Source of the DNA: Knoellia koreensis
GTDB taxonomy: Bacteria; Actinomycetota; Actinomycetes; Actinomycetales; Dermatophilaceae
NCBI RefSeq assembly: GCF_013041615.1
Contig: NZ_JABEPQ010000002.1
Location: 62,001 to 126,000 of the forward strand
Direction: 5' to 3'
DNA: 64,000 bases
The position numbers were made by a program, and so were the translations under genes. Positions within the stretch are counted from its first letter, which is position 1. Each line of letters begins with the position of its first letter. Below are positions 1 through 64,000 of this stretch, piece by piece. The notes below the pieces were generated by a model. It did no database searches, had not been told where the DNA came from, and worked only from the letters and a program-made list of their open reading frames with translations.

Positions 1-328
1 CGCTCGCCGGCGCACCCAGCCCGGTCGGCAACGGCCGCCGGTCCTTGCCCTCGAGGGAGGTGAGGCACACGTTCGTGGCGATCCGGTAGAGCCAGGTGCG
101 CACCGACGATCGCCCCTCGAACGCGGCATACGCCCGCCACGCCCGGATGTAGGTCTCCTGGACGAGGTCCTCGGCGTCGTGGATCGACCCGGTCATGCGG
201 TAGCAGTGCGCGGTGAGCTCGCGACGGTAGGTGTCGGTGAGCGACGGGAAGTCCTCGGTGCGCCGTTCGCGCGTCTCCGGCTCTCGCAACTCCGTGTCGC
301 GCAGCTCCGTCTCGCGTACCTCGGTCAT
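1..328 (-). CDS. ECF-type RNA polymerase sigma factor (N-terminal part, truncated by window edge)
   Basis: Reading leftwards from the ATG at 328, the frame stays open to the window edge. The first 25 residues are charged and repetitive (Glu, Arg, Thr), followed by a sigma region 2 core with [20 protein letters not shown] and then [17 protein letters not shown], which is the -10 recognition helix region. The end [10 protein letters not shown] is typical of the SigG/SigJ-like ECF group that carries a C-terminal SnoaL domain, but that part is outside the window. The family directs transcription of a small regulon. I see no anti-sigma gene here; the divergent gene is the DUF4129 operon. Family assignment is firm, subgroup is inference. 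Confidence 0.85.
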
Positions 329-512
329 GGGTCTCCTCGCGTGGTCCCGGCGTGTCCGTGCGAACTCAGGTCAGCCTCGCACACCCCTACCGACCGGCGC
401 CGCCACGAAAACTCATCGCTCGCGGCACGACTTCCGTGAATTGGTAACGAACCGGACGCAGCGGCCGCAAGGGACTACCGCCGACCTGCGCAGATGCCTA
501 GGGTCGAGGACC

Positions 513-1256
513 GTGACGAGGCGCGGGTGGACCCTGGGGGTGGCGACGGCGGCGACGCTGCTGCTGTCCGCGTGGGTGGCCGCGGCCGGGCCGGTCGGCA
601 TCTTCGCCGCGCAGAGCATCTCCGGCAAGGAGTCCAGCGCGCCCGGCGAGGAGTACGCCAGCGGCGCCATCCGGAGCGGAGCGGCGGTCAAGACCCGGGC
701 CGGCACGACGCACACCGACAGCCTGATGACCGCGATCGTGTCGTGGGTGCTCACCATCGTGCTCGTGGCTGTGGTGGTGTTCGTCCTCGTCGCGGTCGTG
801 CGCTCCATCCGCGACACGCTCGCCCGGCACCGGGTCGACCCGACCGAGGAAGGCGCGGGCAGCGAGCTCACCCCCGAGCGCCTGCGCGCCGCCGCGCAGG
901 AGAGCGAGGAGCTGCTCGCCCGCGGCACCCCGAGCAACGGCGTCATCGCCGCCTGGGTCTCGCTCGAGGACGCCATCACCTCCGCGGGCATCCACCAGAA
1001 CGAGGCACGCACGCCCGCCGAGATCGTGACCGCCGTCATGCGTTCGTATGCCGTGGACGCGGGTGCGCTCGACCGGCTCGCCTCCCTCTACCGCGAGGCC
1101 CGTTTCTCGCGGCACGAGGTGGGCGAGGACATGCGCGACCAGGCGCGCACGGCCCTGCGGCAGGTCACGGCCGACCTCGCTCGGGCCGAGGCGCCCAAGG
1201 CTGCCCGGCCTGCGCGCGCCGGCGCGGGCGGACCCTCGGCGGGAGGCGTCCGGTGA
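513..1256 (+). CDS. DUF4129 domain membrane protein, first gene of MoxR/DUF58 operon
   Basis: 247 residues from the GTG at 513. A hydrophobic N-terminal segment (residues about 6-25) is followed by a short extracytoplasmic stretch, a second membrane segment (VSWVLTIVLVAVVVFVLVAV, about residues 75-95) and a cytoplasmic DUF4129-type domain with AAWVSLEDAITSAG and RTPAEIVTAV. DUF4129 is usually the C-terminal part of transglutaminase-like membrane proteins encoded with MoxR and DUF58; here it stands alone. An in-frame ATG/GTG far upstream is less likely because TAGGGT at 499-504 sits 8 bases before this GTG, as in a leaderless promoter. Stop overlaps the next start by GTGA. Confidence 0.75.
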   Translation: MTRRGWTLGVATAATLLLSAWVAAAGPVGIFAAQSISGKESSAPGEEYASGAIRSGAAVKTRAGTTHTDSLMTAIVSWVLTIVLVAVVVFVLVAVVRSIRDTLARHRVDPTEEGAGSELTPERLRAAAQESEELLARGTPSNGVIAAWVSLEDAITSAGIHQNEARTPAEIVTAVMRSYAVDAGALDRLASLYREARFSRHEVGEDMRDQARTALRQVTADLARAEAPKAARPARAGAGGPSAGGVR

Positions 1257-1762
1257 TCGCCCGGATCAGGGGCCTGGCACCCACGAGCCAGCTCGTCCTG
1301 GCCCTCGGCGTCGCCGTCGTCATCGGCGCCGTCGTGACGCTCGCACCCGGGACCCTCAACGTCGCCACGCTGCTGGCCTGCCTGGCCGTGCTCGCGGCCG
1401 TCGCCGTCCTCACCCAGTGGCTGTGGCAGAACCACCGCGGCACCGACTGGTCCAACGCCTTCACCGACCCCCATCCGCCGCGGGGCACCGACCCCCGCGT
1501 GAACCGCCTGGCCGCCCGCGTCGACGCCGCCGTCGCCGGTGATGCCGTCGCCCAGACCGAGCTGCACGACCAGCTCCGCACGCTCGCCGAGGACCGCCTG
1601 CGCAGCCGCCACGGCATCGTCCTCGACGGCGGCCCCGACCACACCGAGCGCGCCAGGGCCGCCCTGGGCGCCGACCTCACGGCATACCTCACCAATCCCC
1701 CGACCACCCGGCTCGACCACGCCCGCGTCGCCGGGTACCTCACCACCCTGGAGGAGCTCTAG
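1253..1762 (+). CDS. Hypothetical membrane protein in MoxR operon
   Basis: 169 residues, starting at a GTG that overlaps the upstream stop (GTGA). Two membrane helices lie near the N terminus (about residues 13-32 and 35-55), followed by a soluble domain rich in Arg and Asp with NRLAARVDAAVAGDAVAQ and a leucine-rich C terminus. I do not recognise a family. Its stop shares one base with the moxR start (TAGTG), so it is translationally coupled inside the operon and probably works with the MoxR-DUF58 machine at the membrane; that role is inferred from context only. Confidence 0.7.
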   Translation: MIARIRGLAPTSQLVLALGVAVVIGAVVTLAPGTLNVATLLACLAVLAAVAVLTQWLWQNHRGTDWSNAFTDPHPPRGTDPRVNRLAARVDAAVAGDAVAQTELHDQLRTLAEDRLRSRHGIVLDGGPDHTERARAALGADLTAYLTNPPTTRLDHARVAGYLTTLEEL

Positions 1763-2757
1763 TGAACGACACCCTCGCCCTGAGCGGCGTCTCCGAACGC
1801 GCCAACGCGATCCTCACCGAGGTCGAGCGCGCGGTCGTCGGCAAGCGCCGCAGCCTCGAGCTCGTGCTGTCGGGCATCCTCGCCGGTGGGCACGTGCTGA
1901 TGGAGGACTTCCCGGGGCTCGGGAAGACGCTCGCGGCGCGGTCCTTCGCGCAGGCGCTCGGGCTCGACTTCGCGCGGGCGCAGTTCACGCCCGACCTGCT
2001 GCCGAGCGACCTGACCGGGTCCTTCCTCTACGACCAGCGCACCCACGAGTTCACGTTCCGCAAGGGGCCACTGTTCACCGGTCTGCTGCTCGCCGACGAG
2101 ATCAACCGCACGCCCCCGAAGACGCAGTCCGCGCTGCTCGAGGCGATGCAGGAGGGACAGGCCACCGTCGAGGGCGAGACCTTCCCGCTGCCCAAGCCGT
2201 TCCACGTGCTCGCCACGGCGAATCCCGTTGAGTACGAAGGGACTTACCCGCTCCCGGAGGCTCAGCTCGACCGCTTCCTGCTGCGCGTCTCGTTCGGCTA
2301 CCCCACCGCGAACGAGGAGTGGGAGGTGCTCCAGCGGCGCATGGACCGCCGACAGGAGGAGCAGTCCGTCGCGCAGGTCACGGACGCCGAAGGCCTCATG
2401 GCGATGCAGGCCGCGGTCGAGCAGGTCACCGTCGACGAGGGCGTCGGTCAGTACTGCGTCAAGCTCGTCGCCGCGACGCGCAACCACCAGAGCCTGCTCA
2501 TGGGCTCCTCGCCGCGTGGCTCGCTCGCGCTGCTGCTCACCGCCCGGGCGTATGCCGTCGTGCGCGGTCGCGACTACGTCACCCCCGAGGACGTCAAGGC
2601 CGTCGCCCACGCCGCGCTCGACCACCGCGTCACCGCGCGGCCCGAGCTGTGGATGAACGACGTCTCGGCCGCCAGCGTCATCGACTCGCTGCTGACCTCG
2701 GTGCCGACGCCGGCCGCCACGGACGGGGGCCAGCGGACCGGTTTCGAGCGGCCGTGA
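1762..2757 (+). CDS. MoxR-family AAA+ ATPase
   Basis: 331 residues. Walker A is GLGKTLAA near residue 53 and Walker B is LLLADEINR near residue 110, followed by KTQSALLEAMQEGQ, a MoxR signature, and the sensor region ATANPVEYEGTYPLPEAQLDRFL. Length and motif order match the family. MoxR ATPases act as chaperones that insert cofactors or remodel protein complexes together with DUF58/VWA partners, which is the next gene. The GTG start overlaps the previous stop, and the 3-prime end overlaps the DUF58 start by GTGA, indicating one polycistronic unit. The real substrate cannot be read from the sequence. Confidence 0.93.
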   Translation: MNDTLALSGVSERANAILTEVERAVVGKRRSLELVLSGILAGGHVLMEDFPGLGKTLAARSFAQALGLDFARAQFTPDLLPSDLTGSFLYDQRTHEFTFRKGPLFTGLLLADEINRTPPKTQSALLEAMQEGQATVEGETFPLPKPFHVLATANPVEYEGTYPLPEAQLDRFLLRVSFGYPTANEEWEVLQRRMDRRQEEQSVAQVTDAEGLMAMQAAVEQVTVDEGVGQYCVKLVAATRNHQSLLMGSSPRGSLALLLTARAYAVVRGRDYVTPEDVKAVAHAALDHRVTARPELWMNDVSAASVIDSLLTSVPTPAATDGGQRTGFERP

Positions 2758-4322
2758 GCCAGAGCCCCACGGCCGCTGGCACCTCGCCGGGCGAGGCGGC
2801 CGCTGCCGGTACCGGTGCGGGTACGGCCATCGGCGCCGAGACTGCCGGCGGCGAGGCTCCCGGCGGTGACAAGGCTGTTGGCGGTGACATGGCTGCGGGC
2901 GGCACGGAGGCCGTGACCGCGAACCCGCCCCCTGCGGGTTCGCGGCTGACCGCGACCTGGCGCGCCACGCCGGCACAGGTGCGGGCGACGCTGGTCGGGC
3001 TGCTGCTGCTCGTCATCGGACTGCTGCTGCGCCGGCCGGACGCGATTGCGTTTGCCGCGCCCCTGCTGGTGATCGCTGCCTGGGCCCTGGCCACCCGACC
3101 CGAGCGCGCACCCGTCGTGCATGCCTGGGTGCGCCATACCGTGCTGCGCGAGGGGCAGACCACCGCCTGGACCACGACCGTCGAACGGGGACCAGGCGTC
3201 GAAGAACTCGGGGTCAGCCTGTTGCGCACTCCCTTCGTGCGGACCACGCCGACGAGCCGTGCGGTCGCGGCGGCGCTCTCGCCGACGGGCACGACGGCCC
3301 GGCTCGACGTCCTCGCCCAGAGCACCCGGTGGGGTCACCGCACCCTCGGACCTGCGAGCACCGCCGTCTCGGGACCGTTCGGCGCCTTCATGTGGCAGCC
3401 CGAGCCGGTCCGCTCCGCACCCGTGACCACGGTGCCGCTGCCCGACCACTTCTCCGCCCGCACAGCCGTGCCCCACCCCGACGGTCTCGTCGGCCGCAGC
3501 CGGTCCGCCCACCTGGGCGATGGCGGCGAGCTGGCCGACATCCGCCCGTTCCGGTTCGGTGACCGGTTGCGCCGGGTGCACTGGCCGGTGTCGGTCCGCA
3601 CCGGCACGCTGCACGTCACCGCCACGCACGCCGACCAGGACAGCGAGATCCTCCTGCTCGTCGACGCCATGCACGACCTGGGTGCCGACACCGGTCTCAC
3701 CGATGCCGGCCTCGCCGACGAGGAGCGCCGCACGGGCACCAGCCTCGACAACTCGGTCCGCGCGGCCGGTGCCATCGCCGAGCACTACCTGCGCACCGGT
3801 GACCGCGTCGGCCTCATCGTGCTCGGCACCAAGGACCTCCCGCCGCTCGCCGCCCGGGCCGGCAACAACCACCTGCGCCGGGTCCTCGACGTGCTCGCCC
3901 GGGTGCGCCCCGGTGACAACACCGTGAGCGATGAGAAGCGACTCCGCTCCCAGCTGCGACACCGCGTCGGCGCGGGCACCCTCGTCGTGCTGCTGACGCC
4001 CGCCGTGTCGACCGACGTCATCGCCCACGCGGTCTCGCTGTCGCGGCGCGGCCTGTCCGTCGTCGTGGTCGACACGCTGCCCGCCGAGTTCGCGACCCCT
4101 GACCTGCCGCCCGAACGGCTCGCCGAGCTCACCGCCGTCGACGAGCACGCCAAGGGCGCGCCCCTGGCCTGGCGGCTGCGGCTCATGGAACGCGAACGTG
4201 AGCTCACCCGCGCCCGCGAGTCCGGCGTACCGATCGTTCCGTGGATCGGCCCCGGCACCCTCGACCTCGTCCTGCGCGACCTCGGCCGCCGCGCCCGCGC
4301 CCCGAGGGTGGTGAGCCGCTGA
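2754..4322 (+). CDS. DUF58 domain protein with VWA-like fold, MoxR partner
   Basis: 522 residues from the GTG at 2754. The first about 60 residues are a low-complexity Gly/Ala/Thr tail (EAAAAGTGAGTAIGAETAGG style), then two membrane helices (about 75-95), then a soluble region with the DUF58 hallmark GELADIRPFRFGDRLRRVHWPVSVRTG near residue 260 and a VWA-like core with LLVDAMHDLG. DUF58 proteins pair with MoxR ATPases. The N-terminal low-complexity extension is unusual; a later start is possible but there is no better ribosome binding site. ATGA overlap with the next gene. Confidence 0.88.
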   Translation: MSQSPTAAGTSPGEAAAAGTGAGTAIGAETAGGEAPGGDKAVGGDMAAGGTEAVTANPPPAGSRLTATWRATPAQVRATLVGLLLLVIGLLLRRPDAIAFAAPLLVIAAWALATRPERAPVVHAWVRHTVLREGQTTAWTTTVERGPGVEELGVSLLRTPFVRTTPTSRAVAAALSPTGTTARLDVLAQSTRWGHRTLGPASTAVSGPFGAFMWQPEPVRSAPVTTVPLPDHFSARTAVPHPDGLVGRSRSAHLGDGGELADIRPFRFGDRLRRVHWPVSVRTGTLHVTATHADQDSEILLLVDAMHDLGADTGLTDAGLADEERRTGTSLDNSVRAAGAIAEHYLRTGDRVGLIVLGTKDLPPLAARAGNNHLRRVLDVLARVRPGDNTVSDEKRLRSQLRHRVGAGTLVVLLTPAVSTDVIAHAVSLSRRGLSVVVVDTLPAEFATPDLPPERLAELTAVDEHAKGAPLAWRLRLMERERELTRARESGVPIVPWIGPGTLDLVLRDLGRRARAPRVVSR

Positions 4323-4846
4323 TGCTGTCGCGCTCCCAGGCCGTCCTGCGTGCTCTGGTCGTCGTGGCGACCGTGGGCGCCTGCGCCGTCACCCTGGCCG
4401 CGTCCCTGTCACCGCTGTGGATCGCGGCTGCGCTCCTCGTGGGGCTGTCGGTGTGGGTGGCCCTGAACCCCTCGTCCCGGCTGGCGTTCGTGCTGGTCCT
4501 CGGGCTCGCGGTCCACTGGCTGGTCACGGTGCCGGTCCCCCACACCACCAGCGCGTGGCTGCTGACGCTCGTCACCGCCGTGCTGCTGCTGGCCGTCCAC
4601 CTGTGTACGTCACTGGCCGCTGCGCTGCCGCCGCAGGCGCCCCTGCCGGGCCTGACCATCCGGCGCTGGACCCGGCGCGCCGCGCTCGTCGTGCTTGCCT
4701 GCTGCCCCGTGTGGGCGGTGTCGGTGGCCGTGTCACGCACCGGTGAGCCCGGCCGAGGCACCTTCACGTATGCCGCGTTGGCCGGCACGGCGCTCCTCGC
4801 CCTGGCGCTCTGGCTGGCGTCGCGCGAGCAGCCCCACCCCAGCTGA
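4322..4846 (+). CDS. Hypothetical polytopic membrane protein closing the MoxR operon
   Basis: 174 residues with about five predicted membrane helices (residues about 8-28, 30-46, 52-70, 75-97, 122-140, 150-166) and a short basic loop RRWTRRAA. The ATG at 4322 overlaps the DUF58 stop, so it is coupled to it. No family recognised. The C terminus ends SREQPHPS and is followed after 13 bases by a 20-base element that recurs at 18481. Confidence 0.75.
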   Translation: MLSRSQAVLRALVVVATVGACAVTLAASLSPLWIAAALLVGLSVWVALNPSSRLAFVLVLGLAVHWLVTVPVPHTTSAWLLTLVTAVLLLAVHLCTSLAAALPPQAPLPGLTIRRWTRRAALVVLACCPVWAVSVAVSRTGEPGRGTFTYAALAGTALLALALWLASREQPHPS

Positions 4847-4858
4847 CCCCGCCCGCCC

Positions 4859-4953
4859 CAGCTTTTCCGCGTCATGCGCGAACCTCGGGTTCGCTCGCCA
4901 TTGTGAGCCGAGCGAACCTCAAGCTTCCCGAGCGAAGTGGCCGGTATGCCGCG
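4859..4953. repeat. Intergenic palindromic element A1 (shared 20-base head plus inverted repeat)
   Basis: The 20 bases at 4859-4878 (CAGCTTTTCCGCGTCATGCG) are identical to 18481-18500, and both copies start 13 to 19 bases after a TGA stop. Here they lead into an inverted repeat, GGTTCGCTCG at 4888-4897 against CGAGCGAACC at 4909-4918, with a further GCGAACCTC direct repeat. The element lies between two convergent genes and could serve as a bidirectional transcription end or processing site; no T-run is seen. Confidence 0.6.
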
Positions 4954-4974
4954 GCGGCGACCACGCGGCATACC
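4943..4974. terminator. Hairpin built from an inverted pair of GTATGCCG motifs, after clpX
   Basis: GGTATGCCGCG at 4943-4953 pairs with CGCGGCATACC at 4964-4974 (11 perfect pairs, 10-base loop). It lies 26 bases after the clpX stop on the minus strand, facing the end of the MoxR operon. There is no T-tract, so it would be a non-canonical or Rho-assisted end. The arms are the window-wide octamer. Confidence 0.55.
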
Positions 4975-5000
4975 CGCGGGTGGTGCAGGCGACCGGACGC

Positions 5001-6281
5001 TCAGGCGGAGCGCTTGCGGGGCCGCTTGGGCTCCTCGTCGCGACGCACGATCGTCGGCAGGACGTTCTCGAGCACGACCTCGCGGGTGACCACGACCTTG
5101 GCGATGCCCTCGTCGCTCGGCACGTCGAACATGACCGGGAGGAGCACCTCCTCCATGATCGCGCGCAGACCGCGGGCGCCGGTGCCGCGCGTGAGCGCCT
5201 GGTCGGCGATGGCCTCGAGGGCGTCGTCGCTGAACTCGAGCTCGACGCCGTCGATCTCGAACATCTTCTGGTACTGCTTCACCAGCGCGTTGCGCGGCTC
5301 GGTGAGGATCGTGACGAGCGCGCTGCGGTCGAGCGGGCTGACCGTGGTGATGACGGGCAGGCGGCCGATGAACTCGGGGATGAGCCCGAACTTCATGAGG
5401 TCCTCGGGCATCACGTCACCGATCGACTCGGCGAGGTCCTTCGGCGTGTGCAGCTCGGAGCCGAAGCCGAGGCCCTTCTTGCCGCTGCGCGACTCGATGA
5501 GCTTCTCCAGCCCGGCGAACGCGCCGCCCACGATGAACAGGACGTTCGTCGTGTCGATCTGGATGAACTCCTGGTGCGGGTGCTTGCGGCCACCCTGCGG
5601 CGGGACGCTGGCGGTCGTGCCCTCGAGGATCTTCAGCAGCGCCTGCTGCACGCCCTCGCCGGACACGTCCCGAGTGATCGAGGGGTTCTCGGACTTGCGG
5701 GCGATCTTGTCGACCTCGTCGATGTAGATGATGCCCGTCTCGGCCTTCTTGACGTCGTAGTCGGCGGCCTGGATCAGCTTGAGCAGGATGTTCTCGACGT
5801 CCTCACCGACGTAGCCGGCCTCGGTCAGCGCGGTCGCGTCGGCGATGGCGAACGGGACGTTGAGCATCTTGGCGAGGGTCTGCGCGAGGTAGGTCTTTCC
5901 GCAGCCGGTCGGTCCGATGAGCAGGATGTTGGACTTGGCAATGTCGACCGACTCGACGTCCTTCTTGGCCGTGCCGGCCGCCTCGCCCGCCTGGATCCGC
6001 TTGTAGTGGTTGTAGACCGCGACGGCGAGCGCCTTCTTGGCGACGTCCTGGCCGACGACGTAGTTCTGGAGGAAGTCGAAGATCTCGCGCGGCTTGGGCA
6101 GCTCGTCCAGGCCCAGCTCGGAGGACTCGGCGAGCTCCTCCTCGATGATCTCGTTGCACAGGTCGATGCACTCGTCACAGATGTAGACGCCGGGGCCGGC
6201 GATGAGCTTCTTGACCTGCTTCTGGCTCTTCCCACAGAACGAGCACTTGAGCAGGTCGCCGCTCTCTCCCATGCGTGCCAC
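5001..6281 (-). CDS. clpX: ATP-dependent Clp protease ATP-binding subunit ClpX
   Basis: 426 residues, the usual actinobacterial length. The C4 zinc finger uses Cys13, Cys16, Cys35 and Cys38 ([18 protein letters not shown]). The AAA+ core has Walker A GPTGCGKT, then [12 protein letters not shown], Walker [14 protein letters not shown] and the [15 protein letters not shown] region, followed by the sensor 2 [11 protein letters not shown]. ClpX unfolds substrates and feeds them to ClpP1P2. The GTG at 6281 (protein [12 protein letters not shown]) is preferred because GGAGAGG lies about 8 bases upstream. Unlike the usual arrangement, clpX is separated from clpP2 by three genes. Confidence 0.97.
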
Positions 6282-6473
6282 GCGACGATCCTCTCCACCG
6301 GGGTGCAACTGGCTTGCTCCGACGCTACCCGCCGGACTACTCCATTTTCACCATTGAATCGCCGTTGGTGCGCCCGGGTCAGCCCTTGTCCGCTCAGGGC
6401 GGAAGCCGTCGCCACCGACGCAACCATCCAGTGCGCGCACAGACGTCGCGTATGCCGCGTGGCCGCCGCGGGT

Positions 6474-6503
6474 TTGCATGTCGCCGCAGGCGTTTCGTAG
6501 AAT
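6474..6503 (+). promoter_or_regulatory. Sigma-A-type promoter of the terC riboswitch leader
   Basis: TTGCAT at 6474-6479, an 18-base spacer, and TAGAAT at 6498-6503 form a good housekeeping promoter. Transcription would start near 6510, exactly where the riboswitch aptamer begins. Confidence 0.6.
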
Positions 6504-6510
6504 TGGCAAC

Positions 6511-6602
6511 GAGGGGAGTACTTCCCAAGTTCGATCCGGTCATTACGAGAGCCCCATGGCGATCCCGGGTCGGCACCGCCGGTCGGCGGTGAAGGAGACC
6601 TC
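6511..6602 (+). ncRNA. yybP-ykoY-type manganese riboswitch upstream of terC
   Basis: The leader starts GAGGGGAGTA and ends GGAGACCTC, the conserved 5-prime and 3-prime strands of the yybP-ykoY aptamer; GAGG at 6511-6514 can pair with CCTC at 6599-6602, with GC-rich internal hairpins (for example CACCGCC with GGCGGTG at 6584-6591) in between. This class senses Mn2+ and commonly controls TerC-like exporters, the gene found here. The closing strand CCTC is also the left arm of the terminator at 6598-6623, so aptamer and terminator exclude one another. Assignment rests on conserved ends, position and target gene; no covariance search was run. Confidence 0.8.
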
Positions 6603-6628
6603 AGACCCATCGTGATCTGAGGTTTTTT
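6598..6628 (+). terminator. Riboswitch-controlled terminator that also hides the terC Shine-Dalgarno
   Basis: ACCTCAGA at 6598-6605 pairs with TCTGAGGT at 6616-6623, followed by six T residues to 6628. The right arm contains GAGG at 6619-6622, seven bases before the ATG at 6630, so this same arm is the probable ribosome binding site. Hairpin formation would stop transcription and mask the Shine-Dalgarno. Confidence 0.75.
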
Positions 6629-6629
6629 G

Positions 6630-7682
6630 ATGCTCTCGTCCCTGCTCGCTGCTGGTGGCTCCGGCGGTTCGGCCGCCGTCTCGTCGATCGGCACCCCCGT
6701 GTTGTGGGGTGCCAGCATCGCCGCCGTGCTGGCGCTGGTGCTGCTCGACTTCCTGCTGACCCGCAAGCCGCACGCCGTGTCCATGCGTGAGGCCCTCGGC
6801 TGGTCGGCGTTCTACATCGCGCTGCCGGTGGCATTCGGTGTCTTCATCTGGAGCCGGTACGGCAGCCAGATCGGCCTCGAGTACTACACCGGCTACCTCG
6901 TCGAGAAGTCATTGTCGGTCGACAACCTGTTCGTCTTCATGTTGGTGCTCGCGGCGTTCGCGGTGCCCAAGGAGCTGCAGCAGCGGGTGCTGCTCATCGG
7001 CGTCGTCGGCGCGCTCGTCCTGCGTGGCATCTTCATCGCGCTCGGCGCGCAGATGCTGGCGAACTTCGACTGGACCTTCCTGCTCTTCGGCCTGATCCTG
7101 CTCGCCACCGGCGTGAAGCTCCTGCGTGACGCCGTCAAGGGCGACGAGCACGAGGTCGACCCGAGCAAGCTGCGCTCGGTGCGTCTGATCCGCAGGTTCA
7201 TGCCGGTCACCGACGACTACCGCGGCACGGCGATGACGGTGCGCTCGGCCGGCCGCCGGGCCCTCACCCCCCTGGCCCTGGTGACCGTCGCGATCCTCGG
7301 CACCGACATCGTCTTCGCCGTCGACTCGGTGCCCGCCGTCTACGGCATCACCGGCGACCCGTACCTCGTGTTCGCGACCAATGCCTTCGCCCTGCTGGGC
7401 CTGCGCGCGCTGTACTTCGTGCTCGAGGGCGCGCTGTCCAAACTCGTGCACCTCGGCTTCGGCCTGGCCGCGATCCTCGGGTTCATTGGCGTCAAGTTGG
7501 TGCTGCACTGGGCGCACGGCATCTGGGCCTGGGTGCCCACCGTGCCCACGCTGGCCTCGCTCGGCGTGATCGTCGGCATTCTGGTCGTCGTGACGCTGAC
7601 GAGCCTGCGCGCCAGCCGCAGGGCCGAACTGGCCGCGGCCGAGGATGAGCTCGTCGGCGCCGGCGAGGCCGAGCAGAGGTAA
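6630..7682 (+). CDS. TerC family membrane protein (probable Mn2+ exporter)
   Basis: 350 residues, about nine membrane helices. The conserved TerC segments EYYTGYLVEKSLSVDNLFVF and GTDIVFAVDSVPAVYGIT carry the paired acidic residues thought to bind metal. The product is probably a manganese exporter in the cell membrane, consistent with the riboswitch upstream. ATG at 6630 is chosen: a TTG lies one codon before, but the GAGG in the terminator arm is correctly spaced for this ATG. It is transcribed against clpX and stands between clpX and the Clp protease genes. Confidence 0.93.
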   Translation: MLSSLLAAGGSGGSAAVSSIGTPVLWGASIAAVLALVLLDFLLTRKPHAVSMREALGWSAFYIALPVAFGVFIWSRYGSQIGLEYYTGYLVEKSLSVDNLFVFMLVLAAFAVPKELQQRVLLIGVVGALVLRGIFIALGAQMLANFDWTFLLFGLILLATGVKLLRDAVKGDEHEVDPSKLRSVRLIRRFMPVTDDYRGTAMTVRSAGRRALTPLALVTVAILGTDIVFAVDSVPAVYGITGDPYLVFATNAFALLGLRALYFVLEGALSKLVHLGFGLAAILGFIGVKLVLHWAHGIWAWVPTVPTLASLGVIVGILVVVTLTSLRASRRAELAAAEDELVGAGEAEQR

Positions 7683-7723
7683 CCCACCTCGCCACGCCGT
7701 GTGGCCGGGGCCGAACGACAGCC

Positions 7724-7772
7724 CCGGTCACCGGTCACCGGCCACCGGTCACCGGCCACCGGCCACCGGCCA
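7724..7772 (+). repeat. Seven tandem copies of a 7-base unit CCGGYCA
   Basis: Seven contiguous heptamers alternate CCGGTCA and CCGGCCA, between the terC stop and the convergent gene. It could vary in copy number by slippage; no coding consequence is visible. Confidence 0.9.
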
Positions 7773-7781
7773 CCTTCCCGC

Positions 7782-7840
7782 TTCATGTCCCGCAACATGC
7801 CGTCGCGGACGCTCCACCAGCGCATGTTGCGAGACATGAA
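7782..7840. terminator. 19-bp inverted repeat between convergent genes
   Basis: TTCATGTCCCGCAACATGC at 7782-7800 pairs with GCATGTTGCGAGACATGAA at 7822-7840 at 18 of 19 positions around a 21-base loop. It ends five bases before the stop of the minus-strand gene. Likely a two-way transcription end; no T-run. Confidence 0.6.
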
Positions 7841-7845
7841 CGCGT

Positions 7846-8409
7846 TCAACGAGGGTCGCGGCGGCGGCGCTCGTGGCCGCGCACCAGCACCACCACCAGC
7901 CCGGCACCGAGCAGCAGCGCCAGAGCCATCCCTCCGAACACCGGCCACAGCCACGTGTTCTCGCCCGGACCGCCGGTGGCACCCACCGGTGCGGCCGTCG
8001 GTGGCCCGGTCTGCTGCTCCACCTGCGCGACGATCCCGCTGGCGGCCTGGGTGTTGCCGGCGCAGTCGCTGCTGACCAGCTGGCCGTCCCGGTGGTTGCT
8101 GAACACGACGTACTCCCGGCCGGGTTGCAGGACCAGCCCGCAGGAGCCAGGGTCGTCGGCCACCCACGTGGTGGTGGTCGCAGTTGCCTTGTACACCGAC
8201 CGCACCGCCAGCTCGTACCGCGCCGCTCCCTCGGGCGACCACTTGCTCTCCCCGTGCGCCGACACCACGCCCGCGGTGACCACCGTGTCCGCCTGCGAGA
8301 CCGCGTCGGGCACCGCGAGCGCGGCGCACGAGCACGCCCACGCCTTCGAGGTGGGCAGCACCAGCAGCGCCAGGAACAGCGTGACCACGACGAGCAACGA
8401 CCGCCTCAT
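7846..8409 (-). CDS. Secreted or anchored CSCA-type protein 2 (NTR/TIMP-like), paralogue of next gene
   Basis: 187 residues. A Sec signal peptide (MRRSLLVVVTLFLALLVL, then PTSKAWA) is cleaved before CSCAAL, so the mature protein starts with Cys-Ser-Cys. Cys at the mature N terminus followed by a small beta-rich domain with further cysteines (DPGSCGL, SSDCAG) resembles the netrin/TIMP-like fold. A C-terminal helix (WPVFGGMALALLLGAGLVVV) plus an Arg-rich tail would anchor it; no LPXTG motif. It begins 38 bases after the paralogue and shares its signal peptide almost exactly, evidence of tandem duplication. Function unknown; TIMP-like relation is inference. Confidence 0.75.
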   Translation of the reverse strand: MRRSLLVVVTLFLALLVLPTSKAWACSCAALAVPDAVSQADTVVTAGVVSAHGESKWSPEGAARYELAVRSVYKATATTTTWVADDPGSCGLVLQPGREYVVFSNHRDGQLVSSDCAGNTQAASGIVAQVEQQTGPPTAAPVGATGGPGENTWLWPVFGGMALALLLGAGLVVVLVRGHERRRRDPR

Positions 8410-8447
8410 CCGCGCCTCACCCACCGCCCCAGTGTCCCGCTCCCCCG

Positions 8448-9071
8448 TCACCGCGACCACTGGTTGCGACGGCCGCGAGCCACGGCGACCAGGACGGCAC
8501 CGAGCAGCAGTCCGAGTGCCACACCCCCGACGACCCAGGCCCGCGACTGCTCCCGCGTCTCCAGGGTCTGGGTGACCGGCTCGACCCGCGGCTGGTCCTT
8601 CGTCGCCGGGTCCGGGGCTGCCGGAAGGGCCACCGGCTCGTGGCCCGGTCCGGCAGCAGCCTCCACGTCGGCTACGAACGCAGGAGTGGCCGTAGCGGTC
8701 CCGCCGCACAGCTCGGCGAGCGTTCCAGCGCCCTTGGACTCTCCGAACACGACGTACTCGCGGCCCGGCTCCATCCCCTCGAGCCCGCACGAAGCGCCAC
8801 TGCGCGGTGACTGCACGACCGCCACCCGCTCGACCGAACCCTGGTAAGCCGTGCCGACGGTGAAGGTGTAGTTCACGGGGTCCTTCGACGTCAGCACGGG
8901 GCCGGACGGGACATCCTCCACGCCGGTCAGGGTGCCGCGGAACACCACGTCCGCCTTGGCCACCGCCTGCGCGGGCGTGAGGGCTGCACAGGAACACGCC
9001 CAGGCCTTGGAGGTGGGCAGCCCCAGCAGTGCCGCGAACAGGGTGAGCACGACGAGCAGCGACCGTTTCAT
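8448..9071 (-). CDS. Secreted or anchored CSCA-type protein 1 (NTR/TIMP-like)
   Basis: 207 residues from the ATG at 9071. Signal peptide MKRSLLVVLTLFAALLGLP then TSKAWA, mature start CSCAAL. Additional cysteines (GASCGLEG, LAELCGG) and the phrase PGREYVVFGE match the paralogue at 7846-8409 (PGREYVVFSN). A Pro/Ala-rich spacer precedes a C-terminal membrane helix (WVVGGVALGLLLGAVLVAV) and basic tail. An upstream in-frame start adding 15 residues exists but has no signal-peptide logic. It follows clpP2 after 285 bases of hairpins, so it probably has its own promoter. Confidence 0.75.
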   Translation of the reverse strand: MKRSLLVVLTLFAALLGLPTSKAWACSCAALTPAQAVAKADVVFRGTLTGVEDVPSGPVLTSKDPVNYTFTVGTAYQGSVERVAVVQSPRSGASCGLEGMEPGREYVVFGESKGAGTLAELCGGTATATPAFVADVEAAAGPGHEPVALPAAPDPATKDQPRVEPVTQTLETREQSRAWVVGGVALGLLLGAVLVAVARGRRNQWSR

Positions 9072-9140
9072 GCCGCTGTGACGCAGCCCGCCCTCGACTC
9101 GCTCCGCCGTCCTCAACGAGTCCGACCGCAGCCGGGTCCC

Positions 9141-9192
9141 GAGTCTTCGGAAGAATTTCGCCGCTCCAACGTAGGGATTCTTCCGAAGACTC
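9141..9192. repeat. 16-bp perfect inverted repeat
   Basis: GAGTCTTCGGAAGAAT at 9141-9156 pairs perfectly with ATTCTTCCGAAGACTC at 9177-9192 around a 20-base loop. It lies about 70 bases upstream of the CSCA gene start at 9071 and downstream of clpP2, so it may be an operator for the former or a transcript end for the latter. Confidence 0.6.
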
Positions 9193-9214
9193 GCGGCAAC
9201 TGGGCCCAGGCACA

Positions 9215-9250
9215 GGTATGCCGCCCACTCGCGTGAGTGGGCGGCATACC
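9215..9250. terminator. 16-bp hairpin built from inverted GTATGCCG motifs, after clpP2
   Basis: GGTATGCCGCCCACTC at 9215-9230 pairs perfectly with 9235-9250 around the tetraloop GCGT. It lies about 107 bases beyond the clpP2 stop. It is the tightest of four such motif-pair hairpins. Confidence 0.6.
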
Positions 9251-9356
9251 GGATGCGTGTGGTCGGGGCTGGCTCAGTCCTCGGCGCCCTCGGTCGGCCT
9301 GAGCGAACCGCCCCTGCGGGCCTCGCTCGTCCCTCGCTCGGGTCCTCGGGGCTGTC
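9251..9356. other. Spacer with duplicated clpP2 tail
   Basis: The 22 bases at 9265-9286 repeat the end of clpP2 at 9348-9369 with one difference, including the final codons and the stop. Between the copies lie CTCGCTCG-type short repeats. No open frame of interest is seen. Confidence 0.6.
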
Positions 9357-10022
9357 TCAGTCCTCGGCGGACGCCTTGCGGGTCTGGAGGACCTCGTCGA
9401 TGAGGCCGTACTCCTTGGCCTCCGCGGCGGACAGGATCTTGTCGCGCTCGATGTCCTGGCGGACCTGCTCGACCGTGCGGCCCGAGTGGGACGCCCAGGT
9501 CTCCTCGAGCCACTCGCGCATGCGCAGCACCTCGTTGGCCTGGATCTCCAGGTCGGACGCCTGGCCGCCCACGCCACCGGCGAGCGCCGGCTGGTGGATG
9601 AGGATGCGCGAGTTCGGCAGCGCGAACCGCTTGCCCTTCGCGCCGGCCGACAGGAGCACCGCGGCAGCCGACGCAGCCTGGCCCACCACGAACGTCTGCA
9701 CGTCCGGGCGGATGTACTGCATCGTGTCGTAGATCGCGGTCATCGCGGTGAACGAGCCGCCCGGGCTGTTGATGTACATGAGGATGTCACGGTCGGGGTC
9801 CTGGGACTCCAGCACGATCAGCTGGGCGATCACGTCGTCGGCCGAGGCGTCGTCCACCTGCACACCGAGGAAGATGATGCGGTCCTCGAACAGCTTGGTG
9901 TACGGGTCGAGCCGCTTCATGCCGTAGGACGTGCGCTCCTCGAACTGCGGCAGGATGTACCTGCTCGACGGCCCGGGAACGTGCAGCCCACCGTGCATGG
10001 CGGGGTTGGTGTTGGCGTTCAT
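9357..10022 (-). CDS. clpP2: ATP-dependent Clp protease proteolytic subunit ClpP2
   Basis: 221 residues. The catalytic serine lies in [12 protein letters not shown], the histidine in ILIHQPA and the aspartate in the QDIERDK segment; [12 protein letters not shown] is the conserved substrate strand. The long N-terminal part with [16 protein letters not shown] is typical of actinobacterial ClpP2, which forms a mixed tetradecamer with ClpP1. Start ATG at 10022 follows the clpP1 stop by 12 bases, so the pair is co-transcribed. Its terminal codons and stop are duplicated 83 bases downstream. Confidence 0.97.
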
Positions 10023-10034
10023 GAAGTCAGTTCC

Positions 10035-10673
10035 TCACTTGTCCCCGGTGACCGGGTTGTCGTCGTCGGACCCGGCGCGGCCGCCCGCCTGCGAGGCGCT
10101 GCTGAACACGTGGTCGACGAAGCCGTACTCCTTGGCCTCCTCCGCGCTGAACCAGCGGTCGCGGTCGGAGTCCTTCTCGATCTGCTCGACGCTCTGGCCG
10201 GTGTGCTCGGCGATGAGCTGGGCCATCTGCTGCTTGACGAAGAGCATCTGCTCGGCCTGGATCTTGATGTCCGAGGCGGTGCCGCCGATGCCGCCGGAGG
10301 GCTGGTGCATCATGACGCGGGCGTGCGGGGTCGCGTAGCGCTTGCCCTTGGTGCCGGCGGAGAGCAGGAACTGGCCCATCGAGGCCGCCATGCCCATGGC
10401 GACGGTCGCGACGTCGTTGGGGATCCACTTCATCGTGTCGAAGATGGCCATGCCCGCGGAGATCGACCCACCGGGGCTGTTGATGTACAGCCAGATGTCC
10501 TTCTCGGGGTCCTCGGCCGCCAGCAGCAGCAGCTGCGCGGCGATCGCGTTGGCGTTGTCGTCACGCACGTCGGAGCCGAGGAAGATGATCCGCTCCTTGA
10601 GCAGACGGTTGTAGATGTGGTCGTCCAGGCCACCCTGCGGGGTCTCACCCGCTGCGACGATCTCGCTGCTCAC
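10035..10673 (-). CDS. clpP1: ATP-dependent Clp protease proteolytic subunit ClpP1
   Basis: 212 residues if started at the GTG at 10673, which has GGAG seven bases upstream; an in-frame ATG at 10685 and GTG at 10688 would add four or five residues but lack a binding site. Catalytic Ser in [15 protein letters not shown], His in [10 protein letters not shown], Asp in [27 protein letters not shown] is the conserved strand. Acts with ClpP2 and ClpX/ClpC in ATP-dependent proteolysis. The C-terminal tail [11 protein letters not shown] is acidic and non-conserved. Upstream spacer holds two hairpins that isolate it from the MFS gene. Confidence 0.95.
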
Positions 10674-10760
10674 TCGTGTCTCCATCACTAGAACTCGTGG
10701 TGCTGTCAGTGACCCTAACGTGGGGCGCCCACGGCAAACTCCCCGAACCCCGTCCTGTTC

Positions 10761-10785
10761 GCCCTGAGCGCACAGCGCTCAGGGC
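10761..10785. terminator. 10-bp hairpin between MFS gene and clpP1
   Basis: GCCCTGAGCG at 10761-10770 pairs perfectly with CGCTCAGGGC at 10776-10785 with a five-base loop. It lies 70 bases after the MFS stop in the minus direction. No T-run follows. Confidence 0.55.
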
Positions 10786-10797
10786 CCGGCGCGCGAG

Positions 10798-10845
10798 CCG
10801 GCATACCTCCCCCTCCCGACGCACCCTCATGCCGAGGTATGCCGG
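10798..10845. terminator. 12-bp inverted pair of GTATGCCG motifs after the MFS gene
   Basis: CCGGCATACCTC at 10798-10809 pairs with GAGGTATGCCGG at 10834-10845 (12 perfect pairs, 24-base loop), starting ten bases after the MFS stop in the minus direction. Confidence 0.55.
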
Positions 10846-10854
10846 GTGGCCGGC

Positions 10855-12183
10855 TCAGTGTGCGCGCGCGGCGTCCGCGCCGGGCGCCTCGGCGTCGGTC
10901 GGCGCCGCTCCCGGGCGCTGACCGGCAGGCTCGCGGGTCGCCGGGATGACGAGCATCGCGAGCGCGACCATCCCGGTCACCACGAGCAGCGCCCGCAGGA
11001 CGGTGAAGTGGTCGCCGAGGAAGCCCAGCAGCGGCGGCCCGGCGATGAAGGCGGTGTAGCCGATCGTCGCGACGACCGACATGCGGGCACCGGCGCGCTT
11101 CGGGTCATCTGCGGAGGCACTCATGCCGACGGGGAAGCCGAGCGAGGCACCCACGCCCCAGATGGCGGTGCCGAGGTAGGCGACCACCGGGTTGCCGAAG
11201 ATCACCATGATCGACCCGACCGCGGCCATGCCCAGCGTCACCCGCAGCACGGGCACGCGGCCGTACCGGTCGAGCAGGCTGGTGCCGACGATCCGGCCGA
11301 GGGTCATGAAGCTGAGGAACACGGCGAACGCCAGCACGCCCGCCCAGTTGGGGACGTGGTGGCCCTCGACGAAGGCGACCGAGATCCAGTCGTTCGCGGT
11401 GCCCTCGGTGAACGCCGACGCCAGGACGACGAGGCCGATCATCAGGGTGCGGGGCTCGAGCCAGGCCGAGCGCGGCTTGGCGGGGCGGCCCGAGGAGGTG
11501 TCCTCATCGGCGGACGAGTCCTCGTCGGTGCTCACCTCGACCGAGCGCGGCAGGAAGGCACGCACACCCCAGGCGCCCAGACCCGCGGTCAGCGCCACCG
11601 CGCCGAGGAAGTGCGGGACGAGCGGCACCGCTGCCCACGACATGAGCGAGCCGGCGAGGGCCGCGAGGACCGTGCCACCGGAGAACGCCGCGTGGAAGTG
11701 GGGCATGACGGTCTTGCCGAGGGAGCGCTCGACGGCTGCGCCCTCGAGGTTCATCGCGACGTCCCAGAGCCCGACACCCAGGCCGAGGAAGAACAGGCCG
11801 GCGGCCATCAGCGGCCTTGACTCGAACACGTCGACTGCCACGCCGACGAAGACCAGCCCCAGGCAGGAGATGACCATGCCGGTGACGACGGTGCGGGCCG
11901 CGCCGATGCGGTCGGCGACCCGACCGGCGAACGGTAGCGCGAGCACCGACCCGCACGACGCGGCGAACAGGGTGAGCCCCAGCTGCCCGGCGCTCAGCCC
12001 GAGGGCCGCCTTGGCGTCCGGGATCCGTGACGCGAAGGAGCTGAACACCACGCCGGCGAGCGCGAAGACGACCAGCACCGCCAGCCGGGCGCGGCGGACT
12101 CGGGTCAGGTCGGGGGCGATGGTCTGGGTCACGTGCGGGACTTTCGGTCGGTGTGTGCTTGCGTCTGCGGGAGTGGTCGCCAT
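10855..12183 (-). CDS. MFS transporter, target of the divergent LacI regulator
   Basis: 442 residues, about twelve membrane helices with the inter-domain loop around VSTDEDSSADEDTSSG, which is acidic. The first half carries ASRIPDAKAALGLSAGQLGL and GRVADRIGAART, typical of the fucose-permease-like/YbjJ branch of MFS. The substrate is not evident; sugar is suggested by LacI control. The start ATG at 12183 is favoured over the further upstream in-frame start at 12264, which would run through the operators and the divergent start. Divergent from the LacI gene with two tandem operators between. Confidence 0.85.
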   Translation of the reverse strand: MATTPADASTHRPKVPHVTQTIAPDLTRVRRARLAVLVVFALAGVVFSSFASRIPDAKAALGLSAGQLGLTLFAASCGSVLALPFAGRVADRIGAARTVVTGMVISCLGLVFVGVAVDVFESRPLMAAGLFFLGLGVGLWDVAMNLEGAAVERSLGKTVMPHFHAAFSGGTVLAALAGSLMSWAAVPLVPHFLGAVALTAGLGAWGVRAFLPRSVEVSTDEDSSADEDTSSGRPAKPRSAWLEPRTLMIGLVVLASAFTEGTANDWISVAFVEGHHVPNWAGVLAFAVFLSFMTLGRIVGTSLLDRYGRVPVLRVTLGMAAVGSIMVIFGNPVVAYLGTAIWGVGASLGFPVGMSASADDPKRAGARMSVVATIGYTAFIAGPPLLGFLGDHFTVLRALLVVTGMVALAMLVIPATREPAGQRPGAAPTDAEAPGADAARAH

Positions 12184-12221
12184 GGCAGCCAGTCCCGCGG
12201 ACGCCAGGACGGGCGGCGAGG

Positions 12222-12249
12222 TCGAATCGATTCGATCGAATCGATTCGA
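12222..12249. promoter_or_regulatory. Two abutting LacI-type operators
   Basis: TCGAATCGATTCGA occurs at 12222-12235 and again immediately at 12236-12249. Each is a perfect 14-base palindrome with the central CG typical of LacI-family sites. They sit directly before the TAGTGT -10 element of the regulator and about 40 bases upstream of the transporter start, so one repressor can shut both. Confidence 0.8.
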
Positions 12250-12255
12250 TAGTGT
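12250..12255 (+). promoter_or_regulatory. -10 element of the LacI gene, probable leaderless start
   Basis: TAGTGT ends seven bases before the ATG at 12263, leaving no room for a ribosome binding site. The adjacent operators would cover the -35 region. Confidence 0.5.
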
Positions 12256-12262
12256 GTCCCCC

Positions 12263-13348
12263 ATGACCGCTCCCCGTCAACCTCGGGTCACCCTGCGCGC
12301 CGTCGCCGACGCCGCCGGAGTCTCGACGTCGACGGCCTCGCTCGCCTTCAGCGGCAAGGGCCCGGTCGCCGCCGAGACGGTCGAGCGGGTGCGCGCCGCC
12401 GCCGAGCAGCTCGGGTATGCCGGCCCCGACCCCTTGGCCTCGCAGCTGCGGGCCGGGCGGTCGGGCGTCGTCGGTGTCGTGGTCGAGGGCCGGCTCGGCC
12501 ACGCGTTCCGCGACCCGTTCGCGGTGAGCGTCCTCGACGGCCTGTCCCAGGTGCTCGATGAGGTGCCAGCCGGCATCCTGCTCATCGCGCAGCAGGCCGG
12601 CGAGCCCGAGCGGGCCATCACCCACCTGCAGTCGGCCGCCCTCGACGCGGTCGTCTTCTCCCTGTGCGGACCCGACCACAACCCGGCCGTCGACCACCTG
12701 GCCGCACGCGGCATACCCATGATCGGTGACGGGTCGCCCGCCGACCCCCGCGTCACCCAGCTCGGCCTCGACAACCGTGGCGCCAGCGCCGCGATGAGCC
12801 GCCACCTGCACGACCTCGGCCACCGCCGCGTCGCCCACGTCCTCATGCCGCTCGGCCCCGACTCCCCCACCGGCCCGGTCGACGAGGCCGACCTCGCCGC
12901 CGGGCTCTTCGTCGACACCCGCGACCGGGCCCACGGCTTCCTCGACGTCTTCGGCGACCAGCCCGACGGTGGCCGCCCACCACTCGTCCAGACGTCGATG
13001 CCCGACGTCGAGCAGGCGGCGCTGGCGGTGCGACCGTTGCTGGAGCTGCCCGCAAGTCTGCGACCGACGGCCGTCGTCGCACAGTCCGACCTGTTGGCGC
13101 TGGGCGTGATCCGCGCCGCCGATAACCTCGGGCTGCGCGTGCCGGAGGACCTGAGCGTCACCGGCTTCGACGGGGTCGAGCTGCCGTGGTTCGCCGGAAA
13201 GCTGACGACGGTGGACCAGCAGGGCGAGGCCAAGGGCCGCACCCTGGGTGAGATGGTGCGCACCCTGCTCGAGGGCGAGACACCGACCGATGCCGTGCAC
13301 CCCACCACGGTGCGCCTCGGCACCACCACCGCGCCACCGGTCAGCTGA
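12263..13348 (+). CDS. LacI-family transcriptional regulator
   Basis: 361 residues. The N-terminal helix-turn-helix is VTLRAVADAAGVSTSTASLAFSG, with the hinge helix DPLASQLRAGRSG near residue 60, then a periplasmic-binding-like effector domain (VVGVVVEGRLGH, VTGFDGVELPWFAGKLTTVDQ). It presumably represses itself and the divergent MFS gene at the tandem palindromes and releases on binding a sugar-like ligand. The 3-prime end overlaps the convergent gene by eight bases. Confidence 0.92.
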   Translation: MTAPRQPRVTLRAVADAAGVSTSTASLAFSGKGPVAAETVERVRAAAEQLGYAGPDPLASQLRAGRSGVVGVVVEGRLGHAFRDPFAVSVLDGLSQVLDEVPAGILLIAQQAGEPERAITHLQSAALDAVVFSLCGPDHNPAVDHLAARGIPMIGDGSPADPRVTQLGLDNRGASAAMSRHLHDLGHRRVAHVLMPLGPDSPTGPVDEADLAAGLFVDTRDRAHGFLDVFGDQPDGGRPPLVQTSMPDVEQAALAVRPLLELPASLRPTAVVAQSDLLALGVIRAADNLGLRVPEDLSVTGFDGVELPWFAGKLTTVDQQGEAKGRTLGEMVRTLLEGETPTDAVHPTTVRLGTTTAPPVS

Positions 13349-13817
13349 TCGGCTGCCGCTCCCCGGCCTCCCGCGACGCCAGCTCGGCCGGCATCGCCGG
13401 TTCGGCACTGGGCGCCGGCTGGGGCTCCGGCTCCGGCACGGTCGCCGGCTCGGCCACGACGTGCACCGTGACGTAGTGCCCGGTCTCGTCGAACGTCACC
13501 GCGCCCTCGAACTCCATCAGGCTGTCGGTGCACGCGACCGCGTGCGACTCCCAGTGCGCGTCGAGCACGGCCGTCCGCCAGATCTGCTCGACGCCCGTGC
13601 CGGCCTCCCAGGGCAGCACCCCGTCGGCGCACCGGCACACGCCGATCACCATCCGGTCGAGGTCGTCGGTACGGCCCAGCTCGAACTCGGAGAACAGCCC
13701 GGCGCGCTCGAACGCCCCCTCCATCGCGCGCTGCACCCGGCGCGCGTACCAGGACTCGGCCGGTCGGCCGGCCTCCTGCACCGCCAGCCGCAGCTTGCGG
13801 AACCCCGTGGTGTCCAT
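13341..13817 (-). CDS. Hypothetical protein with Pro/Glu-rich tail
   Basis: 158 residues from the ATG at 13817 (MDTTGFRKLRLAVQEAGR). The body has an RRVQRAMEGAFERAG helix and CRCADGVLPW with two close cysteines; the last 35 residues are rich in Pro, Ala and Glu (VPEPEPQPAPSAEP). I do not recognise a family. It overlaps the LacI gene by eight bases tail to tail. Soluble, no signal peptide. Confidence 0.65.
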   Translation of the reverse strand: MDTTGFRKLRLAVQEAGRPAESWYARRVQRAMEGAFERAGLFSEFELGRTDDLDRMVIGVCRCADGVLPWEAGTGVEQIWRTAVLDAHWESHAVACTDSLMEFEGAVTFDETGHYVTVHVVAEPATVPEPEPQPAPSAEPAMPAELASREAGERQPIS

Positions 13818-13863
13818 GCGCTCATGGTCGGGCCGGGCGTGCCCACGAACCATCGCGCAAATG

Positions 13864-13902
13864 ACGTATGCCGTGCGCCCGGGTCGGGCGCACGGCATAC
13901 GT
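13864..13902. terminator. 17-bp hairpin built from inverted GTATGCCG motifs, after tig
   Basis: ACGTATGCCGTGCGCCC at 13864-13880 pairs perfectly with 13886-13902 around a five-base loop, 20 bases after the tig stop in the minus direction. A short T-rich stretch lies only on the plus side. Confidence 0.65.
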
Positions 13903-13922
13903 TTGCGTTCTGGTGGGGCCGG

Positions 13923-15293
13923 TCAGGCGCGGTCCGCGCCCTCCTCGGCAGCGGCCTCGTCGGTCTCCTCCGCCGCAGCAGCCTCGGTGGCTGCGTCGTC
14001 CTCGACCAGCTCGGAGACCATGTCGGTCGGCGTGAGCTCGTTGAGGTCGACCTCGGCACCCGCGGTGTCGACGACCTTGGCCTTCTCCAGCACCGATGCG
14101 AGCGCCTTGCGGCGCGCGACCTCGGCGACCATGGCCGGGACCTGGCCCTGCTGGTCGATGGCCTGGGCGAACTGGTTCGGGTCCATGCCGTACTGCTGGG
14201 CCGACATCATGAGGTACTCGATGAGCTCGGGCTGCTCGACCTTGACGTCCTCGCGCTCGGCGATGGCGTCGAGGAGGAACTGGGCCTTGAGCGCCTGCCG
14301 GGTGTTGGTGTCGACCTCGGCGCGGTGCTCGTCGTCCTCGAGCCGGTTCTCGCCCTCGAGGTGGTTGTGCACCTCGGCCTCGACGACGCCCTCCGGCACC
14401 GGGATGTCGATGGTCTCGAGCAGGTGGTCGAGCACCTTGTCGCGGGCCTGCACACCCTGCTCGAACTTCTTGGCGCGCTCGGCCTGCTTGGTGAGGTCCT
14501 CGCGCAGCTCGGCGAGGGTGTCGAACTCCGACGCCAGCTGGGCGAAGTCGTCGTCGAGGGCGGGCAGCTCGCGCTCCTTGACCGACTGCACGGTCACGGT
14601 GACCTCGGCGTCCTCACCCTCGCGGTCGCCGCCGGCGAGCGGGGCGGTGAAGGTCTTGGTCTCGCCGGCCTCCATGCCGACCAGCGCCTCGTCGAGGCCG
14701 TCGAGCATGTTCTTGGAGCCGACCTCGTAGGAGATGCCGGTGACCGAGTCGATCTCGTCGTCGCCGATGGTGGCCTTGAGGTCGATGGAGACGAAGTCGC
14801 CGTCCTTGACCGCGCGCTCGACGCCCTTGAGGGTGCCGAACCGCTCCTGCAGCGACACGAGCCGCTCCTCGACGTCCTCCGGGGACGCCTTGGCCTCGTC
14901 GACCTCGACGGTGATGCCGCTCCAGTCCTCGGGCAGCTTCACCTCGGGGCGCACGTCGACCTCGACGGTGAACTTGAGCTCCTGGCCGTCCTCGGCCGGC
15001 ACCTCGGTGACGTCGACCTCGGGCTGGCCGATCGGGCGGACGTCGTTCTCCTCCACGGCCTGGCCGTAGAACTGCGGGAGCGCCTCGTTGACGGCCTCCT
15101 GGAGGACGGCGCCGCGGCCGACGCGCTGGTCGATGATGCGGCTGGGGACCTTGCCCTTGCGGAAGCCCGGCACCTGGATCTGGCTGCCGATCGTCGCGTA
15201 TGCCGCGTCGAGGCTCGGCTTGAGCTCCTCGAACGGGACCTCGACGGTCAGCTTGACCCGGGTCGGGTTGAGGTTCTCGACGGCGCTCTTCAC
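13923..15293 (-). CDS. tig: Trigger factor, ribosome-associated chaperone and peptidyl-prolyl isomerase
   Basis: 456 residues from the GTG at 15293, with GGAG nine bases upstream; this gives the usual start VKSAVENLNPTRVKLTVEVP. The ribosome-binding signature VPGFRKGKVP lies near residue 40, the FKBP-type isomerase domain follows (VKDGDFVSIDLKA, GDREGEDAEVTVTV), then the helical chaperone domain. The C terminus is a disordered acidic Ala/Glu tail (about 30 residues). Binds at the ribosome exit tunnel. tig next to clpP1P2 is common in bacteria; here a hypothetical gene and the LacI/MFS pair intervene. Confidence 0.97.
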   Translation of the reverse strand: MKSAVENLNPTRVKLTVEVPFEELKPSLDAAYATIGSQIQVPGFRKGKVPSRIIDQRVGRGAVLQEAVNEALPQFYGQAVEENDVRPIGQPEVDVTEVPAEDGQELKFTVEVDVRPEVKLPEDWSGITVEVDEAKASPEDVEERLVSLQERFGTLKGVERAVKDGDFVSIDLKATIGDDEIDSVTGISYEVGSKNMLDGLDEALVGMEAGETKTFTAPLAGGDREGEDAEVTVTVQSVKERELPALDDDFAQLASEFDTLAELREDLTKQAERAKKFEQGVQARDKVLDHLLETIDIPVPEGVVEAEVHNHLEGENRLEDDEHRAEVDTNTRQALKAQFLLDAIAEREDVKVEQPELIEYLMMSAQQYGMDPNQFAQAIDQQGQVPAMVAEVARRKALASVLEKAKVVDTAGAEVDLNELTPTDMVSELVEDDAATEAAAAEETDEAAAEEGADRA

Positions 15294-15460
15294 TTCGGGG
15301 TACTCCGGTGGTCGGTGGCGATGGGGCTGTATGGGCCGGCGTCGGCGCGGCACGCGGGCACGCGGCATACGCAGAGAATGGCCGGTCAGCCATGGTAGCC
15401 GCACGGGCGCGCCCGGCCGAACTCGACCGGTGGGCGCCCCTGCCTGCCTAGGGTTGCCCC

Positions 15461-15991
15461 ATGACGACAGCACAGCCCGCGGCGGCACCCCTGCGCACGA
15501 CCCAGATCCTCGTCGGGTCCGTCATGGTCGCCCTGGTGGTGATCACCGCCGTCATGTCCGGCGTGCTCGCCACGGACGTCTACCCGCCGACCTGGGTGCC
15601 GTGGGCGCTCGGGGTCTTGGCGGTCGCCTCGTTCCTGCTGAGCAACGCGATCGGCTACAACGTCCCGGCGATCGCGCCCAGCACACCGCCTGACGAGGCG
15701 GCGGTCGCAGGGCGGCTGGCCTTCCAGTCCTCGCTCTTCCTGCGGCTCGCGCTGAGCGAGGCCGTGGCGGTGATCGGGCTGGTGCTGGCGTTCGTCGTCC
15801 AGCCGCAGACGGTCATGACGGTCGTGATCGGGACCGTGCTGGCGCTGGCACTGCTCGCCTGGCACGTCTGGCCCAGCGCGCGGGTCATCTCCAAGGTCGA
15901 GCAGCGGCTCGACCGGGACGGCGGGCGCTCCCACCTGTCCGACACGCTCCACGGCCGCCCGGCGGGGCAGGGCGGGGCGCTGCTGTCATGA
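15461..15991 (+). CDS. Hypothetical four-helix membrane protein
   Basis: 176 residues with four predicted helices (about 18-38, 48-62, 87-110, 112-134) and a basic C-terminal tail. No family recognised. TAGGGT at 15449-15454 lies six bases before the ATG, a leaderless pattern. It overlaps the next gene by four bases (ATGA), suggesting cotranscription with the flavin reductase. Confidence 0.75.
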   Translation: MTTAQPAAAPLRTTQILVGSVMVALVVITAVMSGVLATDVYPPTWVPWALGVLAVASFLLSNAIGYNVPAIAPSTPPDEAAVAGRLAFQSSLFLRLALSEAVAVIGLVLAFVVQPQTVMTVVIGTVLALALLAWHVWPSARVISKVEQRLDRDGGRSHLSDTLHGRPAGQGGALLS

Positions 15992-17412
15992 ACGAGCGCG
16001 AGTACGACGTCGTCGTCATCGGGGCGGGCCCGGTGGGCGAGAACGCCGCGGACCGGGCCCACAAGGCGGGGCTGACCGTCGCCATCGTCGAGAAGCACCT
16101 CGTCGGTGGCGAGTGCAGCTTCTACGCCTGCTCCCCCAGCAAGGCGCTGCTGCGGCCGATCCATGCGACCCGCGCATCGCAGCGCGTGCAGGGATCCGTT
16201 GGGGCACAAGTGGATCCGACTGGTGTGCTGGCCCGGCGCGACGAGTGGGTCAACCGGGTCGGGACGAGCGATGAGCTCGACGACAGCGGCCAGGTCGGCT
16301 GGCTCGACCACGCCGGCATCGACCTGGTGCGCGGCGAGGCGAAGGTCGTCGGTGAGCGGCTGGTCGAGGTCGACGGGACGACGCGGCTGCGGGCGCGGCA
16401 CGCGGTCGTGGTGGCGACGGGCACGGACCCTGCCGTGCCGGATCTTCCCGGCCTGCGCGACGCAAAGCCGTGGACCAACCGGGAGGCGACGACGTCGCGC
16501 CGGGTGCCGGATCGGCTTGTCGTCCTCGGTGGCGGTGTCGTCGCGTGCGAGCTGGCGCAGGTGTATGCCGCGCTGGGCTCCACCGTGACCGTCCTCGAGC
16601 AGGCGGACCGGCTGCTCGGGCGGGTGGAGGAGTTCGCGGCCACGGCGGTGCGCGAGGCGCTGGACCGCGACGGCGTCGACGTACGTCTCGGGACCAAGGC
16701 CGTCTCCGTGTCGCGGCCAGGCGTGTCGGGCGAGGTCACCGTCGAGCTCGACTCCGGTGACACCGTCGTCGGTGACGAGCTGCTGGTGGCCGTGGGCCGT
16801 CGACCGGTGAGCGACCGTCTCGGACTGGATTCCGTTGGGGCACAGTCGAATGACGCCGGCTACCTCGACGTGGACGAGCGCATGCGGGTCAAGGGCGTTG
16901 AAGGTGAGTGGCTGTATGCCGTCGGCGACGCGAACGGGCTCGCCCTCCTCACGCACATGGGCAAGTACCAGGCGCGGGCGGCCGGTGACCTGATCGGCGC
17001 CGTGGCCACCGGACGCGACCCTGACCCGGACAAGACGGTGCCGTTCGCCACCGGGCTCGGCTCACCGCAGGTGGTCTTCACCGACCCCGAGGTCTCCGCA
17101 ACGGGATTCACCGCCGACGAGGCGGAGGCACGCGGCATACACACTCGTGTCGTGGACGTGCCCATGGACTCGGCCGCGGGTTCCGGCCTGGAGGCCGAGG
17201 GGTACCAGGGGCAGGCGAGGTTCGTCGTCGACGAGGCGCGCGGGGTCCTCGTGGGCGCGACGTTCGTCGGGCAGGACGTCGCCGAGCTGGTGCACGCGGC
17301 GACCGTCGCGATCGTGGGCGAGGTGCCGCTGGCGCGGCTGTGGCACGCGGTGCCGTCGTACCCGACGATGAGCGAGATCTACCTGCGGCTGCTGGAGGAG
17401 TACGGCTTGTGA
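15988..17412 (+). CDS. FAD-dependent pyridine nucleotide-disulfide oxidoreductase
   Basis: 474 residues. FAD motif VVVIGAGPVGENAADRA near the N terminus; redox-active pair Cys43/Cys48 in GGECSFYACSPSK; second dinucleotide motif LVVLGGGVVACELAQVYAALG near residue 175; LYAVGDANGLALLTHMGKYQA. The family includes lipoamide dehydrogenase, mercuric and mycothione reductases. The C-terminal active site reads HAVPSYPTMSE, with Tyr where classical members have the catalytic His of HPT, so the usual proton relay is changed and the substrate is uncertain. Coupled to the upstream membrane protein. Confidence 0.88.
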   Translation: MNEREYDVVVIGAGPVGENAADRAHKAGLTVAIVEKHLVGGECSFYACSPSKALLRPIHATRASQRVQGSVGAQVDPTGVLARRDEWVNRVGTSDELDDSGQVGWLDHAGIDLVRGEAKVVGERLVEVDGTTRLRARHAVVVATGTDPAVPDLPGLRDAKPWTNREATTSRRVPDRLVVLGGGVVACELAQVYAALGSTVTVLEQADRLLGRVEEFAATAVREALDRDGVDVRLGTKAVSVSRPGVSGEVTVELDSGDTVVGDELLVAVGRRPVSDRLGLDSVGAQSNDAGYLDVDERMRVKGVEGEWLYAVGDANGLALLTHMGKYQARAAGDLIGAVATGRDPDPDKTVPFATGLGSPQVVFTDPEVSATGFTADEAEARGIHTRVVDVPMDSAAGSGLEAEGYQGQARFVVDEARGVLVGATFVGQDVAELVHAATVAIVGEVPLARLWHAVPSYPTMSEIYLRLLEEYGL

Positions 17413-17493
17413 CGGTTTCGCCGCGCGGCCTGCGGCGATAGGTTCGCCGGGAGGCCCCGCCACCGATGTCGGGGCGCCACGGAAGGGAACAGC

Positions 17494-18462
17494 ATGCGCG
17501 TTCGCACCACGCTGCGGCTGGGTGTACTCACCTCGGCCGCAGCCCTCCTCCTCGCCGTCACCGGCAGCGCCGCGGTCACCACCGCAGCCGCCGCTCCGGC
17601 ACCGTCACCCGCGGTCGCAGCCTGCGCCGACTCGGGGTCGGCGTCGTCCGGCGCCCGGGCGGCCGAGGGCGCAACGGCCAAGGAGCCTGCGCTCTACCCC
17701 AAGAACGAGGCCAACGCCTACGGCGTCCTCAATGACCTGCCGACGTTGCCCGCGGGCTCGGTCACGATCCCCGTGGTGTTCCACATGATCGGCGCGGACG
17801 AGTTCACGGCCGCCGAGAAGGCCCGCTGGGAGGGCATGATCGCGGCGCAGATGAAGGTGCTCAACGACTCCTACTCGGGCGCGACGGCAGCGGACGCGGC
17901 GAACACGCCATTCCGGTTCGAGCTCACCGACACGACCTGGACCGTGAACCCCACGTGGTACACCGTCGAGCCGGGCAAGAACGAGCGGGACATGAAGAAG
18001 GCGCTCTACACCGGTGATGCACGCACCCTCAACGTCTACGCCGGAAACATCGGCGGCGGGCTGCTCGGCTGGGCCTACTTCCCCAAGGGCTACAACAACG
18101 GGCGCGACTACATCGACGGCGTCGTCATGCTCGACGAGTCGATGCCCGGTGGCACCGCCGGCAAGTACGCCGAGGGCGACACCCTCACCCACGAGGTCGG
18201 TCACTGGATGATGCTCGAGCACACCTTCGCCGGCGCCTGCTCGGCGCGGGGCGACTGGGTGGCGGACACGCCGTCGGAGGCCATGCCGCAGTTCAACTGC
18301 CCGGTCGGCGCCGACACCTGCGCGGCCCCGGGGCTCGACCCGATCCACAACTTCATGGACTACACGCAGGACTCGTGCATGAACATGTTCACCGCCGGGC
18401 AGGCGGCCCGCATGAGTGACGCCTGGCAGCAGTTCCGGGCTGGCGGCGGCAAGGGCAGCTGA
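17494..18462 (+). CDS. Secreted zinc metalloprotease, M43 (pappalysin/cytophagalysin) family
   Basis: 322 residues with a Sec signal peptide (LGVLTSAAALLLAVTGSAAV, then an Ala-rich region). The zinc site HEVGHWMMLEH at residues 233-243 fits HEXXHXXGXXH with Met in place of Gly, followed by the Met-turn region NFMDYTQDSCMNMFT. Paired cysteines (AGACSARG, FNCPVGADTCAAPG) suggest disulfides. Strong ribosome site GGAAGGG before ATG. It would act outside the cell. The stop is followed by the palindromic element at 18481. Confidence 0.9.
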   Translation: MRVRTTLRLGVLTSAAALLLAVTGSAAVTTAAAAPAPSPAVAACADSGSASSGARAAEGATAKEPALYPKNEANAYGVLNDLPTLPAGSVTIPVVFHMIGADEFTAAEKARWEGMIAAQMKVLNDSYSGATAADAANTPFRFELTDTTWTVNPTWYTVEPGKNERDMKKALYTGDARTLNVYAGNIGGGLLGWAYFPKGYNNGRDYIDGVVMLDESMPGGTAGKYAEGDTLTHEVGHWMMLEHTFAGACSARGDWVADTPSEAMPQFNCPVGADTCAAPGLDPIHNFMDYTQDSCMNMFTAGQAARMSDAWQQFRAGGGKGS

Positions 18463-18480
18463 CCCTCGCCCCACCTGCCA

Positions 18481-18550
18481 CAGCTTTTCCGCGTCATGCG
18501 GGAAGTGCGGCTTCGCTCGGGATTATTTCCCGTGCGAAGCCGCACTTTCG
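18481..18550. repeat. Intergenic palindromic element A2 (shared 20-base head plus nested hairpin)
   Basis: 18481-18500 is identical to 4859-4878. It runs into AAGTGCGGCTTCGC at 18503-18516, which pairs perfectly with 18534-18547, enclosing an inner stem CGGGA/TCCCG (18518-18522 with 18528-18532). It starts 19 bases after a TGA stop. Likely a 3-prime UTR structure or small mobile palindrome. Confidence 0.65.
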
Positions 18551-18568
18551 CGTGTGAGGGTCTGAGGT

Positions 18569-19138
18569 ATGCCGCTTCCCGCGCCGACCGTGACCACCTC
18601 GCGACTGCGGTTGCGGCCGTTCGAGGACAGCGATGCCGGGGCGCTCTTCGCGCTGATGTCGGATGCGGAGGTGCTGCGCTACTGGGACTCTCCACCATGG
18701 TCGGATCCGGCTCGAGCGCAGCGGTTCATCAACGCCTGCCGGACCATGGCCGACCAGGGCACGGGCGCCCGGCTGGCGGTGGAGCTGGCCTCGGACGGGG
18801 CGTTCATCGGGTGGATCGTGCTGGGCGACTGGGACCCGGGATACCGCAGCGCCAACCTGGGCTACGTGTTCGCGAAACCGGCGTGGGGCCAGGGGTTTGC
18901 GACCGAGGCGGCGCGGGCCCTGCTCGGCTGGGCGTATGCCGCGCTCGACCTCAACCGGGTCCAGTCCGAGGCCGACACCCGCAACGTGGCCTCGGCCCGG
19001 GTTCTCGAGAAGTGCGGCTTCCAGCTCGAGGGAACGCTGCGCGAGGACTGCATCGTGAACGGGGAAGTCTCGGACTCGTGGGTCTACGGCCTCCTGCGCC
19101 GCGACTGGGAGCCGTACGAGCAAGGGTGGAGCGGGTGA
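18569..19138 (+). CDS. GNAT acetyltransferase, RimJ/RimL-like
   Basis: 189 residues. N terminus TSRLRLRPFEDSDAGALFALMSD and the acetyl-CoA loop region KPAWGQGFATEAARALLGWA are characteristic of ribosomal-protein-type N-acetyltransferases, as is DTRNVASARVLEKCGFQLEG. It transfers acetyl groups from acetyl-CoA to an amine; the substrate is unknown. The ATG lies inside a GTATGCCG octamer (18567-18574). Confidence 0.9.
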   Translation: MPLPAPTVTTSRLRLRPFEDSDAGALFALMSDAEVLRYWDSPPWSDPARAQRFINACRTMADQGTGARLAVELASDGAFIGWIVLGDWDPGYRSANLGYVFAKPAWGQGFATEAARALLGWAYAALDLNRVQSEADTRNVASARVLEKCGFQLEGTLREDCIVNGEVSDSWVYGLLRRDWEPYEQGWSG

Positions 19139-19201
19139 CGAGAGCCGTCGCGAGGGGCGCTTCGCGCCGGGGCTCCTCCCGATTCTCGACATGCTCACAA
19201 G

Positions 19202-19253
19202 AGATGCGAGGAGCCCCCGAACGGAAAGACATGTTCGGGGGCTCCTCGCATCT
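19202..19253. terminator. 21-bp perfect hairpin abutting the tRNA-Gly 3-prime end
   Basis: 19202-19222 pairs perfectly with 19233-19253, loop GGAAAGACAT. It begins one base after the tRNA-Gly gene in the minus direction and also follows the acetyltransferase stop, so it may end transcription from both sides or guide tRNA 3-prime processing. Confidence 0.7.
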
Positions 19254-19254
19254 G

Positions 19255-19325
19255 AGCGGGTGACGAGAATCGAACTCGCGTAGCCAGTTTGGAAGACTGG
19301 GGCTCTACCATTGAGCTACACCCGC
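19255..19325 (-). tRNA. tRNA-Gly (anticodon TCC)
   Basis: 71 nucleotides on the minus strand: acceptor GCGGGTG with CACCCGC, D-arm with AGCTCAATGGTAGAGC, anticodon loop CTTCCAA giving anticodon TCC, and T-arm GTTCGATTC. No encoded CCA. Confidence 0.97.
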
Positions 19326-19406
19326 GCGGACCCAGCGGCGGGCGCTGGAACCGAGGCGTTAGCCTAATGCCCGCGCTCGCCAGGGCTGAAATCGACTCGC
19401 GAGCGA

Positions 19407-19483
19407 CGGGGTATGGCGCAGGTTGGTAGCGCGTCCGCTTTGGGAGCGGAAGGCCGCCGGTTCAAATCCGGCTACCCCGACCA
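19407..19483 (+). tRNA. tRNA-Pro (anticodon TGG)
   Basis: Acceptor CGGGGTA pairs with TACCCCG, discriminator A, CCA encoded at 19481-19483. Anticodon stem TCCGC/GCGGA encloses loop TTTGGGA, anticodon TGG; T-loop GGTTCAAATCC. Its T-arm and acceptor strand are the start of the tandem array that follows. Confidence 0.97.
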
Positions 19484-19698
19484 ACGGCCAAGCTTGCGCA
19501 GGCCGTGGGCGGGGAAGCCGGATGCAGGGAGACCGAGCGGGGGCGCCGAGGAACGAGGCGCGACCGTGAGGTCGGCTCCGGCTACCCCGACACGAGCACG
19601 GAGCTTGCGACGTGCTGTGGCGGGGAAGCCGGATGCAGGGAGCCGGAGCGCACGGGCGACGAAGGAGCCCGGTCGCGACGGCGGCTCCGGCTACCCCG
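19468..19698 (+). repeat. Tandem hairpin array seeded by the tRNA-Pro 3-prime end
   Basis: Two units of 110 and 109 bases (19468-19577, 19578-19686) and a partial third each begin CCGGCTACCCCG, the tRNA-Pro T-arm/acceptor end. In each unit that strand pairs with CGGGGAAGCCGG (19510-19521; 19621-19632). Inside, ACGGCC/GGCCGT in unit 1 is replaced by AGCACG/CGTGCT in unit 2 around a conserved AGCTTGCG loop. A second hairpin has GCGCC/GGCGC versus CGGGC/GCCCG around GASGAASGA. Stem changes are compensatory and loops are kept, which argues for a selected RNA structure. The region 19484-19789 has no gene otherwise. Confidence 0.75.
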
Positions 19699-19789
19699 TA
19701 ACCCGACCCAGCGCTGTCAGCGTTGCGGGCTGCCAAAGGCGCAGTATGCCGCGCCCTTGGCATCCCGCGAGTGTGGACTTCGTGAGCGG

Positions 19790-19993
19790 TCACCTGTCGG
19801 AGCGGCGCCGCCCACCGACAAGAGCTCCAACGGCCGCTCCCAGGACGAGCAGCGGAATCCCCATGACCACGAGCGGGTCGGTGATCTCGTAGAAGTCCCC
19901 TTGCAGGGCGGCGGGCAGCAGGATGAGCAGGACGACCAGGACCGCACCCACCGCCAACCCGATCAGCGCACCCCGCTCCGGACCACCTCGCAT
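19790..19993 (-). CDS. Small two-helix membrane protein
   Basis: 67 residues from ATG at 19993 (MRGGPERGALIG). Two hydrophobic helices (GALIGLAVGAVLVVLLILLP and DPLVVMGIPLLVLGAAVGAL) are separated by a short acidic turn GDFYEIT, ending in RRRSDR. An alternative ATG at 20026 adds 11 residues but runs into an inverted repeat. No family recognised; ribosome binding site weak. Confidence 0.5.
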   Translation of the reverse strand: MRGGPERGALIGLAVGAVLVVLLILLPAALQGDFYEITDPLVVMGIPLLVLGAAVGALVGGRRRSDR

Positions 19994-20025
19994 GGCCCCA
20001 GGGTGACCGATCCGGTGGGCATTCA

Positions 20026-20090
20026 TGCCGGAACTGGCAGGAATGCACCTCGGGCGCGACGCGTCAGGTGCATTTCTGACCGAACCGGCA
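20026..20090. repeat. 25-bp imperfect inverted repeat of the GGTGCATT type
   Basis: 20026-20050 and 20066-20090 pair at 20 of 25 positions, with AATGCACCT/AGGTGCATT as the perfect inner part. Similar GTGCATTC elements occur at 35100-35175. The rest of 19994-20340 holds no gene that I can support. Confidence 0.5.
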
Positions 20091-20257
20091 GACATCGCCG
20101 CCACCTCGAGGCTGACGCAGCCGAGGTCGACGAGACGCCCACCCGGCACCAACGCGACGACGCCACGGGCGGCGAGCACGCGGCATACCTGCTGCTCTGC
20201 CTGGTCCGACACCAAAACGTAACTTTCCACCACTCTGGCGCGTCGCGGCGCAATCCA

Positions 20258-20286
20258 TTGACATGCCCGGTTTGCGGTGGTTGTTT
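20258..20286 (+). promoter_or_regulatory. Possible promoter of the ABC importer operon
   Basis: A perfect TTGACA at 20258-20263, 17-base spacer and a poor -10 TTGTTT at 20281-20286, about 55 bases before the importer start. The weak -10 suggests activation or misassignment. Confidence 0.35.
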
Positions 20287-20340
20287 TGTCGCCAACTTCC
20301 CGAGCCCCAGGAAACCGCTGACGAGAGGCGCTGACCCACC

Positions 20341-22164
20341 GTGCGAGCCATCCGAAACCTGGTCGCGACCCTGAGCGTGGGGGCCCTCGCCGGCGCCCTG
20401 GCCGTCGCCGCCCCTGCCACCTCCGCCGACGCTGCGAAGTCGCCCACCATCTTCAAGGTGGCAGCGAGCAGCACGATCGACACGTTCAACCCGTTCATCT
20501 CGATCTACCTGCTGCCGACGGGCCTCAACCGGCTCGTCTACGAGAACCTCGTGCAGTACAGCGTCAAGGACGGCTCCCCCACCGAGGGCCTGGCCACCAA
20601 GTGGGAGACGAGCGCCGACGCCAAGACGTGGACCTTCACGATCCGCGAGGGCATGAAGTGGTCCGACGGCCAGCCGATCACCTCGGCCGACCCGCAGTGG
20701 ACCTACCAGCAGATGATGACCGACTCCGACATGGGCACCGCCAACGGCTCGCTCGTGAGCAACTTCGCGAAGGTCGAGGCGCCCGACCCGCAGACCCTCG
20801 TCATCACGATGAAGGAGCCGCAGGCGTCCAACCCCGGCCTCGAGATCCCCGTCGTCCCCAAGCACGTCTGGGAGAAGATCGGCGACAAGGTGAAGTACGC
20901 CAACGACACCAACGTCGTCGGCTCCGGTCCGTTCGTGCTCGAGAAGTTCACGCCGAGCCAGTCGGTCGTCCTCAAGGCGAACCCCAACTTCTGGCAGGGC
21001 AAGCCCAAGCTGGACGGCGTCACCTACGTCATCTACAAGAACACCGACGCGTCCGTGCAGGCACTCAAGGCCGGTGAGGTCGACATGGTCGGCCAGCCGA
21101 CGCTGACGGTGCCGCAGTTCGACTCGCTCAAGAACGCCGACGGCATCACGACCAACGCCGGCAAGGGTCGCCGTTTCGTCGGCCTCAGCCTCAACCCGGG
21201 CGCCAAGACCCGTGACGGCAAGAAGGTCGGCGACGGCAACCCGGTGTTGCAGGACAAGGCAGTTCGTCAGGCGATCCGCCAGGCGATCAACATCCCCGAG
21301 CTGCTCGACAAGACCTTCCAGGGCCATGGCACGCTTGCCACGTCGTTCATCCCGTCGGTCTACCCGCAGTGGCAGTGGAAGGACGAGTCCAAGCTCGCCA
21401 AGTACGACCCCGCGGCCGCCAACGCCAAGCTCGACGCAGCCGGCTACAAGAAGGGCCCCGACGGCGTCCGCCTCGACAAGAGCGGCAAGCCGATCAACCT
21501 GCGCCTCTTCGTCGACAACTCCGACTCGGTCGACCAGTCGCGCGCCGACTTCATCGTCCCGTGGCTCAAGGCCGTCGGCATCGGCGTGACCGTCAAGCCC
21601 ACCGACGGCGACACCATCTCCGCCGACACCACGGCCGGCAAGTACGACATGTACTTCACCGCGTGGAGTCTCGGTGCCGACCCCGACTACCAGCTCGGCA
21701 TCAACACCTGCAACGCCCTGCCCACCAAGACCAACGGTGAGGGCTCGACGTCCATGGACTACTGGTGCGACCCGGAGTTCGACAAGCTCTACGCCCAGCA
21801 GCATGCCGAGCTCGACCCGGCCAAGCGGCAGGAGATCGTCAAGCAGATGCAGGCGATCCACTACGACGCCGCCCCGTCGATCGACTTCTGGTACCCCGAG
21901 AACCTCGAGGCCTACCGCTCCGACAAGTTCAAGGACCTGACGAAGATGCCCGAGGACGGCGGCGTCCTCAACGGCCAGTCGGGCTACTACGCGCTGCTCA
22001 AGGCGCAGCCCGTGGGCGCCGACAGCAAGAACGCGAGCGACAGCTCCGGTGGCGGCATGGGCGCGGGCGGCTGGGTCGCCATCGCCGTGGCTCTGCTGGC
22101 GGCCCTCGGCGGCGGCGCGTGGCTCGCGCGGCGCCGCGGCTCGACCGCTGACGACCGCGAGTGA
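20341..22164 (+). CDS. ABC importer substrate-binding protein, SBP_bac_5 type, C-terminally anchored
   Basis: 607 residues. Signal peptide (NLVATLSVGALAGALAVAAP, cleaved near SADAA) without a lipobox cysteine, then a family 5 binding protein: LNRLVYENLVQYS, WTFTIREGMKWSDGQPIT, GSGPFVLEKFTPSQ, WSLGADPDYQLGINTC. Instead of a lipid anchor it ends in a Ser/Gly linker, a membrane helix (GGWVAIAVALLAALGGGAWL) and RRRGSTADDRE. It would capture peptides or similar solutes and pass them to the permeases encoded next. Start GTG at 20341; its stop overlaps the next gene by four bases. Confidence 0.92.
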   Translation: MRAIRNLVATLSVGALAGALAVAAPATSADAAKSPTIFKVAASSTIDTFNPFISIYLLPTGLNRLVYENLVQYSVKDGSPTEGLATKWETSADAKTWTFTIREGMKWSDGQPITSADPQWTYQQMMTDSDMGTANGSLVSNFAKVEAPDPQTLVITMKEPQASNPGLEIPVVPKHVWEKIGDKVKYANDTNVVGSGPFVLEKFTPSQSVVLKANPNFWQGKPKLDGVTYVIYKNTDASVQALKAGEVDMVGQPTLTVPQFDSLKNADGITTNAGKGRRFVGLSLNPGAKTRDGKKVGDGNPVLQDKAVRQAIRQAINIPELLDKTFQGHGTLATSFIPSVYPQWQWKDESKLAKYDPAAANAKLDAAGYKKGPDGVRLDKSGKPINLRLFVDNSDSVDQSRADFIVPWLKAVGIGVTVKPTDGDTISADTTAGKYDMYFTAWSLGADPDYQLGINTCNALPTKTNGEGSTSMDYWCDPEFDKLYAQQHAELDPAKRQEIVKQMQAIHYDAAPSIDFWYPENLEAYRSDKFKDLTKMPEDGGVLNGQSGYYALLKAQPVGADSKNASDSSGGGMGAGGWVAIAVALLAALGGGAWLARRRGSTADDRE

Positions 22165-23198
22165 CCAGCGCACTCCTCGAGCAGGACGTCGAGGCCACCG
22201 ACGCCGACCGGGACGTCCGTGGCGGCACGTCGTTCTGGCGGTATGCCGGTCGCAAGGCCGGCGGGGCCGCGTTCAGCCTCGTGATGGTGGTGGTCCTCGG
22301 GTTCTTCGCGTTCCGCATCCTCCCCGGGGACCCCACCCGCTCGATGACCCGTGGGCGGATCATGTCGCCCGAGCAGCTGGAGACTCTCAAGCGCCAGTTC
22401 GGGCTCGACGAGCCACTGCACACGCAGTTCTGGATCTACCTGAAGAACCTGCCGCGTCTCGACTTCGGTGAGTCCTACGTCTACCGGCGCCCCGTCTCCG
22501 ACCTCATCGCAGAGCACCTGGGCGCCACGCTGCTGCTCACCGGCGTCTCGGCCGCCATCGCCATCGCTCTCGGGCTGTGGATCGGGCAGCGCGCCGCGTG
22601 GCGTCGGGGCAGCTGGTTCGACCGGCTCAACACCGGCAGCGCGCTGGTGCTGTGGTCGGTGCCGACGTTCTGGCTCGGCCTGATCCTGCTGCTCGTCTTC
22701 GGCGGCATGCTGCACTGGCTGCCGACCGGTGGACTCAAGACCGCCGGCACGACCGCGACGGGAATTCCGTTGGTGTGGGACGTGATTCGCCACATGATCA
22801 TGCCTGTCGTCACGCTCGTGGCCGTCACCTACGCCCAGTACCTCCTCGTCATGCGCGCCTCCCTGCTCGAGGAGATGCACGCCGACTACCTCACGACCGC
22901 GCGCGCCAAGGGCCTGCGCGAGGACCTCGTGCGCCGGCGCCACGCCGTGCCCAACGCGCTGCTGCCGACCGTCACCCTGGTCTTCCTCCACCTGGGCGGA
23001 CTCATCGCGGGCGCCGTGACCGTGGAGGCCATCTTCTCGTGGCCCGGGCTGGGATATCTCACGTATGCCGCGTTGTCCGGCCCCGACCTGCCCCTCCTCC
23101 AGGGCACGTTCGTCGTCTTCTCCAGCATCGTCATCCTGATGAACCTCGCCGCCGACCTCCTCTACCGCTTCCTCGACCCACGGGTGCGTGCCGCATGA
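22161..23198 (+). CDS. ABC importer permease, DppB/OppB type
   Basis: 345 residues, six membrane helices after a cytoplasmic N-terminal extension of about 30 residues. The coupling motif is RAKGLREDLVRRRHAVPNALLPTV (EAA loop) near residue 250, and GAVTVEAIFSWPGLGYLTY is conserved in the family. Works with the next permease and the fused ATPase. Overlaps neighbours by GTGA and ATGA. Confidence 0.93.
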   Translation: MTSALLEQDVEATDADRDVRGGTSFWRYAGRKAGGAAFSLVMVVVLGFFAFRILPGDPTRSMTRGRIMSPEQLETLKRQFGLDEPLHTQFWIYLKNLPRLDFGESYVYRRPVSDLIAEHLGATLLLTGVSAAIAIALGLWIGQRAAWRRGSWFDRLNTGSALVLWSVPTFWLGLILLLVFGGMLHWLPTGGLKTAGTTATGIPLVWDVIRHMIMPVVTLVAVTYAQYLLVMRASLLEEMHADYLTTARAKGLREDLVRRRHAVPNALLPTVTLVFLHLGGLIAGAVTVEAIFSWPGLGYLTYAALSGPDLPLLQGTFVVFSSIVILMNLAADLLYRFLDPRVRAA

Positions 23199-24106
23199 CA
23201 AGCGCCCCACGAAGTTCGTCCAGGGCCACCAGCGCCACCAGCGCCCGGCGACGGGCGGCAGCCGGGCGGGTCTGGCGCGAGTTCCGTTCCAGCAGAAGCG
23301 GACTCGTCGGGCTGGTCGTGCTACTCGTCATCGTGCTGCTCGCGATCCTCGCACCCGTCCTCGCCCCGGCGCGGCTGCTCGACGTCACGCAGATCGACAA
23401 CCCCATCAACCACCCGCCGACGTGGTCGCTGCCCCTCGGCACCGACCCGTCCGGTCGCTCTGTCCTGGTCACGCTCCTGTGGGGTGCTCGCGTCTCCCTG
23501 CTCGTCGGGGTGGTCGCAACGCTGCTGTCCATGGTGATCGGCACCGTCGTCGGCATGGCGGTCGGCCACTACAGCGGCTGGGGTGCGGCCGTGCTCATGC
23601 GGGTCGTCGACTTCTTCCTGGTGCTGCCCTCGCTCGTGCTGGCCATCGTCCTGTCGGCCGTGCTCGCACGGGGCGTGTGGACGATCATCCTGGCGATCGG
23701 CGTCACCTCCTGGGCCAGCACGGCCCGGCTGGTGCGATCGCAGACCCTGACAATCGAGTCCCGCCCATACATCGAACGAGCCTGGGCGCTCGGTGCCGGT
23801 CACCGCACCGTCATCGGCCGGCACGTCCTCCCGGCGGTCCTCCCCCTGGTGCTGGCCAACACGACCCTGACCGTGGGTTCGGCCATCATCGCCGAGTCGA
23901 CCCTGTCCTTCCTCGGGCTCGGTGACACGACCAAGCCGTCCTGGGGCTCGATGCTCAAGGTGGCCCTCGACTCCGGCGCCGCCACCGGTGGCTTCTGGTG
24001 GTTCGTCCTGCCGCCAGGGCTGGCCATCGTCGTCGTCGTGCTGTGCTTCACCCTCGTGGGCCGCGCACTCGAGTCCGTCATCAACCCCACCCTGCGAGGC
24101 CGCTGA
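23195..24106 (+). CDS. ABC importer permease, DppC/OppC type
   Basis: 303 residues from the ATG at 23195. Ser/Arg-rich cytoplasmic start, OppC-like N-terminal helix, LGTDPSGRSVLVTLLWGARVSLLVG, and the EAA loop ERAWALGAGHRTVIGRHVLPAVLPLV. AESTLSFLGLGDTTKPSWGSML is a strong OppC/DppC signature. Four-base overlap upstream and TGATG overlap downstream. Confidence 0.94.
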   Translation: MTSAPRSSSRATSATSARRRAAAGRVWREFRSSRSGLVGLVVLLVIVLLAILAPVLAPARLLDVTQIDNPINHPPTWSLPLGTDPSGRSVLVTLLWGARVSLLVGVVATLLSMVIGTVVGMAVGHYSGWGAAVLMRVVDFFLVLPSLVLAIVLSAVLARGVWTIILAIGVTSWASTARLVRSQTLTIESRPYIERAWALGAGHRTVIGRHVLPAVLPLVLANTTLTVGSAIIAESTLSFLGLGDTTKPSWGSMLKVALDSGAATGGFWWFVLPPGLAIVVVVLCFTLVGRALESVINPTLRGR

Positions 24107-25764
24107 TGGCAGAGCTCGTGTTCGACGACGTCACGATCACCTACCACCCCCCGGGCCGCGACCCGGTCGAGGCGGTCAAGGGCGTCTCGCTCACCGTCCC
24201 CGCCGGCGGATCCCTCGGCGTGGCAGGCGAATCCGGCTCGGGAAAGTCGACGCTCGCCATGGCGGTGCTGCGGCTGCTCCCCCGCTCGGCCACCCTCACC
24301 GGCCGGGTCAGCGTGGGCGGCCACGACGTGCAGGACCTGTCGTGGGGCAAGCTGCGGGCGTTGCGCTGGAGCGAGGCCTCGATCGTCTTTCAGGGCGCCA
24401 TGCACTCTCTCAACCCCGTCCGTCGCGTCGGTGAGCAGATCGTCGAGGCGCTCGAGCTGCACGTGAAGGACGACTACGCCACAGAGAAGGCCCGCGAGCA
24501 GCGGATGCGTGACTTGCTCGCCCAGGTCGACCTCGACCGGTCCAAGGAGACCTCCTTCCCCCACGAGCTCTCCGGTGGGCAGCGGCAGCGCGTCATGATC
24601 GCCATGGCCCTGGCGTGCGACCCCGACCTCGTCATCGCGGACGAGCCGACGACGGCGCTCGACGTCATCGTCCAGGACCAGGTGCTGCGCATCCTGCGCA
24701 AGCTCGTCGCCGAACGCGGGATCGCCCTGCTGTTCATCAGCCACGACCTGTCCGTCCTCGCCTCGACGTGCGACCGGATCGCGGTCATGCGCGACGGAGT
24801 CGTGGTCGAGGAAGGCCCGAGCCACGAGGTCGTCACCAACCCGACCCACGACTACACCGCCACCCTCGCGCGGGCCTTTCCCACCATCGGCGACCCGACC
24901 TCGCGGCTGCGACCGGCCACCCGCGTCGTCGAGGAGGCGGCGCCCGCCGACGATCCGGCGCAGGGCGGCATACCTGTTGCGCCGCAGGCCAATCCGGATG
25001 AGCGCCCCATTCTGGCCGCCGACAACGTGACCGTCCGGTTCCACACGCGAGCGGGCACGGTGACAGCCGTCGACGACGTCTCGCTCCAGTGCCGCACCGG
25101 TGAGATCGTCGCCCTCGTGGGGCAGTCGGGGTCGGGCAAGACCACGCTGGCGCGCACCCTGCTCGGGCTGCACCGGGCCGACAGCGGAAGGGTGCTCTTC
25201 GACGGCGCGCCGCTGCCCGCGTCACCCAAGGAGCTGCGGCCGTTCCGGCGCAGCGTGCAGCTCGTGCTCCAGGACCCGAGCAGCGCGCTCAACCCGCGCC
25301 ACAGCATCTACGAGGCCGTGGCCGAGGGCATCCGCATCCACCATCTGCCCGGTGACGAGCGCGAACGCGTCGAACGCGCACTCGACCAGGCCGAGCTGCG
25401 ACCGGCCGCCCAGTTCACCAGCGCCCTCCCCCACGAGCTGTCCGGCGGTCAGCGCCAGCGCGTCGTCATCGCCGGCGCGCTGGCGCTGGAGCCGAGGTTC
25501 CTCGTTGCCGACGAACCGGTCGCGTCGCTCGACGCCTCGGTGCGCGGCGAGATCCTCGGCCTCATGTTGCGGCTCAAGCGTCGGCTTGGCCTCGGGGCAC
25601 TCGTCATCACCCACGACCTCGGTCTCGCGTGGAACATCGCCGACCGCGTGCTCGTGATGTACCGCGGCGCCATCGTGGAGGAGGGCACCGTCGAGCAGGT
25701 GCTGCTCGACCCGCAGCACGACTACACCAAGAAGCTCCTCGCCGCTGTTCCCCAGCTCGCCTGA
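24106..25764 (+). CDS. ABC importer ATPase, DppD-DppF fusion
   Basis: 552 residues with two complete ABC domains. Domain 1: Walker A GESGSGKST (near residue 43), signature LSGGQRQRVMIA, Walker B DLVIADEPTTALD. Domain 2: Walker A GQSGSGKTT (near 342), signature LSGGQRQRVVIA, Walker B FLVADEPVASLD. In many bacteria these are separate DppD and DppF proteins; here they are joined by a linker of about 45 residues. Energises the importer. It ends the four-gene operon and is followed by a palindrome. Confidence 0.96.
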   Translation: MAELVFDDVTITYHPPGRDPVEAVKGVSLTVPAGGSLGVAGESGSGKSTLAMAVLRLLPRSATLTGRVSVGGHDVQDLSWGKLRALRWSEASIVFQGAMHSLNPVRRVGEQIVEALELHVKDDYATEKAREQRMRDLLAQVDLDRSKETSFPHELSGGQRQRVMIAMALACDPDLVIADEPTTALDVIVQDQVLRILRKLVAERGIALLFISHDLSVLASTCDRIAVMRDGVVVEEGPSHEVVTNPTHDYTATLARAFPTIGDPTSRLRPATRVVEEAAPADDPAQGGIPVAPQANPDERPILAADNVTVRFHTRAGTVTAVDDVSLQCRTGEIVALVGQSGSGKTTLARTLLGLHRADSGRVLFDGAPLPASPKELRPFRRSVQLVLQDPSSALNPRHSIYEAVAEGIRIHHLPGDERERVERALDQAELRPAAQFTSALPHELSGGQRQRVVIAGALALEPRFLVADEPVASLDASVRGEILGLMLRLKRRLGLGALVITHDLGLAWNIADRVLVMYRGAIVEEGTVEQVLLDPQHDYTKKLLAAVPQLA

Positions 25765-25789
25765 GCCGCAAGCGAACCCTTCCGCACCT

Positions 25790-25849
25790 GTTGCCGGTCA
25801 CTCGGCACCGAGCCGGATCTCAGGGGCCGTATGCCGCGTGACCGGCAAC
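25790..25849. terminator. 12-bp inverted repeat between convergent operon ends
   Basis: GTTGCCGGTCAC at 25790-25801 pairs perfectly with GTGACCGGCAAC at 25838-25849, with a smaller CTCG/CGAG stem inside and one GTATGCCG octamer in the loop side. It separates the ABC operon and trmB. Confidence 0.55.
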
Positions 25850-25880
25850 GAGTCGCCGGCACCTTCAGTGGGTGCTGGGC

Positions 25881-26555
25881 CTAGTCGGCGAGGGTGGCGC
25901 GGAACTCGGTGATGGAGCGGCCTGCCGCGAGCCCCTTGGCCTCGAACCCGTCGGTCGGTCGCCAGGGCGGCCGCTCCCCCTCGGTGACGACGAACCGGGG
26001 GTGCGCCGCGAGCACGTCACGCGCGTGCGCGGCATACAGGGCGTGGTCGGTGGCGACGAGGAGGTGACCACCCGGCACAAGCCGCGAGGCCAGCAGGTCG
26101 AGGGTGTAGGCAGAGACGAACCGGCGCTTGGCGTGCTTCGCCTTGGGCCACGGGTCGGGGAAGAAGAGGTGCACCGCGGCGAAGGTCGACGGCGCGACGC
26201 GGTCGCGCAGCAGGGCAACCGCGTCGCCCTGGTGCAGCCACAGGTTCGTGACGCCACGCCGGTCGGCCGCGGCGAGCATCCGCGCGAGCGCGGGCGTGAA
26301 GACGTCGACGGCGAGCAGGTCGTGGTCGGGGTGCTCCTCGGCATACGCGAGGGCGGCGGCACCGTGCCCACACCCGATCTCGAGCACGACCGGCGCCTCC
26401 CGGCCGAACGCCTCGACCGGCACCAGTGGCCCCTGTGGGATCTCGTGCCGCGGGAAGTACTCGGCAATCCGCTCGCGGGTCAGCGGCGACACGCGGCCCC
26501 GCCGTGCGGCGAAGCTGCGCACGTGGCCGCTGTCGTTGACCCCTGCCGCTCTCAC
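25881..26555 (-). CDS. trmB: tRNA (guanine-N7)-methyltransferase
   Basis: 224 residues from the GTG at 26555. SAM-binding motif LEIGCGHGAAALAYAEEHPD near residue 65, and the family signature HLFFPDPWPKAKHAKRRF near residue 140. It methylates G46 in tRNA variable loops. TACGCT at 26562-26567 (minus) lies six bases before the GTG, so the message is probably leaderless. Further upstream starts exist but lack support. Confidence 0.95.
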   Translation of the reverse strand: MRAAGVNDSGHVRSFAARRGRVSPLTRERIAEYFPRHEIPQGPLVPVEAFGREAPVVLEIGCGHGAAALAYAEEHPDHDLLAVDVFTPALARMLAAADRRGVTNLWLHQGDAVALLRDRVAPSTFAAVHLFFPDPWPKAKHAKRRFVSAYTLDLLASRLVPGGHLLVATDHALYAAHARDVLAAHPRFVVTEGERPPWRPTDGFEAKGLAAGRSITEFRATLAD

Positions 26556-26733
26556 GGGCCCAGCGTAGGGGGCGCGTTGCAGGTGCCTGACGCCGGTGGC
26601 CGGGTCCGGGCGCAAATGTGAAGGTACGACAAACCATGACATTCATCGCTCGACGGTCGCCGTGCCTGCCCCTACTGTGGGCGGCGGCGGGCCGTCCGGC
26701 CCGTGCACCTTCAGAGGAGAGGACGCTTCTTCG

Positions 26734-26937
26734 ATGAGCATGTTCGACAACATGAAGGACAAGGCGACGGACGCCGTCGACAGCCAGGGGGACAAGATCG
26801 GCGACGGCGTCGACAAGGCTGGCGACTTCGTCGACGAGAAGACCGGCGGCAAGTACGCCGACCAGATCGACCAGGGCCAGGACCGGGCCAAGGACGGGCT
26901 CGACGGCCTCGACGGCCAGGACGACGACATCAACTGA
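26734..26937 (+). CDS. Small antitoxin-like protein (MT0933/Rv0909 type)
   Basis: 67 residues, highly charged, with repeats of the form DKxxDxVDxxGDK and KYADQIDQGQDRAKDG. This matches the small MT0933-type antitoxin family of actinobacteria by composition and the C-terminal KYxDQIDxGxD stretch. A strong ribosome site (GAGGAGAGG) precedes the ATG. No toxin gene is adjacent; the next gene is a DUF4395 membrane protein, so a toxin-antitoxin role is doubtful and a stress-protein role is equally possible. Confidence 0.75.
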   Translation: MSMFDNMKDKATDAVDSQGDKIGDGVDKAGDFVDEKTGGKYADQIDQGQDRAKDGLDGLDGQDDDIN

Positions 26938-26977
26938 CGTCCCCCGTCCACGAAGGACATCACTACTTAATCTCGCG

Positions 26978-26993
26978 TTATGTGATCCATAAT
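26978..26993 (+). promoter_or_regulatory. AT-rich palindrome overlapping the DUF4395 promoter
   Basis: TTATGTGATCCATAA at 26978-26992 is TTATG-N5-CATAA, and its right half plus one base is CATAAT (26988-26993), a good -10 element ending six bases before the ATG. A repressor bound here would block a leaderless transcript. Confidence 0.5.
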
Positions 26994-26999
26994 CGGTCC

Positions 27000-27503
27000 A
27001 TGCACATCTCGCGGTTCCCCACCATCGTCGACGACGTCACCGTGCGCCTCATCGCCGCAGTCGTCCTGGTCGTGGGCGTGGTCGCCCTGGTGACCCAGCA
27101 GTGGTGGCTGTATGCCGTGTTGGCGGTGGACTTCGTCCTGCGGACCGGGTGGGGGCCGTCGGCCAGCCCGGTGGCCCGGTTCGTCGGGCGGTTCGTGCGG
27201 CCACGGGTCGGAGCCGCGCCGAGGTACACCGCCGGTCCCCCGAAACGCTTCGCCGCGGCCATCGGCGCCGTGCTGACGGTCGCCGCTACTGTGCTCTGGC
27301 TGGCCGGAGCCACCCTGCCGGTGGTCCTGATCGGGGTCGTGATGGTGGTCTTCCCGGCGCTCGAGGCGGTCTTCGGGCTGTGCGTGGGGTGCCAGGTTTT
27401 CAGCCTGCTGATGCGTCTCGGCGTCATCCCTGAGTCGGTCTGTGTCGAGTGCGCCGACATCAGCCGGCGCGCCAAGGCCCGCAACGAGGGCATCCCCGCC
27501 TAA
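27000..27503 (+). CDS. DUF4395 membrane protein
   Basis: 167 residues with four membrane helices (about 16-36, 39-52, 85-104, 107-124). The C-terminal part has two CxxC motifs, LCVGCQVFSLL and VCVECADIS, typical of DUF4395, which is often encoded with thioredoxins or sulfurtransferases. No such partner is adjacent here. Probable leaderless mRNA. Function unknown; redox or sulfur role is inference. Confidence 0.88.
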   Translation: MHISRFPTIVDDVTVRLIAAVVLVVGVVALVTQQWWLYAVLAVDFVLRTGWGPSASPVARFVGRFVRPRVGAAPRYTAGPPKRFAAAIGAVLTVAATVLWLAGATLPVVLIGVVMVVFPALEAVFGLCVGCQVFSLLMRLGVIPESVCVECADISRRAKARNEGIPA

Positions 27504-27522
27504 CAGGGTCCGGTTTCCGACC

Positions 27523-27571
27523 GGTTCGAGGTAGTCGAGTACCACTTCCCGGTCGCGGACTACCTCGAACC
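27523..27571. terminator. 14-bp inverted repeat overlapping the fgd stop codon
   Basis: GGTTCGAGGTAGTC at 27523-27536 pairs perfectly with GACTACCTCGAACC at 27558-27571. The right arm contains the fgd stop (27560-27562). It lies between convergent genes. Confidence 0.6.
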
Positions 27572-28588
27572 AGCGGGCACCCCTGGCTCCAGCTCCCGCA
27601 GCCGCGGCAGCAGGTCGGCCGAGAACTGCTCGAGGAACCTGCGCTGGTCGGCGCCGGGACCGTGGAACACCAGGTGGTTGAGACCCGCATCGACGTACTG
27701 CTTGATCTGCTCGACGGCGTCGTCCGGGTCGGAGGCGACGATCCAGCGCTTGGCCACCTGCTCGATGGGCAGCTCGTCGGCGAGCGCCTCCATCTCCTCG
27801 GCGGAGTCGACGCTGTGCTTCTGCTCGGGGGTCAGCGACAGGGGCGCCCAGAACCGGCAGTTCTCGAGGGCAGCCTTCGGGTCGCGGTCGTACGAGAGCT
27901 TGACCTCGATCATGCGGTCGACGGTGCCGGGCGCGCGGCCCCGCGCCTCCTCCCCCTCCACCACGGCGGGCATGAGCTTGTCGGTGTAGAGGTCCATGCC
28001 CTTGCCCGAGGTGCAGATGACCCCGTCACCCATGCGGCCGGCATACTTGGCGACCTGCGGTCCGCCGGCGGCGATGTAGATCGGCACGGGCTCGGCCGGC
28101 CGGTCGTAGATGTTGGCACCGACCAGCGTGTAGTAGTCGCCCTCGAAGTCGACCGAGTCCTCGGTCCACAGCTTGCGGATCAGGCGCACCGACTCGCGCA
28201 GCCGGGCGAAGCGCTCCTTGAAGTCCGGCCACTCCCGGCCCGACACGGCCACCTCGTTGAGCGCCTCACCCGTGCCGGCCCCGAGGATGACGCGGCCACC
28301 GGTGAGCAGCGCGTTCGTGGCGAACGCCTGCGCGACCACGGCCGGGTTGTAGCGGAAGGTCGGGGTGAGGACGCTCGTGCCGATCTTCACCCGCGAGGTG
28401 TGCTCGCCCACCGCGGTCATCCAGGACAGGGCGAACGGGGCGTGACCACCCTGGTGGCGCCACGGGAGGAAGTGGTCCGAGGTCCAGACGCTGTCGAGGC
28501 CGAGCTCCTCGGCCAGCACCGCGTAGTCGACGAGGTCACGCGGACCGAACTGCTCCGCGGACGCCTTGTACCCGATCGTCAGTGGCAT
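27560..28588 (-). CDS. fgd: F420-dependent glucose-6-phosphate dehydrogenase (Fgd-like)
   Basis: 342 residues from the ATG at 28588. The sequence follows mycobacterial Fgd1 closely: [79 protein letters not shown] and [17 protein letters not shown]. It oxidises glucose 6-phosphate while reducing F420, supplying F420H2 for enzymes such as those at 57085 and 61132. TIM-barrel LLM family. Single-gene unit between convergent DUF4395 and the phosphatase. Confidence 0.93.
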
Positions 28589-28725
28589 GGGCCCAGCCTT
28601 GCACGGATGCCGGACGCCGACGCCGACGCTGGTGCATCCGTGGCTCAGCCACCGCGGCGCAGCCACCGCAGCACACGCTCGGGCGCACGCGCGCGCTCAC
28701 ACCCGCGAGCCCGGGCCCCAGGGGC

Positions 28726-29829
28726 TCAGCGGCGCCAGACGAGGACGGCGGCGCGGTCGTCGGTCTCGCCCGCGCGCGCGGCGGCGCACATCTTGGCGGC
28801 CATGCCGACGAAGCCGCGGGAGATCTCGCGCTCGGCCGTGCCGAGCATCCGGTCGATGCCGTCGCGCAGGTCGCGGTTGCGCACCTCGATGACACCGTCG
28901 GTGTACAGCAGCAGCGCGTCGCCGCGCCCGAGCCGGCCACGCAGGCGCGGGAACGGGACGCCGTCGGCGACGCCGAGCACGGGTCCCTCCTCGCCCTCGA
29001 GCACCTCCCACCGGCCGGACCCGGCGTTGAACCGCACCGCCGGCGGGTGGCCGGCCGACCCCACGCTGAACTCGCCCGTCGCGAGGTTGATCATCGCGTG
29101 CGCGGCGGTGGCGAAGCCCTCGTCCCATGCCTGGCGCAGCAGGTAGGAGTTCGCGGCGGGGAGGAAGTCGTTCACGGGCATCGAACCGAGCAGCCCACCG
29201 AATGCCCCCGACAGCAGCAGCGACCGGGTGCCGGCGCCGATGCCCTTGCCGGACACGTCGACCAGCGCCAGCTCGAGCCGGTCGCCGGTGCGCGAGGTGA
29301 CGAGGAAGTCACCGGAGAAGGAGTCGCCGTAGGCCGACATGACCGCCTGCTCGGCTCCCCAGTCCGGGGGCAGCTCGGGCAGCTCGCCCTGGGTGCGGAG
29401 CCGGTCGCGCAGGTCGACGAGCATCGTCTCCCCGAGGTTTCCCTGCACCCCGAGCCGGGCGCGCGACGCGGCGACCCAGAACATCAGGACCATCGTCACG
29501 ACCAGGATGCCGTAGGCCACCCACAGCGTCGCGGGAGCCGTCTGCGTCTCCATCCGGCTCACCATGGTCACGGCCGCCGTGGCCAGGACCGCCACGTCGG
29601 CGACGACGAGCAGCCGCGGTGACAGGAACAGTCCCGCCACGACGCCCAGCAGCAGGTAGCTCGAGAACGACACCGACGCCCACAGCAGGGTCGCCCAGCA
29701 CAGCAGCCCTGCCGCGGCCAGCACGAGCAGGAACGTCTGCACGTTCCCCCACCGGGCATACCGACCGCGCAGTCGGCTGAGACCGGACACGGCGGAGCTG
29801 CGTACGAGCACCGTCTTGTCGACGTCCAC
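28726..29829 (-). CDS. Membrane PP2C-type (SpoIIE-like) serine phosphatase
   Basis: 367 residues from GTG at 29829. Four membrane helices (residues about 25-130) without a separate sensor domain, then a SpoIIE/RsbU phosphatase domain: SGDFLVTSRTG, LVDVSGKGIGAG, SVGSAGHPPAV, LLLYTDGVIEVRNRD and DDRAAVLVW, holding the metal-binding aspartates. Such proteins usually control anti-anti-sigma factors; none is nearby. A longer N terminus is possible but the GTG has a plausible GGACCTGG site. Confidence 0.85.
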   Translation of the reverse strand: MDVDKTVLVRSSAVSGLSRLRGRYARWGNVQTFLLVLAAAGLLCWATLLWASVSFSSYLLLGVVAGLFLSPRLLVVADVAVLATAAVTMVSRMETQTAPATLWVAYGILVVTMVLMFWVAASRARLGVQGNLGETMLVDLRDRLRTQGELPELPPDWGAEQAVMSAYGDSFSGDFLVTSRTGDRLELALVDVSGKGIGAGTRSLLLSGAFGGLLGSMPVNDFLPAANSYLLRQAWDEGFATAAHAMINLATGEFSVGSAGHPPAVRFNAGSGRWEVLEGEEGPVLGVADGVPFPRLRGRLGRGDALLLYTDGVIEVRNRDLRDGIDRMLGTAEREISRGFVGMAAKMCAAARAGETDDRAAVLVWRR

Positions 29830-29957
29830 GGAAAACCAGGTCCTTCGGCAAGGCGGGCCCGCCAGGCGCCCGCGCTGTGTCGGCGGCGGGTCGGCCCTCT
29901 CCAACCCGCGGTCAGCCTAGTGCCGCGCCATCCCGGTGCGCGGCGATTTCCACAGAA

Positions 29958-30425
29958 TCAGGGCACGTCGGGCAGCGACCCGTCCTGCTCGAACGCCTCG
30001 ACCATGGCGATCCGCCGGGCGTGCCGCGGAGCCTGCGAGAACGGCGTCGCGAGGAACGTGCGCACGATCTCCTTGGCCAGCTCGGTGGCGGTGAAGCGGG
30101 CACCGATCGAGACGACCTGGGCGTTGTTGTGCTCGCGGGCCAGCTGGGCGAGCTCGGTGTCGTAGGCGAGGGCGGCGCGGATGCCGGCAACCTTGTTGGC
30201 CGCCATCTGCTCGCCGTTGCCCGACCCCCCGAGCACCACGCCGAGCGACTGGGGGTCGGCCGCCACCGCCTGCGCGGCGCGCAGCACGAAGACCGGGTAG
30301 TCGTCCTCGGCGTCGTAGGCGTGCGGCCCGTGGTTGGTCACTTCGTGCCCCTCCGCCTCGAGGAACGTGACCAGCTCACCGAGGAGCTCGTATGCCGCGT
30401 GGTCGCCGCCGATGTGGACGCGCAT
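29958..30425 (-). CDS. rpiB: Ribose-5-phosphate isomerase B
   Basis: 155 residues. MRVHIGGDHAAYEL start, GGSGNGEQMAANKVAGIRAAL active-site loop with Glu in place of the catalytic Cys of the E. coli type, as in mycobacterial RpiB, and the HNNAQVVSIGARF stretch. Interconverts ribulose and ribose 5-phosphates in the pentose phosphate pathway. The ATG begins one base after the stop of the DsbA-like gene, so they are coupled. Confidence 0.95.
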   Translation of the reverse strand: MRVHIGGDHAAYELLGELVTFLEAEGHEVTNHGPHAYDAEDDYPVFVLRAAQAVAADPQSLGVVLGGSGNGEQMAANKVAGIRAALAYDTELAQLAREHNNAQVVSIGARFTATELAKEIVRTFLATPFSQAPRHARRIAMVEAFEQDGSLPDVP

Positions 30426-30426
30426 C

Positions 30427-31059
30427 TCAGTCTTCCTCGTCGAAGATGGGGCCCTGGGTGCGGGTGCGCTTGAGCTCGTAGAAGCCCGGCGTGCCCGCGA
30501 CGAGCAGGCACCCGTCCCAGAGCTTGCCCGCCGCCTCACCCTTGGGTGCGGGGGTCACGACCGGACCGAAGAAGGCGACGCCCTCGACGGCCACGACGGG
30601 GGTGCCGACCTCGTCACCGACCAGGTCGATGGCGCGCTGGTGGCTGGCTCGGAGCAGGTCGTCGACCTCGTCGGAGTCGGCGTAGCGCGCGAGGTCGAGC
30701 GGCAGCCCGACCTCCTCCAGCGCCGGCTCGATGACCTTGGCGTAGTCCTTCTCACCACCGAGGTGGATCCGCGTGCCCATGGCGTCGTAGAGCGGCTTGA
30801 TGACCTCGTCGCCGTGCTCGCGCGCGGCTGCGGTGATGACCCGGACGGGCCCCCATCCGCGGTCCATCATCGCCCGATAGTCCTCGGGCAGGTCGCGTCC
30901 CTCGTTGAGGACGGACAGGCTCATCACCGACCACGTGACGTCGACGGGGCGGACCTTCTCCACCTCCATCAGCCACCGGGACGTCATCCAGGCCCAGGGG
31001 CACAGGGGGTCGAACCACATCTCGGCGTGGCTGCGGGGGGCTCCTGACTGCTCGCTCAC
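30427..31059 (-). CDS. DsbA-family protein, Rv2466c-like, with CPWA active site
   Basis: 210 residues from the GTG at 31059. It resembles the mycothiol-linked reductase Rv2466c throughout: MWFDPLCPWAWMTSRWLMEV, VMSLSVLNEGRDLPEDYR, GVAFFGPVVTPAPKGEAAGKLWD, ELKRTRTQGP. The active site is Cys20-Pro-Trp-Ala23, whereas the Rv2466c type has CPWC; the resolving cysteine is missing. A monothiol mechanism with mycothiol is plausible. Divergent from pepN; followed immediately by rpiB. Confidence 0.9.
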   Translation of the reverse strand: MSEQSGAPRSHAEMWFDPLCPWAWMTSRWLMEVEKVRPVDVTWSVMSLSVLNEGRDLPEDYRAMMDRGWGPVRVITAAAREHGDEVIKPLYDAMGTRIHLGGEKDYAKVIEPALEEVGLPLDLARYADSDEVDDLLRASHQRAIDLVGDEVGTPVVAVEGVAFFGPVVTPAPKGEAAGKLWDGCLLVAGTPGFYELKRTRTQGPIFDEED

Positions 31060-31136
31060 GGGCCCATCCTTGCATGCGAGGATGGACGCCGATCCCCGCC
31101 CACCAGGCACCCCACGACACGAGCAGGAGCACCCCC

Positions 31137-33698
31137 TTGCCCGGCACCAACCTGACGCGTGACGAGGCCGCCGCGCGCGCCACCCTCGTGACCGTCGACC
31201 ACTACGACGTCGCCCTCGACCTGACGACCTCGGACACGACGTTCCGCACCACCACGACGGTGACCTTCGACAGCGCACGTCCGGGCGAGGCCACGTTCAT
31301 CGACCTGATCGCACCGTCGGTCGAGGCGATCACCCTCAACGGCGAGCCGCTCGACCCGGCCGCGCATGTCGCCGACGGGCGCATAACCCTCCCGACCACC
31401 GCCGAGCGCAACACGCTCACGGTCGACGCGACCGCGGCATACATGAACACCGGCGAGGGGCTGCACCGGTTCGTCGACCCGGTCGACCAGGAGGTCTACC
31501 TCTACTCCCAGTTCGAGGTCGCGGACGCGCGGCGCATGTTCGCCGTCTTCGAGCAGCCCGACCTCAAGGCGACGTTCTCGTTCACCGTGACCGCGCCCGA
31601 CCACTGGCAGGTCGTCTCCAACTCCCCCACCCCGGAGCCGGTGCCGGTGCGCGAGGGCGTCGCCCGCTGGGAGTTCGCCCCGACACCGACGATGTCGTGC
31701 TACATCACCGCGCTCGTCGCCGGCCCGTATGCCGTGGTGCGCGACGAGGTGCAGACGCGCAAGGGTGTCGTGCCGCTCGGCATCTTCTGCCGCAAGTCGC
31801 TGCTCGACCACCTCGACGCCGACAACGTGTTCGACTGCACCAAAAGGGGATTCGCGTTCTTCGAGGAGGAGTTCGACAGCGAGTACCCGTTCGAGAAGTA
31901 CGACCAGCTGTTCACGCCCGAGTACAACATGGGCGCGATGGAGAACGCCGGCGCCGTCACCATCAACGAGATCTACATCTTCCGCGCCAAGGTGACCGAG
32001 GCGTTGGTCGAGCGGCGGGCCCTGACCCTGCTGCACGAGCTGGCGCACATGTGGTTCGGCAACCTCGTGACGATGAAGTGGTGGAACGACCTGTGGCTCA
32101 ACGAGTCGTTCGCCGAGTGGTCGTCCTCGACCTGCCAGGCCGAGGCCACCCAGTGGACCGACGCGTGGACCACCTTCGGCATCTCGGAGAAGGCCTGGGC
32201 CTACCGCCAGGACCAGCTCTCCTCGACCCACCCGATCGTCGCGCCGATCCGTGACCTGCAGGACGTCGAGGTCAACTTCGACGGCATCACGTACGCCAAG
32301 GGCGCCTCGGTGCTCAAGCAGCTCGTCGCCTACGTCGGCCGCGACGCGTTCCGGGACGGGCTGCGGGCCTACTTCCGCAAGCACGCCTGGGGCAACACGA
32401 CCCTGGGCGACCTGCTGTCCGAGCTGGAGCAGACCTCGGGCCGCGACCTGGGCACGTGGTCCAAGCTCTGGCTCGAGACAGCCGGCGTCAACACGTTGCG
32501 TCCCGTCGTCGAGACCGACGACCAGGGCCTCGTCTCCTCCGCAGTGATCGAGCAGACCCACGCCGAGGACTACCCGACGCTGCGACCGCACCGGCTCGCG
32601 GTGGGGCTCTACGACGTGCAGGACGTCGACGGCGCCGACCGCCTCGTGCGCACCGACCGGTTCGAGCTCGACGCCGACGGGGAGTCCACCGACCTCCCGC
32701 AGCTCATCGGCCGACCGGCGCCGGACCTGGTGCTCGTCAACGACGACGACCTGGCCTACGCCAAGATCCGGCTCGACCAGCGCTCGCTGGCCACCGCGCT
32801 GGACCACCCGCGCGGTTTCGTCGACAGCCTGCCGCGAGCGCTGGTGCTCGGCGCCGCGTGGGACATGACCCGCGACGCCGAGATGCGGTCCCGCGACTAC
32901 GTCGACCTGGTGCTGGCGTCGCTGCCGGGCGAGGACAACTCGACGATGCTGCGTACCGTCCTGGTCCAGCTGCGCACGACCCTGGAGATGTACGTCGCAC
33001 CCGATGCCCGCGCCGAGGTCACCGCCGACGCGACCACGCGGCTGCGGGCGCTCGTCGAGTCCGCCGCGCCGGGCAGTGACGCCCAGTTCCAGCTGCTGAC
33101 GGCGTATGCCGCGTTGCAGCCCGGCGGCGACCACGCCACCTGGCTGCGTGGCCTGCTCGAGGGCACCGAGAAGCTCGACGGGCTCGAGGTCGACACCGAG
33201 CTGCGGTGGACCCTGCTCATCGCCCTCGCCCGGGTCGGGGCGGCCACGGTCGCCGAGGTCGATGCCGAGCACGAGCGCGACGCCACCGCCACGGGTCGCG
33301 AGCGCGCCGCCCAGGCCAAGGCGTCGATGCCCACCGCCGAGGCGAAGGCCGACGCGTGGCGGGCGGGCGTCGAGGAGGACGGCCTGCCGAACTCGGTGCT
33401 CCAGGCCGTCGCGACCGGCTTCGGCACGGCCCTCGACCGCACGCTGCTCGAGCCCTATGTCGAGAAGTACCACGCGATGCTGGACACGGTGCAGGACAAG
33501 GGATCCCACGCGCTGGTGGAGATCATCGTCACCGGCTTCTACCCCATGCCCCTCGCCGACCAGCGGTTGCTCGACGCCACCCAGCAGTGGCTCGACAGCC
33601 ACCCGGACGCACCGGCCGCGCTGCGCCGCCTCGTCGTGGAGAACCGTGACCCGGTCGCGCGCGCCCTGCGGGCCCAGGCCAGGGATGCCGATGCCTGA
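31137..33698 (+). CDS. pepN: Aminopeptidase N (M1 family)
   Basis: 853 residues from the TTG at 31137 (LPGTNLTRDEAAARA), chosen because GGAG lies about 8 bases upstream. The exopeptidase motif GAMEN is at residue 266 and the zinc site HELAH at 300-304 with the second Glu in WLNESFAEW. The C-terminal ERAP1-like helical domain is complete. Cytoplasmic removal of N-terminal residues from peptides. Overlaps mscS by eight bases. Confidence 0.96.
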   Translation: MPGTNLTRDEAAARATLVTVDHYDVALDLTTSDTTFRTTTTVTFDSARPGEATFIDLIAPSVEAITLNGEPLDPAAHVADGRITLPTTAERNTLTVDATAAYMNTGEGLHRFVDPVDQEVYLYSQFEVADARRMFAVFEQPDLKATFSFTVTAPDHWQVVSNSPTPEPVPVREGVARWEFAPTPTMSCYITALVAGPYAVVRDEVQTRKGVVPLGIFCRKSLLDHLDADNVFDCTKRGFAFFEEEFDSEYPFEKYDQLFTPEYNMGAMENAGAVTINEIYIFRAKVTEALVERRALTLLHELAHMWFGNLVTMKWWNDLWLNESFAEWSSSTCQAEATQWTDAWTTFGISEKAWAYRQDQLSSTHPIVAPIRDLQDVEVNFDGITYAKGASVLKQLVAYVGRDAFRDGLRAYFRKHAWGNTTLGDLLSELEQTSGRDLGTWSKLWLETAGVNTLRPVVETDDQGLVSSAVIEQTHAEDYPTLRPHRLAVGLYDVQDVDGADRLVRTDRFELDADGESTDLPQLIGRPAPDLVLVNDDDLAYAKIRLDQRSLATALDHPRGFVDSLPRALVLGAAWDMTRDAEMRSRDYVDLVLASLPGEDNSTMLRTVLVQLRTTLEMYVAPDARAEVTADATTRLRALVESAAPGSDAQFQLLTAYAALQPGGDHATWLRGLLEGTEKLDGLEVDTELRWTLLIALARVGAATVAEVDAEHERDATATGRERAAQAKASMPTAEAKADAWRAGVEEDGLPNSVLQAVATGFGTALDRTLLEPYVEKYHAMLDTVQDKGSHALVEIIVTGFYPMPLADQRLLDATQQWLDSHPDAPAALRRLVVENRDPVARALRAQARDADA

Positions 33699-34668
33699 CC
33701 GGCTCACCAGCGTGCTCGCCGACCTGAGCCCGGAGAAGGTCTGGGACTGGTTCAACGGCGCGCCGCTCAAGATCGTCATCACCCTCGTGGTGGCCTTCGC
33801 GCTGCGCTTCGTCCTGCAGCGGCTCATCGGGCGCATGGTCAAGGTGACGCTCGCGCGGGCCGACGCGCGGCGGGCGCAGGAGCCCGGTCGGGCGCGGCGC
33901 GCGCTCGCGCAGGCGGCCGGCATACTCCACGAACGTCACCGTCAGCGCACGCTCACCATGGCCTCGCTGCTGCGCAGCATCACCACGGTCGTCATTGCGC
34001 TGATCACGATCCTCACGATCATGGCGATCCTCGGCATCCCGCTCGCGCCGCTGCTGGCGTCGGCGGGTGTCGGTGGTGTCGCGCTCGGTTTCGGCGCGCA
34101 GAGCCTCGTCAAGGACTTCCTCTCCGGCATCTTCATGATCCTCGAGGACCAGTACGGCGTGGGCGACATCATCGACACCGGCGAGGCGACCGGCACGGTC
34201 GAGGAGGTGACCCTGCGGGTGACCCGGCTGCGCGACGCCCAGGGCGTGGTCTGGTACATCCGCAACGGTGAGATCATCCGGATCGGCAACAAGAGCCAGG
34301 GCTGGTCGACCGCGATCGTCGACATCCCGGTCGCCTACAGCGAGAACCTCGAGAAGGTCATCCCGCTCATCCGCGAGGTGGTCCACGACATCGACGAGGA
34401 ACCGCAGTGGCAGGACAAGCTGCTCGAGGAGCCGCAGGTGATGGGCGTCGAGTCGATGACCGGCAACGTCGTGACCATCCGGGTGCTGGCCAAGACCGCA
34501 CCCGAGCAGCAGTACGGCGTCTCGCGTGAGATCCGCGAGCGGGTCAAGGCGGCGTTCGACGAGCACGGGATCAAGGCGCCGGTGGTGAGCCCGTTCGGGC
34601 CGATGCCGGGCGCGAGTGGGTCGAGTGGCGCGAGCGGGGCGGGCGCCCCGGGAGGGACAAAGCCGTGA
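33691..34668 (+). CDS. Small-conductance mechanosensitive channel (MscS family)
   Basis: 325 residues from the ATG at 33691 (another ATG two codons earlier). Three membrane helices; the pore helix [21 protein letters not shown] is near residue 125, followed by the beta domain [22 protein letters not shown]. The C terminus is a Gly/Ser-rich tail. Opens under membrane tension to release solutes. Lies between pepN and glbO with overlaps on both sides. Confidence 0.95.
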
Positions 34669-35063
34669 GTATGCCGGGTGGCGGCCAGAGCTTCTACGAC
34701 CAGGTCGGCGGGCACGAGACGTTCGTCAAGCTGGTGCACGAGTTCTACGTCGGCGTGGCGGGCGACCCCGCGCTGCGGGCGCTCTACCCCGAGGATGACC
34801 TCGGCCCGGCCGAGGTGCGACTGCGGATGTTCCTCGAGCAGTACTGGGGTGGCCCGACGACGTACTCGCAGGAGCGCGGGCACCCGCGACTGCGGATGCG
34901 GCACCACCCGTTCAAGGTGACGCCGGCGCAGCGCGACCGGTGGCTGCACCACATGATGGCGGCGGTCGACACGCTCGGGCTGGCGCCCGCCGACGACCTC
35001 ATTCTGCGTGACTACCTCGAGCGGGCCGCGCACTCGCTGGTCAACTCCCTCGAGGACGAGTAG
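34665..35063 (+). CDS. glbO: Truncated haemoglobin, group II (GlbO type)
   Basis: 132 residues. [19 protein letters not shown] start, proximal His in [11 protein letters not shown], Trp G8 in AQRDRWLHH, Tyr in LRALYPEDD. Group II globins bind oxygen and help with oxidative or nitrosative stress. GTG at 34665 with GGGAGGGAC upstream; an ATG at 34671 lies inside a GTATGCCG octamer. GTGA overlap with mscS. Confidence 0.95.
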
Positions 35064-35099
35064 CCCGCGCCCGCTGCTCACGGTGCAGGCGTCGGCGGC

Positions 35100-35175
35100 A
35101 CGTGCATTCCTGTCCGTTTCGGCACGAATGCACGTTCGGCGGCCCACCCGAGGTGCATTCGTGACAGGTACGCCA
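35100..35175. repeat. GTGCATTC-type palindromes between convergent genes
   Basis: ACGTGCATTC at 35100-35109 pairs with GAATGCACGT at 35126-35135, and a third related copy GAGGTGCATTCGTGACAGG lies at 35150-35168; its GACAGG can pair with CCTGTC at 35109-35114. Related to 20026-20090. Confidence 0.5.
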
Positions 35176-35210
35176 CGTCTCCACGTGCGCGCCGTCGGCC
35201 GCGGCCTTGG

Positions 35211-35762
35211 TCAGGACCAGGTGCTGGGGGCGGTGGCCTTCGCGGACGGGAGGCGACTGCCCTGAGCCCAGTCGTCGAACCACGCCGGCAGCTCACCTGC
35301 AGGCTCCCCGTCCACGCCGAGCAGCTCGCGCAGCTCGTCGGTGCCGACTCCTCCGCCGCTGCGCCGCAGGAACCGGGCCCGCACCCAGGCCCGCGCGTAG
35401 ATCTCGCCGCCGACGACGAACCGCTGCTCCATGACGGCGGTGTTGTCGTCGTAGCCGGCGATGCGGGTCTCCAGGTCGTAGCGCTGCCCGAGCTCGAGGG
35501 ACTTGCGGTAGGTGATGGTCTGCTGGACGACCACCGGGTAGAGACCGGCCCGCGTGATGAGCGGAGCCATCCCGCTGCGCAGCATGAAGTCGACGCGACC
35601 GAGGTCCATGAGGGAGAGGTAGACGCCGTTGTTCATGTGCCGTAGCACGTCGAGGTCGCTGAGCCGCACCCGCATCGGGGTCACGCACACGTCGGTGACC
35701 TCGAGTCGGCTGCGCCGCGACACGGTGAGCCGGAGCCAGAGCAGCCGCAGCAGGTGGTTCAT
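35211..35762 (-). CDS. Thioesterase-superfamily protein (4HBT, THEM6-like)
   Basis: 183 residues. The hotdog-fold signature is VRLSDLDVLRHMNNGVYLSLMDLGRVDF near residue 33, with the catalytic Asp in SDLDVLRHMNN. Probably hydrolyses an acyl-thioester; substrate unknown. Divergent from the TetR gene, with a perfect TTACCTAAC palindrome in between, so it is likely that regulator's target. Confidence 0.88.
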   Translation of the reverse strand: MNHLLRLLWLRLTVSRRSRLEVTDVCVTPMRVRLSDLDVLRHMNNGVYLSLMDLGRVDFMLRSGMAPLITRAGLYPVVVQQTITYRKSLELGQRYDLETRIAGYDDNTAVMEQRFVVGGEIYARAWVRARFLRRSGGGVGTDELRELLGVDGEPAGELPAWFDDWAQGSRLPSAKATAPSTWS

Positions 35763-35780
35763 CGCACGTCCTCGGGGTTG

Positions 35781-35815
35781 TTACCTAACAGTTGTTAGGT
35801 AACAGATGTTAGGCT
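35781..35815. promoter_or_regulatory. TetR operator and leaderless promoter
   Basis: TTACCTAAC (35781-35789) and GTTAGGTAA (35794-35802) form a perfect inverted repeat; a third half-site GTTAGG follows at 35808-35813. TAGGCT (35810-35815) lies seven bases before the regulator ATG. One protein can control both divergent genes. Confidence 0.75.
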
Positions 35816-35822
35816 GCCGGGT

Positions 35823-36452
35823 ATGCCGCGGTCAACCACCCGCACGAACGTCGCCTCCGCGCCCCGCGGCGTCGGTCCGGCGCTGCGCGACCACCTCGTC
35901 GACACCACCATCACGCTCATCGACGAGTCGGAGGACGAGTCGCGAATCTCGTTGCGCGCCATGGCCAGAGCGGCCGGTGTAGCCGCACCTTCGATCTACC
36001 CGCACTTCCCCGACCGGGATGCCCTGCTCGCCGCTGCGATGGACCGCAGCTGGGAGCAGCTGCTCGACGAGATCGTGGCCGCGGCCACCGCCGCCCGAAC
36101 CCCGCGCAGCCGGCTGCTGCGCGGCTGCCGGGCCTACGTCGCCTTCGCCCAGCGGCACCCGTTGCGCTACTCGCTCATGACACGCAGCACCACTGCCTCC
36201 CCCGCGGCCCGCCGCGCCCTCGAGCTCCTGACCACGAGCCTCACCCTCACCTGCGACGACAAGGCTCCACGCGGCATACCCATCAGTCGGGGCGCCGCCG
36301 CGCTCTCCACCGCCCTCCACGGCCTGGCCAGCATGCACAGGTCGGACGCCCCGTCGCTGTGGCTCGGCGGGTTCACCCAGGCGCAGGTGCTCGAGACCGT
36401 CGTCGACGCCGCCATCACCGCAACCGCCAAGGTCCATCTACCAAGACGGTGA
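35823..36452 (+). CDS. TetR-family regulator
   Basis: 209 residues. Helix-turn-helix ISLRAMARAAGVAAPSIYPHFPDRDALLAA near residue 40, then a ligand domain of the type seen with LRGCRAYVAFAQRHPLRYSLM. Presumably binds the adjacent palindrome and represses itself and the thioesterase. The ATG lies within a GTATGCCG octamer. Ligand unknown, possibly an acyl-CoA. Confidence 0.9.
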   Translation: MPRSTTRTNVASAPRGVGPALRDHLVDTTITLIDESEDESRISLRAMARAAGVAAPSIYPHFPDRDALLAAAMDRSWEQLLDEIVAAATAARTPRSRLLRGCRAYVAFAQRHPLRYSLMTRSTTASPAARRALELLTTSLTLTCDDKAPRGIPISRGAAALSTALHGLASMHRSDAPSLWLGGFTQAQVLETVVDAAITATAKVHLPRR

Positions 36453-36498
36453 CTTCCGGGTTTCGCGCAGGCAGCCTCATGGGGAACGATGGGTCCTC

Positions 36499-38202
36499 GT
36501 GACTGCTCCGCTCACCACCCACCTCATCCACCCCGCCGACTCCGCCGACGCCGCCTGGTGGCGCCACGCGGTGATCTACCAGATCTACCCGCGCTCGTGG
36601 TCCGACGCGTCCGGCGACGGCATCGGCGACCTGCCCGGCATCACCGCCCGGCTCCAGCACCTGAAGGACCTGGGCGTCGACGCCGTGTGGTTCTCGCCCT
36701 TCTACACCTCGCCGCAGGCCGACGCGGGCTACGACGTCGCCGACTACCGCGACATCGACCACCTCTTCGGCAGCCTCGCGGACGCCGACGCGATGGTCGC
36801 GAAGATCCACGAGCTCGGCCTCAAGGTGATCGTCGACCTCGTGCCCAACCACACCTCCGACGAGCACGCGTGGTTCAAGGCGGCGCTCGCGGCCGGCCCC
36901 GGCTCCCCCGAGCGCGACCGCTACATGTTCCGCGACGGCAAGGGCGCCGATGGTAGCGAGCCGCCGAACGACTGGAACTCCGTCTTCGGCGGCCCCGGCT
37001 GGACCCGCGTAACCGAGGCAGACGGCAGCCTCGGCCAGTGGTACCTCCACCTCTTCGACACCAAGCAGCCGGACCTCAACTGGGACAACGAGGAGGTGCG
37101 CGCCGAGTTCGAGGCGATCCTGCGCTTCTGGCTCGACCGCGGCATCGACGGGTTCCGGGTCGACGTGGCCCACGGCCTCGTCAAGGAGCCCGGCCTGCCC
37201 GACTACGACGCCGAGCTGCACATCCTCGACGGCGAGATCAAGGACGGCTCGCCGCGCCCGCCCATGTGGGACCAGGACGGTGTCCACGAGGTCTACCGCG
37301 CCTGGCGCAAGGTGCTCGACAGCTACGGCCAGCCCGACCGCATCCTGTGCGCCGAGGCGTGGGTGCGTCCGCAGGAGCGCGCGGTCCGCTACGTGCGCCC
37401 CGACGAGATGCACCAGGCGTTCAACTTCGACTTCCTCCAGACGCAGTGGCGCGCCGCCGACCTGCGCGAGGTCATCCAGTCCTCGCTCGAGGCGGCCGAC
37501 TCGGTGGGCGCGCCCTCGACCTGGGTGCTGTCCAACCACGACGTCGTGCGGCACGCGTCGCGGCTCGGCCTGCCGGTCGGCGAGCGCCGCCCCAACGGCA
37601 TCGGCCCGGACGACCCGCAGCCCGACCGCGAGCTCGGCCTGCGCCGGGCCCGCGCCGCGACGACGCTGATGCTGTCCCTGCCGGGTGGCGCCTACCTCTA
37701 CCAGGGTGAGGAGCTCGGCCTGCCGGACTCGACCGACATGCCGGCGAAGTACCGCCAGGACCCGACGTTCATCCGCACCAAGGGCAAGGAGATCGGCCGC
37801 GACGGCTGCCGTGTGCCGATCCCGTGGGAGAAGGACGCTCCGTCGTTCGGGTTCGGGCCGGGCGCCGAGACGTGGCTGCCCCAGCCGGAGGTCTACGGCG
37901 AGTATGCCGTCGACCAGCAGGTGGGCGTCGAGGGTTCGACGCTCGAGCTCTACCGGACGGTGCTGCGGTTGCGCCACGAGCGCCAGCTCGGCACCGGCGG
38001 GCTCCAGGAGTTCGAGGGCCTCGGCGACGACGTCGTCGCGCTCGTCAACACCGGTCAGGGCGAGGACACCCTCGTCGTCGCCAACCTCGGTGCCGAGCCG
38101 GTTGCCCTGCCCGAGGGTGCCGAGGTGCTGGTGGCGTCTGGTGAGCTGACCGACGACGGCCAGGTGCCGACCGACACGACCGTCTGGGCGCGCCTGGCCT
38201 GA
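36499..38202 (+). CDS. Glycoside hydrolase family 13, alpha-glucosidase type
   Basis: 567 residues. VIYQIYPRSWSDASGDGIGD start is typical of oligo-1,6-/alpha-glucosidases. Catalytic residues: nucleophile Asp in GFRVDVAHGL, acid Glu in LCAEAWVRP, and Asp in LSNHDVVRHASR. Cytoplasmic; cleaves terminal alpha-linked glucose from malto- or isomalto-oligosaccharides or trehalose-like substrates. GTG start. Followed by a strong nested palindrome at 38221. Confidence 0.93.
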   Translation: MTAPLTTHLIHPADSADAAWWRHAVIYQIYPRSWSDASGDGIGDLPGITARLQHLKDLGVDAVWFSPFYTSPQADAGYDVADYRDIDHLFGSLADADAMVAKIHELGLKVIVDLVPNHTSDEHAWFKAALAAGPGSPERDRYMFRDGKGADGSEPPNDWNSVFGGPGWTRVTEADGSLGQWYLHLFDTKQPDLNWDNEEVRAEFEAILRFWLDRGIDGFRVDVAHGLVKEPGLPDYDAELHILDGEIKDGSPRPPMWDQDGVHEVYRAWRKVLDSYGQPDRILCAEAWVRPQERAVRYVRPDEMHQAFNFDFLQTQWRAADLREVIQSSLEAADSVGAPSTWVLSNHDVVRHASRLGLPVGERRPNGIGPDDPQPDRELGLRRARAATTLMLSLPGGAYLYQGEELGLPDSTDMPAKYRQDPTFIRTKGKEIGRDGCRVPIPWEKDAPSFGFGPGAETWLPQPEVYGEYAVDQQVGVEGSTLELYRTVLRLRHERQLGTGGLQEFEGLGDDVVALVNTGQGEDTLVVANLGAEPVALPEGAEVLVASGELTDDGQVPTDTTVWARLA

Positions 38203-38220
38203 CGCGGGGCCTCCGCAGCG

Positions 38221-38285
38221 AAACGGGGGTTGCGTGCATGAAACGGGCAGTATTTCCCCCCGTTTCATGTGAGCAACCCCCGTTT
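38221..38285. terminator. Nested double palindrome after the alpha-glucosidase gene
   Basis: Outer arms AAACGGGGGTTGC (38221-38233) and GCAACCCCCGTTT (38273-38285) are perfect over 13 pairs; inner arms CATGAAACGGG (38237-38247) and CCCGTTTCATG (38259-38269) are perfect over 11. TTTT follows at 38283. Probably a transcription end between two co-oriented genes. Confidence 0.7.
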
Positions 38286-38321
38286 TGCGTTCTCGGCACG
38301 GACACGCGGCAGACTGGCCCG

Positions 38322-39128
38322 GTGCGCGCCGCCGACTTCCCGTACTTCGACGCCCCCACGCCGGTCGGCCTCGCCCACCGCGGCGGGGCCAAGCTCGAGG
38401 CCAACCTCGGTCTCGAGAACACCATGGCGGCCTTCCGCCAGGCGGTGGCCATGGGTTACCGCTATCTCGAGACCGATGTCCACGGCACCGCCGACGGGCA
38501 CCTGTTGGCCTTCCACGACCTGCGCCTCGACCGGGTCACCGACGGCACCGGCCGCATCGCCGAGCTCACCCTCGCCGACGTGCAGCGGGCCCGGATCAAC
38601 GGCTCCGAGCCGGTGCCGCTGCTGTCGGACCTGCTCGAGGAGTTCCCGGACGTCCGGCTCAACATCGACGTCAAGGCGCCCGGTGCGATCGAGCCCCTCG
38701 CCCGGGTGCTGCGCGAGCATGACGCCGTCGACCGCGTCTGCGTCGCGTCGTTCTCGACCAAACGCCTGCGCGCCGTGCGCCGCCTCGTCGGGCCACGGCT
38801 GGCGACGTCGGCCGGTCCGTCCGAGGTGGGACTGCTCCGCCTGACCCCGCAGCGCCTGGTCGGCATGCTGCGCTCCCCCGCCGTCGCCGTGCAGGTGCCC
38901 ACCGGCGCCGTCGTGGGCGGGCGTCGGGTCGACCTCGTCACCGAGTCGTTCGTGCAGCGCGCCCACGACCTCGGCAAGCACGTGCACGTCTGGACCATCG
39001 ACGACGCGGCCGAGATGAACCGGCTCTTCGACCTCGGTGTCGATGGCATCGTCTCCGACCGCATCGACACCCTTGCCGAGGTGCTGGCCGCGCGGGGCCG
39101 CCCGCTGGTGCCGCACACCCCGCGTTAG
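38322..39128 (+). CDS. Glycerophosphodiester phosphodiesterase
   Basis: 268 residues from the GTG at 38322. GLAHRGGAKLEANLGLENTM holds the catalytic His-Arg, then YRYLETDVHGTADGHLLAFHD with the metal-binding Glu/Asp and second His, and VWTIDDAAEMNRLFDLGVDGIVSDRID. Releases glycerol 3-phosphate from glycerophosphodiesters. A -10-like CAGACT lies six bases before the start. Confidence 0.93.
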   Translation: MRAADFPYFDAPTPVGLAHRGGAKLEANLGLENTMAAFRQAVAMGYRYLETDVHGTADGHLLAFHDLRLDRVTDGTGRIAELTLADVQRARINGSEPVPLLSDLLEEFPDVRLNIDVKAPGAIEPLARVLREHDAVDRVCVASFSTKRLRAVRRLVGPRLATSAGPSEVGLLRLTPQRLVGMLRSPAVAVQVPTGAVVGGRRVDLVTESFVQRAHDLGKHVHVWTIDDAAEMNRLFDLGVDGIVSDRIDTLAEVLAARGRPLVPHTPR

Positions 39129-39137
39129 CGTGGGCGG

Positions 39138-40544
39138 GTGACCCGACCCGACACGACCGCCGCGACACCGAGCGACACCCGCGGCGGGGTCTTCGGGTCG
39201 GAGCACCTGCTGCTGTCCCTGGCGCTGGTCGCCCTGATCACGGTGATCGCGTTCGAGGGCATGGCCGTCTCCACCGCGATGCCGGAGGCCGCGCGCGAGC
39301 TCGACGCCGTGCGGTCCTACGGCCTGGCGTTCTCGGTGATGCTCACCGCGCAGCTGCTCGGCATCGTCCTCGCCGGCGTCTGGTGCGACCGCTCGGGCGC
39401 GCTGCCGTCCCTGTATGCCGGACAGGTCCTCTTCGCGGTCGGCTGCGGCCTGTGCGGATCGGCCGGGTCGTTCGGTCCCTTCCTGCTCGGGCGCGGCGTC
39501 GCCGGCCTCGGGGCCGGCCTCATCATCGTGGCGGGCTATGTCGTCATCGGGCGCGCGTACCCGGAGTCGTTGCGCCCCAAGGTTTTCAGTGTCATCAGTG
39601 CGGCCTGGGTGCTGCCGTCGCTCATCGGTCCGCCCATCGCCGCATGGGTGACGACCACGTGGTCATGGCGCTGGGTCTTCTGGCTCGTCGTGGTGCCGGT
39701 GGTCGTCGCCCTGGTCGCGATCGTCGCGCGCCGCGGCCAGATCAGCGGCGCGGATGCCGGCGTCGACGCGTCGGGGCGCGACCACCGCGCGCACCGGCGG
39801 GCAGCGTGGTTCGGCCTGGCCATCGCGCTGTCGGCGGGGGCCCTCCAGTGGGGCACGCACGAGTTCGAGCCGACGTGGTCGACCAAGACGGCGCTGGCTC
39901 TCGTCGGCGTTGCCGGGCTGGCCATCGCGGCGCCCGCGCTCCTGCCCTCCGGCACGTGGGTCATGCGCCGCGGCCTGCCGTCGGTGATGCTCGCGCGGTT
40001 CCTCTTCACCTGCTCCTTCTTCGGCACCATCACCTACATCCCGCTCATGCTCGTCAACGAGCGCGGACTGTCCCTCGGCGCCGCCGGTGCCGTCCTCGCG
40101 GTCGGGTCGCTGGGCTGGTCGACGGGCTCGTGGATCCAGGGGCGTGACCGGTTCGCGGGCCGTCGTGCGCACCTCGTCTCGGTCGGGGCCGGGTGCTTGT
40201 GCACGGGGCTGCTGGCCGTCGTGGCCGTCACCCACTTCGGCTGGTGGCCCTACCTCATCGCCCCCGCCCTGGTGCTGTGCGGCATCGGCATGGGACTCGG
40301 CACCGCGAGCATCTCGGTGCTGGCGCTGTCGCTGACTCCGGCGTCCGAGCACGGAGCCACCTCGTCCTCACTCCAGCTGTCGGACGTGCTCGGCTCGGTC
40401 GTCGGCGTCGCCGCCGCGGGTGCGGTCTTCGCCGCCCTGCACACCGAGGCGGGTCGCGACGTGCCCGTCTTCGTCGGCAGCTGGCTGGGGCTCGCGGGCG
40501 TGGCTGCGCTCGGGATCCTGGCGGGTCAGCGGATCAGGACGTGA
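39138..40544 (+). CDS. MFS transporter
   Basis: 468 residues, about 14 membrane helices, with LAGVWCDRSGALPSLYAG (loop 2-3 motif) and GLGAGLIIVAGYVVIGRAYPESLRPKVFS. It resembles drug:proton antiporters. TAGCGT lies six bases before the GTG, so a leaderless transcript is probable even though the previous gene ends only nine bases upstream. The last 19 bases overlap the convergent gene. Confidence 0.9.
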   Translation: MTRPDTTAATPSDTRGGVFGSEHLLLSLALVALITVIAFEGMAVSTAMPEAARELDAVRSYGLAFSVMLTAQLLGIVLAGVWCDRSGALPSLYAGQVLFAVGCGLCGSAGSFGPFLLGRGVAGLGAGLIIVAGYVVIGRAYPESLRPKVFSVISAAWVLPSLIGPPIAAWVTTTWSWRWVFWLVVVPVVVALVAIVARRGQISGADAGVDASGRDHRAHRRAAWFGLAIALSAGALQWGTHEFEPTWSTKTALALVGVAGLAIAAPALLPSGTWVMRRGLPSVMLARFLFTCSFFGTITYIPLMLVNERGLSLGAAGAVLAVGSLGWSTGSWIQGRDRFAGRRAHLVSVGAGCLCTGLLAVVAVTHFGWWPYLIAPALVLCGIGMGLGTASISVLALSLTPASEHGATSSSLQLSDVLGSVVGVAAAGAVFAALHTEAGRDVPVFVGSWLGLAGVAALGILAGQRIRT

Positions 40545-41149
40545 CCGTGCGGCGTCGACAGCCGGGTCCACCGGCCGTGCGCCCACACCGTCATCTCGGT
40601 GCCCGGCAGCGAGAAGCCGAGCACGTATGCCGCGAACGCGCCGCCCGCCGGCACCGGCGGTGTCGTGGGGGTGGGCCGTCCCCACACCTGTCGACGCAGC
40701 GCGGTCACCGCGTGCCCGCCGGCATCAGCAGGAGCACCTTCGGCGATCTCTGCGATCCCTTGGCGGGCAACGGCATTCACATCTTCGCTGTCGATCGACC
40801 CGACCCGCTCCCAACCGCCACGCGGCGGCGAGAGGGCAGCCCACGGCATACGGACCGTCGTGGGGGGCACGGACAGCGAGTCGCCCGCGTCCCGGGCCAC
40901 GCGGTCGAGGATGGCGGCCAAGGGGACGGTGACGTCGAGGTCGGCCGGTGCCGCGAGCGCCATCGCCCGCAGGCCGAGGACGGTGCCCTCACCGAGCAGG
41001 CCACTGCCGGACAGGACCGCGACGTAGGCCGCCAGGGTCGCACCGGACGCCTGCAGCCGGATGGCGCCGTCGTCGTCGGCCTGCTTGGCCCGGCGGACGA
41101 AGGCGGCCAGGTCTGCCAGGCCCTGGGGGTCGGGGAAACGCAGCTCCAT
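40526..41149 (-). CDS. Hypothetical protein coupled to a thioesterase
   Basis: 207 residues. Start ELRFPDPQGLADLAAFVRRAKQ, then ASGATLAAYVAVLSGSGLLGEGTVLGLRAM and a Pro/Thr/Gly-rich stretch. No family recognised; probably soluble. Its ATG shares bases with the thioesterase stop (TGATG on the minus strand), so the two are translated together. Overlaps the MFS gene by 19 bases at the 3-prime end. Confidence 0.75.
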   Translation of the reverse strand: MELRFPDPQGLADLAAFVRRAKQADDDGAIRLQASGATLAAYVAVLSGSGLLGEGTVLGLRAMALAAPADLDVTVPLAAILDRVARDAGDSLSVPPTTVRMPWAALSPPRGGWERVGSIDSEDVNAVARQGIAEIAEGAPADAGGHAVTALRRQVWGRPTPTTPPVPAGGAFAAYVLGFSLPGTEMTVWAHGRWTRLSTPHGHVLIR

Positions 41150-41619
41150 CAGCGGCGACGCCACCGGAAGGCCACGGGCTCGCCGGAGTGCTGCTCGAGC
41201 ACGTCCCGCAGCGAGGCATCCATGCGCCGTGGCTTGGACGCCTCGAAGTCGTAGAGCACGAGGGTGGTCTCGGCGCGGGCGTAGACGGTCGAGTCGGGGT
41301 CGCCGGAGTCGCGCACCTCGTAGGCGAGGTCGAAGCCCGCTCCCCCGAGCCGGGTCGCCCACATCTCCACGACGATCGGGGCGATGCGGAACAGCAGCGG
41401 CGCGACGTACTCGATCTCGTGTCGTGCCACCAGGATTCCCTCGGACAGCACCGACCGGTCCTGGCCGAACCACTGCTCGAAGCCGATGACGCGGGCGTCC
41501 TCGAGCAGCCGGAGGAACTGCACGTTGTTGACGTGGCCGTAGGCGTCCATGTCGGACCAGCGCAGCGGCACGTCGACGCGGTAGCGGGATGGCGCCTCGG
41601 CGGCGGCGGGCTCGGGCAT
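41149..41619 (-). CDS. Acyl-CoA thioesterase, YbgC/4HBT type
   Basis: 156 residues from the ATG at 41619 (MPEPAAAEAPSRYRVDVP). The hotdog signature LRWSDMDAYGHVNNVQFLRLLEDAR carries the catalytic Asp. Hydrolyses acyl-CoA; the chain length is unknown. Divergent from recQ with 48 bases between them. Confidence 0.9.
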   Translation of the reverse strand: MPEPAAAEAPSRYRVDVPLRWSDMDAYGHVNNVQFLRLLEDARVIGFEQWFGQDRSVLSEGILVARHEIEYVAPLLFRIAPIVVEMWATRLGGAGFDLAYEVRDSGDPDSTVYARAETTLVLYDFEASKPRRMDASLRDVLEQHSGEPVAFRWRRR

Positions 41620-41667
41620 GTGGACAGTGTGGCAGGGCTGTCGGGCGCGCGGCATACGGTGTCAGGC

Positions 41668-43785
41668 ATGGAGACGACGACCGCCAGCGACCTGCGTACG
41701 CAGGCCACGACCGTGCTGCGGCGCCTCGTCGGGCGCGATGACGCCGACTTCCGCGAGGGCCAGTTCGAGGCGGTCGAGGCGATCGTCGGGGCGCGCCAGC
41801 GCGCGCTGGTGGTGCAGCGCACGGGGTGGGGGAAGTCGGCGGTCTACTTCGTGTCGACGGCGCTGCGGCGGGCCGAAGGGGCCGGACCGACGGTGATCGT
41901 CTCGCCGCTGCTGGCGCTGATGCGCGACCAGGTCGCGGCCGCCGAGCGTGCCGGCATCCACGCGGTGACGATGAACTCCGCCAACGCCGACGAGTGGGGG
42001 CGGGTGTCCGCGGCACTGGCGGCCGACGAGGTCGACGTGCTGCTGGTCAGCCCCGAACGACTCAACAACCCACGCTTTCGCGACGAGCAGCTGCCCGACC
42101 TCGCCCGTCGGTGCGGGCTGCTCGTCGTCGACGAGGCGCACTGCGTCTCCGACTGGGGCCACGACTTCCGGCCCGACTACCGGCGCATCCGCGACCTGCT
42201 GACCACGTTGCCCGCCGACACCCCGGTGCTCGCCACGACGGCGACCGCGAACGCCCGCGTGGTCACCGACGTCGTCGAGCAGCTGGGAGCCGGCGGCCAC
42301 GAGGTGCTGACCCTGCGCGGCGGTCTGGCTCGTGACTCGCTGCGGCTGGGCGTGCTTCCGCTGACGTCACCGGAGCAGCGGCTGGCCTGGCTCATCGCCC
42401 ACCTGGGCGACCTGCCGGGCTCGGGCATCGTCTACGCCCTCACCGTGTCGGGCGCCGAGGACGTCGCGGCCGCCTTGCGCGAGGCGGGGTATGCCGTGCG
42501 CGCCTACACCGGGCGCACCGACCCGGCCGACCGCGAGGAGCTCGAGCGCATGCTGCGCGACAACGAGGTCAAGGCGCTGGTGGCCACCTCGGCGCTGGGC
42601 ATGGGTTTCGACAAGCCCGACCTGGGGTTCGTCCTCCACCTGGGTGCGCCGTCGTCGCCGGTCGCCTACTACCAACAGGTGGGGCGTGCGGGTCGCGCCA
42701 CCGAGCGGGCCGACGTGCTGCTGCTGCCCGGCCCGGAGGACAAGGACATCTGGGCCTACTTCGCCTCGGCGTCGATGCCCCGGCAGGAGCAGGCCGACGC
42801 GGTCCTGCGCGCACTCGCCGAAAGCGGCAAGGCGTTGTCGACGGTAGCCCTGGAGTCGATCGTCGACATCCGGCGCACCCGCCTCGACCTGCTGCTCAAG
42901 GTCCTCGACGTCGACGGAGCCGTGCAGCGGGTGCCCGGCGGGTGGACCTCGACCGGTCAGCCGTGGACCTATGACGCCGAACGCTACGGGCGGGTGACGC
43001 AGGCGCGGGTGCGCGAGCAGGAGCTGATGCTGGCCTACGAGCGCACGTCGGAGTGCCGCATGGCTTTCCTCCAGGAGTCGCTCGACGACGAGACCGCCGC
43101 ACCGTGCGGGCGATGCGACAACTGCGCCGGGCCATGGTTCCCGACCGACGTGCCGGACGTGGCCGTCACGACGGCCAGGGGACGGTTGGAGCGGGCCGGC
43201 GTCGAGCTCGAGCCGCGGGCCCAGTGGCCAACCGGCATGGACCGGCTCGGGGTGCCGGTCAAGGGGAAGATCCCGGCCGACGAGGCGATGTCGCCGGGTT
43301 ACGCCCTGGCGCGGCTCACGGACCTCGGCTGGGGTCAGGCGTTGCGCGACCGGCTGCGTGGCGACGACGCACCGGTCGACGAGTCGTTGCTGCGGGCGTG
43401 TGTGCCGGTGCTGCGCGACTGGGGCTGGTCGCAGCGGCCCGTGGCCGTCATGGCCGTGCCGTCCCGGCGCCGTCCCCAGTTGGTGGAGTCCTTCGGTGCT
43501 GGTCTGGCCCAGATGGGCCGGTTGCAGTGGCTGGGCTCGTTGGAGCCGGTCGATGGTGGACCGGTCGGTGAGGCGGGCGGAAACAGCGCCTTCCGGCTGG
43601 CCGGGGTGTGGGAGCGCTTCGTCCTCACCCCCGACCAGCAGGCCGCGGTGGCCGGGCTCACCGGCCCGGTGCTGCTCGTCGACGACCTCGCCTCGTCCCG
43701 ATGGACCCTGACGGTGGCCGCCCGCGCGCTGCGCCGGGCCGGTGCGCCGGCCGTGCTGCCGTTCGTCCTCGCCCTCGAGGCCTGA
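41668..43785 (+). CDS. RecQ-family DNA helicase with C-terminal phosphoribosyltransferase-like domain
   Basis: 705 residues. Helicase motifs in order: REGQFEAVEAIVGARQR (motif 0/Q), QRTGWGKSAVY (I), SPLLALMRDQ (Ia), VVDEAHCVSDWGHDFRPDY (II), TTATAN (III), ATSALGMGFDKPDL (V), YYQQVGRAGRATE (VI). A zinc site with CRMAF and CGRCDNC follows near residue 485. The last 130 residues contain VPSRRRPQLVESF and GPVLLVDDLASSRWT, like the PRPP loop of ComF-type phosphoribosyltransferases. Walker A has Trp in GWGKS, typical of this actinobacterial branch. TACGGT at 41655-41660, partly from a GTATGCCG motif, is a leaderless -10. Confidence 0.9.
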   Translation: METTTASDLRTQATTVLRRLVGRDDADFREGQFEAVEAIVGARQRALVVQRTGWGKSAVYFVSTALRRAEGAGPTVIVSPLLALMRDQVAAAERAGIHAVTMNSANADEWGRVSAALAADEVDVLLVSPERLNNPRFRDEQLPDLARRCGLLVVDEAHCVSDWGHDFRPDYRRIRDLLTTLPADTPVLATTATANARVVTDVVEQLGAGGHEVLTLRGGLARDSLRLGVLPLTSPEQRLAWLIAHLGDLPGSGIVYALTVSGAEDVAAALREAGYAVRAYTGRTDPADREELERMLRDNEVKALVATSALGMGFDKPDLGFVLHLGAPSSPVAYYQQVGRAGRATERADVLLLPGPEDKDIWAYFASASMPRQEQADAVLRALAESGKALSTVALESIVDIRRTRLDLLLKVLDVDGAVQRVPGGWTSTGQPWTYDAERYGRVTQARVREQELMLAYERTSECRMAFLQESLDDETAAPCGRCDNCAGPWFPTDVPDVAVTTARGRLERAGVELEPRAQWPTGMDRLGVPVKGKIPADEAMSPGYALARLTDLGWGQALRDRLRGDDAPVDESLLRACVPVLRDWGWSQRPVAVMAVPSRRRPQLVESFGAGLAQMGRLQWLGSLEPVDGGPVGEAGGNSAFRLAGVWERFVLTPDQQAAVAGLTGPVLLVDDLASSRWTLTVAARALRRAGAPAVLPFVLALEA

Positions 43786-43786
43786 C

Positions 43787-44341
43787 TCAGGCTGCGGCGG
43801 TGGCCGGCTGGGCGGCGACGAGGGCCTCGACCGCACCGAGGAGGCGCGCGACGACCTGCTCGTCGGTGAGCACGTCCACGTCGATGGAGGTCTGGCTGAA
43901 CGCGATCTCCTCGGGGACGACCGCGCCGGCGATGGTGGCCGAGCGGCGGGCGTGGTCGTGCGCCCACTGGCCGCCGTAGGGGGTCGGCGTGACACCCACG
44001 GCCGCGAACGGCTTGCCCGTCAAGGCGCCCTGGCCGTACGGCCGAGACAGCCAGTCGATGGCGTTGTTGAGCACGGCCGGCATGGTGCCGTTGTACTCGG
44101 GGGTCACGGCGAGGACCCGGTCGGCTCGCGCGACGAGGTCGCGCAGGGCCTGGGCGGCTGCCGGGGCACCGGCCGCGTCGACGTCCTCGTTGTAGAAGGG
44201 CACGTCACCGAGCCCCTCGGCGATCACGACCTCGACTCCCTCAGGTGCGCGCTCGGCCACGAGCTCGGCGAGCCGGCGGTTGACGGAGTCGGCGCGCAGC
44301 GAGCCGAGGAGGACGGCGACACGGGTGGTCTGCTCGGACAT
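43787..44341 (-). CDS. NADPH-dependent FMN reductase
   Basis: 184 residues, flavodoxin-like. VAVLLGSLRADSVNRRLAE binds FMN phosphate and AVTPEYNGTMPAVLNNAIDWLSRP is the family signature. Reduces FMN or quinones with NADPH. Divergent from a TetR gene with a 10-bp palindrome in between, so it is a likely target. It ends one base from the recQ stop. Confidence 0.93.
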   Translation of the reverse strand: MSEQTTRVAVLLGSLRADSVNRRLAELVAERAPEGVEVVIAEGLGDVPFYNEDVDAAGAPAAAQALRDLVARADRVLAVTPEYNGTMPAVLNNAIDWLSRPYGQGALTGKPFAAVGVTPTPYGGQWAHDHARRSATIAGAVVPEEIAFSQTSIDVDVLTDEQVVARLLGAVEALVAAQPATAAA

Positions 44342-44381
44342 GGGAAGCCTTTCGAGTGGTGGGTGTACTTCCGCCAGACCC

Positions 44382-44421
44382 TAACCGGACCACGGTCCGG
44401 TTAATTCCCGCCCCGTAGGGT
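44382..44421. promoter_or_regulatory. TetR operator and leaderless promoter
   Basis: TAACCGGACC (44382-44391) and GGTCCGGTTA (44394-44403) are a perfect inverted repeat with a two-base centre. TAGGGT at 44416-44421 ends six bases before the regulator GTG at 44428. Confidence 0.75.
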
Positions 44422-44427
44422 GGACCC

Positions 44428-45057
44428 GTGACCGAGCGCCCGCTGCAGCTGCTGTCCGGGCCCACGCCCGAGCGGCGCGATGCCGCCCGCAACCGCGAGG
44501 CGCTGCTCGAGGCCGCCCGCGCCATGGTCGAGCAGTGCGGGGTCGACGCGGTGACCATGGACGCCGTCGCCGCAGCGGCCGGCGTGGGCAAGGGCACCGT
44601 CTTCCGCCGGTTCGAGAGCCGCGCCGGGCTCATGGCGGCCCTGCTCGACTTCCGCGAGCGCGAGTTCCAGACGAGCGTCCTGCGCGGCCCCCCACCCCTC
44701 GGACCCGGCGCGCCGCCCCTCGACCGGTTGCTCGCCTTCGGCGAGGGCCGGCTGCGGTACAACCTCGAGGCGGCGCAGCTGATCGGTGCGGCCGGCCGGG
44801 CCGGCCGACGCTCGGCAGGGGTGGCGTCCTTCAGCGCCCAGCACATCGCCTTCCTGCTGCGCAGCCTCGACGTCGGCGGCGACGTCGGCTACCTCGCTGC
44901 GGCACTGCTGGCGCCACTGGAGAACGTCGTGCTCGACGACCCGGCAACGCTGGCCGACTACCCCCTCGAGCGATCGATCTCCGGCTGGGCCGACCTCGTC
45001 CGGCGCGTGGTCGGGCGCGTCGGCGACGCCGACACCGGGTCCCTCGCGCGCGACTGA
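44428..45057 (+). CDS. TetR-family regulator
   Basis: 209 residues. RNREALLEAARAMVEQCGVDAVTMDAVAAAAGVGKGTVFRRF is the DNA-binding domain. The C-terminal domain resembles regulators of flavin reductases and transporters. Expected to repress itself and the divergent FMN reductase at the palindrome. Confidence 0.9.
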   Translation: MTERPLQLLSGPTPERRDAARNREALLEAARAMVEQCGVDAVTMDAVAAAAGVGKGTVFRRFESRAGLMAALLDFREREFQTSVLRGPPPLGPGAPPLDRLLAFGEGRLRYNLEAAQLIGAAGRAGRRSAGVASFSAQHIAFLLRSLDVGGDVGYLAAALLAPLENVVLDDPATLADYPLERSISGWADLVRRVVGRVGDADTGSLARD

Positions 45058-45247
45058 CCTCTCTGGGATAGCCTCGGGCCGCGCATGGCGCGCTCCGCGC
45101 CGGCCGCAGCACGCGGCATACCGCGCAAGGGAAAATCGGACGGTCGTGGCGGACAGCCACGCCTGAGGGCAAGGGAGGTGGTCGCCGTGAGTCACGGCCC
45201 TGACAGTCGCCAGCACCCCTCCCACCCCGCCCGAACGGAGCCATGCC
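45058..45247 (+). other. Structured leader before corA
   Basis: The spacer has a GTGGC/GCCAC hairpin near 45146-45160, an AGGGAGGTG stretch facing CACCCCTCCC (45173-45181 and 45214-45224) and an inner CCGTGA/TCACGG stem. It could be a regulated leader, but I cannot assign it to a known riboswitch class. Confidence 0.3.
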
Positions 45248-46396
45248 GTGTCCGACCGCATTCCCACGCCCCTGCGCCCGATCCGTCGCCTCGCCGGTAA
45301 GGTCAACCGCCGCCCGGCACCCCGCATCGACGGCCTGACCGAGCGCCCCACCGCGCCCGAGCCGACCACGAAGCGGCCGAGCATCGTCGACAGCGCCCTC
45401 TACGTCGACGGGGACCGCACCAGCTCACCCACCTCGCTCGCCGAGACCTACCGCGAGCTGGAGAACACCCCGGACGCCCTCGCCTGGATCGGCCTCTACC
45501 GGCCGACCAACGACGAGCTCGCCTCCCTCGCCGACGAGTTCGACCTGCACGAGCTCGCCGTGGAGGACGCGATCGTCGCGCACCAGCGACCCAAGCTGGA
45601 GCGCTACGACAAGACGCTGTTCGTCGTGCTGCGCGCGGCCCGCTACCTCGACGACGTCGAGGAGGTGGAGTTCGGCGAGCTGCACCTCTTCGTCGGCCCG
45701 AACTTCGTGATCACGTTGCGGCACAGCGAGTCTCCCGACCTGTCGGCCGTGCGCCGGCGGCTCGAGAGCAACCCCGACCTGCTGAAGCTCGGTACCGAGG
45801 CGATCCTCTACGCGATCCTCGACCGGGTCGTCGACGGTTACGCCCCGGTCGTCGCCGGGCTCGAGAACGACATCGACGAGATCGAGACCGAGGTCTTCAG
45901 CGGGGACCCCGCGGTGTCGCGGCGCATCTACGAGCTGTCACGTGAGGTGATCGAGTTCGAGCGGGCCACGCGGCCGCTGTCCGCGGTCATCGACGCGCTC
46001 TCCGCCGGGTTCGAGAAGTACGGCACCGACGAGGAGCTCCAGCGCTACCTGCGCGACGTCGAGGACCACCTCACCCAGGTGATCGAGCAGGTCGACGCGT
46101 TCCGGCACCTGCTGCGCGACATCCTCACGGTCAACGCCACCCTCGTCGCGCAGAAGCAGAACGAGGAGATGAAGACGCTCAGCGAGACGAGCAACGCCCA
46201 GAACGAGGAGGTCAAGAAGATCTCGGCCTGGGCAGCGATCCTGTTCGCGCCTACCCTCGTCGGCACGGTTTACGGCATGAACTTCGAGTCGATGCCCGAG
46301 CTGTCGTGGCGGTTCGGCTACCCGTTCGCCGTGCTGCTCATGCTGGGCGTCAGCGTCACGCTCTACCTGGTCTTCAAGCGCCGCAGCTGGATCTGA
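45248..46396 (+). CDS. corA: CorA-type magnesium/divalent cation transporter
   Basis: 382 residues from GTG with GGAG eight bases upstream. A basic N-terminal tail of about 50 residues precedes the CorA domain (ELAVEDAIVAHQRPKLERYD, NFVITLRHSE). The long helix leads to two membrane helices at the C terminus with the GMN motif in GTVYGMNFESMP and the ending KRRSWI. Imports Mg2+ or Co2+. The stop codon lies inside the tail of the convergent YczE gene (23-base overlap). Confidence 0.95.
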   Translation: MSDRIPTPLRPIRRLAGKVNRRPAPRIDGLTERPTAPEPTTKRPSIVDSALYVDGDRTSSPTSLAETYRELENTPDALAWIGLYRPTNDELASLADEFDLHELAVEDAIVAHQRPKLERYDKTLFVVLRAARYLDDVEEVEFGELHLFVGPNFVITLRHSESPDLSAVRRRLESNPDLLKLGTEAILYAILDRVVDGYAPVVAGLENDIDEIETEVFSGDPAVSRRIYELSREVIEFERATRPLSAVIDALSAGFEKYGTDEELQRYLRDVEDHLTQVIEQVDAFRHLLRDILTVNATLVAQKQNEEMKTLSETSNAQNEEVKKISAWAAILFAPTLVGTVYGMNFESMPELSWRFGYPFAVLLMLGVSVTLYLVFKRRSWI

Positions 46397-47078
46397 CCGC
46401 GTCCTCCTCGCCGGCGTCGGTCACCGGCGCGGTGGCCGGCTGGCCGGGCAGGGCCACGGTGAACAGCGGCAGGAACACGTGCACGAGCGGGCCGATCGAC
46501 ACGGCATACAGGACCGTCCCCACGCCCACGACTCCCCCGAGCAGCCATCCCACGGCGAGGACAGCGACCTCGATCGTGGTGCGCACCAGGCGGATGCTGC
46601 GGCCGGTGCGCCCAACCAGCCCGGTCATCAGCCCGTCGCGTGGACCTGGGCCGAACTGGCTGCCGATGTAGAGGGCGCCCGCGAGCGCGTTGAGGACGAT
46701 GCCGCCGAGCAGCAGGGCGATGCGCGCCGGCAGCGGGTCGGGGCGGTCGAGCAGTGCGAGCGTCGCGTCGGTCGCCAGGCCGATGACGACGACGTTGGCG
46801 ATGGTGCCGAGCCCCGGCCACTGCCGCAGCGGGATCCACGCGAGCAGCACGAGGGCACCGACGATGATGACGATGGTGCCGAAGCTGAGCGGCAGGTGCT
46901 GCGCGACGCCGTAGTGGAAGACGTCCCACGGGTCGAGGCCGAGGCCGGAGCGCACCATCATCGCCATGGAGACGCCGTAGAGCGTCAGCCCGACGGCGAG
47001 CTGGACGAGCCGACGCGTGGTGCGCCCGGCCCGCAGCTGCTCCAGCGGGGTCATCGCGGCGAGGGGGGTGCGGGTCAT
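46374..47078 (-). CDS. YczE/YyaS-type membrane protein
   Basis: 234 residues, five or six membrane helices. GVSMAMMVRSGLGLDPWDVFHYGVA and FGPGPRDGLMTGL are signatures of the YczE family (COG2364). Function unknown. This family is commonly encoded next to a MocR-type regulator, as here, with direct repeats between the two starts. Confidence 0.88.
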   Translation of the reverse strand: MTRTPLAAMTPLEQLRAGRTTRRLVQLAVGLTLYGVSMAMMVRSGLGLDPWDVFHYGVAQHLPLSFGTIVIIVGALVLLAWIPLRQWPGLGTIANVVVIGLATDATLALLDRPDPLPARIALLLGGIVLNALAGALYIGSQFGPGPRDGLMTGLVGRTGRSIRLVRTTIEVAVLAVGWLLGGVVGVGTVLYAVSIGPLVHVFLPLFTVALPGQPATAPVTDAGEEDAVRSSCGA

Positions 47079-47087
47079 GGCTCGATC

Positions 47088-47119
47088 ATTGGCCCCGATT
47101 GGCCTGTTGTTCCATGGCC
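47088..47119. promoter_or_regulatory. Direct repeats between YczE and MocR genes
   Basis: ATTGGCC at 47088-47094 and 47098-47104, ten bases apart, with a third partial copy ATGGCC at 47114-47119. MocR regulators usually bind direct repeats, so this is a likely operator. Confidence 0.5.
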
Positions 47120-47140
47120 AGTCGTGGAAAAGTGGCCCGC

Positions 47141-48601
47141 ATGGCTCCCCCCGCCGTCCCCGCCCACCGCCTCGTGCCCCTCCTCGGCAGCGCCCTGGAG
47201 ACGACCCCCGCCTACCGCGGTCTCGCCGACGCGCTGCGGCTCCTCATCGCCGACGGCCGGTTGCCCGTCGGCACCCGGCTGCCGAGCGAGCGGGACCTCA
47301 CCGCCGCGCTGGGCGTGAGTCGCACGACGGTGTCGAGCGCGTATGCCGCGTTGCGCGACAGCGGGTACCTCCAGTCGCGTCGTGGCTCGGGCAGCGTCAC
47401 CTCGCTTCCCGGTGACGCGACCGGGAGCCGGGCCCGCGTGGCGGGGTCCGCCCTGCGGCCCGGGCAGGACCTCGACGACGCGGACGTCATCGACCTCACC
47501 TGCGCAGCCATGCCCGCTCCCGTCGGCACCATCGCAGCCTACGAGGCGGCCGTCGCCGCGCTGCCACACCACCTGGGCGGCACCGGCTACCACCCGCTCG
47601 GGCTGCCGGAGCTGCGCGAGGCGGTGGCGGCGCGGTACACCGAGCGAGGGCTCGCCACCACGCCGGACCAGGTCATGGTCACCAGCGGCGCCCTGGCTGG
47701 GATCGCGGTCGCGACCCGGGCCCTGCTGGGCGCCGGCGACCGGGTGCTCGTCGAGAACCCGACCTACCCCAACGCCATCGAGGCGTTCCGCCGGGCGGGA
47801 GCACGAACGGTGCCGCTGTCCGTCACAGCCGAGGGCTGGGACGTGCCCACCGCGGAGGCGACCCTGCGGCAGACGGCGCCGCGGGCGGCATACCTCGTGC
47901 CTGACTTCCACAACCCCACCGGTGCCCTCATGCCCGAGGAACAGCGAGCCCAGCTGGGCGCCGCACTGGCCGCCAGCCACACGGTCGCCATCGTCGACGA
48001 GACGATGGTCGACCTGGCCCACGACGCCAGGCTCGACCTGCCGCGACCGTTCGGTGCGTTCCACGCGCGGACGGTGACGGCCGGCGGGGCGAGCAAGTCG
48101 TTCTGGGGAGGCCTGCGGGTCGGGTGGGTGCGCGCCCCTCGCGACGTCGTCGCCTCACTGCTCGCTGCCCGGCTCACGCTCGACCTGGGCGCCCCGGTGC
48201 TCGAACAGCTCGCGATGCTGCACCTCCTCGACCACCGCGACGAGGTGCTCGCCCACCGCCGGGAGGTCATCGTCACCAACCGGGACGCCTTCGTCGGTGA
48301 GCTGCGAAAACAGTTGCCGCAGTGGCGTTTTCACGTCCCCTCTGGCGGGCTGTGCCTCTGGGTCGAGCTGCCCGAGGCCCTGTCCACTGCCCTGTGCGTG
48401 GCGGCCGACCGCCGCGGCCTGGTGCTGGCGGCCGGCCCGCAGTTCGGGTCCGACGGGGCGTTCGAACGGTTCATCCGGCTGCCGTTCACGGGGCTGCCGA
48501 GCGAGCGGGTGGCGGACGCGGTGGAGCGGCTGGCGGCGGCGTGGGACGAGGCGACGACGCGGCGCAGCACCCGCGGCACACGACCGCCGCTGGTGGCCTA
48601 G
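47141..48601 (+). CDS. MocR-type regulator: GntR DNA-binding domain fused to aminotransferase fold
   Basis: 486 residues from the ATG at 47141. Winged helix LPVGTRLPSERDLTAALGVSRTTVSSAYAALRDSGY near residues 45-85, then a fold-type I aminotransferase domain with VENPTYPNAIEAFRRAG, PDFHNPTGALMP, DETMVDL and the PLP lysine in ASKSFWGGLRVGW. It probably controls the divergent yczE-like gene in response to a PLP adduct. A further upstream ATG at 47099 would include the repeats and is rejected. Confidence 0.92.
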   Translation: MAPPAVPAHRLVPLLGSALETTPAYRGLADALRLLIADGRLPVGTRLPSERDLTAALGVSRTTVSSAYAALRDSGYLQSRRGSGSVTSLPGDATGSRARVAGSALRPGQDLDDADVIDLTCAAMPAPVGTIAAYEAAVAALPHHLGGTGYHPLGLPELREAVAARYTERGLATTPDQVMVTSGALAGIAVATRALLGAGDRVLVENPTYPNAIEAFRRAGARTVPLSVTAEGWDVPTAEATLRQTAPRAAYLVPDFHNPTGALMPEEQRAQLGAALAASHTVAIVDETMVDLAHDARLDLPRPFGAFHARTVTAGGASKSFWGGLRVGWVRAPRDVVASLLAARLTLDLGAPVLEQLAMLHLLDHRDEVLAHRREVIVTNRDAFVGELRKQLPQWRFHVPSGGLCLWVELPEALSTALCVAADRRGLVLAAGPQFGSDGAFERFIRLPFTGLPSERVADAVERLAAAWDEATTRRSTRGTRPPLVA

Positions 48602-48611
48602 GGTCGTCGCT

Positions 48612-49550
48612 GTGACCGCCGACCTTGATCCCGTCGCAGACCTGCTCGACCTCCTCGACCTCAAGGAGCTCGGAAGCGCCCGCATCACCGTCGAAGGTGT
48701 CGGCAGCGGCACCAGCGACCTCGGCGAGTCCGGCGCAACGGTCTTCGAGGGACGCAGCCAGAAGATGCCGCACGGCCGTGTGTACGGCGGCCAGGTGCTG
48801 GCGCAGTGCGTGATCGCCGCCGGTCGCACGGTCGCCGACGTCGACGACGGTGACGGCCCGCGGCACATCCACTCGTTGCACGGCTACTTCATGCGGCCCG
48901 GCGACGACACCAAGCCGATCCAGTTCGCGGTCGAGCGGATGCGTGACGGCAACTCGTTCTCGACCCGACGGGTGCACGCCCTCCAAGGCGGCGTGCCGAT
49001 CCTGTCGATGATCACGTCGTTCCAGGAGGAGGCCGGCGGCCTCGACCACCAGGAGACGATCCCCGAGGTCGGCTCGCCAGAGCAGTTCCCTTCTCTCGCA
49101 GACCAGTTCGGCGGCATCGACCACCCCGGCGCAAAGCACCTGGTGCGTCGCCCGATCGAGCTCCGCCACGTCCAGGGCAACCTCTTCATCGCACCCGGCG
49201 GCGAGGAGGTCGCCGAACAGCAGGTCTGGATGCGGGCGGCCGGCCCCCTGCCCGACGACCCGCTCATCCACGCGGCCGTCCTGGCCTACGCCTCGGACTA
49301 CACCCTGCTCGAGCCGGTGCTGCGCAAGCACGGCCTCGCGTGGACCGACCCACGGCTGCGGCCGGCGAGCCTCGACCACGCGATGTGGTTCCACCGCCCG
49401 GTGCGCGCCGACGAGTGGATCCTCTACGACGAGGAGTCGCCCTCGGCCTCCGGTGGGCGCGGCCTCGGCATCGGCCGCATGTTCGCCCAGGACGGCACCC
49501 TCGTGGCCACGGTGGCCCAGGAGGGCATGGTCCGCGTCAAGCAGTCCTGA
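48612..49550 (+). CDS. tesB: Acyl-CoA thioesterase II
   Basis: 312 residues from the GTG at 48612; TAGGGT at 48599-48604 lies seven bases before it. Double hotdog fold: GRVYGGQVLAQCVIAAGRTV, HSLHGYFMRPGDDTKPIQF, RVHALQGG in the first half, and ASLDHAMWFHRPVRADEWILYDEESP in the second. Hydrolyses medium- and long-chain acyl-CoA. Ends 47 bases from the convergent treZ. Confidence 0.94.
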   Translation: MTADLDPVADLLDLLDLKELGSARITVEGVGSGTSDLGESGATVFEGRSQKMPHGRVYGGQVLAQCVIAAGRTVADVDDGDGPRHIHSLHGYFMRPGDDTKPIQFAVERMRDGNSFSTRRVHALQGGVPILSMITSFQEEAGGLDHQETIPEVGSPEQFPSLADQFGGIDHPGAKHLVRRPIELRHVQGNLFIAPGGEEVAEQQVWMRAAGPLPDDPLIHAAVLAYASDYTLLEPVLRKHGLAWTDPRLRPASLDHAMWFHRPVRADEWILYDEESPSASGGRGLGIGRMFAQDGTLVATVAQEGMVRVKQS

Positions 49551-49597
49551 GCCCGAGCCGCATACCTCCCATCCCCCGCCTGCCCCGCTGCGCTCCC

Positions 49598-51517
49598 CTA
49601 GGTGGAACCGAGGCGGACCACGGCTGCGGTGCCAGGTGGCAGGTGCAGGCCGTTCGGACGGATCTTCGTCTGTTCGGGGTCCCAGGCGAGCAGCACCTCG
49701 CGCGGGGTGCCGTCGAGCGGGACGGTCCAGCGCGAGTGTGTCAGGTTGACCACGGTCGCCACCGAGCCGCGGCGCATCACGAGCCACCCGTCCTTGTCGT
49801 CGAACTGCACGTCCACGAGGTCCAGCCGACCGTCGCCGAGCTCGAACTCCTTGCGCCGCAACGCGATCAGGTCCCGGTAGTAGGTCAGGAGCCGTGCGTG
49901 CTCGCCCTCGTGCGGTTCGGCCCAGTCGAGCTGGGACCGGCGCATCGTCTGCTCGTCCTGCGGGTCGGGGACGTCGGCGGCGTCCCACCCGTGGTCGGCG
50001 AACTCTGACCGCCGCCCCTCGGTGACCGCCTTGCCCAGCTCCGGGTCCTCGAAGTCGGTGAAGAACTGGAACGGCGTGCTCGCACCCCACTCCTCCCCCA
50101 TGAAGACCATGGGCGTGAAGGCTGAGGTGAGGTAGAGCGTCGCGCCAACGGCCTGCCGTGACAACGGGATCGTGGCACTGATGCGGTCGCCGACCGCGCG
50201 GTTTCCCACTTGGTCGTGGTTCTGCAGGTAAGCGAGGAACCGCCTGCCGTCGGTGTGCTCGCGGTCTACGGGCGCACCCCAGTCCGAGCCCCGGAAGCTC
50301 GACCACGACCCGTCGTGCAGGAACGCCCCGGTCAGCACCTTGGCCAGCACAGCCAGCGGACCCCCGTCGGGCATGGCCCTGCTGTCGCCGGCGAAGTCGC
50401 GGTAGTAGCCCTGCGTCTCCCCCGTCAGCGTGACGTGGAGCGCGTGGTGCACGTCGTCGTCCCACTGCGCGTCCATGCCGCGCCCACCATCGGCCGTGGG
50501 CGCGACCATCCTTGGCTGGTTGAGGTCGCTCTCGGCGACGAGCGCCAGCGGGCGGCCGAGCCGGGCCGCCAGGGCACCGACCTCATCGGACAGCTGGGCC
50601 AGCACGTGCTGGTCGGAGTCGTCGTGCAGCTCGTGCACGGCGTCGAGGCGCAGCGCGTCGAGGTGGAAGTCGGCGAACCAGCGCAGCGCGCTGTCGACGA
50701 TCCAGCGGCGCACGTGGAAGCTGCCGTCCCCGTCGAGGTTGAGGCCCGGCCCCCACGGCGTCGGGTGCCGGTCACTGAAGTAGGGACCGAACGTCGGCAG
50801 GTAGTTCCCGGCGGGTCCGAGGTGGTTGTAGACGACGTCGAGGCACACGCCGAGTCCGACCTGGTGGCAGGCGTCGACGAACCGCTGCAGCGCCGCCGGC
50901 CCCTCGTAGGCGTCGTGGACCGACCACGGACCGACGCCGTCGTAGCCCCAGTTCCACCTGCCGGCGAAGCTCGCCACCGGCATGAGCTCGACGACGTCGA
51001 CGCCGAGCTCGACGAGGTGCCCGAGGCGACGCTGAGCGGCGTCGAGCGTGCCCTCGGGCGTGAAAGTGCCGACGTGCAGCTCGTAGAAAACCGCACCGAG
51101 AACGCCTTCACCCTGTTGGGGTCCGGCCCACGTCGCGTCGTGCCAGGAGTATGCCGCCGCGTCGAACCACCGGCTGCGACCGTCGACACCGTGCGGCTGC
51201 CAGGCCGAGCGCGGGTCGGGCAGCGCAGGTCCACCGTCGAGCCGGAAGGCGTAGTCCAGCCGGTCATCAGCGGCGAGGTCGGGGGCCTGCCAGCGCCACC
51301 AGCCGTCACCCTTGGGTTGCATGTCGCCGACACCCTGGGTCGTCTCGACACCATCGCCGCCGGCCCGCGACCAGTCGACCCGGACGTAGGACCGGTCGGG
51401 CGCCCACAGGGTCAGCTCGGGCCCATTGGGGGGCTGCGATGACTCGGCCTGCGGCCCGGTCTGCGCGGAGGGTGACGCGGTGTGCGCGGACGCGTCAGTG
51501 CTCTCAGGAGTGCTCAT
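49598..51517 (-). CDS. treZ: Malto-oligosyltrehalose trehalohydrolase
   Basis: 639 residues from the ATG at 51517, which overlaps treY by 14 bases. N-terminal E-set domain (LTLWAPDRSYVRVDW), then the GH13 barrel: nucleophile in LDALRLDAVHEL, acid in LALVAESDLNQP, third acid in YLQNHDQVGNRA. FYELHVGTFTPEGTLDAA is a TreZ signature. Releases trehalose from maltooligosyl-trehalose. The first 35 residues (Ser/Thr/Ala-rich) are an extension. Last gene of the treX-treY-treZ operon. Confidence 0.94.
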   Translation of the reverse strand: MSTPESTDASAHTASPSAQTGPQAESSQPPNGPELTLWAPDRSYVRVDWSRAGGDGVETTQGVGDMQPKGDGWWRWQAPDLAADDRLDYAFRLDGGPALPDPRSAWQPHGVDGRSRWFDAAAYSWHDATWAGPQQGEGVLGAVFYELHVGTFTPEGTLDAAQRRLGHLVELGVDVVELMPVASFAGRWNWGYDGVGPWSVHDAYEGPAALQRFVDACHQVGLGVCLDVVYNHLGPAGNYLPTFGPYFSDRHPTPWGPGLNLDGDGSFHVRRWIVDSALRWFADFHLDALRLDAVHELHDDSDQHVLAQLSDEVGALAARLGRPLALVAESDLNQPRMVAPTADGGRGMDAQWDDDVHHALHVTLTGETQGYYRDFAGDSRAMPDGGPLAVLAKVLTGAFLHDGSWSSFRGSDWGAPVDREHTDGRRFLAYLQNHDQVGNRAVGDRISATIPLSRQAVGATLYLTSAFTPMVFMGEEWGASTPFQFFTDFEDPELGKAVTEGRRSEFADHGWDAADVPDPQDEQTMRRSQLDWAEPHEGEHARLLTYYRDLIALRRKEFELGDGRLDLVDVQFDDKDGWLVMRRGSVATVVNLTHSRWTVPLDGTPREVLLAWDPEQTKIRPNGLHLPPGTAAVVRLGST

Positions 51518-54014
51518 CGCCGCCAAGGCTGCCATGTGCGACCAGCAACGCCACCGGAAGCTCGCCGAGGACACGCTCGAGCGAAGCCCCTCCCGACCCG
51601 TCGACCCGGACACGGTGACCGGTGAGGACGTCCTCCCACTCTCCGGGCGGTAGGGCCACAGTCGCGTCCCCCCAGCCGCCGTCCGCCTCGAGACCCGCGG
51701 CAAGCCTGGTGACCACGGTGACGACCTTCGGCCCGTCCACATCCCCACGCGCGAACGCGAGGGCGCGGTCGCTGGTCGTGGCGACTGGGGCGTAGGTCGA
51801 GTCCTGCCCGACGAACCATCCCGGCCGGTCGCGACGCAGCCTCAGGGCGGCGCTGGTGACGCGCAGCTTCTCGTCGCCGAGGTCGCGCGGGGTCTCACCC
51901 CCGTCGAGCCGCGCGAGCCGCTTCGACCGCTCGCCGTAGTCGACGAGCCGGCGGTTGTCCGGGTCGACGAGGGACAGGTCGACCAGCTCGGTGCCCTGGT
52001 AGACGTCCGGCACGCCCGGCATCGTCAGCTGCACCAGCTTCTGGCCGAGGACATTGGCTCGGGTGGCCTGCGCCGTGCGCGCCAGCCAGTCCTCGACGTG
52101 GCGTCCGGTGGCGGGGTCCGTCACCAGGGCGTCGACGAAGGTCAGCACCGCTTCCTCGTATGCCGCGTCCGGCTCGCTCCACGTGGTGTGCAGCTTGGCC
52201 TCGCGAATCGCCTTGGTGGCGTAGGCCTTCAGGCGCTCTGCCGTGATGGGCCATGCGCCGACCACCGTCTGCCAGAGGAAGTACTCCGTCGCCGGGTCGA
52301 GCCGCGGTGACCGGTGCGCCGCGGACAGCTCGTGCGCGGTTGCCACCCACCGGGCCCACTCGTCCGGCAGCTCGGACAGCACGGCGAGACGCGCACGGAC
52401 GTCTTCGGACCGCTTGGTGTCATGGGTCGACAAGGTGGTCATGGTGAGCGGCCACGTGCGGTGACGCTGCGCGGCATACTCGTGGAAGTCGTTCACGGAC
52501 AAGCCGATTCGTCCCGGGTCGCCGCCAACCTCGTTGAGCCCGGTGAGGCGCACGTAGCGGTAGAAGGCGGTGTCCTCGATGCCCTTGGCCATCACCGGCC
52601 CGGTGGTCTGCTGGAAACGCCGCACGAACTCCTGTTGGGCCGTCGCCGAATCGGCCTGCGCCTGCGGCAGACGTCCGCCTCGTGCGAGCTCGGCGACGAC
52701 CTGCACGGCTTCGCGGTCACCGGGGTCGGAGTCGTGCATGGCCCGCGCCTCGGCGGCGTCGAGGATGGTGCCATCGCCCCGGCCCGGCGGCACGGAGCCA
52801 CCCAGGTACGCCCGGTACCGGTCGAAGGCCACCAGCAGGGTCTCGAGTGCTCTCCGCAGCGCGCCCTGGTCGTCATGGGGAAGCACGCGAGCGACGAGAC
52901 GCATGAGCCGGTTGACCTCGGCGGCCTGGACCTCGGACACGACCTGGCGCTTCGCCGCCACGACCAGGTCGTCGAGGTCCTGCTCCTCCCCGAGGAACTG
53001 CGCGGCCGTGCTCGTCAGCGCCGCGGACCCGGCTGAATCGTGGAAGACCTGCTGCACCCGCAGCAGCGCGTCGTACCCCGTCGTCCCGGCACAGCGCCAG
53101 TAGTCGGGCAGGTCCTCGTGCCCCTCGAGGATCTTCTCGGCGACGACCCAGGCGTCGTCCGTCGCATCGGCGAGCCGGGCGAGGTATCCCGTCGGGTCGG
53201 CCAGGCCGTCCGGGTGGTCGATCCGGAAGCCGTCGATGACCCCGGAGTCGAAGGCATCAAGGAGGAGGCGGTGCGTCGCGTCGAAGACGTCGGGATCCTC
53301 CACCCGGACCGCCGCGAGTGTGGTGACGTCGAAGAAGCGCCGGTAGTTGAGCCGGGTCCCGCCCTCGCGCCAGTCGACGAGCCGATAGTGCTGTGCCGCA
53401 AGAAGTTCCGGCAGTTCGCGGTCCTCGGTTCCCGCTCGCACGGGGAAGGCGTGGTCGTAGTAGCGCACGACCCACTCGTCGCCATCCGGGCCGCCGTCAC
53501 GCGCCACGGTGACCTCGCTCTTGGCGACGACCTCGTCCAGGGAGGCACCGAGCACCGGCACCAGCACGCGGTCGTCCTCCGCCGCCCAGTCCACGTCGAA
53601 CCACGCGGCATACGGCGACTCGCGTCCGTCGCGCAGCAGCGACCACCACGGCTGGTTGAGCCAGGCCGGGGTCGGCGTCGCCACGTGGTTGGGCACGATG
53701 TCGACGATGAGCCCGAGCCCTTGGTCCGCAAGGGCGCGGCCCAGCCCCTCGAATCCTGTGCCGCCACCGGCTTCCTCGTTGAAGCGGCTGTGGTCCACGA
53801 CGTCATATCCGTGCGTCGAGCCCGGCTCGGGCTGGAGCACCGGCGACACGTACGCGTGCGAAACGCCCAGCGCCGCAAGGTAATCGGTCTGGTCTGCGGC
53901 TTGGTCAAAGGTGAATGCCGGCTGGACCTGGAACCGGTACGTCGCGGTCGGGACCGCGCGGCCGGGCCCGGGCCGGTGCGCCGCCCCCGCGGTGGTCGCC
54001 GGGGACTGACTCAT
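51504..54014 (-). CDS. treY: Maltooligosyl trehalose synthase
   Basis: 836 residues from the ATG at 54014, overlapping the treX stop by ATGA. PTATYRFQVQPAFTFDQAAD and VSHAYVSPVLQPEPGSTHGYDVVDH start the GH13 barrel; catalytic residues lie in GFRIDHPDGL and WVVAEKILEG; KGIEDTAFYRYVRLTGLNEVGG and TMTTLSTHDTKRSEDVRARL are TreY signatures. It turns the reducing end of a malto-oligosaccharide into trehalose. Confidence 0.96.
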   Translation of the reverse strand: MSQSPATTAGAAHRPGPGRAVPTATYRFQVQPAFTFDQAADQTDYLAALGVSHAYVSPVLQPEPGSTHGYDVVDHSRFNEEAGGGTGFEGLGRALADQGLGLIVDIVPNHVATPTPAWLNQPWWSLLRDGRESPYAAWFDVDWAAEDDRVLVPVLGASLDEVVAKSEVTVARDGGPDGDEWVVRYYDHAFPVRAGTEDRELPELLAAQHYRLVDWREGGTRLNYRRFFDVTTLAAVRVEDPDVFDATHRLLLDAFDSGVIDGFRIDHPDGLADPTGYLARLADATDDAWVVAEKILEGHEDLPDYWRCAGTTGYDALLRVQQVFHDSAGSAALTSTAAQFLGEEQDLDDLVVAAKRQVVSEVQAAEVNRLMRLVARVLPHDDQGALRRALETLLVAFDRYRAYLGGSVPPGRGDGTILDAAEARAMHDSDPGDREAVQVVAELARGGRLPQAQADSATAQQEFVRRFQQTTGPVMAKGIEDTAFYRYVRLTGLNEVGGDPGRIGLSVNDFHEYAAQRHRTWPLTMTTLSTHDTKRSEDVRARLAVLSELPDEWARWVATAHELSAAHRSPRLDPATEYFLWQTVVGAWPITAERLKAYATKAIREAKLHTTWSEPDAAYEEAVLTFVDALVTDPATGRHVEDWLARTAQATRANVLGQKLVQLTMPGVPDVYQGTELVDLSLVDPDNRRLVDYGERSKRLARLDGGETPRDLGDEKLRVTSAALRLRRDRPGWFVGQDSTYAPVATTSDRALAFARGDVDGPKVVTVVTRLAAGLEADGGWGDATVALPPGEWEDVLTGHRVRVDGSGGASLERVLGELPVALLVAHGSLGGDEHS

Positions 54015-56149
54015 GACCGTGCGCACCTCAGCACCACGACGCTGCGTCCGATCGCGGTCACCTTCGCGCCGGGAGCGTATGCCGCGGGCTGCTGCGCGGG
54101 GTCCGGCGCTCCTTCGGTGGCCGTGTCGATCTCGACCACCCAGCTGTCGCCGTAGTCCGCCGTGGGGATGGTGAACTCGATGTCACCGTCCGAGCCGTTG
54201 AACAGCACGAGGAAGTGGTCGTCGACGATCTTCTGGCCCCGGGTGTCCGGCTCGGGGATGGTCTGGCCGTTGAGGAACACCATGACCGCCCGCGCGTAGC
54301 CGTTGGCCCACGCCGCCTCGTCCATGTGCGAGCCACCCGGCTCGAACCACGCGATGTCGCCGACCTCGCTCTCGCCGCCGTGGTCGGCCGAGCCGGCGAA
54401 GAACCGGCGCCGCCGGAAGACCGGGTGCTCGCTGCGCAGGCGCACGAGGCGCTGGGTGAAGGCCAGCAGGCCGCGCTCGGTGTCATCGAGGTCCCAGTCG
54501 ACCCAGCTGAGCTCGTTGTCCTGGCAGTAGGTGTTGTTGTTGCCCTGTTGGGTACGCCCCAGCTCGTCGCCGTGCAGCAGCATGGGCACCCCCTGCGACA
54601 GCAGCACCGTGGTGAGGATGTTGCGCTGCTGACGCCGCCGGAGCGCGTTGATCTGCGGGTCGTCGGTGGGGCCCTCGACACCGCAGTTCCACGAGCGGTT
54701 GTGGCTCTCGCCGTCCTGGTTGCCCTCGCCGTTGGCCTCGTTGTGCTTTTCGTTGTAGGACACCAGGTCTCGCAGAGTGAAGCCGTCGTGGGCCGTCGCG
54801 AAGTTGATCGACGCGATCGGCTTGCGGCCGTCCTCCTGGTAGAGGTCGCTGGACCCGGTGATCCGCGACGCGAACTCCCCCAGCGTGGCCGGCTGGCCGC
54901 GCCAGAAGTCGCGCACGGTGTCGCGGTACTTGCCGTTCCACTCGGTCCACAGCGGCGGGAAGTTGCCGACCTGGTAGCCACCGTCACCCACGTCCCACGG
55001 CTCGGCGATGAGCTTGACCTGGCTGACCACGGGGTCCTGCTGCACCAGGTCGAAGAAGGCCGACAGCTTGTCGACCTCGTGGAACTGCCGGGCCAGTGTC
55101 GCCGCAAGGTCGAACCGGAACCCGTCGACGTGCATCTCGAGCACCCAGTAGCGCAGCGAGTCCATGATGAGCTGCAGCACGTGCGGGCTGCGCATCAGCA
55201 GGCTGTTCCCCGTGCCGGTCGTGTCGTAGTAGTGCGACTTGTCCTCGTCGACGAGCCGGTAGTAGGCCGCGTTGTCGATGCCCCGGAAGCACAGGGTGGG
55301 GCCCAGGTGGTTGCCCTCGGCCGTGTGGTTGTAGACGACGTCGAGGATGACCTCGATGCCGGCCGCGTGCAGGGCCTTGACCATGCCCTTGAACTCCGCG
55401 ACCTGCTCACCACGCGTGCCGTATGCCGCGTAGCCGTTGTGCGGGGCGAGGAACCCGATCGTGTTGTAGCCCCAGTAGTTGTGCAGGCCGCGCTCACGCA
55501 GGGTGAAGTCGTCGACGAACTGGTGCACGGGCATCAGCTCGACGGCGGTGACGCCGAGGTCCTTGAGGTGCTGGATGGTCACGGGGTGGGCCATCGCGGC
55601 ATACGTGCCCCGAATCTCCTCGGGGATGTCCGGGTGCTGCTCGGTGAGCCCCTTCACGTGTGCCTCGTAGATGACCGTGTCGTGGTACTCGTGCCCCGGC
55701 GCGCGGTCCTGTCCCCAGTCGAAGAACGGGTTGATGACCACGGAGTACATCGTGTGCCCGAGGCTGTCCTCGATGTTCGCCTTGCCGGGGTCCTCGCTGG
55801 GGTCGGCGAAGTCGTAGGAGAACAGCGCCTGGTCGCCGTCGGCCATCCCGTCGATCGCCTTTGCGTAGGGGTCGAGCAGCAGCTTGTGCGGGTTGCACCG
55901 GTGCCCGTTCGCGGGGTCGTACGGGCCGTGCACGCGGTAGCCGTAGCGCTGACCGGGCTGGACGCCGGGGAGGTAGCCGTGCCAGACGAAGCCGTCGACC
56001 TCGGGCAGGTCGACCCGCCGCTCGCTGCCGTCGTCGTCGACGAGGCACAGCTCCACGCGCGTGGCGACCTCGGAGAAGACGGCGAAGTTGACGCCGGTGC
56101 CGTCGTAGGTTGCCCCCAGGGGGTAGGCCTTGCCGGGCCAGGTCTCCAT
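54011..56149 (-). CDS. treX: Glycogen debranching enzyme GlgX/TreX
   Basis: 712 residues. CBM48 domain (PLGATYDGTGVNFAVFSEVA), then the barrel with ELMPVHQFVDDFTLRERGLHNYWGYN, nucleophile in VDGFRFDLAATLAR, acid in KLIAEPWDVG and the Asp of NFATAHDGFTLRD. It removes alpha-1,6 branches so TreY can act on linear chains. AAGG upstream of the ATG. First gene of the operon, suggesting trehalose is made from glycogen. Confidence 0.96.
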   Translation of the reverse strand: METWPGKAYPLGATYDGTGVNFAVFSEVATRVELCLVDDDGSERRVDLPEVDGFVWHGYLPGVQPGQRYGYRVHGPYDPANGHRCNPHKLLLDPYAKAIDGMADGDQALFSYDFADPSEDPGKANIEDSLGHTMYSVVINPFFDWGQDRAPGHEYHDTVIYEAHVKGLTEQHPDIPEEIRGTYAAMAHPVTIQHLKDLGVTAVELMPVHQFVDDFTLRERGLHNYWGYNTIGFLAPHNGYAAYGTRGEQVAEFKGMVKALHAAGIEVILDVVYNHTAEGNHLGPTLCFRGIDNAAYYRLVDEDKSHYYDTTGTGNSLLMRSPHVLQLIMDSLRYWVLEMHVDGFRFDLAATLARQFHEVDKLSAFFDLVQQDPVVSQVKLIAEPWDVGDGGYQVGNFPPLWTEWNGKYRDTVRDFWRGQPATLGEFASRITGSSDLYQEDGRKPIASINFATAHDGFTLRDLVSYNEKHNEANGEGNQDGESHNRSWNCGVEGPTDDPQINALRRRQQRNILTTVLLSQGVPMLLHGDELGRTQQGNNNTYCQDNELSWVDWDLDDTERGLLAFTQRLVRLRSEHPVFRRRRFFAGSADHGGESEVGDIAWFEPGGSHMDEAAWANGYARAVMVFLNGQTIPEPDTRGQKIVDDHFLVLFNGSDGDIEFTIPTADYGDSWVVEIDTATEGAPDPAQQPAAYAPGAKVTAIGRSVVVLRCARS

Positions 56150-56272
56150 CTGCCGCCTTCAAGTGTCGGTGTGGCCCGTGCCGGGCCGTCATGCGATCGC
56201 GCGGCTCGAAACCGCACGCACCGACCCTAACGGCCCGGTGTGCGCGGCTTCACGCTCGCCCACCCTCCCCGC

Positions 56273-56290
56273 ACTAAGCGCTTGCTCAGT
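56273..56290. promoter_or_regulatory. Operator copy 1 upstream of fabG
   Basis: ACTAAGCGCTTGCTCAGT matches the palindrome at 60403-60420 at 17 of 18 positions. It lies about 67 bases before the fabG start and is a likely site for the TetR encoded at 60437. Confidence 0.65.
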
Positions 56291-56356
56291 AAGGTGGCCA
56301 CACGGCATACGCACCCCGCACGTCAACCCGCTCCCCACGCAGCCCCGGAGGCCCAC

Positions 56357-57112
56357 ATGCCCAACACCCACGTCGCCATCGTCACCGGAGCCGCCCGCGG
56401 CATCGGGGCCGCCACCGCCCGCCGGCTCGCCGCCGACGGCAATGCGGTGGCCGTGCTCGACCTGGACGAGGCGGCCTGCCAGGGCACGGTCGACGACATC
56501 ACCGCGGCCGGCGGCAAGGCGATCGGCGTCGGCGTCGACGTGAGCAAGGGCGACCAGGTCGAGGCCGCGGTCGCGCGCGTCGCCGACGAGCTCGGGGCGC
56601 CGGTCATCCTGGTCAACAACGCCGGCATCATCCGCGACAACCTCATCTTCAAGATGACCGAGGACGACTGGGATGCCGTCCTGGGCGTGCACCTGCGCGG
56701 CGCGTTCCTCATGACCAAGGCGGCGCAGGGGTACATGACGCAGGAGAAGTACGGCCGGATCATCAACCTCTCCTCGTCGTCCGCGCAGGGCAACCGCGGG
56801 CAGGCGAACTACTCGGCGGCCAAGGCCGGCATGCAGGGCTTCACCAAGACGCTCGCGATCGAGCTCGGCAAGTTCGGTGTCACCGCGAATGCCGTTGCGC
56901 CCGGCTTCATCCAGACGGACATGACCGCTGCGACGGCCGAGCGGATCGGGGTGTCGTTCGAGGACTTCATCAAGCACTCGGCCGCGCAGATCCCCGTCGC
57001 CCGCGTGGGCCAGCCGGAGGACATCGCGGCCACGATCGCGTTCCTCGCCAGCGAGGAGGCCGGCTTCGTGTCCGGCCAGGTCATCTACGTCGCCGGCGGT
57101 CCGCTCGACTGA
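56357..57112 (+). CDS. SDR-family 3-oxoacyl reductase (FabG-like)
   Basis: 251 residues from ATG, with GGAGG seven bases upstream. TGAARGIGAATARRL cofactor loop, NNAGIIRDNLIFKMTEDDW, catalytic Ser and YSAAKAGMQGF, end GQVIYVAGGPLD. NAD(P)H-dependent reductase of 3-oxoacyl thioesters or similar. The shared operator ties it to the beta-oxidation-like block that follows, so a degradative role is likely. Overlaps the convergent gene by 28 bases. Confidence 0.93.
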   Translation: MPNTHVAIVTGAARGIGAATARRLAADGNAVAVLDLDEAACQGTVDDITAAGGKAIGVGVDVSKGDQVEAAVARVADELGAPVILVNNAGIIRDNLIFKMTEDDWDAVLGVHLRGAFLMTKAAQGYMTQEKYGRIINLSSSSAQGNRGQANYSAAKAGMQGFTKTLAIELGKFGVTANAVAPGFIQTDMTAATAERIGVSFEDFIKHSAAQIPVARVGQPEDIAATIAFLASEEAGFVSGQVIYVAGGPLD

Positions 57113-57600
57113 GGGCCGGCGGGCATCAGGGCGACCATCGGCAGCTGCTGGGCCATGCGTCGTCGGGCTGCCGGTGAGCCGTCGTAGCGCCACCCGAGCA
57201 GTGCCGTGAGGGTGGGTCGGATGACCGGCGCAAGCAGGGAGTTGCGCCGCTCGTAGGCGGCATAGGTCGCCACGGCCTCGTCGACGGGGAGCACCCGGTA
57301 TGCCGCTGGGCGCGGCCCGCGGCCGAAGTCCACCGTGAGAGCCCCGCCGGACCGGAGGTTGCGCAGCCAGTCGGCACCCTCACCGAAGCCCGACACCACG
57401 ACTGCCTCCCCCGTGCGCCGGTCATAGCGGACGACTTCGAGGACGACGTGGAACCGGCGACCGCTGCGGCGGCCGGTGTGCCCAAGCTGCAGGAAGCGGC
57501 GACCGAGTAGCCGCCCAAAACCCTTGTCGTACAGAGTGTTCGGCGCACGGAACGCGGCCTTGAGCCAGCCGGGGAGGTCTTTGCTGGATGGTGCGCCCAC
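57085..57600 (-). CDS. Deazaflavin (F420)-dependent nitroreductase-family protein (Ddn-like)
   Basis: 171 residues from GTG at 57600. GRRFLQLGHTGRRSGRRFHVVLEVV and VVSGFGEGADWLRNLRSGG are typical of the FDOR/Ddn-type F420H2-binding split barrel. Acts on quinones or lipophilic substrates using F420H2. TACCGT six bases before the GTG suggests its own leaderless promoter although it follows the SDR genes by 27 bases. Confidence 0.88.
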   Translation of the reverse strand: MGAPSSKDLPGWLKAAFRAPNTLYDKGFGRLLGRRFLQLGHTGRRSGRRFHVVLEVVRYDRRTGEAVVVSGFGEGADWLRNLRSGGALTVDFGRGPRPAAYRVLPVDEAVATYAAYERRNSLLAPVIRPTLTALLGWRYDGSPAARRRMAQQLPMVALMPAGPQSSGPPAT

Positions 57601-57627
57601 ACCATCACGGTAGACCCGGGCGATCGC

Positions 57628-58419
57628 TCAGTCGGTGCCCATGGTGACGGCCGGCAGGCCCGCGGCCATCCGGCGCATCCCGGCGAGCCAGCGGTCGGGG
57701 TCCGCGGCCCGGCCGGCATACATCTGCGCGACCTCGGGGTGTGGCAGCACGAGGAACCGCTCCTGCTCCATGGCGACGAGCAGGTCTTCGGCGACCTGCT
57801 CGGGCGTGACGGCTGAGGGCTCCATGAGTGCCCGCCCGGCGGCGCCGCTGTTCCACAGCATGTCGGTCTTCACGCCCTGCGGGCAGACCGCGTGGACGCG
57901 AATCCCCTTGTCGCCGTACGTCATCGACAACCACTCGGCGAACGCCAACGCCGCGTGCTTGGTCACGGCATACGGAGCCGCGCCCGGGATGGACAGCAGG
58001 CCCGCAGCGCTCACGGTGGCGACGAACGTGCCGCTTCCCCGCTCGACCCAGCCGGGCACGAGGAGCCGGGCAGCACGGACATGCGCCATGACGTTGACGT
58101 TCCACGAGACGTCCCATGCCCTCTCGTCGACGGCCTCGGTTCCGCCACGGGCGACACCGGCGTTCGCGCAGAAGACGTCGACCTCACCGAGGCGGTCGCG
58201 AGCCGCCGCGACCAGCGCCTCGACACCCTCCTCGCTCGAGGCGTCACCGGGGACGGCGTGCGCTCCGAGCTCGGCGGCAGTCGTCTCGAGCGCCCCCGCG
58301 TCCAGGTCGTTGACCACCACATCCGCACCGGCCGCCGTGAACGCCCGGGCGTAGGCGGCGCCGATGCCACGCGCGGCACCGGTCACGACGACGCCGCGAC
58401 CGGCGAGGGCCACGGTCAC
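57628..58419 (-). CDS. SDR-family oxidoreductase
   Basis: 263 residues. TGAARGIGAAYARAFTAAG, ANAGVARGGTEAVDE, YAVTKHAALAFAEWL with the catalytic Tyr/Lys, and HAVCPQGVKTDML. The long C terminus (MEQERFLVLPHPEVAQMYAGRA) is of the kind seen in actinobacterial lipid SDRs. GTG start overlaps the previous gene by four bases. Confidence 0.92.
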   Translation of the reverse strand: MTVALAGRGVVVTGAARGIGAAYARAFTAAGADVVVNDLDAGALETTAAELGAHAVPGDASSEEGVEALVAAARDRLGEVDVFCANAGVARGGTEAVDERAWDVSWNVNVMAHVRAARLLVPGWVERGSGTFVATVSAAGLLSIPGAAPYAVTKHAALAFAEWLSMTYGDKGIRVHAVCPQGVKTDMLWNSGAAGRALMEPSAVTPEQVAEDLLVAMEQERFLVLPHPEVAQMYAGRAADPDRWLAGMRRMAAGLPAVTMGTD

Positions 58420-59174
58420 ATCGCCCCGCCGAGGGTGACGCCGCCGTCGACGACGAGGGTCTGGCCGGTCATCCAGCCGGCGTCGTCCGACAGGAGGAAC
58501 GAGACCGCTCCCGCGATGTCCTCGGGCATCCCGAGCCGCTTCATGGGGTATGCCGCGGAGACCTTGTCCTCGCGACCCTCGTACAGCGCCTCCGCGAACT
58601 GGGTCTTGACGATGGCGGGGGCGACCGCGTTGACCCGCACCGCCGGCGCGAGCTGGAAGCCGAGCTCGGTGGTGAGGTGGATGAGCGCAGCCTTGGAGAC
58701 GCCGTACCAGCCGATCGTGCCGGTCGCACCGAGGCCGGCGATCGAGGCGACGTTGACGACAGCTCCGGTTTTGCCGTCGGCGCCGAGACCGGCCGCCACC
58801 GCCTTCTTCACCCAGCTGAACGCCGCGACGACGTTGGTGTCGAAGATCTTGCGCACTGCCTCCGCGGGGGCGTCGAGCAGCGGTCCGTAGACCGGGTTGA
58901 TGCCGGTGTTGTTGACCAGCAGGTCGAGCCCACCGAACCGCTCCTTGGCGGTGGCGATCACCTCGTCCTGATGGGTCTCGTCGGCTGCATTTCCCGCAAC
59001 CGCAACGGCTTTCGACTCACCGCCGAGCTTCTCGACCGCCTCAGCGAGCGCCTCGGGCTTTCGCGCCGTGATGACGACGCGGGCGCCTTCCGCGACGAGC
59101 TTCTCGGCGATGCCCCGGCCGATGCCACGGGAGGCACCGGTGACGATGGCGACCTTCCCGTCGTGGACCCCCAC
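58416..59174 (-). CDS. SDR-family oxidoreductase
   Basis: 252 residues. TGASRGIGRGIAEKL, NNTGINPVYGPLLD, YGVSKAALIHLTTEL, ending GQTLVVDGGVTLGG. NNTG replaces the usual NNAG. Probably 3-hydroxyacyl or sterol-type dehydrogenase in the same pathway as the acyl-CoA dehydrogenase upstream. GTG-type overlap with the next gene and one base from the acyl-CoA dehydrogenase stop. Confidence 0.92.
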   Translation of the reverse strand: MGVHDGKVAIVTGASRGIGRGIAEKLVAEGARVVITARKPEALAEAVEKLGGESKAVAVAGNAADETHQDEVIATAKERFGGLDLLVNNTGINPVYGPLLDAPAEAVRKIFDTNVVAAFSWVKKAVAAGLGADGKTGAVVNVASIAGLGATGTIGWYGVSKAALIHLTTELGFQLAPAVRVNAVAPAIVKTQFAEALYEGREDKVSAAYPMKRLGMPEDIAGAVSFLLSDDAGWMTGQTLVVDGGVTLGGAM

Positions 59175-59175
59175 G

Positions 59176-60330
59176 TCAGAGGCCCAGGTCCCGGCCGATG
59201 AGCTCCTTCATGATCTCGTTGGAGCCGGCCCAGATCTTCGACACGCGGGCGTCACGCCAGGCGCGGGCCACGCGGTACTCGTTCATGAAGCCGTAGCCAC
59301 CGTAGAGCTGGACACACTCGTCGAGAACGTCGTTCTGGGTCTGGGCCGAGAACCACTTGGCCTTGGCCGCGTCGACCGGCGTGAGCTTGCCCTCGGCGTG
59401 CGCGGCGACGCAGTCGTCGACGTAGGCCTGGGTGACCTCGAGGCGGGTCTGCAGCTCGGCGATCTTGAACTTGTTGTGCTGGAACGAGCCGATCGGCTGC
59501 CCGAATGCCTTGCGCTCCTTGGTGTACTCGATCGTCTCGCGCAGGATCTGGAAGGCATGCGCGGTGTTGGCCACCGCCGCACCGATCCGCTCCTGCGGCA
59601 GGCGCTGCATCATCGCGATGAAGCCCATGCCCTCCTCACCCAGCCGGTTGGCGTCGGGCACGCGCACGTCCGCGAAGAACAGCTCGGCCGTGTCGGACTC
59701 CTCCTGACCCACCTTGTCGAGCTTGCGACCACGGTTGAAGCCCTCCATGCCCGCCTCGACCATGAACAACGTGATGCCCTTGGCGCCCTTGCTCGGGTCG
59801 GTGCGCGCCGCCACGATGACGAGGTCGGCCTGGTAGCCGTTGGTGATGAAGGTCTTGGAACCATTGAGGATCCAGTCGCCGGAGCCGTCGTCGGCCTTCA
59901 CCGCAGTCGTCTTGAGCGCCGCCAGGTCGGAGCCTCCGCTGGGCTCGGTCATGGCGATCGCGGCGATGAGGTCGCCGTTGGCCATGCCCGGGAGCCAGCG
60001 CTGCTTCTGCTCGTCCGTGCCGAGGTCGACGATGTAGGGCGGGCAGACATCGGAATGAATGCCGAAACAGCTCGACACGGCGAAGTTGAACCCGGCGATC
60101 ACCTCGGCGGCGATCGCGTTGAAGCGGTAGTCCTCGGCGCCCGCGCCGCCGAACTCCTCGGGGATGTCGAGGCCGAAGAGCCCCTGCTTGCCGGCTTCCT
60201 TCCAGATGTCCCGGTCGATCGACTTGACCTCGAGCATCTGCTCGGCGCGCGGCCGGAGCGTGCGCTCGACGAACTCCTGGACCGAGCTGCGGAAGGACTC
60301 GTGGTCGGGACCGTAGAGGTTGCGGGGCAT
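59176..60330 (-). CDS. Acyl-CoA dehydrogenase
   Basis: 384 residues from ATG at 60330, with AAGGAGAG upstream. DIPEEFGGAGAEDYRFNA, AIAMTEPSGGSDLAALKTTA (FAD/substrate loop), GSKTFITNGYQADLVIVAAR, and CVQLYGGYGFMNEYRVARAWRDARVSKIWAGSNEIMKE, which includes the catalytic-loop region. Catalyses alpha-beta dehydrogenation of an acyl-CoA with FAD. First gene of the operon and divergent from TetR, with a perfect operator between. Confidence 0.95.
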   Translation of the reverse strand: MPRNLYGPDHESFRSSVQEFVERTLRPRAEQMLEVKSIDRDIWKEAGKQGLFGLDIPEEFGGAGAEDYRFNAIAAEVIAGFNFAVSSCFGIHSDVCPPYIVDLGTDEQKQRWLPGMANGDLIAAIAMTEPSGGSDLAALKTTAVKADDGSGDWILNGSKTFITNGYQADLVIVAARTDPSKGAKGITLFMVEAGMEGFNRGRKLDKVGQEESDTAELFFADVRVPDANRLGEEGMGFIAMMQRLPQERIGAAVANTAHAFQILRETIEYTKERKAFGQPIGSFQHNKFKIAELQTRLEVTQAYVDDCVAAHAEGKLTPVDAAKAKWFSAQTQNDVLDECVQLYGGYGFMNEYRVARAWRDARVSKIWAGSNEIMKELIGRDLGL

Positions 60331-60402
60331 GACTCTCCTTGCGGGTTCTGGCGCGGGTCCAGCGGCCTGACGTCCGTGGGGCCCGAGGCGCCATCGGCAG
60401 TG

Positions 60403-60420
60403 ACTAAGCGCTTGCTTAGT
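60403..60420. promoter_or_regulatory. Operator copy 2 between acyl-CoA dehydrogenase and TetR
   Basis: ACTAAGC-GCTT-GCTTAGT, seven-base perfect arms around GCTT. Together with 56273-56290 it defines a local two-site regulon. Confidence 0.75.
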
Positions 60421-60436
60421 CTCCGACGACTGAGGC

Positions 60437-61090
60437 ATGCTGTCAACCATGTCCAGTGCCGCGCAGACCTCACCGTCGACCGCGCCCACCCCCAGTGCCG
60501 CGGGTAGCCCGGCCCTCGCCGGCACGAGCGACACCCAGGGCCGCCTGCTCGAGGCTGCCGCCGAGGCGTTCGCCGACCGCGGCTTCCACGCCACAACCAC
60601 GCGCGACATCGCAGCCCGGGCCGGCCTGTCCCCCGCCGGCGTCTACGTGCACTTCAAGACCAAGGAGGAGCTGCTCTACCAGCTCTCCCTGGCCGGGCAC
60701 CTCGCTGCGCTGGAGCTGCTGCGCAGCGCCGTCGCCGACCATGACTCCCCCGCCGACGAGCTCCGGGCGATCATGACGACGTTCTCGCGCTGGCACGCCG
60801 AGCACTACCGGGTCGGCCGGATCGTGCAGTACGAGTTCGGCAACCTCACCGACGAGCACCGTGACGAGGTGCTTCGGCTGCGCAAGGAGATCGACGCGGT
60901 CGCCCGGGACGTGGTGACCCGTGGGGTCGCCAGTGGCGAATTCGTCGTCGGTGACGTCGCCGACACCACCCTCGCCCTGCTGTCGATGGCGATCGACGTC
61001 GCCCGCTGGTACGACCCGGAGATCCGGCGCACGCCCGAGGCCATCGGCGCGGCATACGGAGAGCTCGGCCTGCGCCTCGTCGGCGCCTGA
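60437..61090 (+). CDS. TetR-family regulator of the lipid catabolism block
   Basis: 217 residues (an ATG four codons later is also possible). A Ser/Thr/Ala-rich leader of about 30 residues precedes the helix-turn-helix GFHATTTRDIAARAGLSPAGVYVHFKTKEELLYQLS. The C-terminal domain with FSRWHAEHYRVGRIVQYEF resembles the KstR/FadR-like TetR regulators of lipid breakdown. It probably binds the two ACTAAGC sites and responds to an acyl-CoA. Confidence 0.9.
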   Translation: MLSTMSSAAQTSPSTAPTPSAAGSPALAGTSDTQGRLLEAAAEAFADRGFHATTTRDIAARAGLSPAGVYVHFKTKEELLYQLSLAGHLAALELLRSAVADHDSPADELRAIMTTFSRWHAEHYRVGRIVQYEFGNLTDEHRDEVLRLRKEIDAVARDVVTRGVASGEFVVGDVADTTLALLSMAIDVARWYDPEIRRTPEAIGAAYGELGLRLVGA

Positions 61091-61131
61091 CGGCCCCGCC
61101 CGACGACGCGCGCCCAAGACCCGCCCGGGCG

Positions 61132-62055
61132 TCAGCGGCCGGGTGCCCGGAGTGGCTCGACCTGGCGCACCACCTCGGCGACGAGGGGGTATGCCGCGTC
61201 GTCACTGTCGTTCGCCATGCCCATGATGACCGTGTCGATCCCGGCGTCGGACAGCCGCCCGAACCGCTCGACGGTCTCGTCGACCGACGCATACGGCTCA
61301 CCGGACGGCGCCGTCTCGCCTGCCGGGCCGAGCGTCACGCGCGCAAGACACGTCTTCTCGATCGAGGCGTAGTCGCGGCCGACTGCCTCGCAGTGCTCGC
61401 GCAGAATGTCGAGCTTGCGTGGGATCCCCTCCGGCCCGAGCCCGGTGTCGAAGAGGTTGCACGCGTCGGCGTACTCGGCGACCAACCGCAGCGTCTTCTT
61501 CTCGCCACCACCCCCGATGAGGATCGGCGGGTGCGGGCGGCGCAGGCTCTGCGGCACGTTGAGGGGACGTTCCAGCTGGTAGTGCCGCCCGGCATACGGA
61601 CTCTCGTCACCGGCCCACATCTGCAGGCAGATCTGCAACGTCTCCTCGAGCCGCTCGAACCGTTCCTTCGTCGACGGGTAGGGGACGCCGAGGCCCCGGT
61701 GCTCCTCCTCGTTCCAGGCGGCACCGATCCCCAGCCACGCCCGCCCGCCGGACAGCACGTCGAGGCTCGTGACGGTCTTGGCGAGCAGCCCGGGATGCCG
61801 GTAGGTCACCCCGGTGACGAGCGTGCCGAGCTCGATCCGGCTGGTCTGCCCGCCCGCGAACGCCAGCGCCGTGTAGCCCTCGACCATGTCGAGCTCGGGC
61901 GGCCCGATCATCGCGATCTGGAAGAAGTGGTCCATCACCCACAGCGACGACAGACCGGCGTCCTCGGCATTGCGGGCGATCCGCCCGAAGGTCGGGCCGA
62001 TGGAGGCCGGGGCGTCCGGCCAGGAGAAGTAGGAGACCTGGAGTCCTAGGCGCAT
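61132..62055 (-). CDS. LLM-class F420-dependent oxidoreductase
   Basis: 307 residues. MRLGLQVSYFSWPDAPASIG, LWVMDHFFQIAMIG, ELGTLVTGVTYRHPGLLAKTVTSLDVLSGGRAWLGIGAAWNEEEH and PPILIGGGGEKKTLRLVAEYAD define a TIM-barrel LLM enzyme of the F420 type. Substrate unknown. CACGAT lies six bases before the ATG, so a leaderless transcript is plausible. Confidence 0.92.
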   Translation of the reverse strand: MRLGLQVSYFSWPDAPASIGPTFGRIARNAEDAGLSSLWVMDHFFQIAMIGPPELDMVEGYTALAFAGGQTSRIELGTLVTGVTYRHPGLLAKTVTSLDVLSGGRAWLGIGAAWNEEEHRGLGVPYPSTKERFERLEETLQICLQMWAGDESPYAGRHYQLERPLNVPQSLRRPHPPILIGGGGEKKTLRLVAEYADACNLFDTGLGPEGIPRKLDILREHCEAVGRDYASIEKTCLARVTLGPAGETAPSGEPYASVDETVERFGRLSDAGIDTVIMGMANDSDDAAYPLVAEVVRQVEPLRAPGR

Positions 62056-62085
62056 GACCGCATCGTGCGCACAAAATGTGTTAAT

Positions 62086-62688
62086 TCACAACGTCTTTCG
62101 CATGACGGGTCGGGTTGGGCCCGTCCTCCCGACCTCCGTGAACCCGGCGTCGGCGAAGGTGCTGGCGACGCCGTGGTAGAGGTCGGAGCCCGGCGCCTTG
62201 CCACCACTGCGCGCGGCCACGTCCACAGGGTGCCCTTCGAGCACCGAGGCTCCCTGCTCGCGCGCGAAGTCGACCGCTGCCGCGAGCAGCGCCCGCGCGA
62301 CGCCCTTGCGGCGTCTCCCCACCCGCACGACGAAACAGGTCACCGACCACACGTCGCGGTCCGCAAGGTCGTCGCCGGTCGCCTCCGCGAGCGCGGCTCG
62401 CCCGCGGTTGGTGGTGATGCGGGGGTATGCCGTGCGCGGCCCGAGCTGGACCCACCCCACCGGCTCGTCCCCGGCATACGCCACGAGGCCGCGCGAGCGC
62501 TCCTTGGCCCGCGACGCGAGCTGACTGCGCAGCGCCTCACGGTTGGTGTCGGTGTTCTGGAAGTAGCCCTCCCCCGTCGTCAGGAAGAACTGGCACCAGC
62601 ACCACGACGGCGCACCTCGGGTGCCGAACAGGTCGACGACGTCGTCCCACCGGCCGGGGCCGGCGGGACGTATCGTCAGCTCGGACAT
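62086..62688 (-). CDS. GNAT-family acetyltransferase with CWC motif
   Basis: 200 residues. The N-terminal region has APSWCWCQFFLTT, a Cys-Trp-Cys motif that is typical of a subgroup of actinobacterial GNATs. The acetyl-CoA loop is VRVGRRRKGVARALLAAAVDFA. The ATG lies four bases after the ettA stop, so the two genes form an operon. Substrate unknown. Confidence 0.88.
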   Translation of the reverse strand: MSELTIRPAGPGRWDDVVDLFGTRGAPSWCWCQFFLTTGEGYFQNTDTNREALRSQLASRAKERSRGLVAYAGDEPVGWVQLGPRTAYPRITTNRGRAALAEATGDDLADRDVWSVTCFVVRVGRRRKGVARALLAAAVDFAREQGASVLEGHPVDVAARSGGKAPGSDLYHGVASTFADAGFTEVGRTGPTRPVMRKTL

Positions 62689-62692
62689 GACC

Positions 62693-64000
<1,308 letters not shown>

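What the first reader, a model, noticed from the sequence alone, without database searches (positions are those of the whole stretch)
1046..62478. Octamer GTATGCCG is spread about once per kilobase through the whole window
By eye I count about 65 exact copies (about 37 as GTATGCCG and 29 as CGGCATAC). At roughly 72 percent GC, composition predicts about two on both strands together. An extended form GTATGCCGCGT is frequent. Copies are spread evenly, on both strands with little bias, in genes and spacers. A short, dense, non-strand-biased, genome-wide word is characteristic of DNA uptake sequences, and also possible for a recombination hotspot or a protein-binding architecture signal. I know of no description in this lineage.
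Basis: partly seen in the sequence, partly recalled or inferred. Interest (0 to 1): 0.82.

Follow-up and report, generated by a model that had tools for sequence, protein, structure and literature searches.

The report
Strand-aware genome tag word in actinobacteria
A soil-type actinobacterium carries one exact 8-letter DNA word about once every thousand letters, over a hundred times more often than chance, and copies on the same DNA strand keep apart while the two strands ignore each other, which suggests a self-recognition or recombination signal that is read on one DNA strand.

Summary
The window holds 68 copies of GTATGCCG (37 forward, 31 reverse). The whole genome holds 1983 + 2003, against 54 + 60 for the reversed control word. 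In 520 kb of this genome 512 copies stand against 3.6 expected from an order-3 model with the word masked; no one-letter variant exceeds 70 copies. By pepN matches the organism belongs to Dermatophilaceae, near Pedococcus. In that family 110 of 186 genomes (own included) have at least 150 forward copies; some poor genomes carry other dense words (CGAAGGGGG, GGATGCCG, CGATGCGG), others show none. New here: copies on the SAME strand exclude each other over about 1.2 kb, while copies on OPPOSITE strands do not. The unrelated word CGAAGGGG in G079 does the same; contigs carrying the Neisseria or Haemophilus uptake words do not clearly do so. I favour a strand-read self-DNA signal of transformation (0.5) over a Chi-like signal for AdnAB (0.3). 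The reader protein was not found, and no function was tested.

The parts
124..131 (-). GTATGCCG copy
1046..1053 (+). GTATGCCG copy
1680..1687 (-). GTATGCCG copy
2550..2557 (+). GTATGCCG copy
4768..4775 (+). GTATGCCG copy
4944..4973 (.). inverted pair (+ at 4944, - at 4966), between called genes
6450..6457 (+). GTATGCCG copy
9216..9249 (.). inverted pair (+ at 9216, - at 9242), between called genes
10799..10806 (-). GTATGCCG copy (pair - + with 10837)
10837..10844 (+). GTATGCCG copy
12415..12422 (+). GTATGCCG copy
12709..12716 (-). GTATGCCG copy
13866..13900 (.). inverted pair (+ at 13866, - at 13893), 22 bases beyond the 3' end of tig (13923-15488, -); overlaps the end of a called ORF
15198..15205 (+). 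GTATGCCG copy
15363..15370 (-). GTATGCCG copy
16563..16570 (+). GTATGCCG copy
16914..16921 (+). GTATGCCG copy
17133..17140 (-). GTATGCCG copy
18567..18574 (+). GTATGCCG copy
18934..18941 (+). GTATGCCG copy
19744..19751 (+). GTATGCCG copy
20181..20188 (-). GTATGCCG copy
22241..22248 (+). GTATGCCG copy
23063..23070 (+). GTATGCCG copy
24966..24973 (-). GTATGCCG copy
25829..25836 (+). GTATGCCG copy
26030..26037 (-). GTATGCCG copy
26339..26346 (-). GTATGCCG copy
27110..27117 (+). GTATGCCG copy
28039..28046 (-). GTATGCCG copy
30390..30397 (+). GTATGCCG copy
31435..31442 (-). GTATGCCG copy
31727..31734 (+). GTATGCCG copy
33104..33111 (+). GTATGCCG copy
33918..33925 (-). GTATGCCG copy
34669..34676 (+). 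GTATGCCG copy
35821..35828 (+). GTATGCCG copy
36272..36279 (-). GTATGCCG copy
37902..37909 (+). GTATGCCG copy
39413..39420 (+). GTATGCCG copy
40625..40632 (+). GTATGCCG copy
40844..40851 (-). GTATGCCG copy
41650..41657 (-). GTATGCCG copy
42489..42496 (+). GTATGCCG copy
45114..45121 (-). GTATGCCG copy
46502..46509 (-). GTATGCCG copy
47341..47348 (+). GTATGCCG copy
47886..47893 (-). GTATGCCG copy
51149..51156 (+). GTATGCCG copy
52158..52165 (+). GTATGCCG copy
52472..52479 (-). GTATGCCG copy
53606..53613 (-). GTATGCCG copy
54077..54084 (+). GTATGCCG copy
55421..55428 (+). GTATGCCG copy
55597..55604 (-). GTATGCCG copy
56303..56310 (-). GTATGCCG copy
57298..57305 (+). GTATGCCG copy
57714..57721 (-). 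GTATGCCG copy
57966..57973 (-). GTATGCCG copy
58548..58555 (+). GTATGCCG copy
61050..61057 (-). GTATGCCG copy
61189..61196 (+). GTATGCCG copy
61590..61597 (-). GTATGCCG copy
62425..62479 (.). inverted pair (+ at 62425, - at 62472), inside a called ORF

Best explanation
GTATGCCG is a genome-wide self-DNA tag that is read on one DNA strand and acts over about 1-1.5 kb. My most likely mechanism is transformation. Donor DNA enters the cytoplasm as single strands, either strand at random. A strand is retained or loaded for recombination only if that strand carries at least one exact GTATGCCG. A second copy on the same strand then adds little, while a copy on the other strand adds a full second chance. 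That would give same-strand exclusion, independence of the two strands, equal use of both strands and no relation to replication. Self-tagged DNA would be incorporated preferentially, so the tag spreads by biased exchange and its sequence can shift between genera. Shown here: abundance, sharpness, strand rule, taxonomic pattern, and open comEA and comEC genes in the own genome. Inferred: that the process is transformation, that the substrate is single-stranded, and the spread by biased exchange. The reader protein is unknown.
For: Abundance and sharpness: 512 copies against 3.6 expected; one-letter variants have 1 to 70 copies, mostly within about 3-fold of expectation. Same-strand against opposite-strand pairs at 100-1000 bp: own genome 85/215 (same share 0.283, interval 0.236-0.328); G103 30/92; the unrelated word CGAAGGGG in G079 23/49; all about 1:1 at 1.5-4 kb. 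Opposite-strand pairs occur at about the random rate or above in both arrangements. Adjacent copies alternate strand in 273 of 382 cases in own C1 (191 expected; binomial 2e-17), also between different genes (165 of 247 in C1, 29 of 42 in the window). Per-strand counts in 20-kb blocks are under-dispersed in own C1 and G103 (variance/mean 0.50-0.66). No strand bias in 50-kb blocks. Copies are conserved in congeners: 38 of 68 aligned sites against 1252 of 4510 same-composition 8-mers. Lability: copies per strand range from 293 to 2003 within the genus, and single species in rich genera lack the word (G109, G036, G137). comEA, comEC and TadE genes are present, and Flp/Tad pili serve transformation in the actinobacterium Micrococcus luteus (PMC4322843, listing with start of abstract and passages).
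Against: comEC and TadE are equally present in genera without the word. No uptake or transformation has been measured. Strand-specific exclusion is also expected for a Chi-like signal. No gene was found whose presence tracks the word. The word GTACGCCG in G115 (33 same / 39 opposite) and GGATGCCG in chosen Microbacteriaceae loci (164/168 at 100-1000 bp, summed) do not show the exclusion, so those words are not shown to be the same thing. Block counts in G079 were not under-dispersed (variance/mean 1.23 and 0.88). CGATGCGG was seen in G108 but not in its congener G018.
Confidence: 0.5

Rival explanations
1. Chi-like site: a helicase-nuclease that resects broken DNA ends, most plausibly AdnAB, reads the word on one strand and stops degradation. 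Only the nearest same-strand site matters for each end, so the strands behave independently.
For: Geometry fits at least as well. Homologues of the two own-genome proteins that I name AdnA and AdnB from domain and layout were found in all 20 loci examined (one AdnA runs off a short contig), and PDDEXK_1 proteins in 186 of 186 family genomes. The literature leaves open whether AdnAB is Chi-regulated and predicts a latch-like insertion in AdnA (PMC4824097, passage). A Chi survey says that unpolarised Chi motifs may exist (PMC8022716, passages).
Against: Known E. [quoted passage not shown] this word is balanced, although ori and ter were not located. RecC does not track it: the own genome has RecC, the 10 congeners do not. 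Sampled g2 and g33 genomes have AdnAB but no detected word. No AdnA or AdnB column separates GTAT from GTAC genomes (0 columns; a weak test, since permutations average 0.3). About 140-fold enrichment and loss in single species are unlike E. coli Chi, one per 5 kb.
Confidence: 0.3
2. Classical uptake sequence: double-stranded DNA is bound at the cell surface through the word in either orientation.
For: Density about 1/kb, no polarity, excess between genes, inverted pairs 14-48 bp apart (15 + - pairs against 6 - + pairs within 60 bp in 520 kb), other words in relatives, com genes.
Against: Exclusion acts only within a strand. Contigs with the Neisseria DUS show 67 same / 81 opposite at 200-1000 bp and those with the Haemophilus USS 17/13, against 81/192 here (Fisher 0.0019 and 0.0039). 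H. influenzae uptake does not depend on USS orientation (PMC1939737, passages). On the other side, DUS contigs do show few same-strand pairs below 200 bp (6 against 19).
Confidence: 0.1
3. Other strand-oriented chromosome signal (oriented binding site for a loop-forming or translocating protein, a packaging or transfer start, or a repair nick site).
For: Asymmetric word, strand-wise regular spacing, both strands covered.
Against: No candidate protein looked for beyond the families named; no polarity in blocks; about 2-kb spacing per strand is short for loop domains (judgement).
Confidence: 0.08
4. By-product of codon or composition bias.
For: In genes the word sits mostly in one frame on each strand (155 of 211 sense, 109 of 171 antisense), which codes Tyr-Ala or Ala-Tyr.
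Against: Denser between genes than in genes, absent in relatives of similar GC, one-letter variants hardly enriched, strand exclusion.
Confidence: 0.02

Closest known systems
DNA uptake sequences of Neisseriaceae (DUS) and Pasteurellaceae (USS)
   Same: Dense short word about once per kb, no chromosome-wide orientation bias, excess between genes, inverted pairs, different words among relatives.
   Different: Here an actinobacterium with no PilM match in its genus; exact 8-mer; same-strand-only exclusion over about 1.2 kb, not clearly seen in contigs with DUS or USS; no uptake data.
Chi sites of RecBCD/AddAB
   Same: Octamer-sized, asymmetric, enriched; strand-specific reading fits.
   Different: Not polarised in the blocks tested; denser; labile between close relatives; not tied to RecC; no reader shown.
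HIP1 of cyanobacteria (recalled, not looked up)
   Same: Very frequent octamer through whole genomes of a clade.
   Different: HIP1 is a palindrome; this word is not, and its two strands are used separately.

Membership tests
DNA uptake sequence (DUS/USS) | Word strongly over-represented genome-wide | tested here: met
DNA uptake sequence (DUS/USS) | No orientation bias along the chromosome | tested here: met
   eight 50-kb blocks of own C1, 20 spread blocks of G103
DNA uptake sequence (DUS/USS) | Excess between genes and as inverted pairs near gene ends | tested here: met
   1.50 against 0.91 per kb, several inverted pairs within 100 bp of called gene ends; + - pairs 15 against 6
DNA uptake sequence (DUS/USS) | Dialects among related genera | tested here: inconclusive
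   CGAAGGGG shares the strand rule; GGATGCCG (G189) and CGATGCGG (G108) are dense with small pair counts leaning the same way (20/34 and 26/42); GTACGCCG does not share the rule
DNA uptake sequence (DUS/USS) | Competence machinery present | tested here: inconclusive
   comEC in 180 and TadE in 181 of 186 family genomes, but also where the word is absent
DNA uptake sequence (DUS/USS) | Orientation does not matter, as in Haemophilus | tested here: not met
   Exclusion only within a strand; indirect
DNA uptake sequence (DUS/USS) | Word raises DNA uptake | not testable with these tools
   needs transformation assays
Chi site | Polarised on the leading strand | tested here: not met
   Balanced in eight 50-kb blocks and in 20 blocks of G103; ori and ter not located
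Chi site | Read on one strand | tested here: inconclusive
   Same-strand exclusion fits; indirect
Chi site | Cognate helicase-nuclease that tracks the word | tested here: inconclusive
   RecC does not track; AdnAB homologues in 20 of 20 loci, no co-varying column
HIP1 | Palindromic octamer | tested here: not met
   GTATGCCG is not its own reverse complement

The most novel reading that the evidence does not exclude
Members of a Gram-positive phylum carry a genome-wide, dialect-forming self-DNA tag that is recognised on single strands, so each chromosome strand keeps its own evenly spaced series of tags. This is a strand-read counterpart of uptake sequences, or the missing Chi of AdnAB, with the tag sequence switching between related genera while the spacing rule stays.
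Probability: 0.5. Interest if true: 0.93.

Novelty: new variant of a known kind. Interest (0 to 1): 0.86.

Why it matters
The uptake sequences known to me are all from Gram-negative bacteria (recalled), and whether the actinobacterial resection enzyme AdnAB obeys any Chi is open (PMC4824097, passage). A 140-fold enriched exact octamer with a strand-specific spacing rule makes both questions directly testable in soil actinobacteria. The same-strand exclusion test is also a cheap, general way to tell strand-read genome signals from double-strand-read ones.

Tried and rejected
Codon bias, strand polarity and RecBCD-Chi were tested and rejected. PilM as a marker of type IVa pili: 7 of 186 family genomes, none in the genus. 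comEC (180 of 186), TadE (181 of 186) and PDDEXK_1 (186 of 186) do not separate rich from poor genomes. AdnA and AdnB columns separating 9 GTAT from 4 GTAC genomes: 0 in each, a weak test because shuffled labels average 0.3. In g48, where G109 lacks the word and G111 has it, AdnA is 78.6% identical, so it was not replaced; G036 is only 53-54% identical in AdnA to two members of its stated genus, so its placement there looks loose. Word-less genera: pooled g2 DNA (172.7 kb, 9 loci, several species) gave no convincing word. GTACG-type words in several samples are only a few-fold enriched and, in G115, show no strand rule; I do not count them as established dialects. Literal paper search for the octamer: 3142 papers, 30 listed, unrelated by title. 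Paper searches for an uptake sequence or a dense octamer in actinobacteria: 32 papers, 25 listed; 0; 37, 15 listed; 90, 12 listed; none listed reports one.

Selection and drops to know: the Microbacteriaceae pool (21 of the 80 loci) was picked because GGATGCCG-type words looked high, so its enrichment is biased upwards. In some searches and 63 copies within 60 bp of an opposite copy were dropped, and near-duplicate control loci were dropped. One search used 19 of the 20 stretches (one was 2 kb and misplaced). The gene caller is home-made. The count of 110 of 186 was first miscounted and was redone.
Full report
OBSERVATION. The window contains 37 GTATGCCG and 31 CGGCATAC. The genome has 1983 + 2003 copies in 4,282,418 bases, against 54 + 60 for the word read backwards. 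In 464 kb of own DNA it has the highest score of all 8-mers under order-2, -3 and -4 Markov models (451 observed; 10.8, 22.3 and 114 expected). With copies masked before training, 512 stand against 3.6 expected in 520 kb. The 24 one-letter variants have 1 to 70 copies, mostly within about 3-fold of expectation (GTATGCCA 2 against 1.3; GGATGCCG 70 against 45; the largest ratio is GTATACCG, 4 against 0.7). The word is thus an exact octamer. A weak preference continues 3' (C/T, then G), with little on the 5' side.

WHERE. The pepN protein of the window matches Pedococcus best (76% identity) and then other Dermatophilaceae/Intrasporangiaceae, so I infer that family. Of 186 family genomes, own included, 110 have at least 150 forward copies. 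All 11 genomes of the own genus are rich (forward 332 to 1983). The 12 genomes of g2 and the 16 of g44 have 22 or fewer copies per strand. Within otherwise rich genera single genomes lack it: G109 in g48 (10 + 9), G036 in g22 (17 + 20), G137 in g55 (27 + 23). In 10 genomes of other families of the order the count is near the reversed-word control, at most 3.6-fold above it.

OTHER WORDS. Twenty samples of 15-40 kb came from relatives with few or no GTATGCCG, with more DNA for some. G079 has CGAAGGGGG (168 against 10 expected in 400 kb) and G117 the shorter CGAAGGGG; named Marihabitans and Janibacter loci show the same or overlapping words. G189 has GGATGCCG (72 against 6.2 in 72 kb). G108 has CGATGCGG (60 against 11.5), though its congener G018 does not. 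Several have GTACG-type words at a few-fold. For samples of g2, g3, g7, g28, g29, g33, g52 and for G018 and G113 no convincing word appeared; some of these samples are only 15-40 kb. In 21 chosen Microbacteriaceae loci GGATGCCG is 409 against 57-84 expected, a selected and therefore inflated figure.

SPATIAL RULE. In 400 contiguous kb of the own genome (383 copies) neighbouring copies lie on opposite strands in 273 of 382 cases, where 191 are expected (binomial 2e-17). The pair correlation explains why. Same-strand pairs are rare at short range (0.27 of expectation at 100-300 bp, 0.57-0.68 at 500-1000 bp, about 1 beyond 1.5 kb). Opposite-strand pairs are at or above expectation in both arrangements, with an excess of + - pairs below 50 bp (10 against 4.6) and of - + pairs at 500-750 bp (38 against 22.9). 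With close inverted pairs removed, same/opposite counts at 100-1000 bp are 85/215 in own DNA (C1 stretch and window), 30/92 in G103 (GTATGCCG, 20 stretches spread round the chromosome), 23/49 in G079 (CGAAGGGG) and 9/21 in nine GTATGCCG-bearing pepN loci; all are about 1:1 at 1.5-4 kb. In C1 the effect holds for neighbours in different genes (165 alternate, 82 same) as well as in one gene (93, 27); in the window the counts are 29/13 and 12/8. Per-strand counts in 20-kb blocks are more even than chance in own C1 and G103 (variance/mean 0.50-0.66), but not in G079 (1.23 and 0.88).

CONTROLS. Contigs carrying the Neisseria DUS or Haemophilus USS were fetched from viral contigs. At 200-1000 bp they give 67/81 and 17/13, against 81/192 here (Fisher 0.0019 and 0.0039). 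Below 200 bp the DUS contigs do show fewer same-strand pairs (6 against 19), so the contrast rests on the 200-1000 bp range. For H. influenzae the literature states that uptake does not depend on USS orientation (PMC1939737, passages). Same-strand exclusion is not seen for GTACGCCG in G115 (33/39) or for GGATGCCG in the Microbacteriaceae pool (164/168, summed); the latter lies within a near-palindromic 9-mer, so its strand is less well defined.

CONSERVATION. In alignments of own DNA with congeners (five pairs; the own com region was used three times) 38 of 68 motif sites are unchanged, against 1252 of 4510 eight-mers of the same composition; 38 of 47 motif sites of the congeners are present in the own genome.

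GENES. comEC (PF03772) is found in 180 of 186 family genomes and TadE in 181 of 186. The own comEA (SLBB and helix-hairpin-helix domains) and comEC frames are open; both gave matches in all 19 com loci compared, including three of word-less g2, comEC in two pieces in G109 and G115. PilM is in 7 of 186. RecC is in 89 of 186, own included, but in none of the 10 congeners, so the word is not RecBCD's Chi. Two adjacent own proteins that I name AdnA and AdnB from their helicase-nuclease layout (no named model was run) have homologues in all 20 loci examined, one AdnA being cut by a contig end. No AdnA or AdnB column separates word classes.

INTERPRETATION. The rule 'nearest same-strand copy matters, other strand irrelevant' points to a signal read on one strand. 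Two processes give that. In transformation a single strand enters the cytoplasm (stated for Haemophilus in PMC7811141, passage); a strand is kept if it bears a tag. In break repair, each end is resected until a correctly oriented site. Lability between close relatives, about 140-fold enrichment and lack of polarity favour the first; the presence of AdnAB and the open question of its regulation keep the second alive (PMC4824097; Chi polarity PMC8022716). I put 0.5 and 0.3 on them. Steps shown: abundance, exactness, strand rule, taxonomic pattern. Steps inferred: process, substrate, spread. Not found: the reader protein.

NOVELTY. The papers listed include no uptake sequence or dense octamer for actinobacteria; the lists were capped and the library lacks most subscription papers. 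The word behaves like an uptake sequence in most features tested, fails the orientation-indifference feature, and so is not filed as a member but as a strand-read variant.

Noticed in passing
own genome, 464 kb and window: CTGCGCGA/TCGCGCAG is 3-4 fold over-represented here (198 against 57, order 3) and in several sampled relatives, also word-less g2 (84 against 22).
   Followed up: no
G000:C10:305703-306716: The own genome has a RecC homologue that none of the 10 other genomes of its genus has; it also has the most GTATGCCG copies of the genus.
   Followed up: no
own C1 gaps 192321-203217, 129482-140335, 292878-299916, 3422-9752: Long stretches without the word; two are lower in GC (0.59 and 0.64) and may be recently acquired DNA, the two longest are not (0.69 and 0.73).
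   Followed up: no
L123, L124 (G194): A repeat containing GAGTAGGTGCGGA in about 14-16 copies in 40 kb, array-like.
   Followed up: no
L076 (Microbacterium sp. MPKO10): GGATGCTG 16 copies against 1.1 expected in 22.5 kb, possibly one more word of this kind.
   Followed up: no
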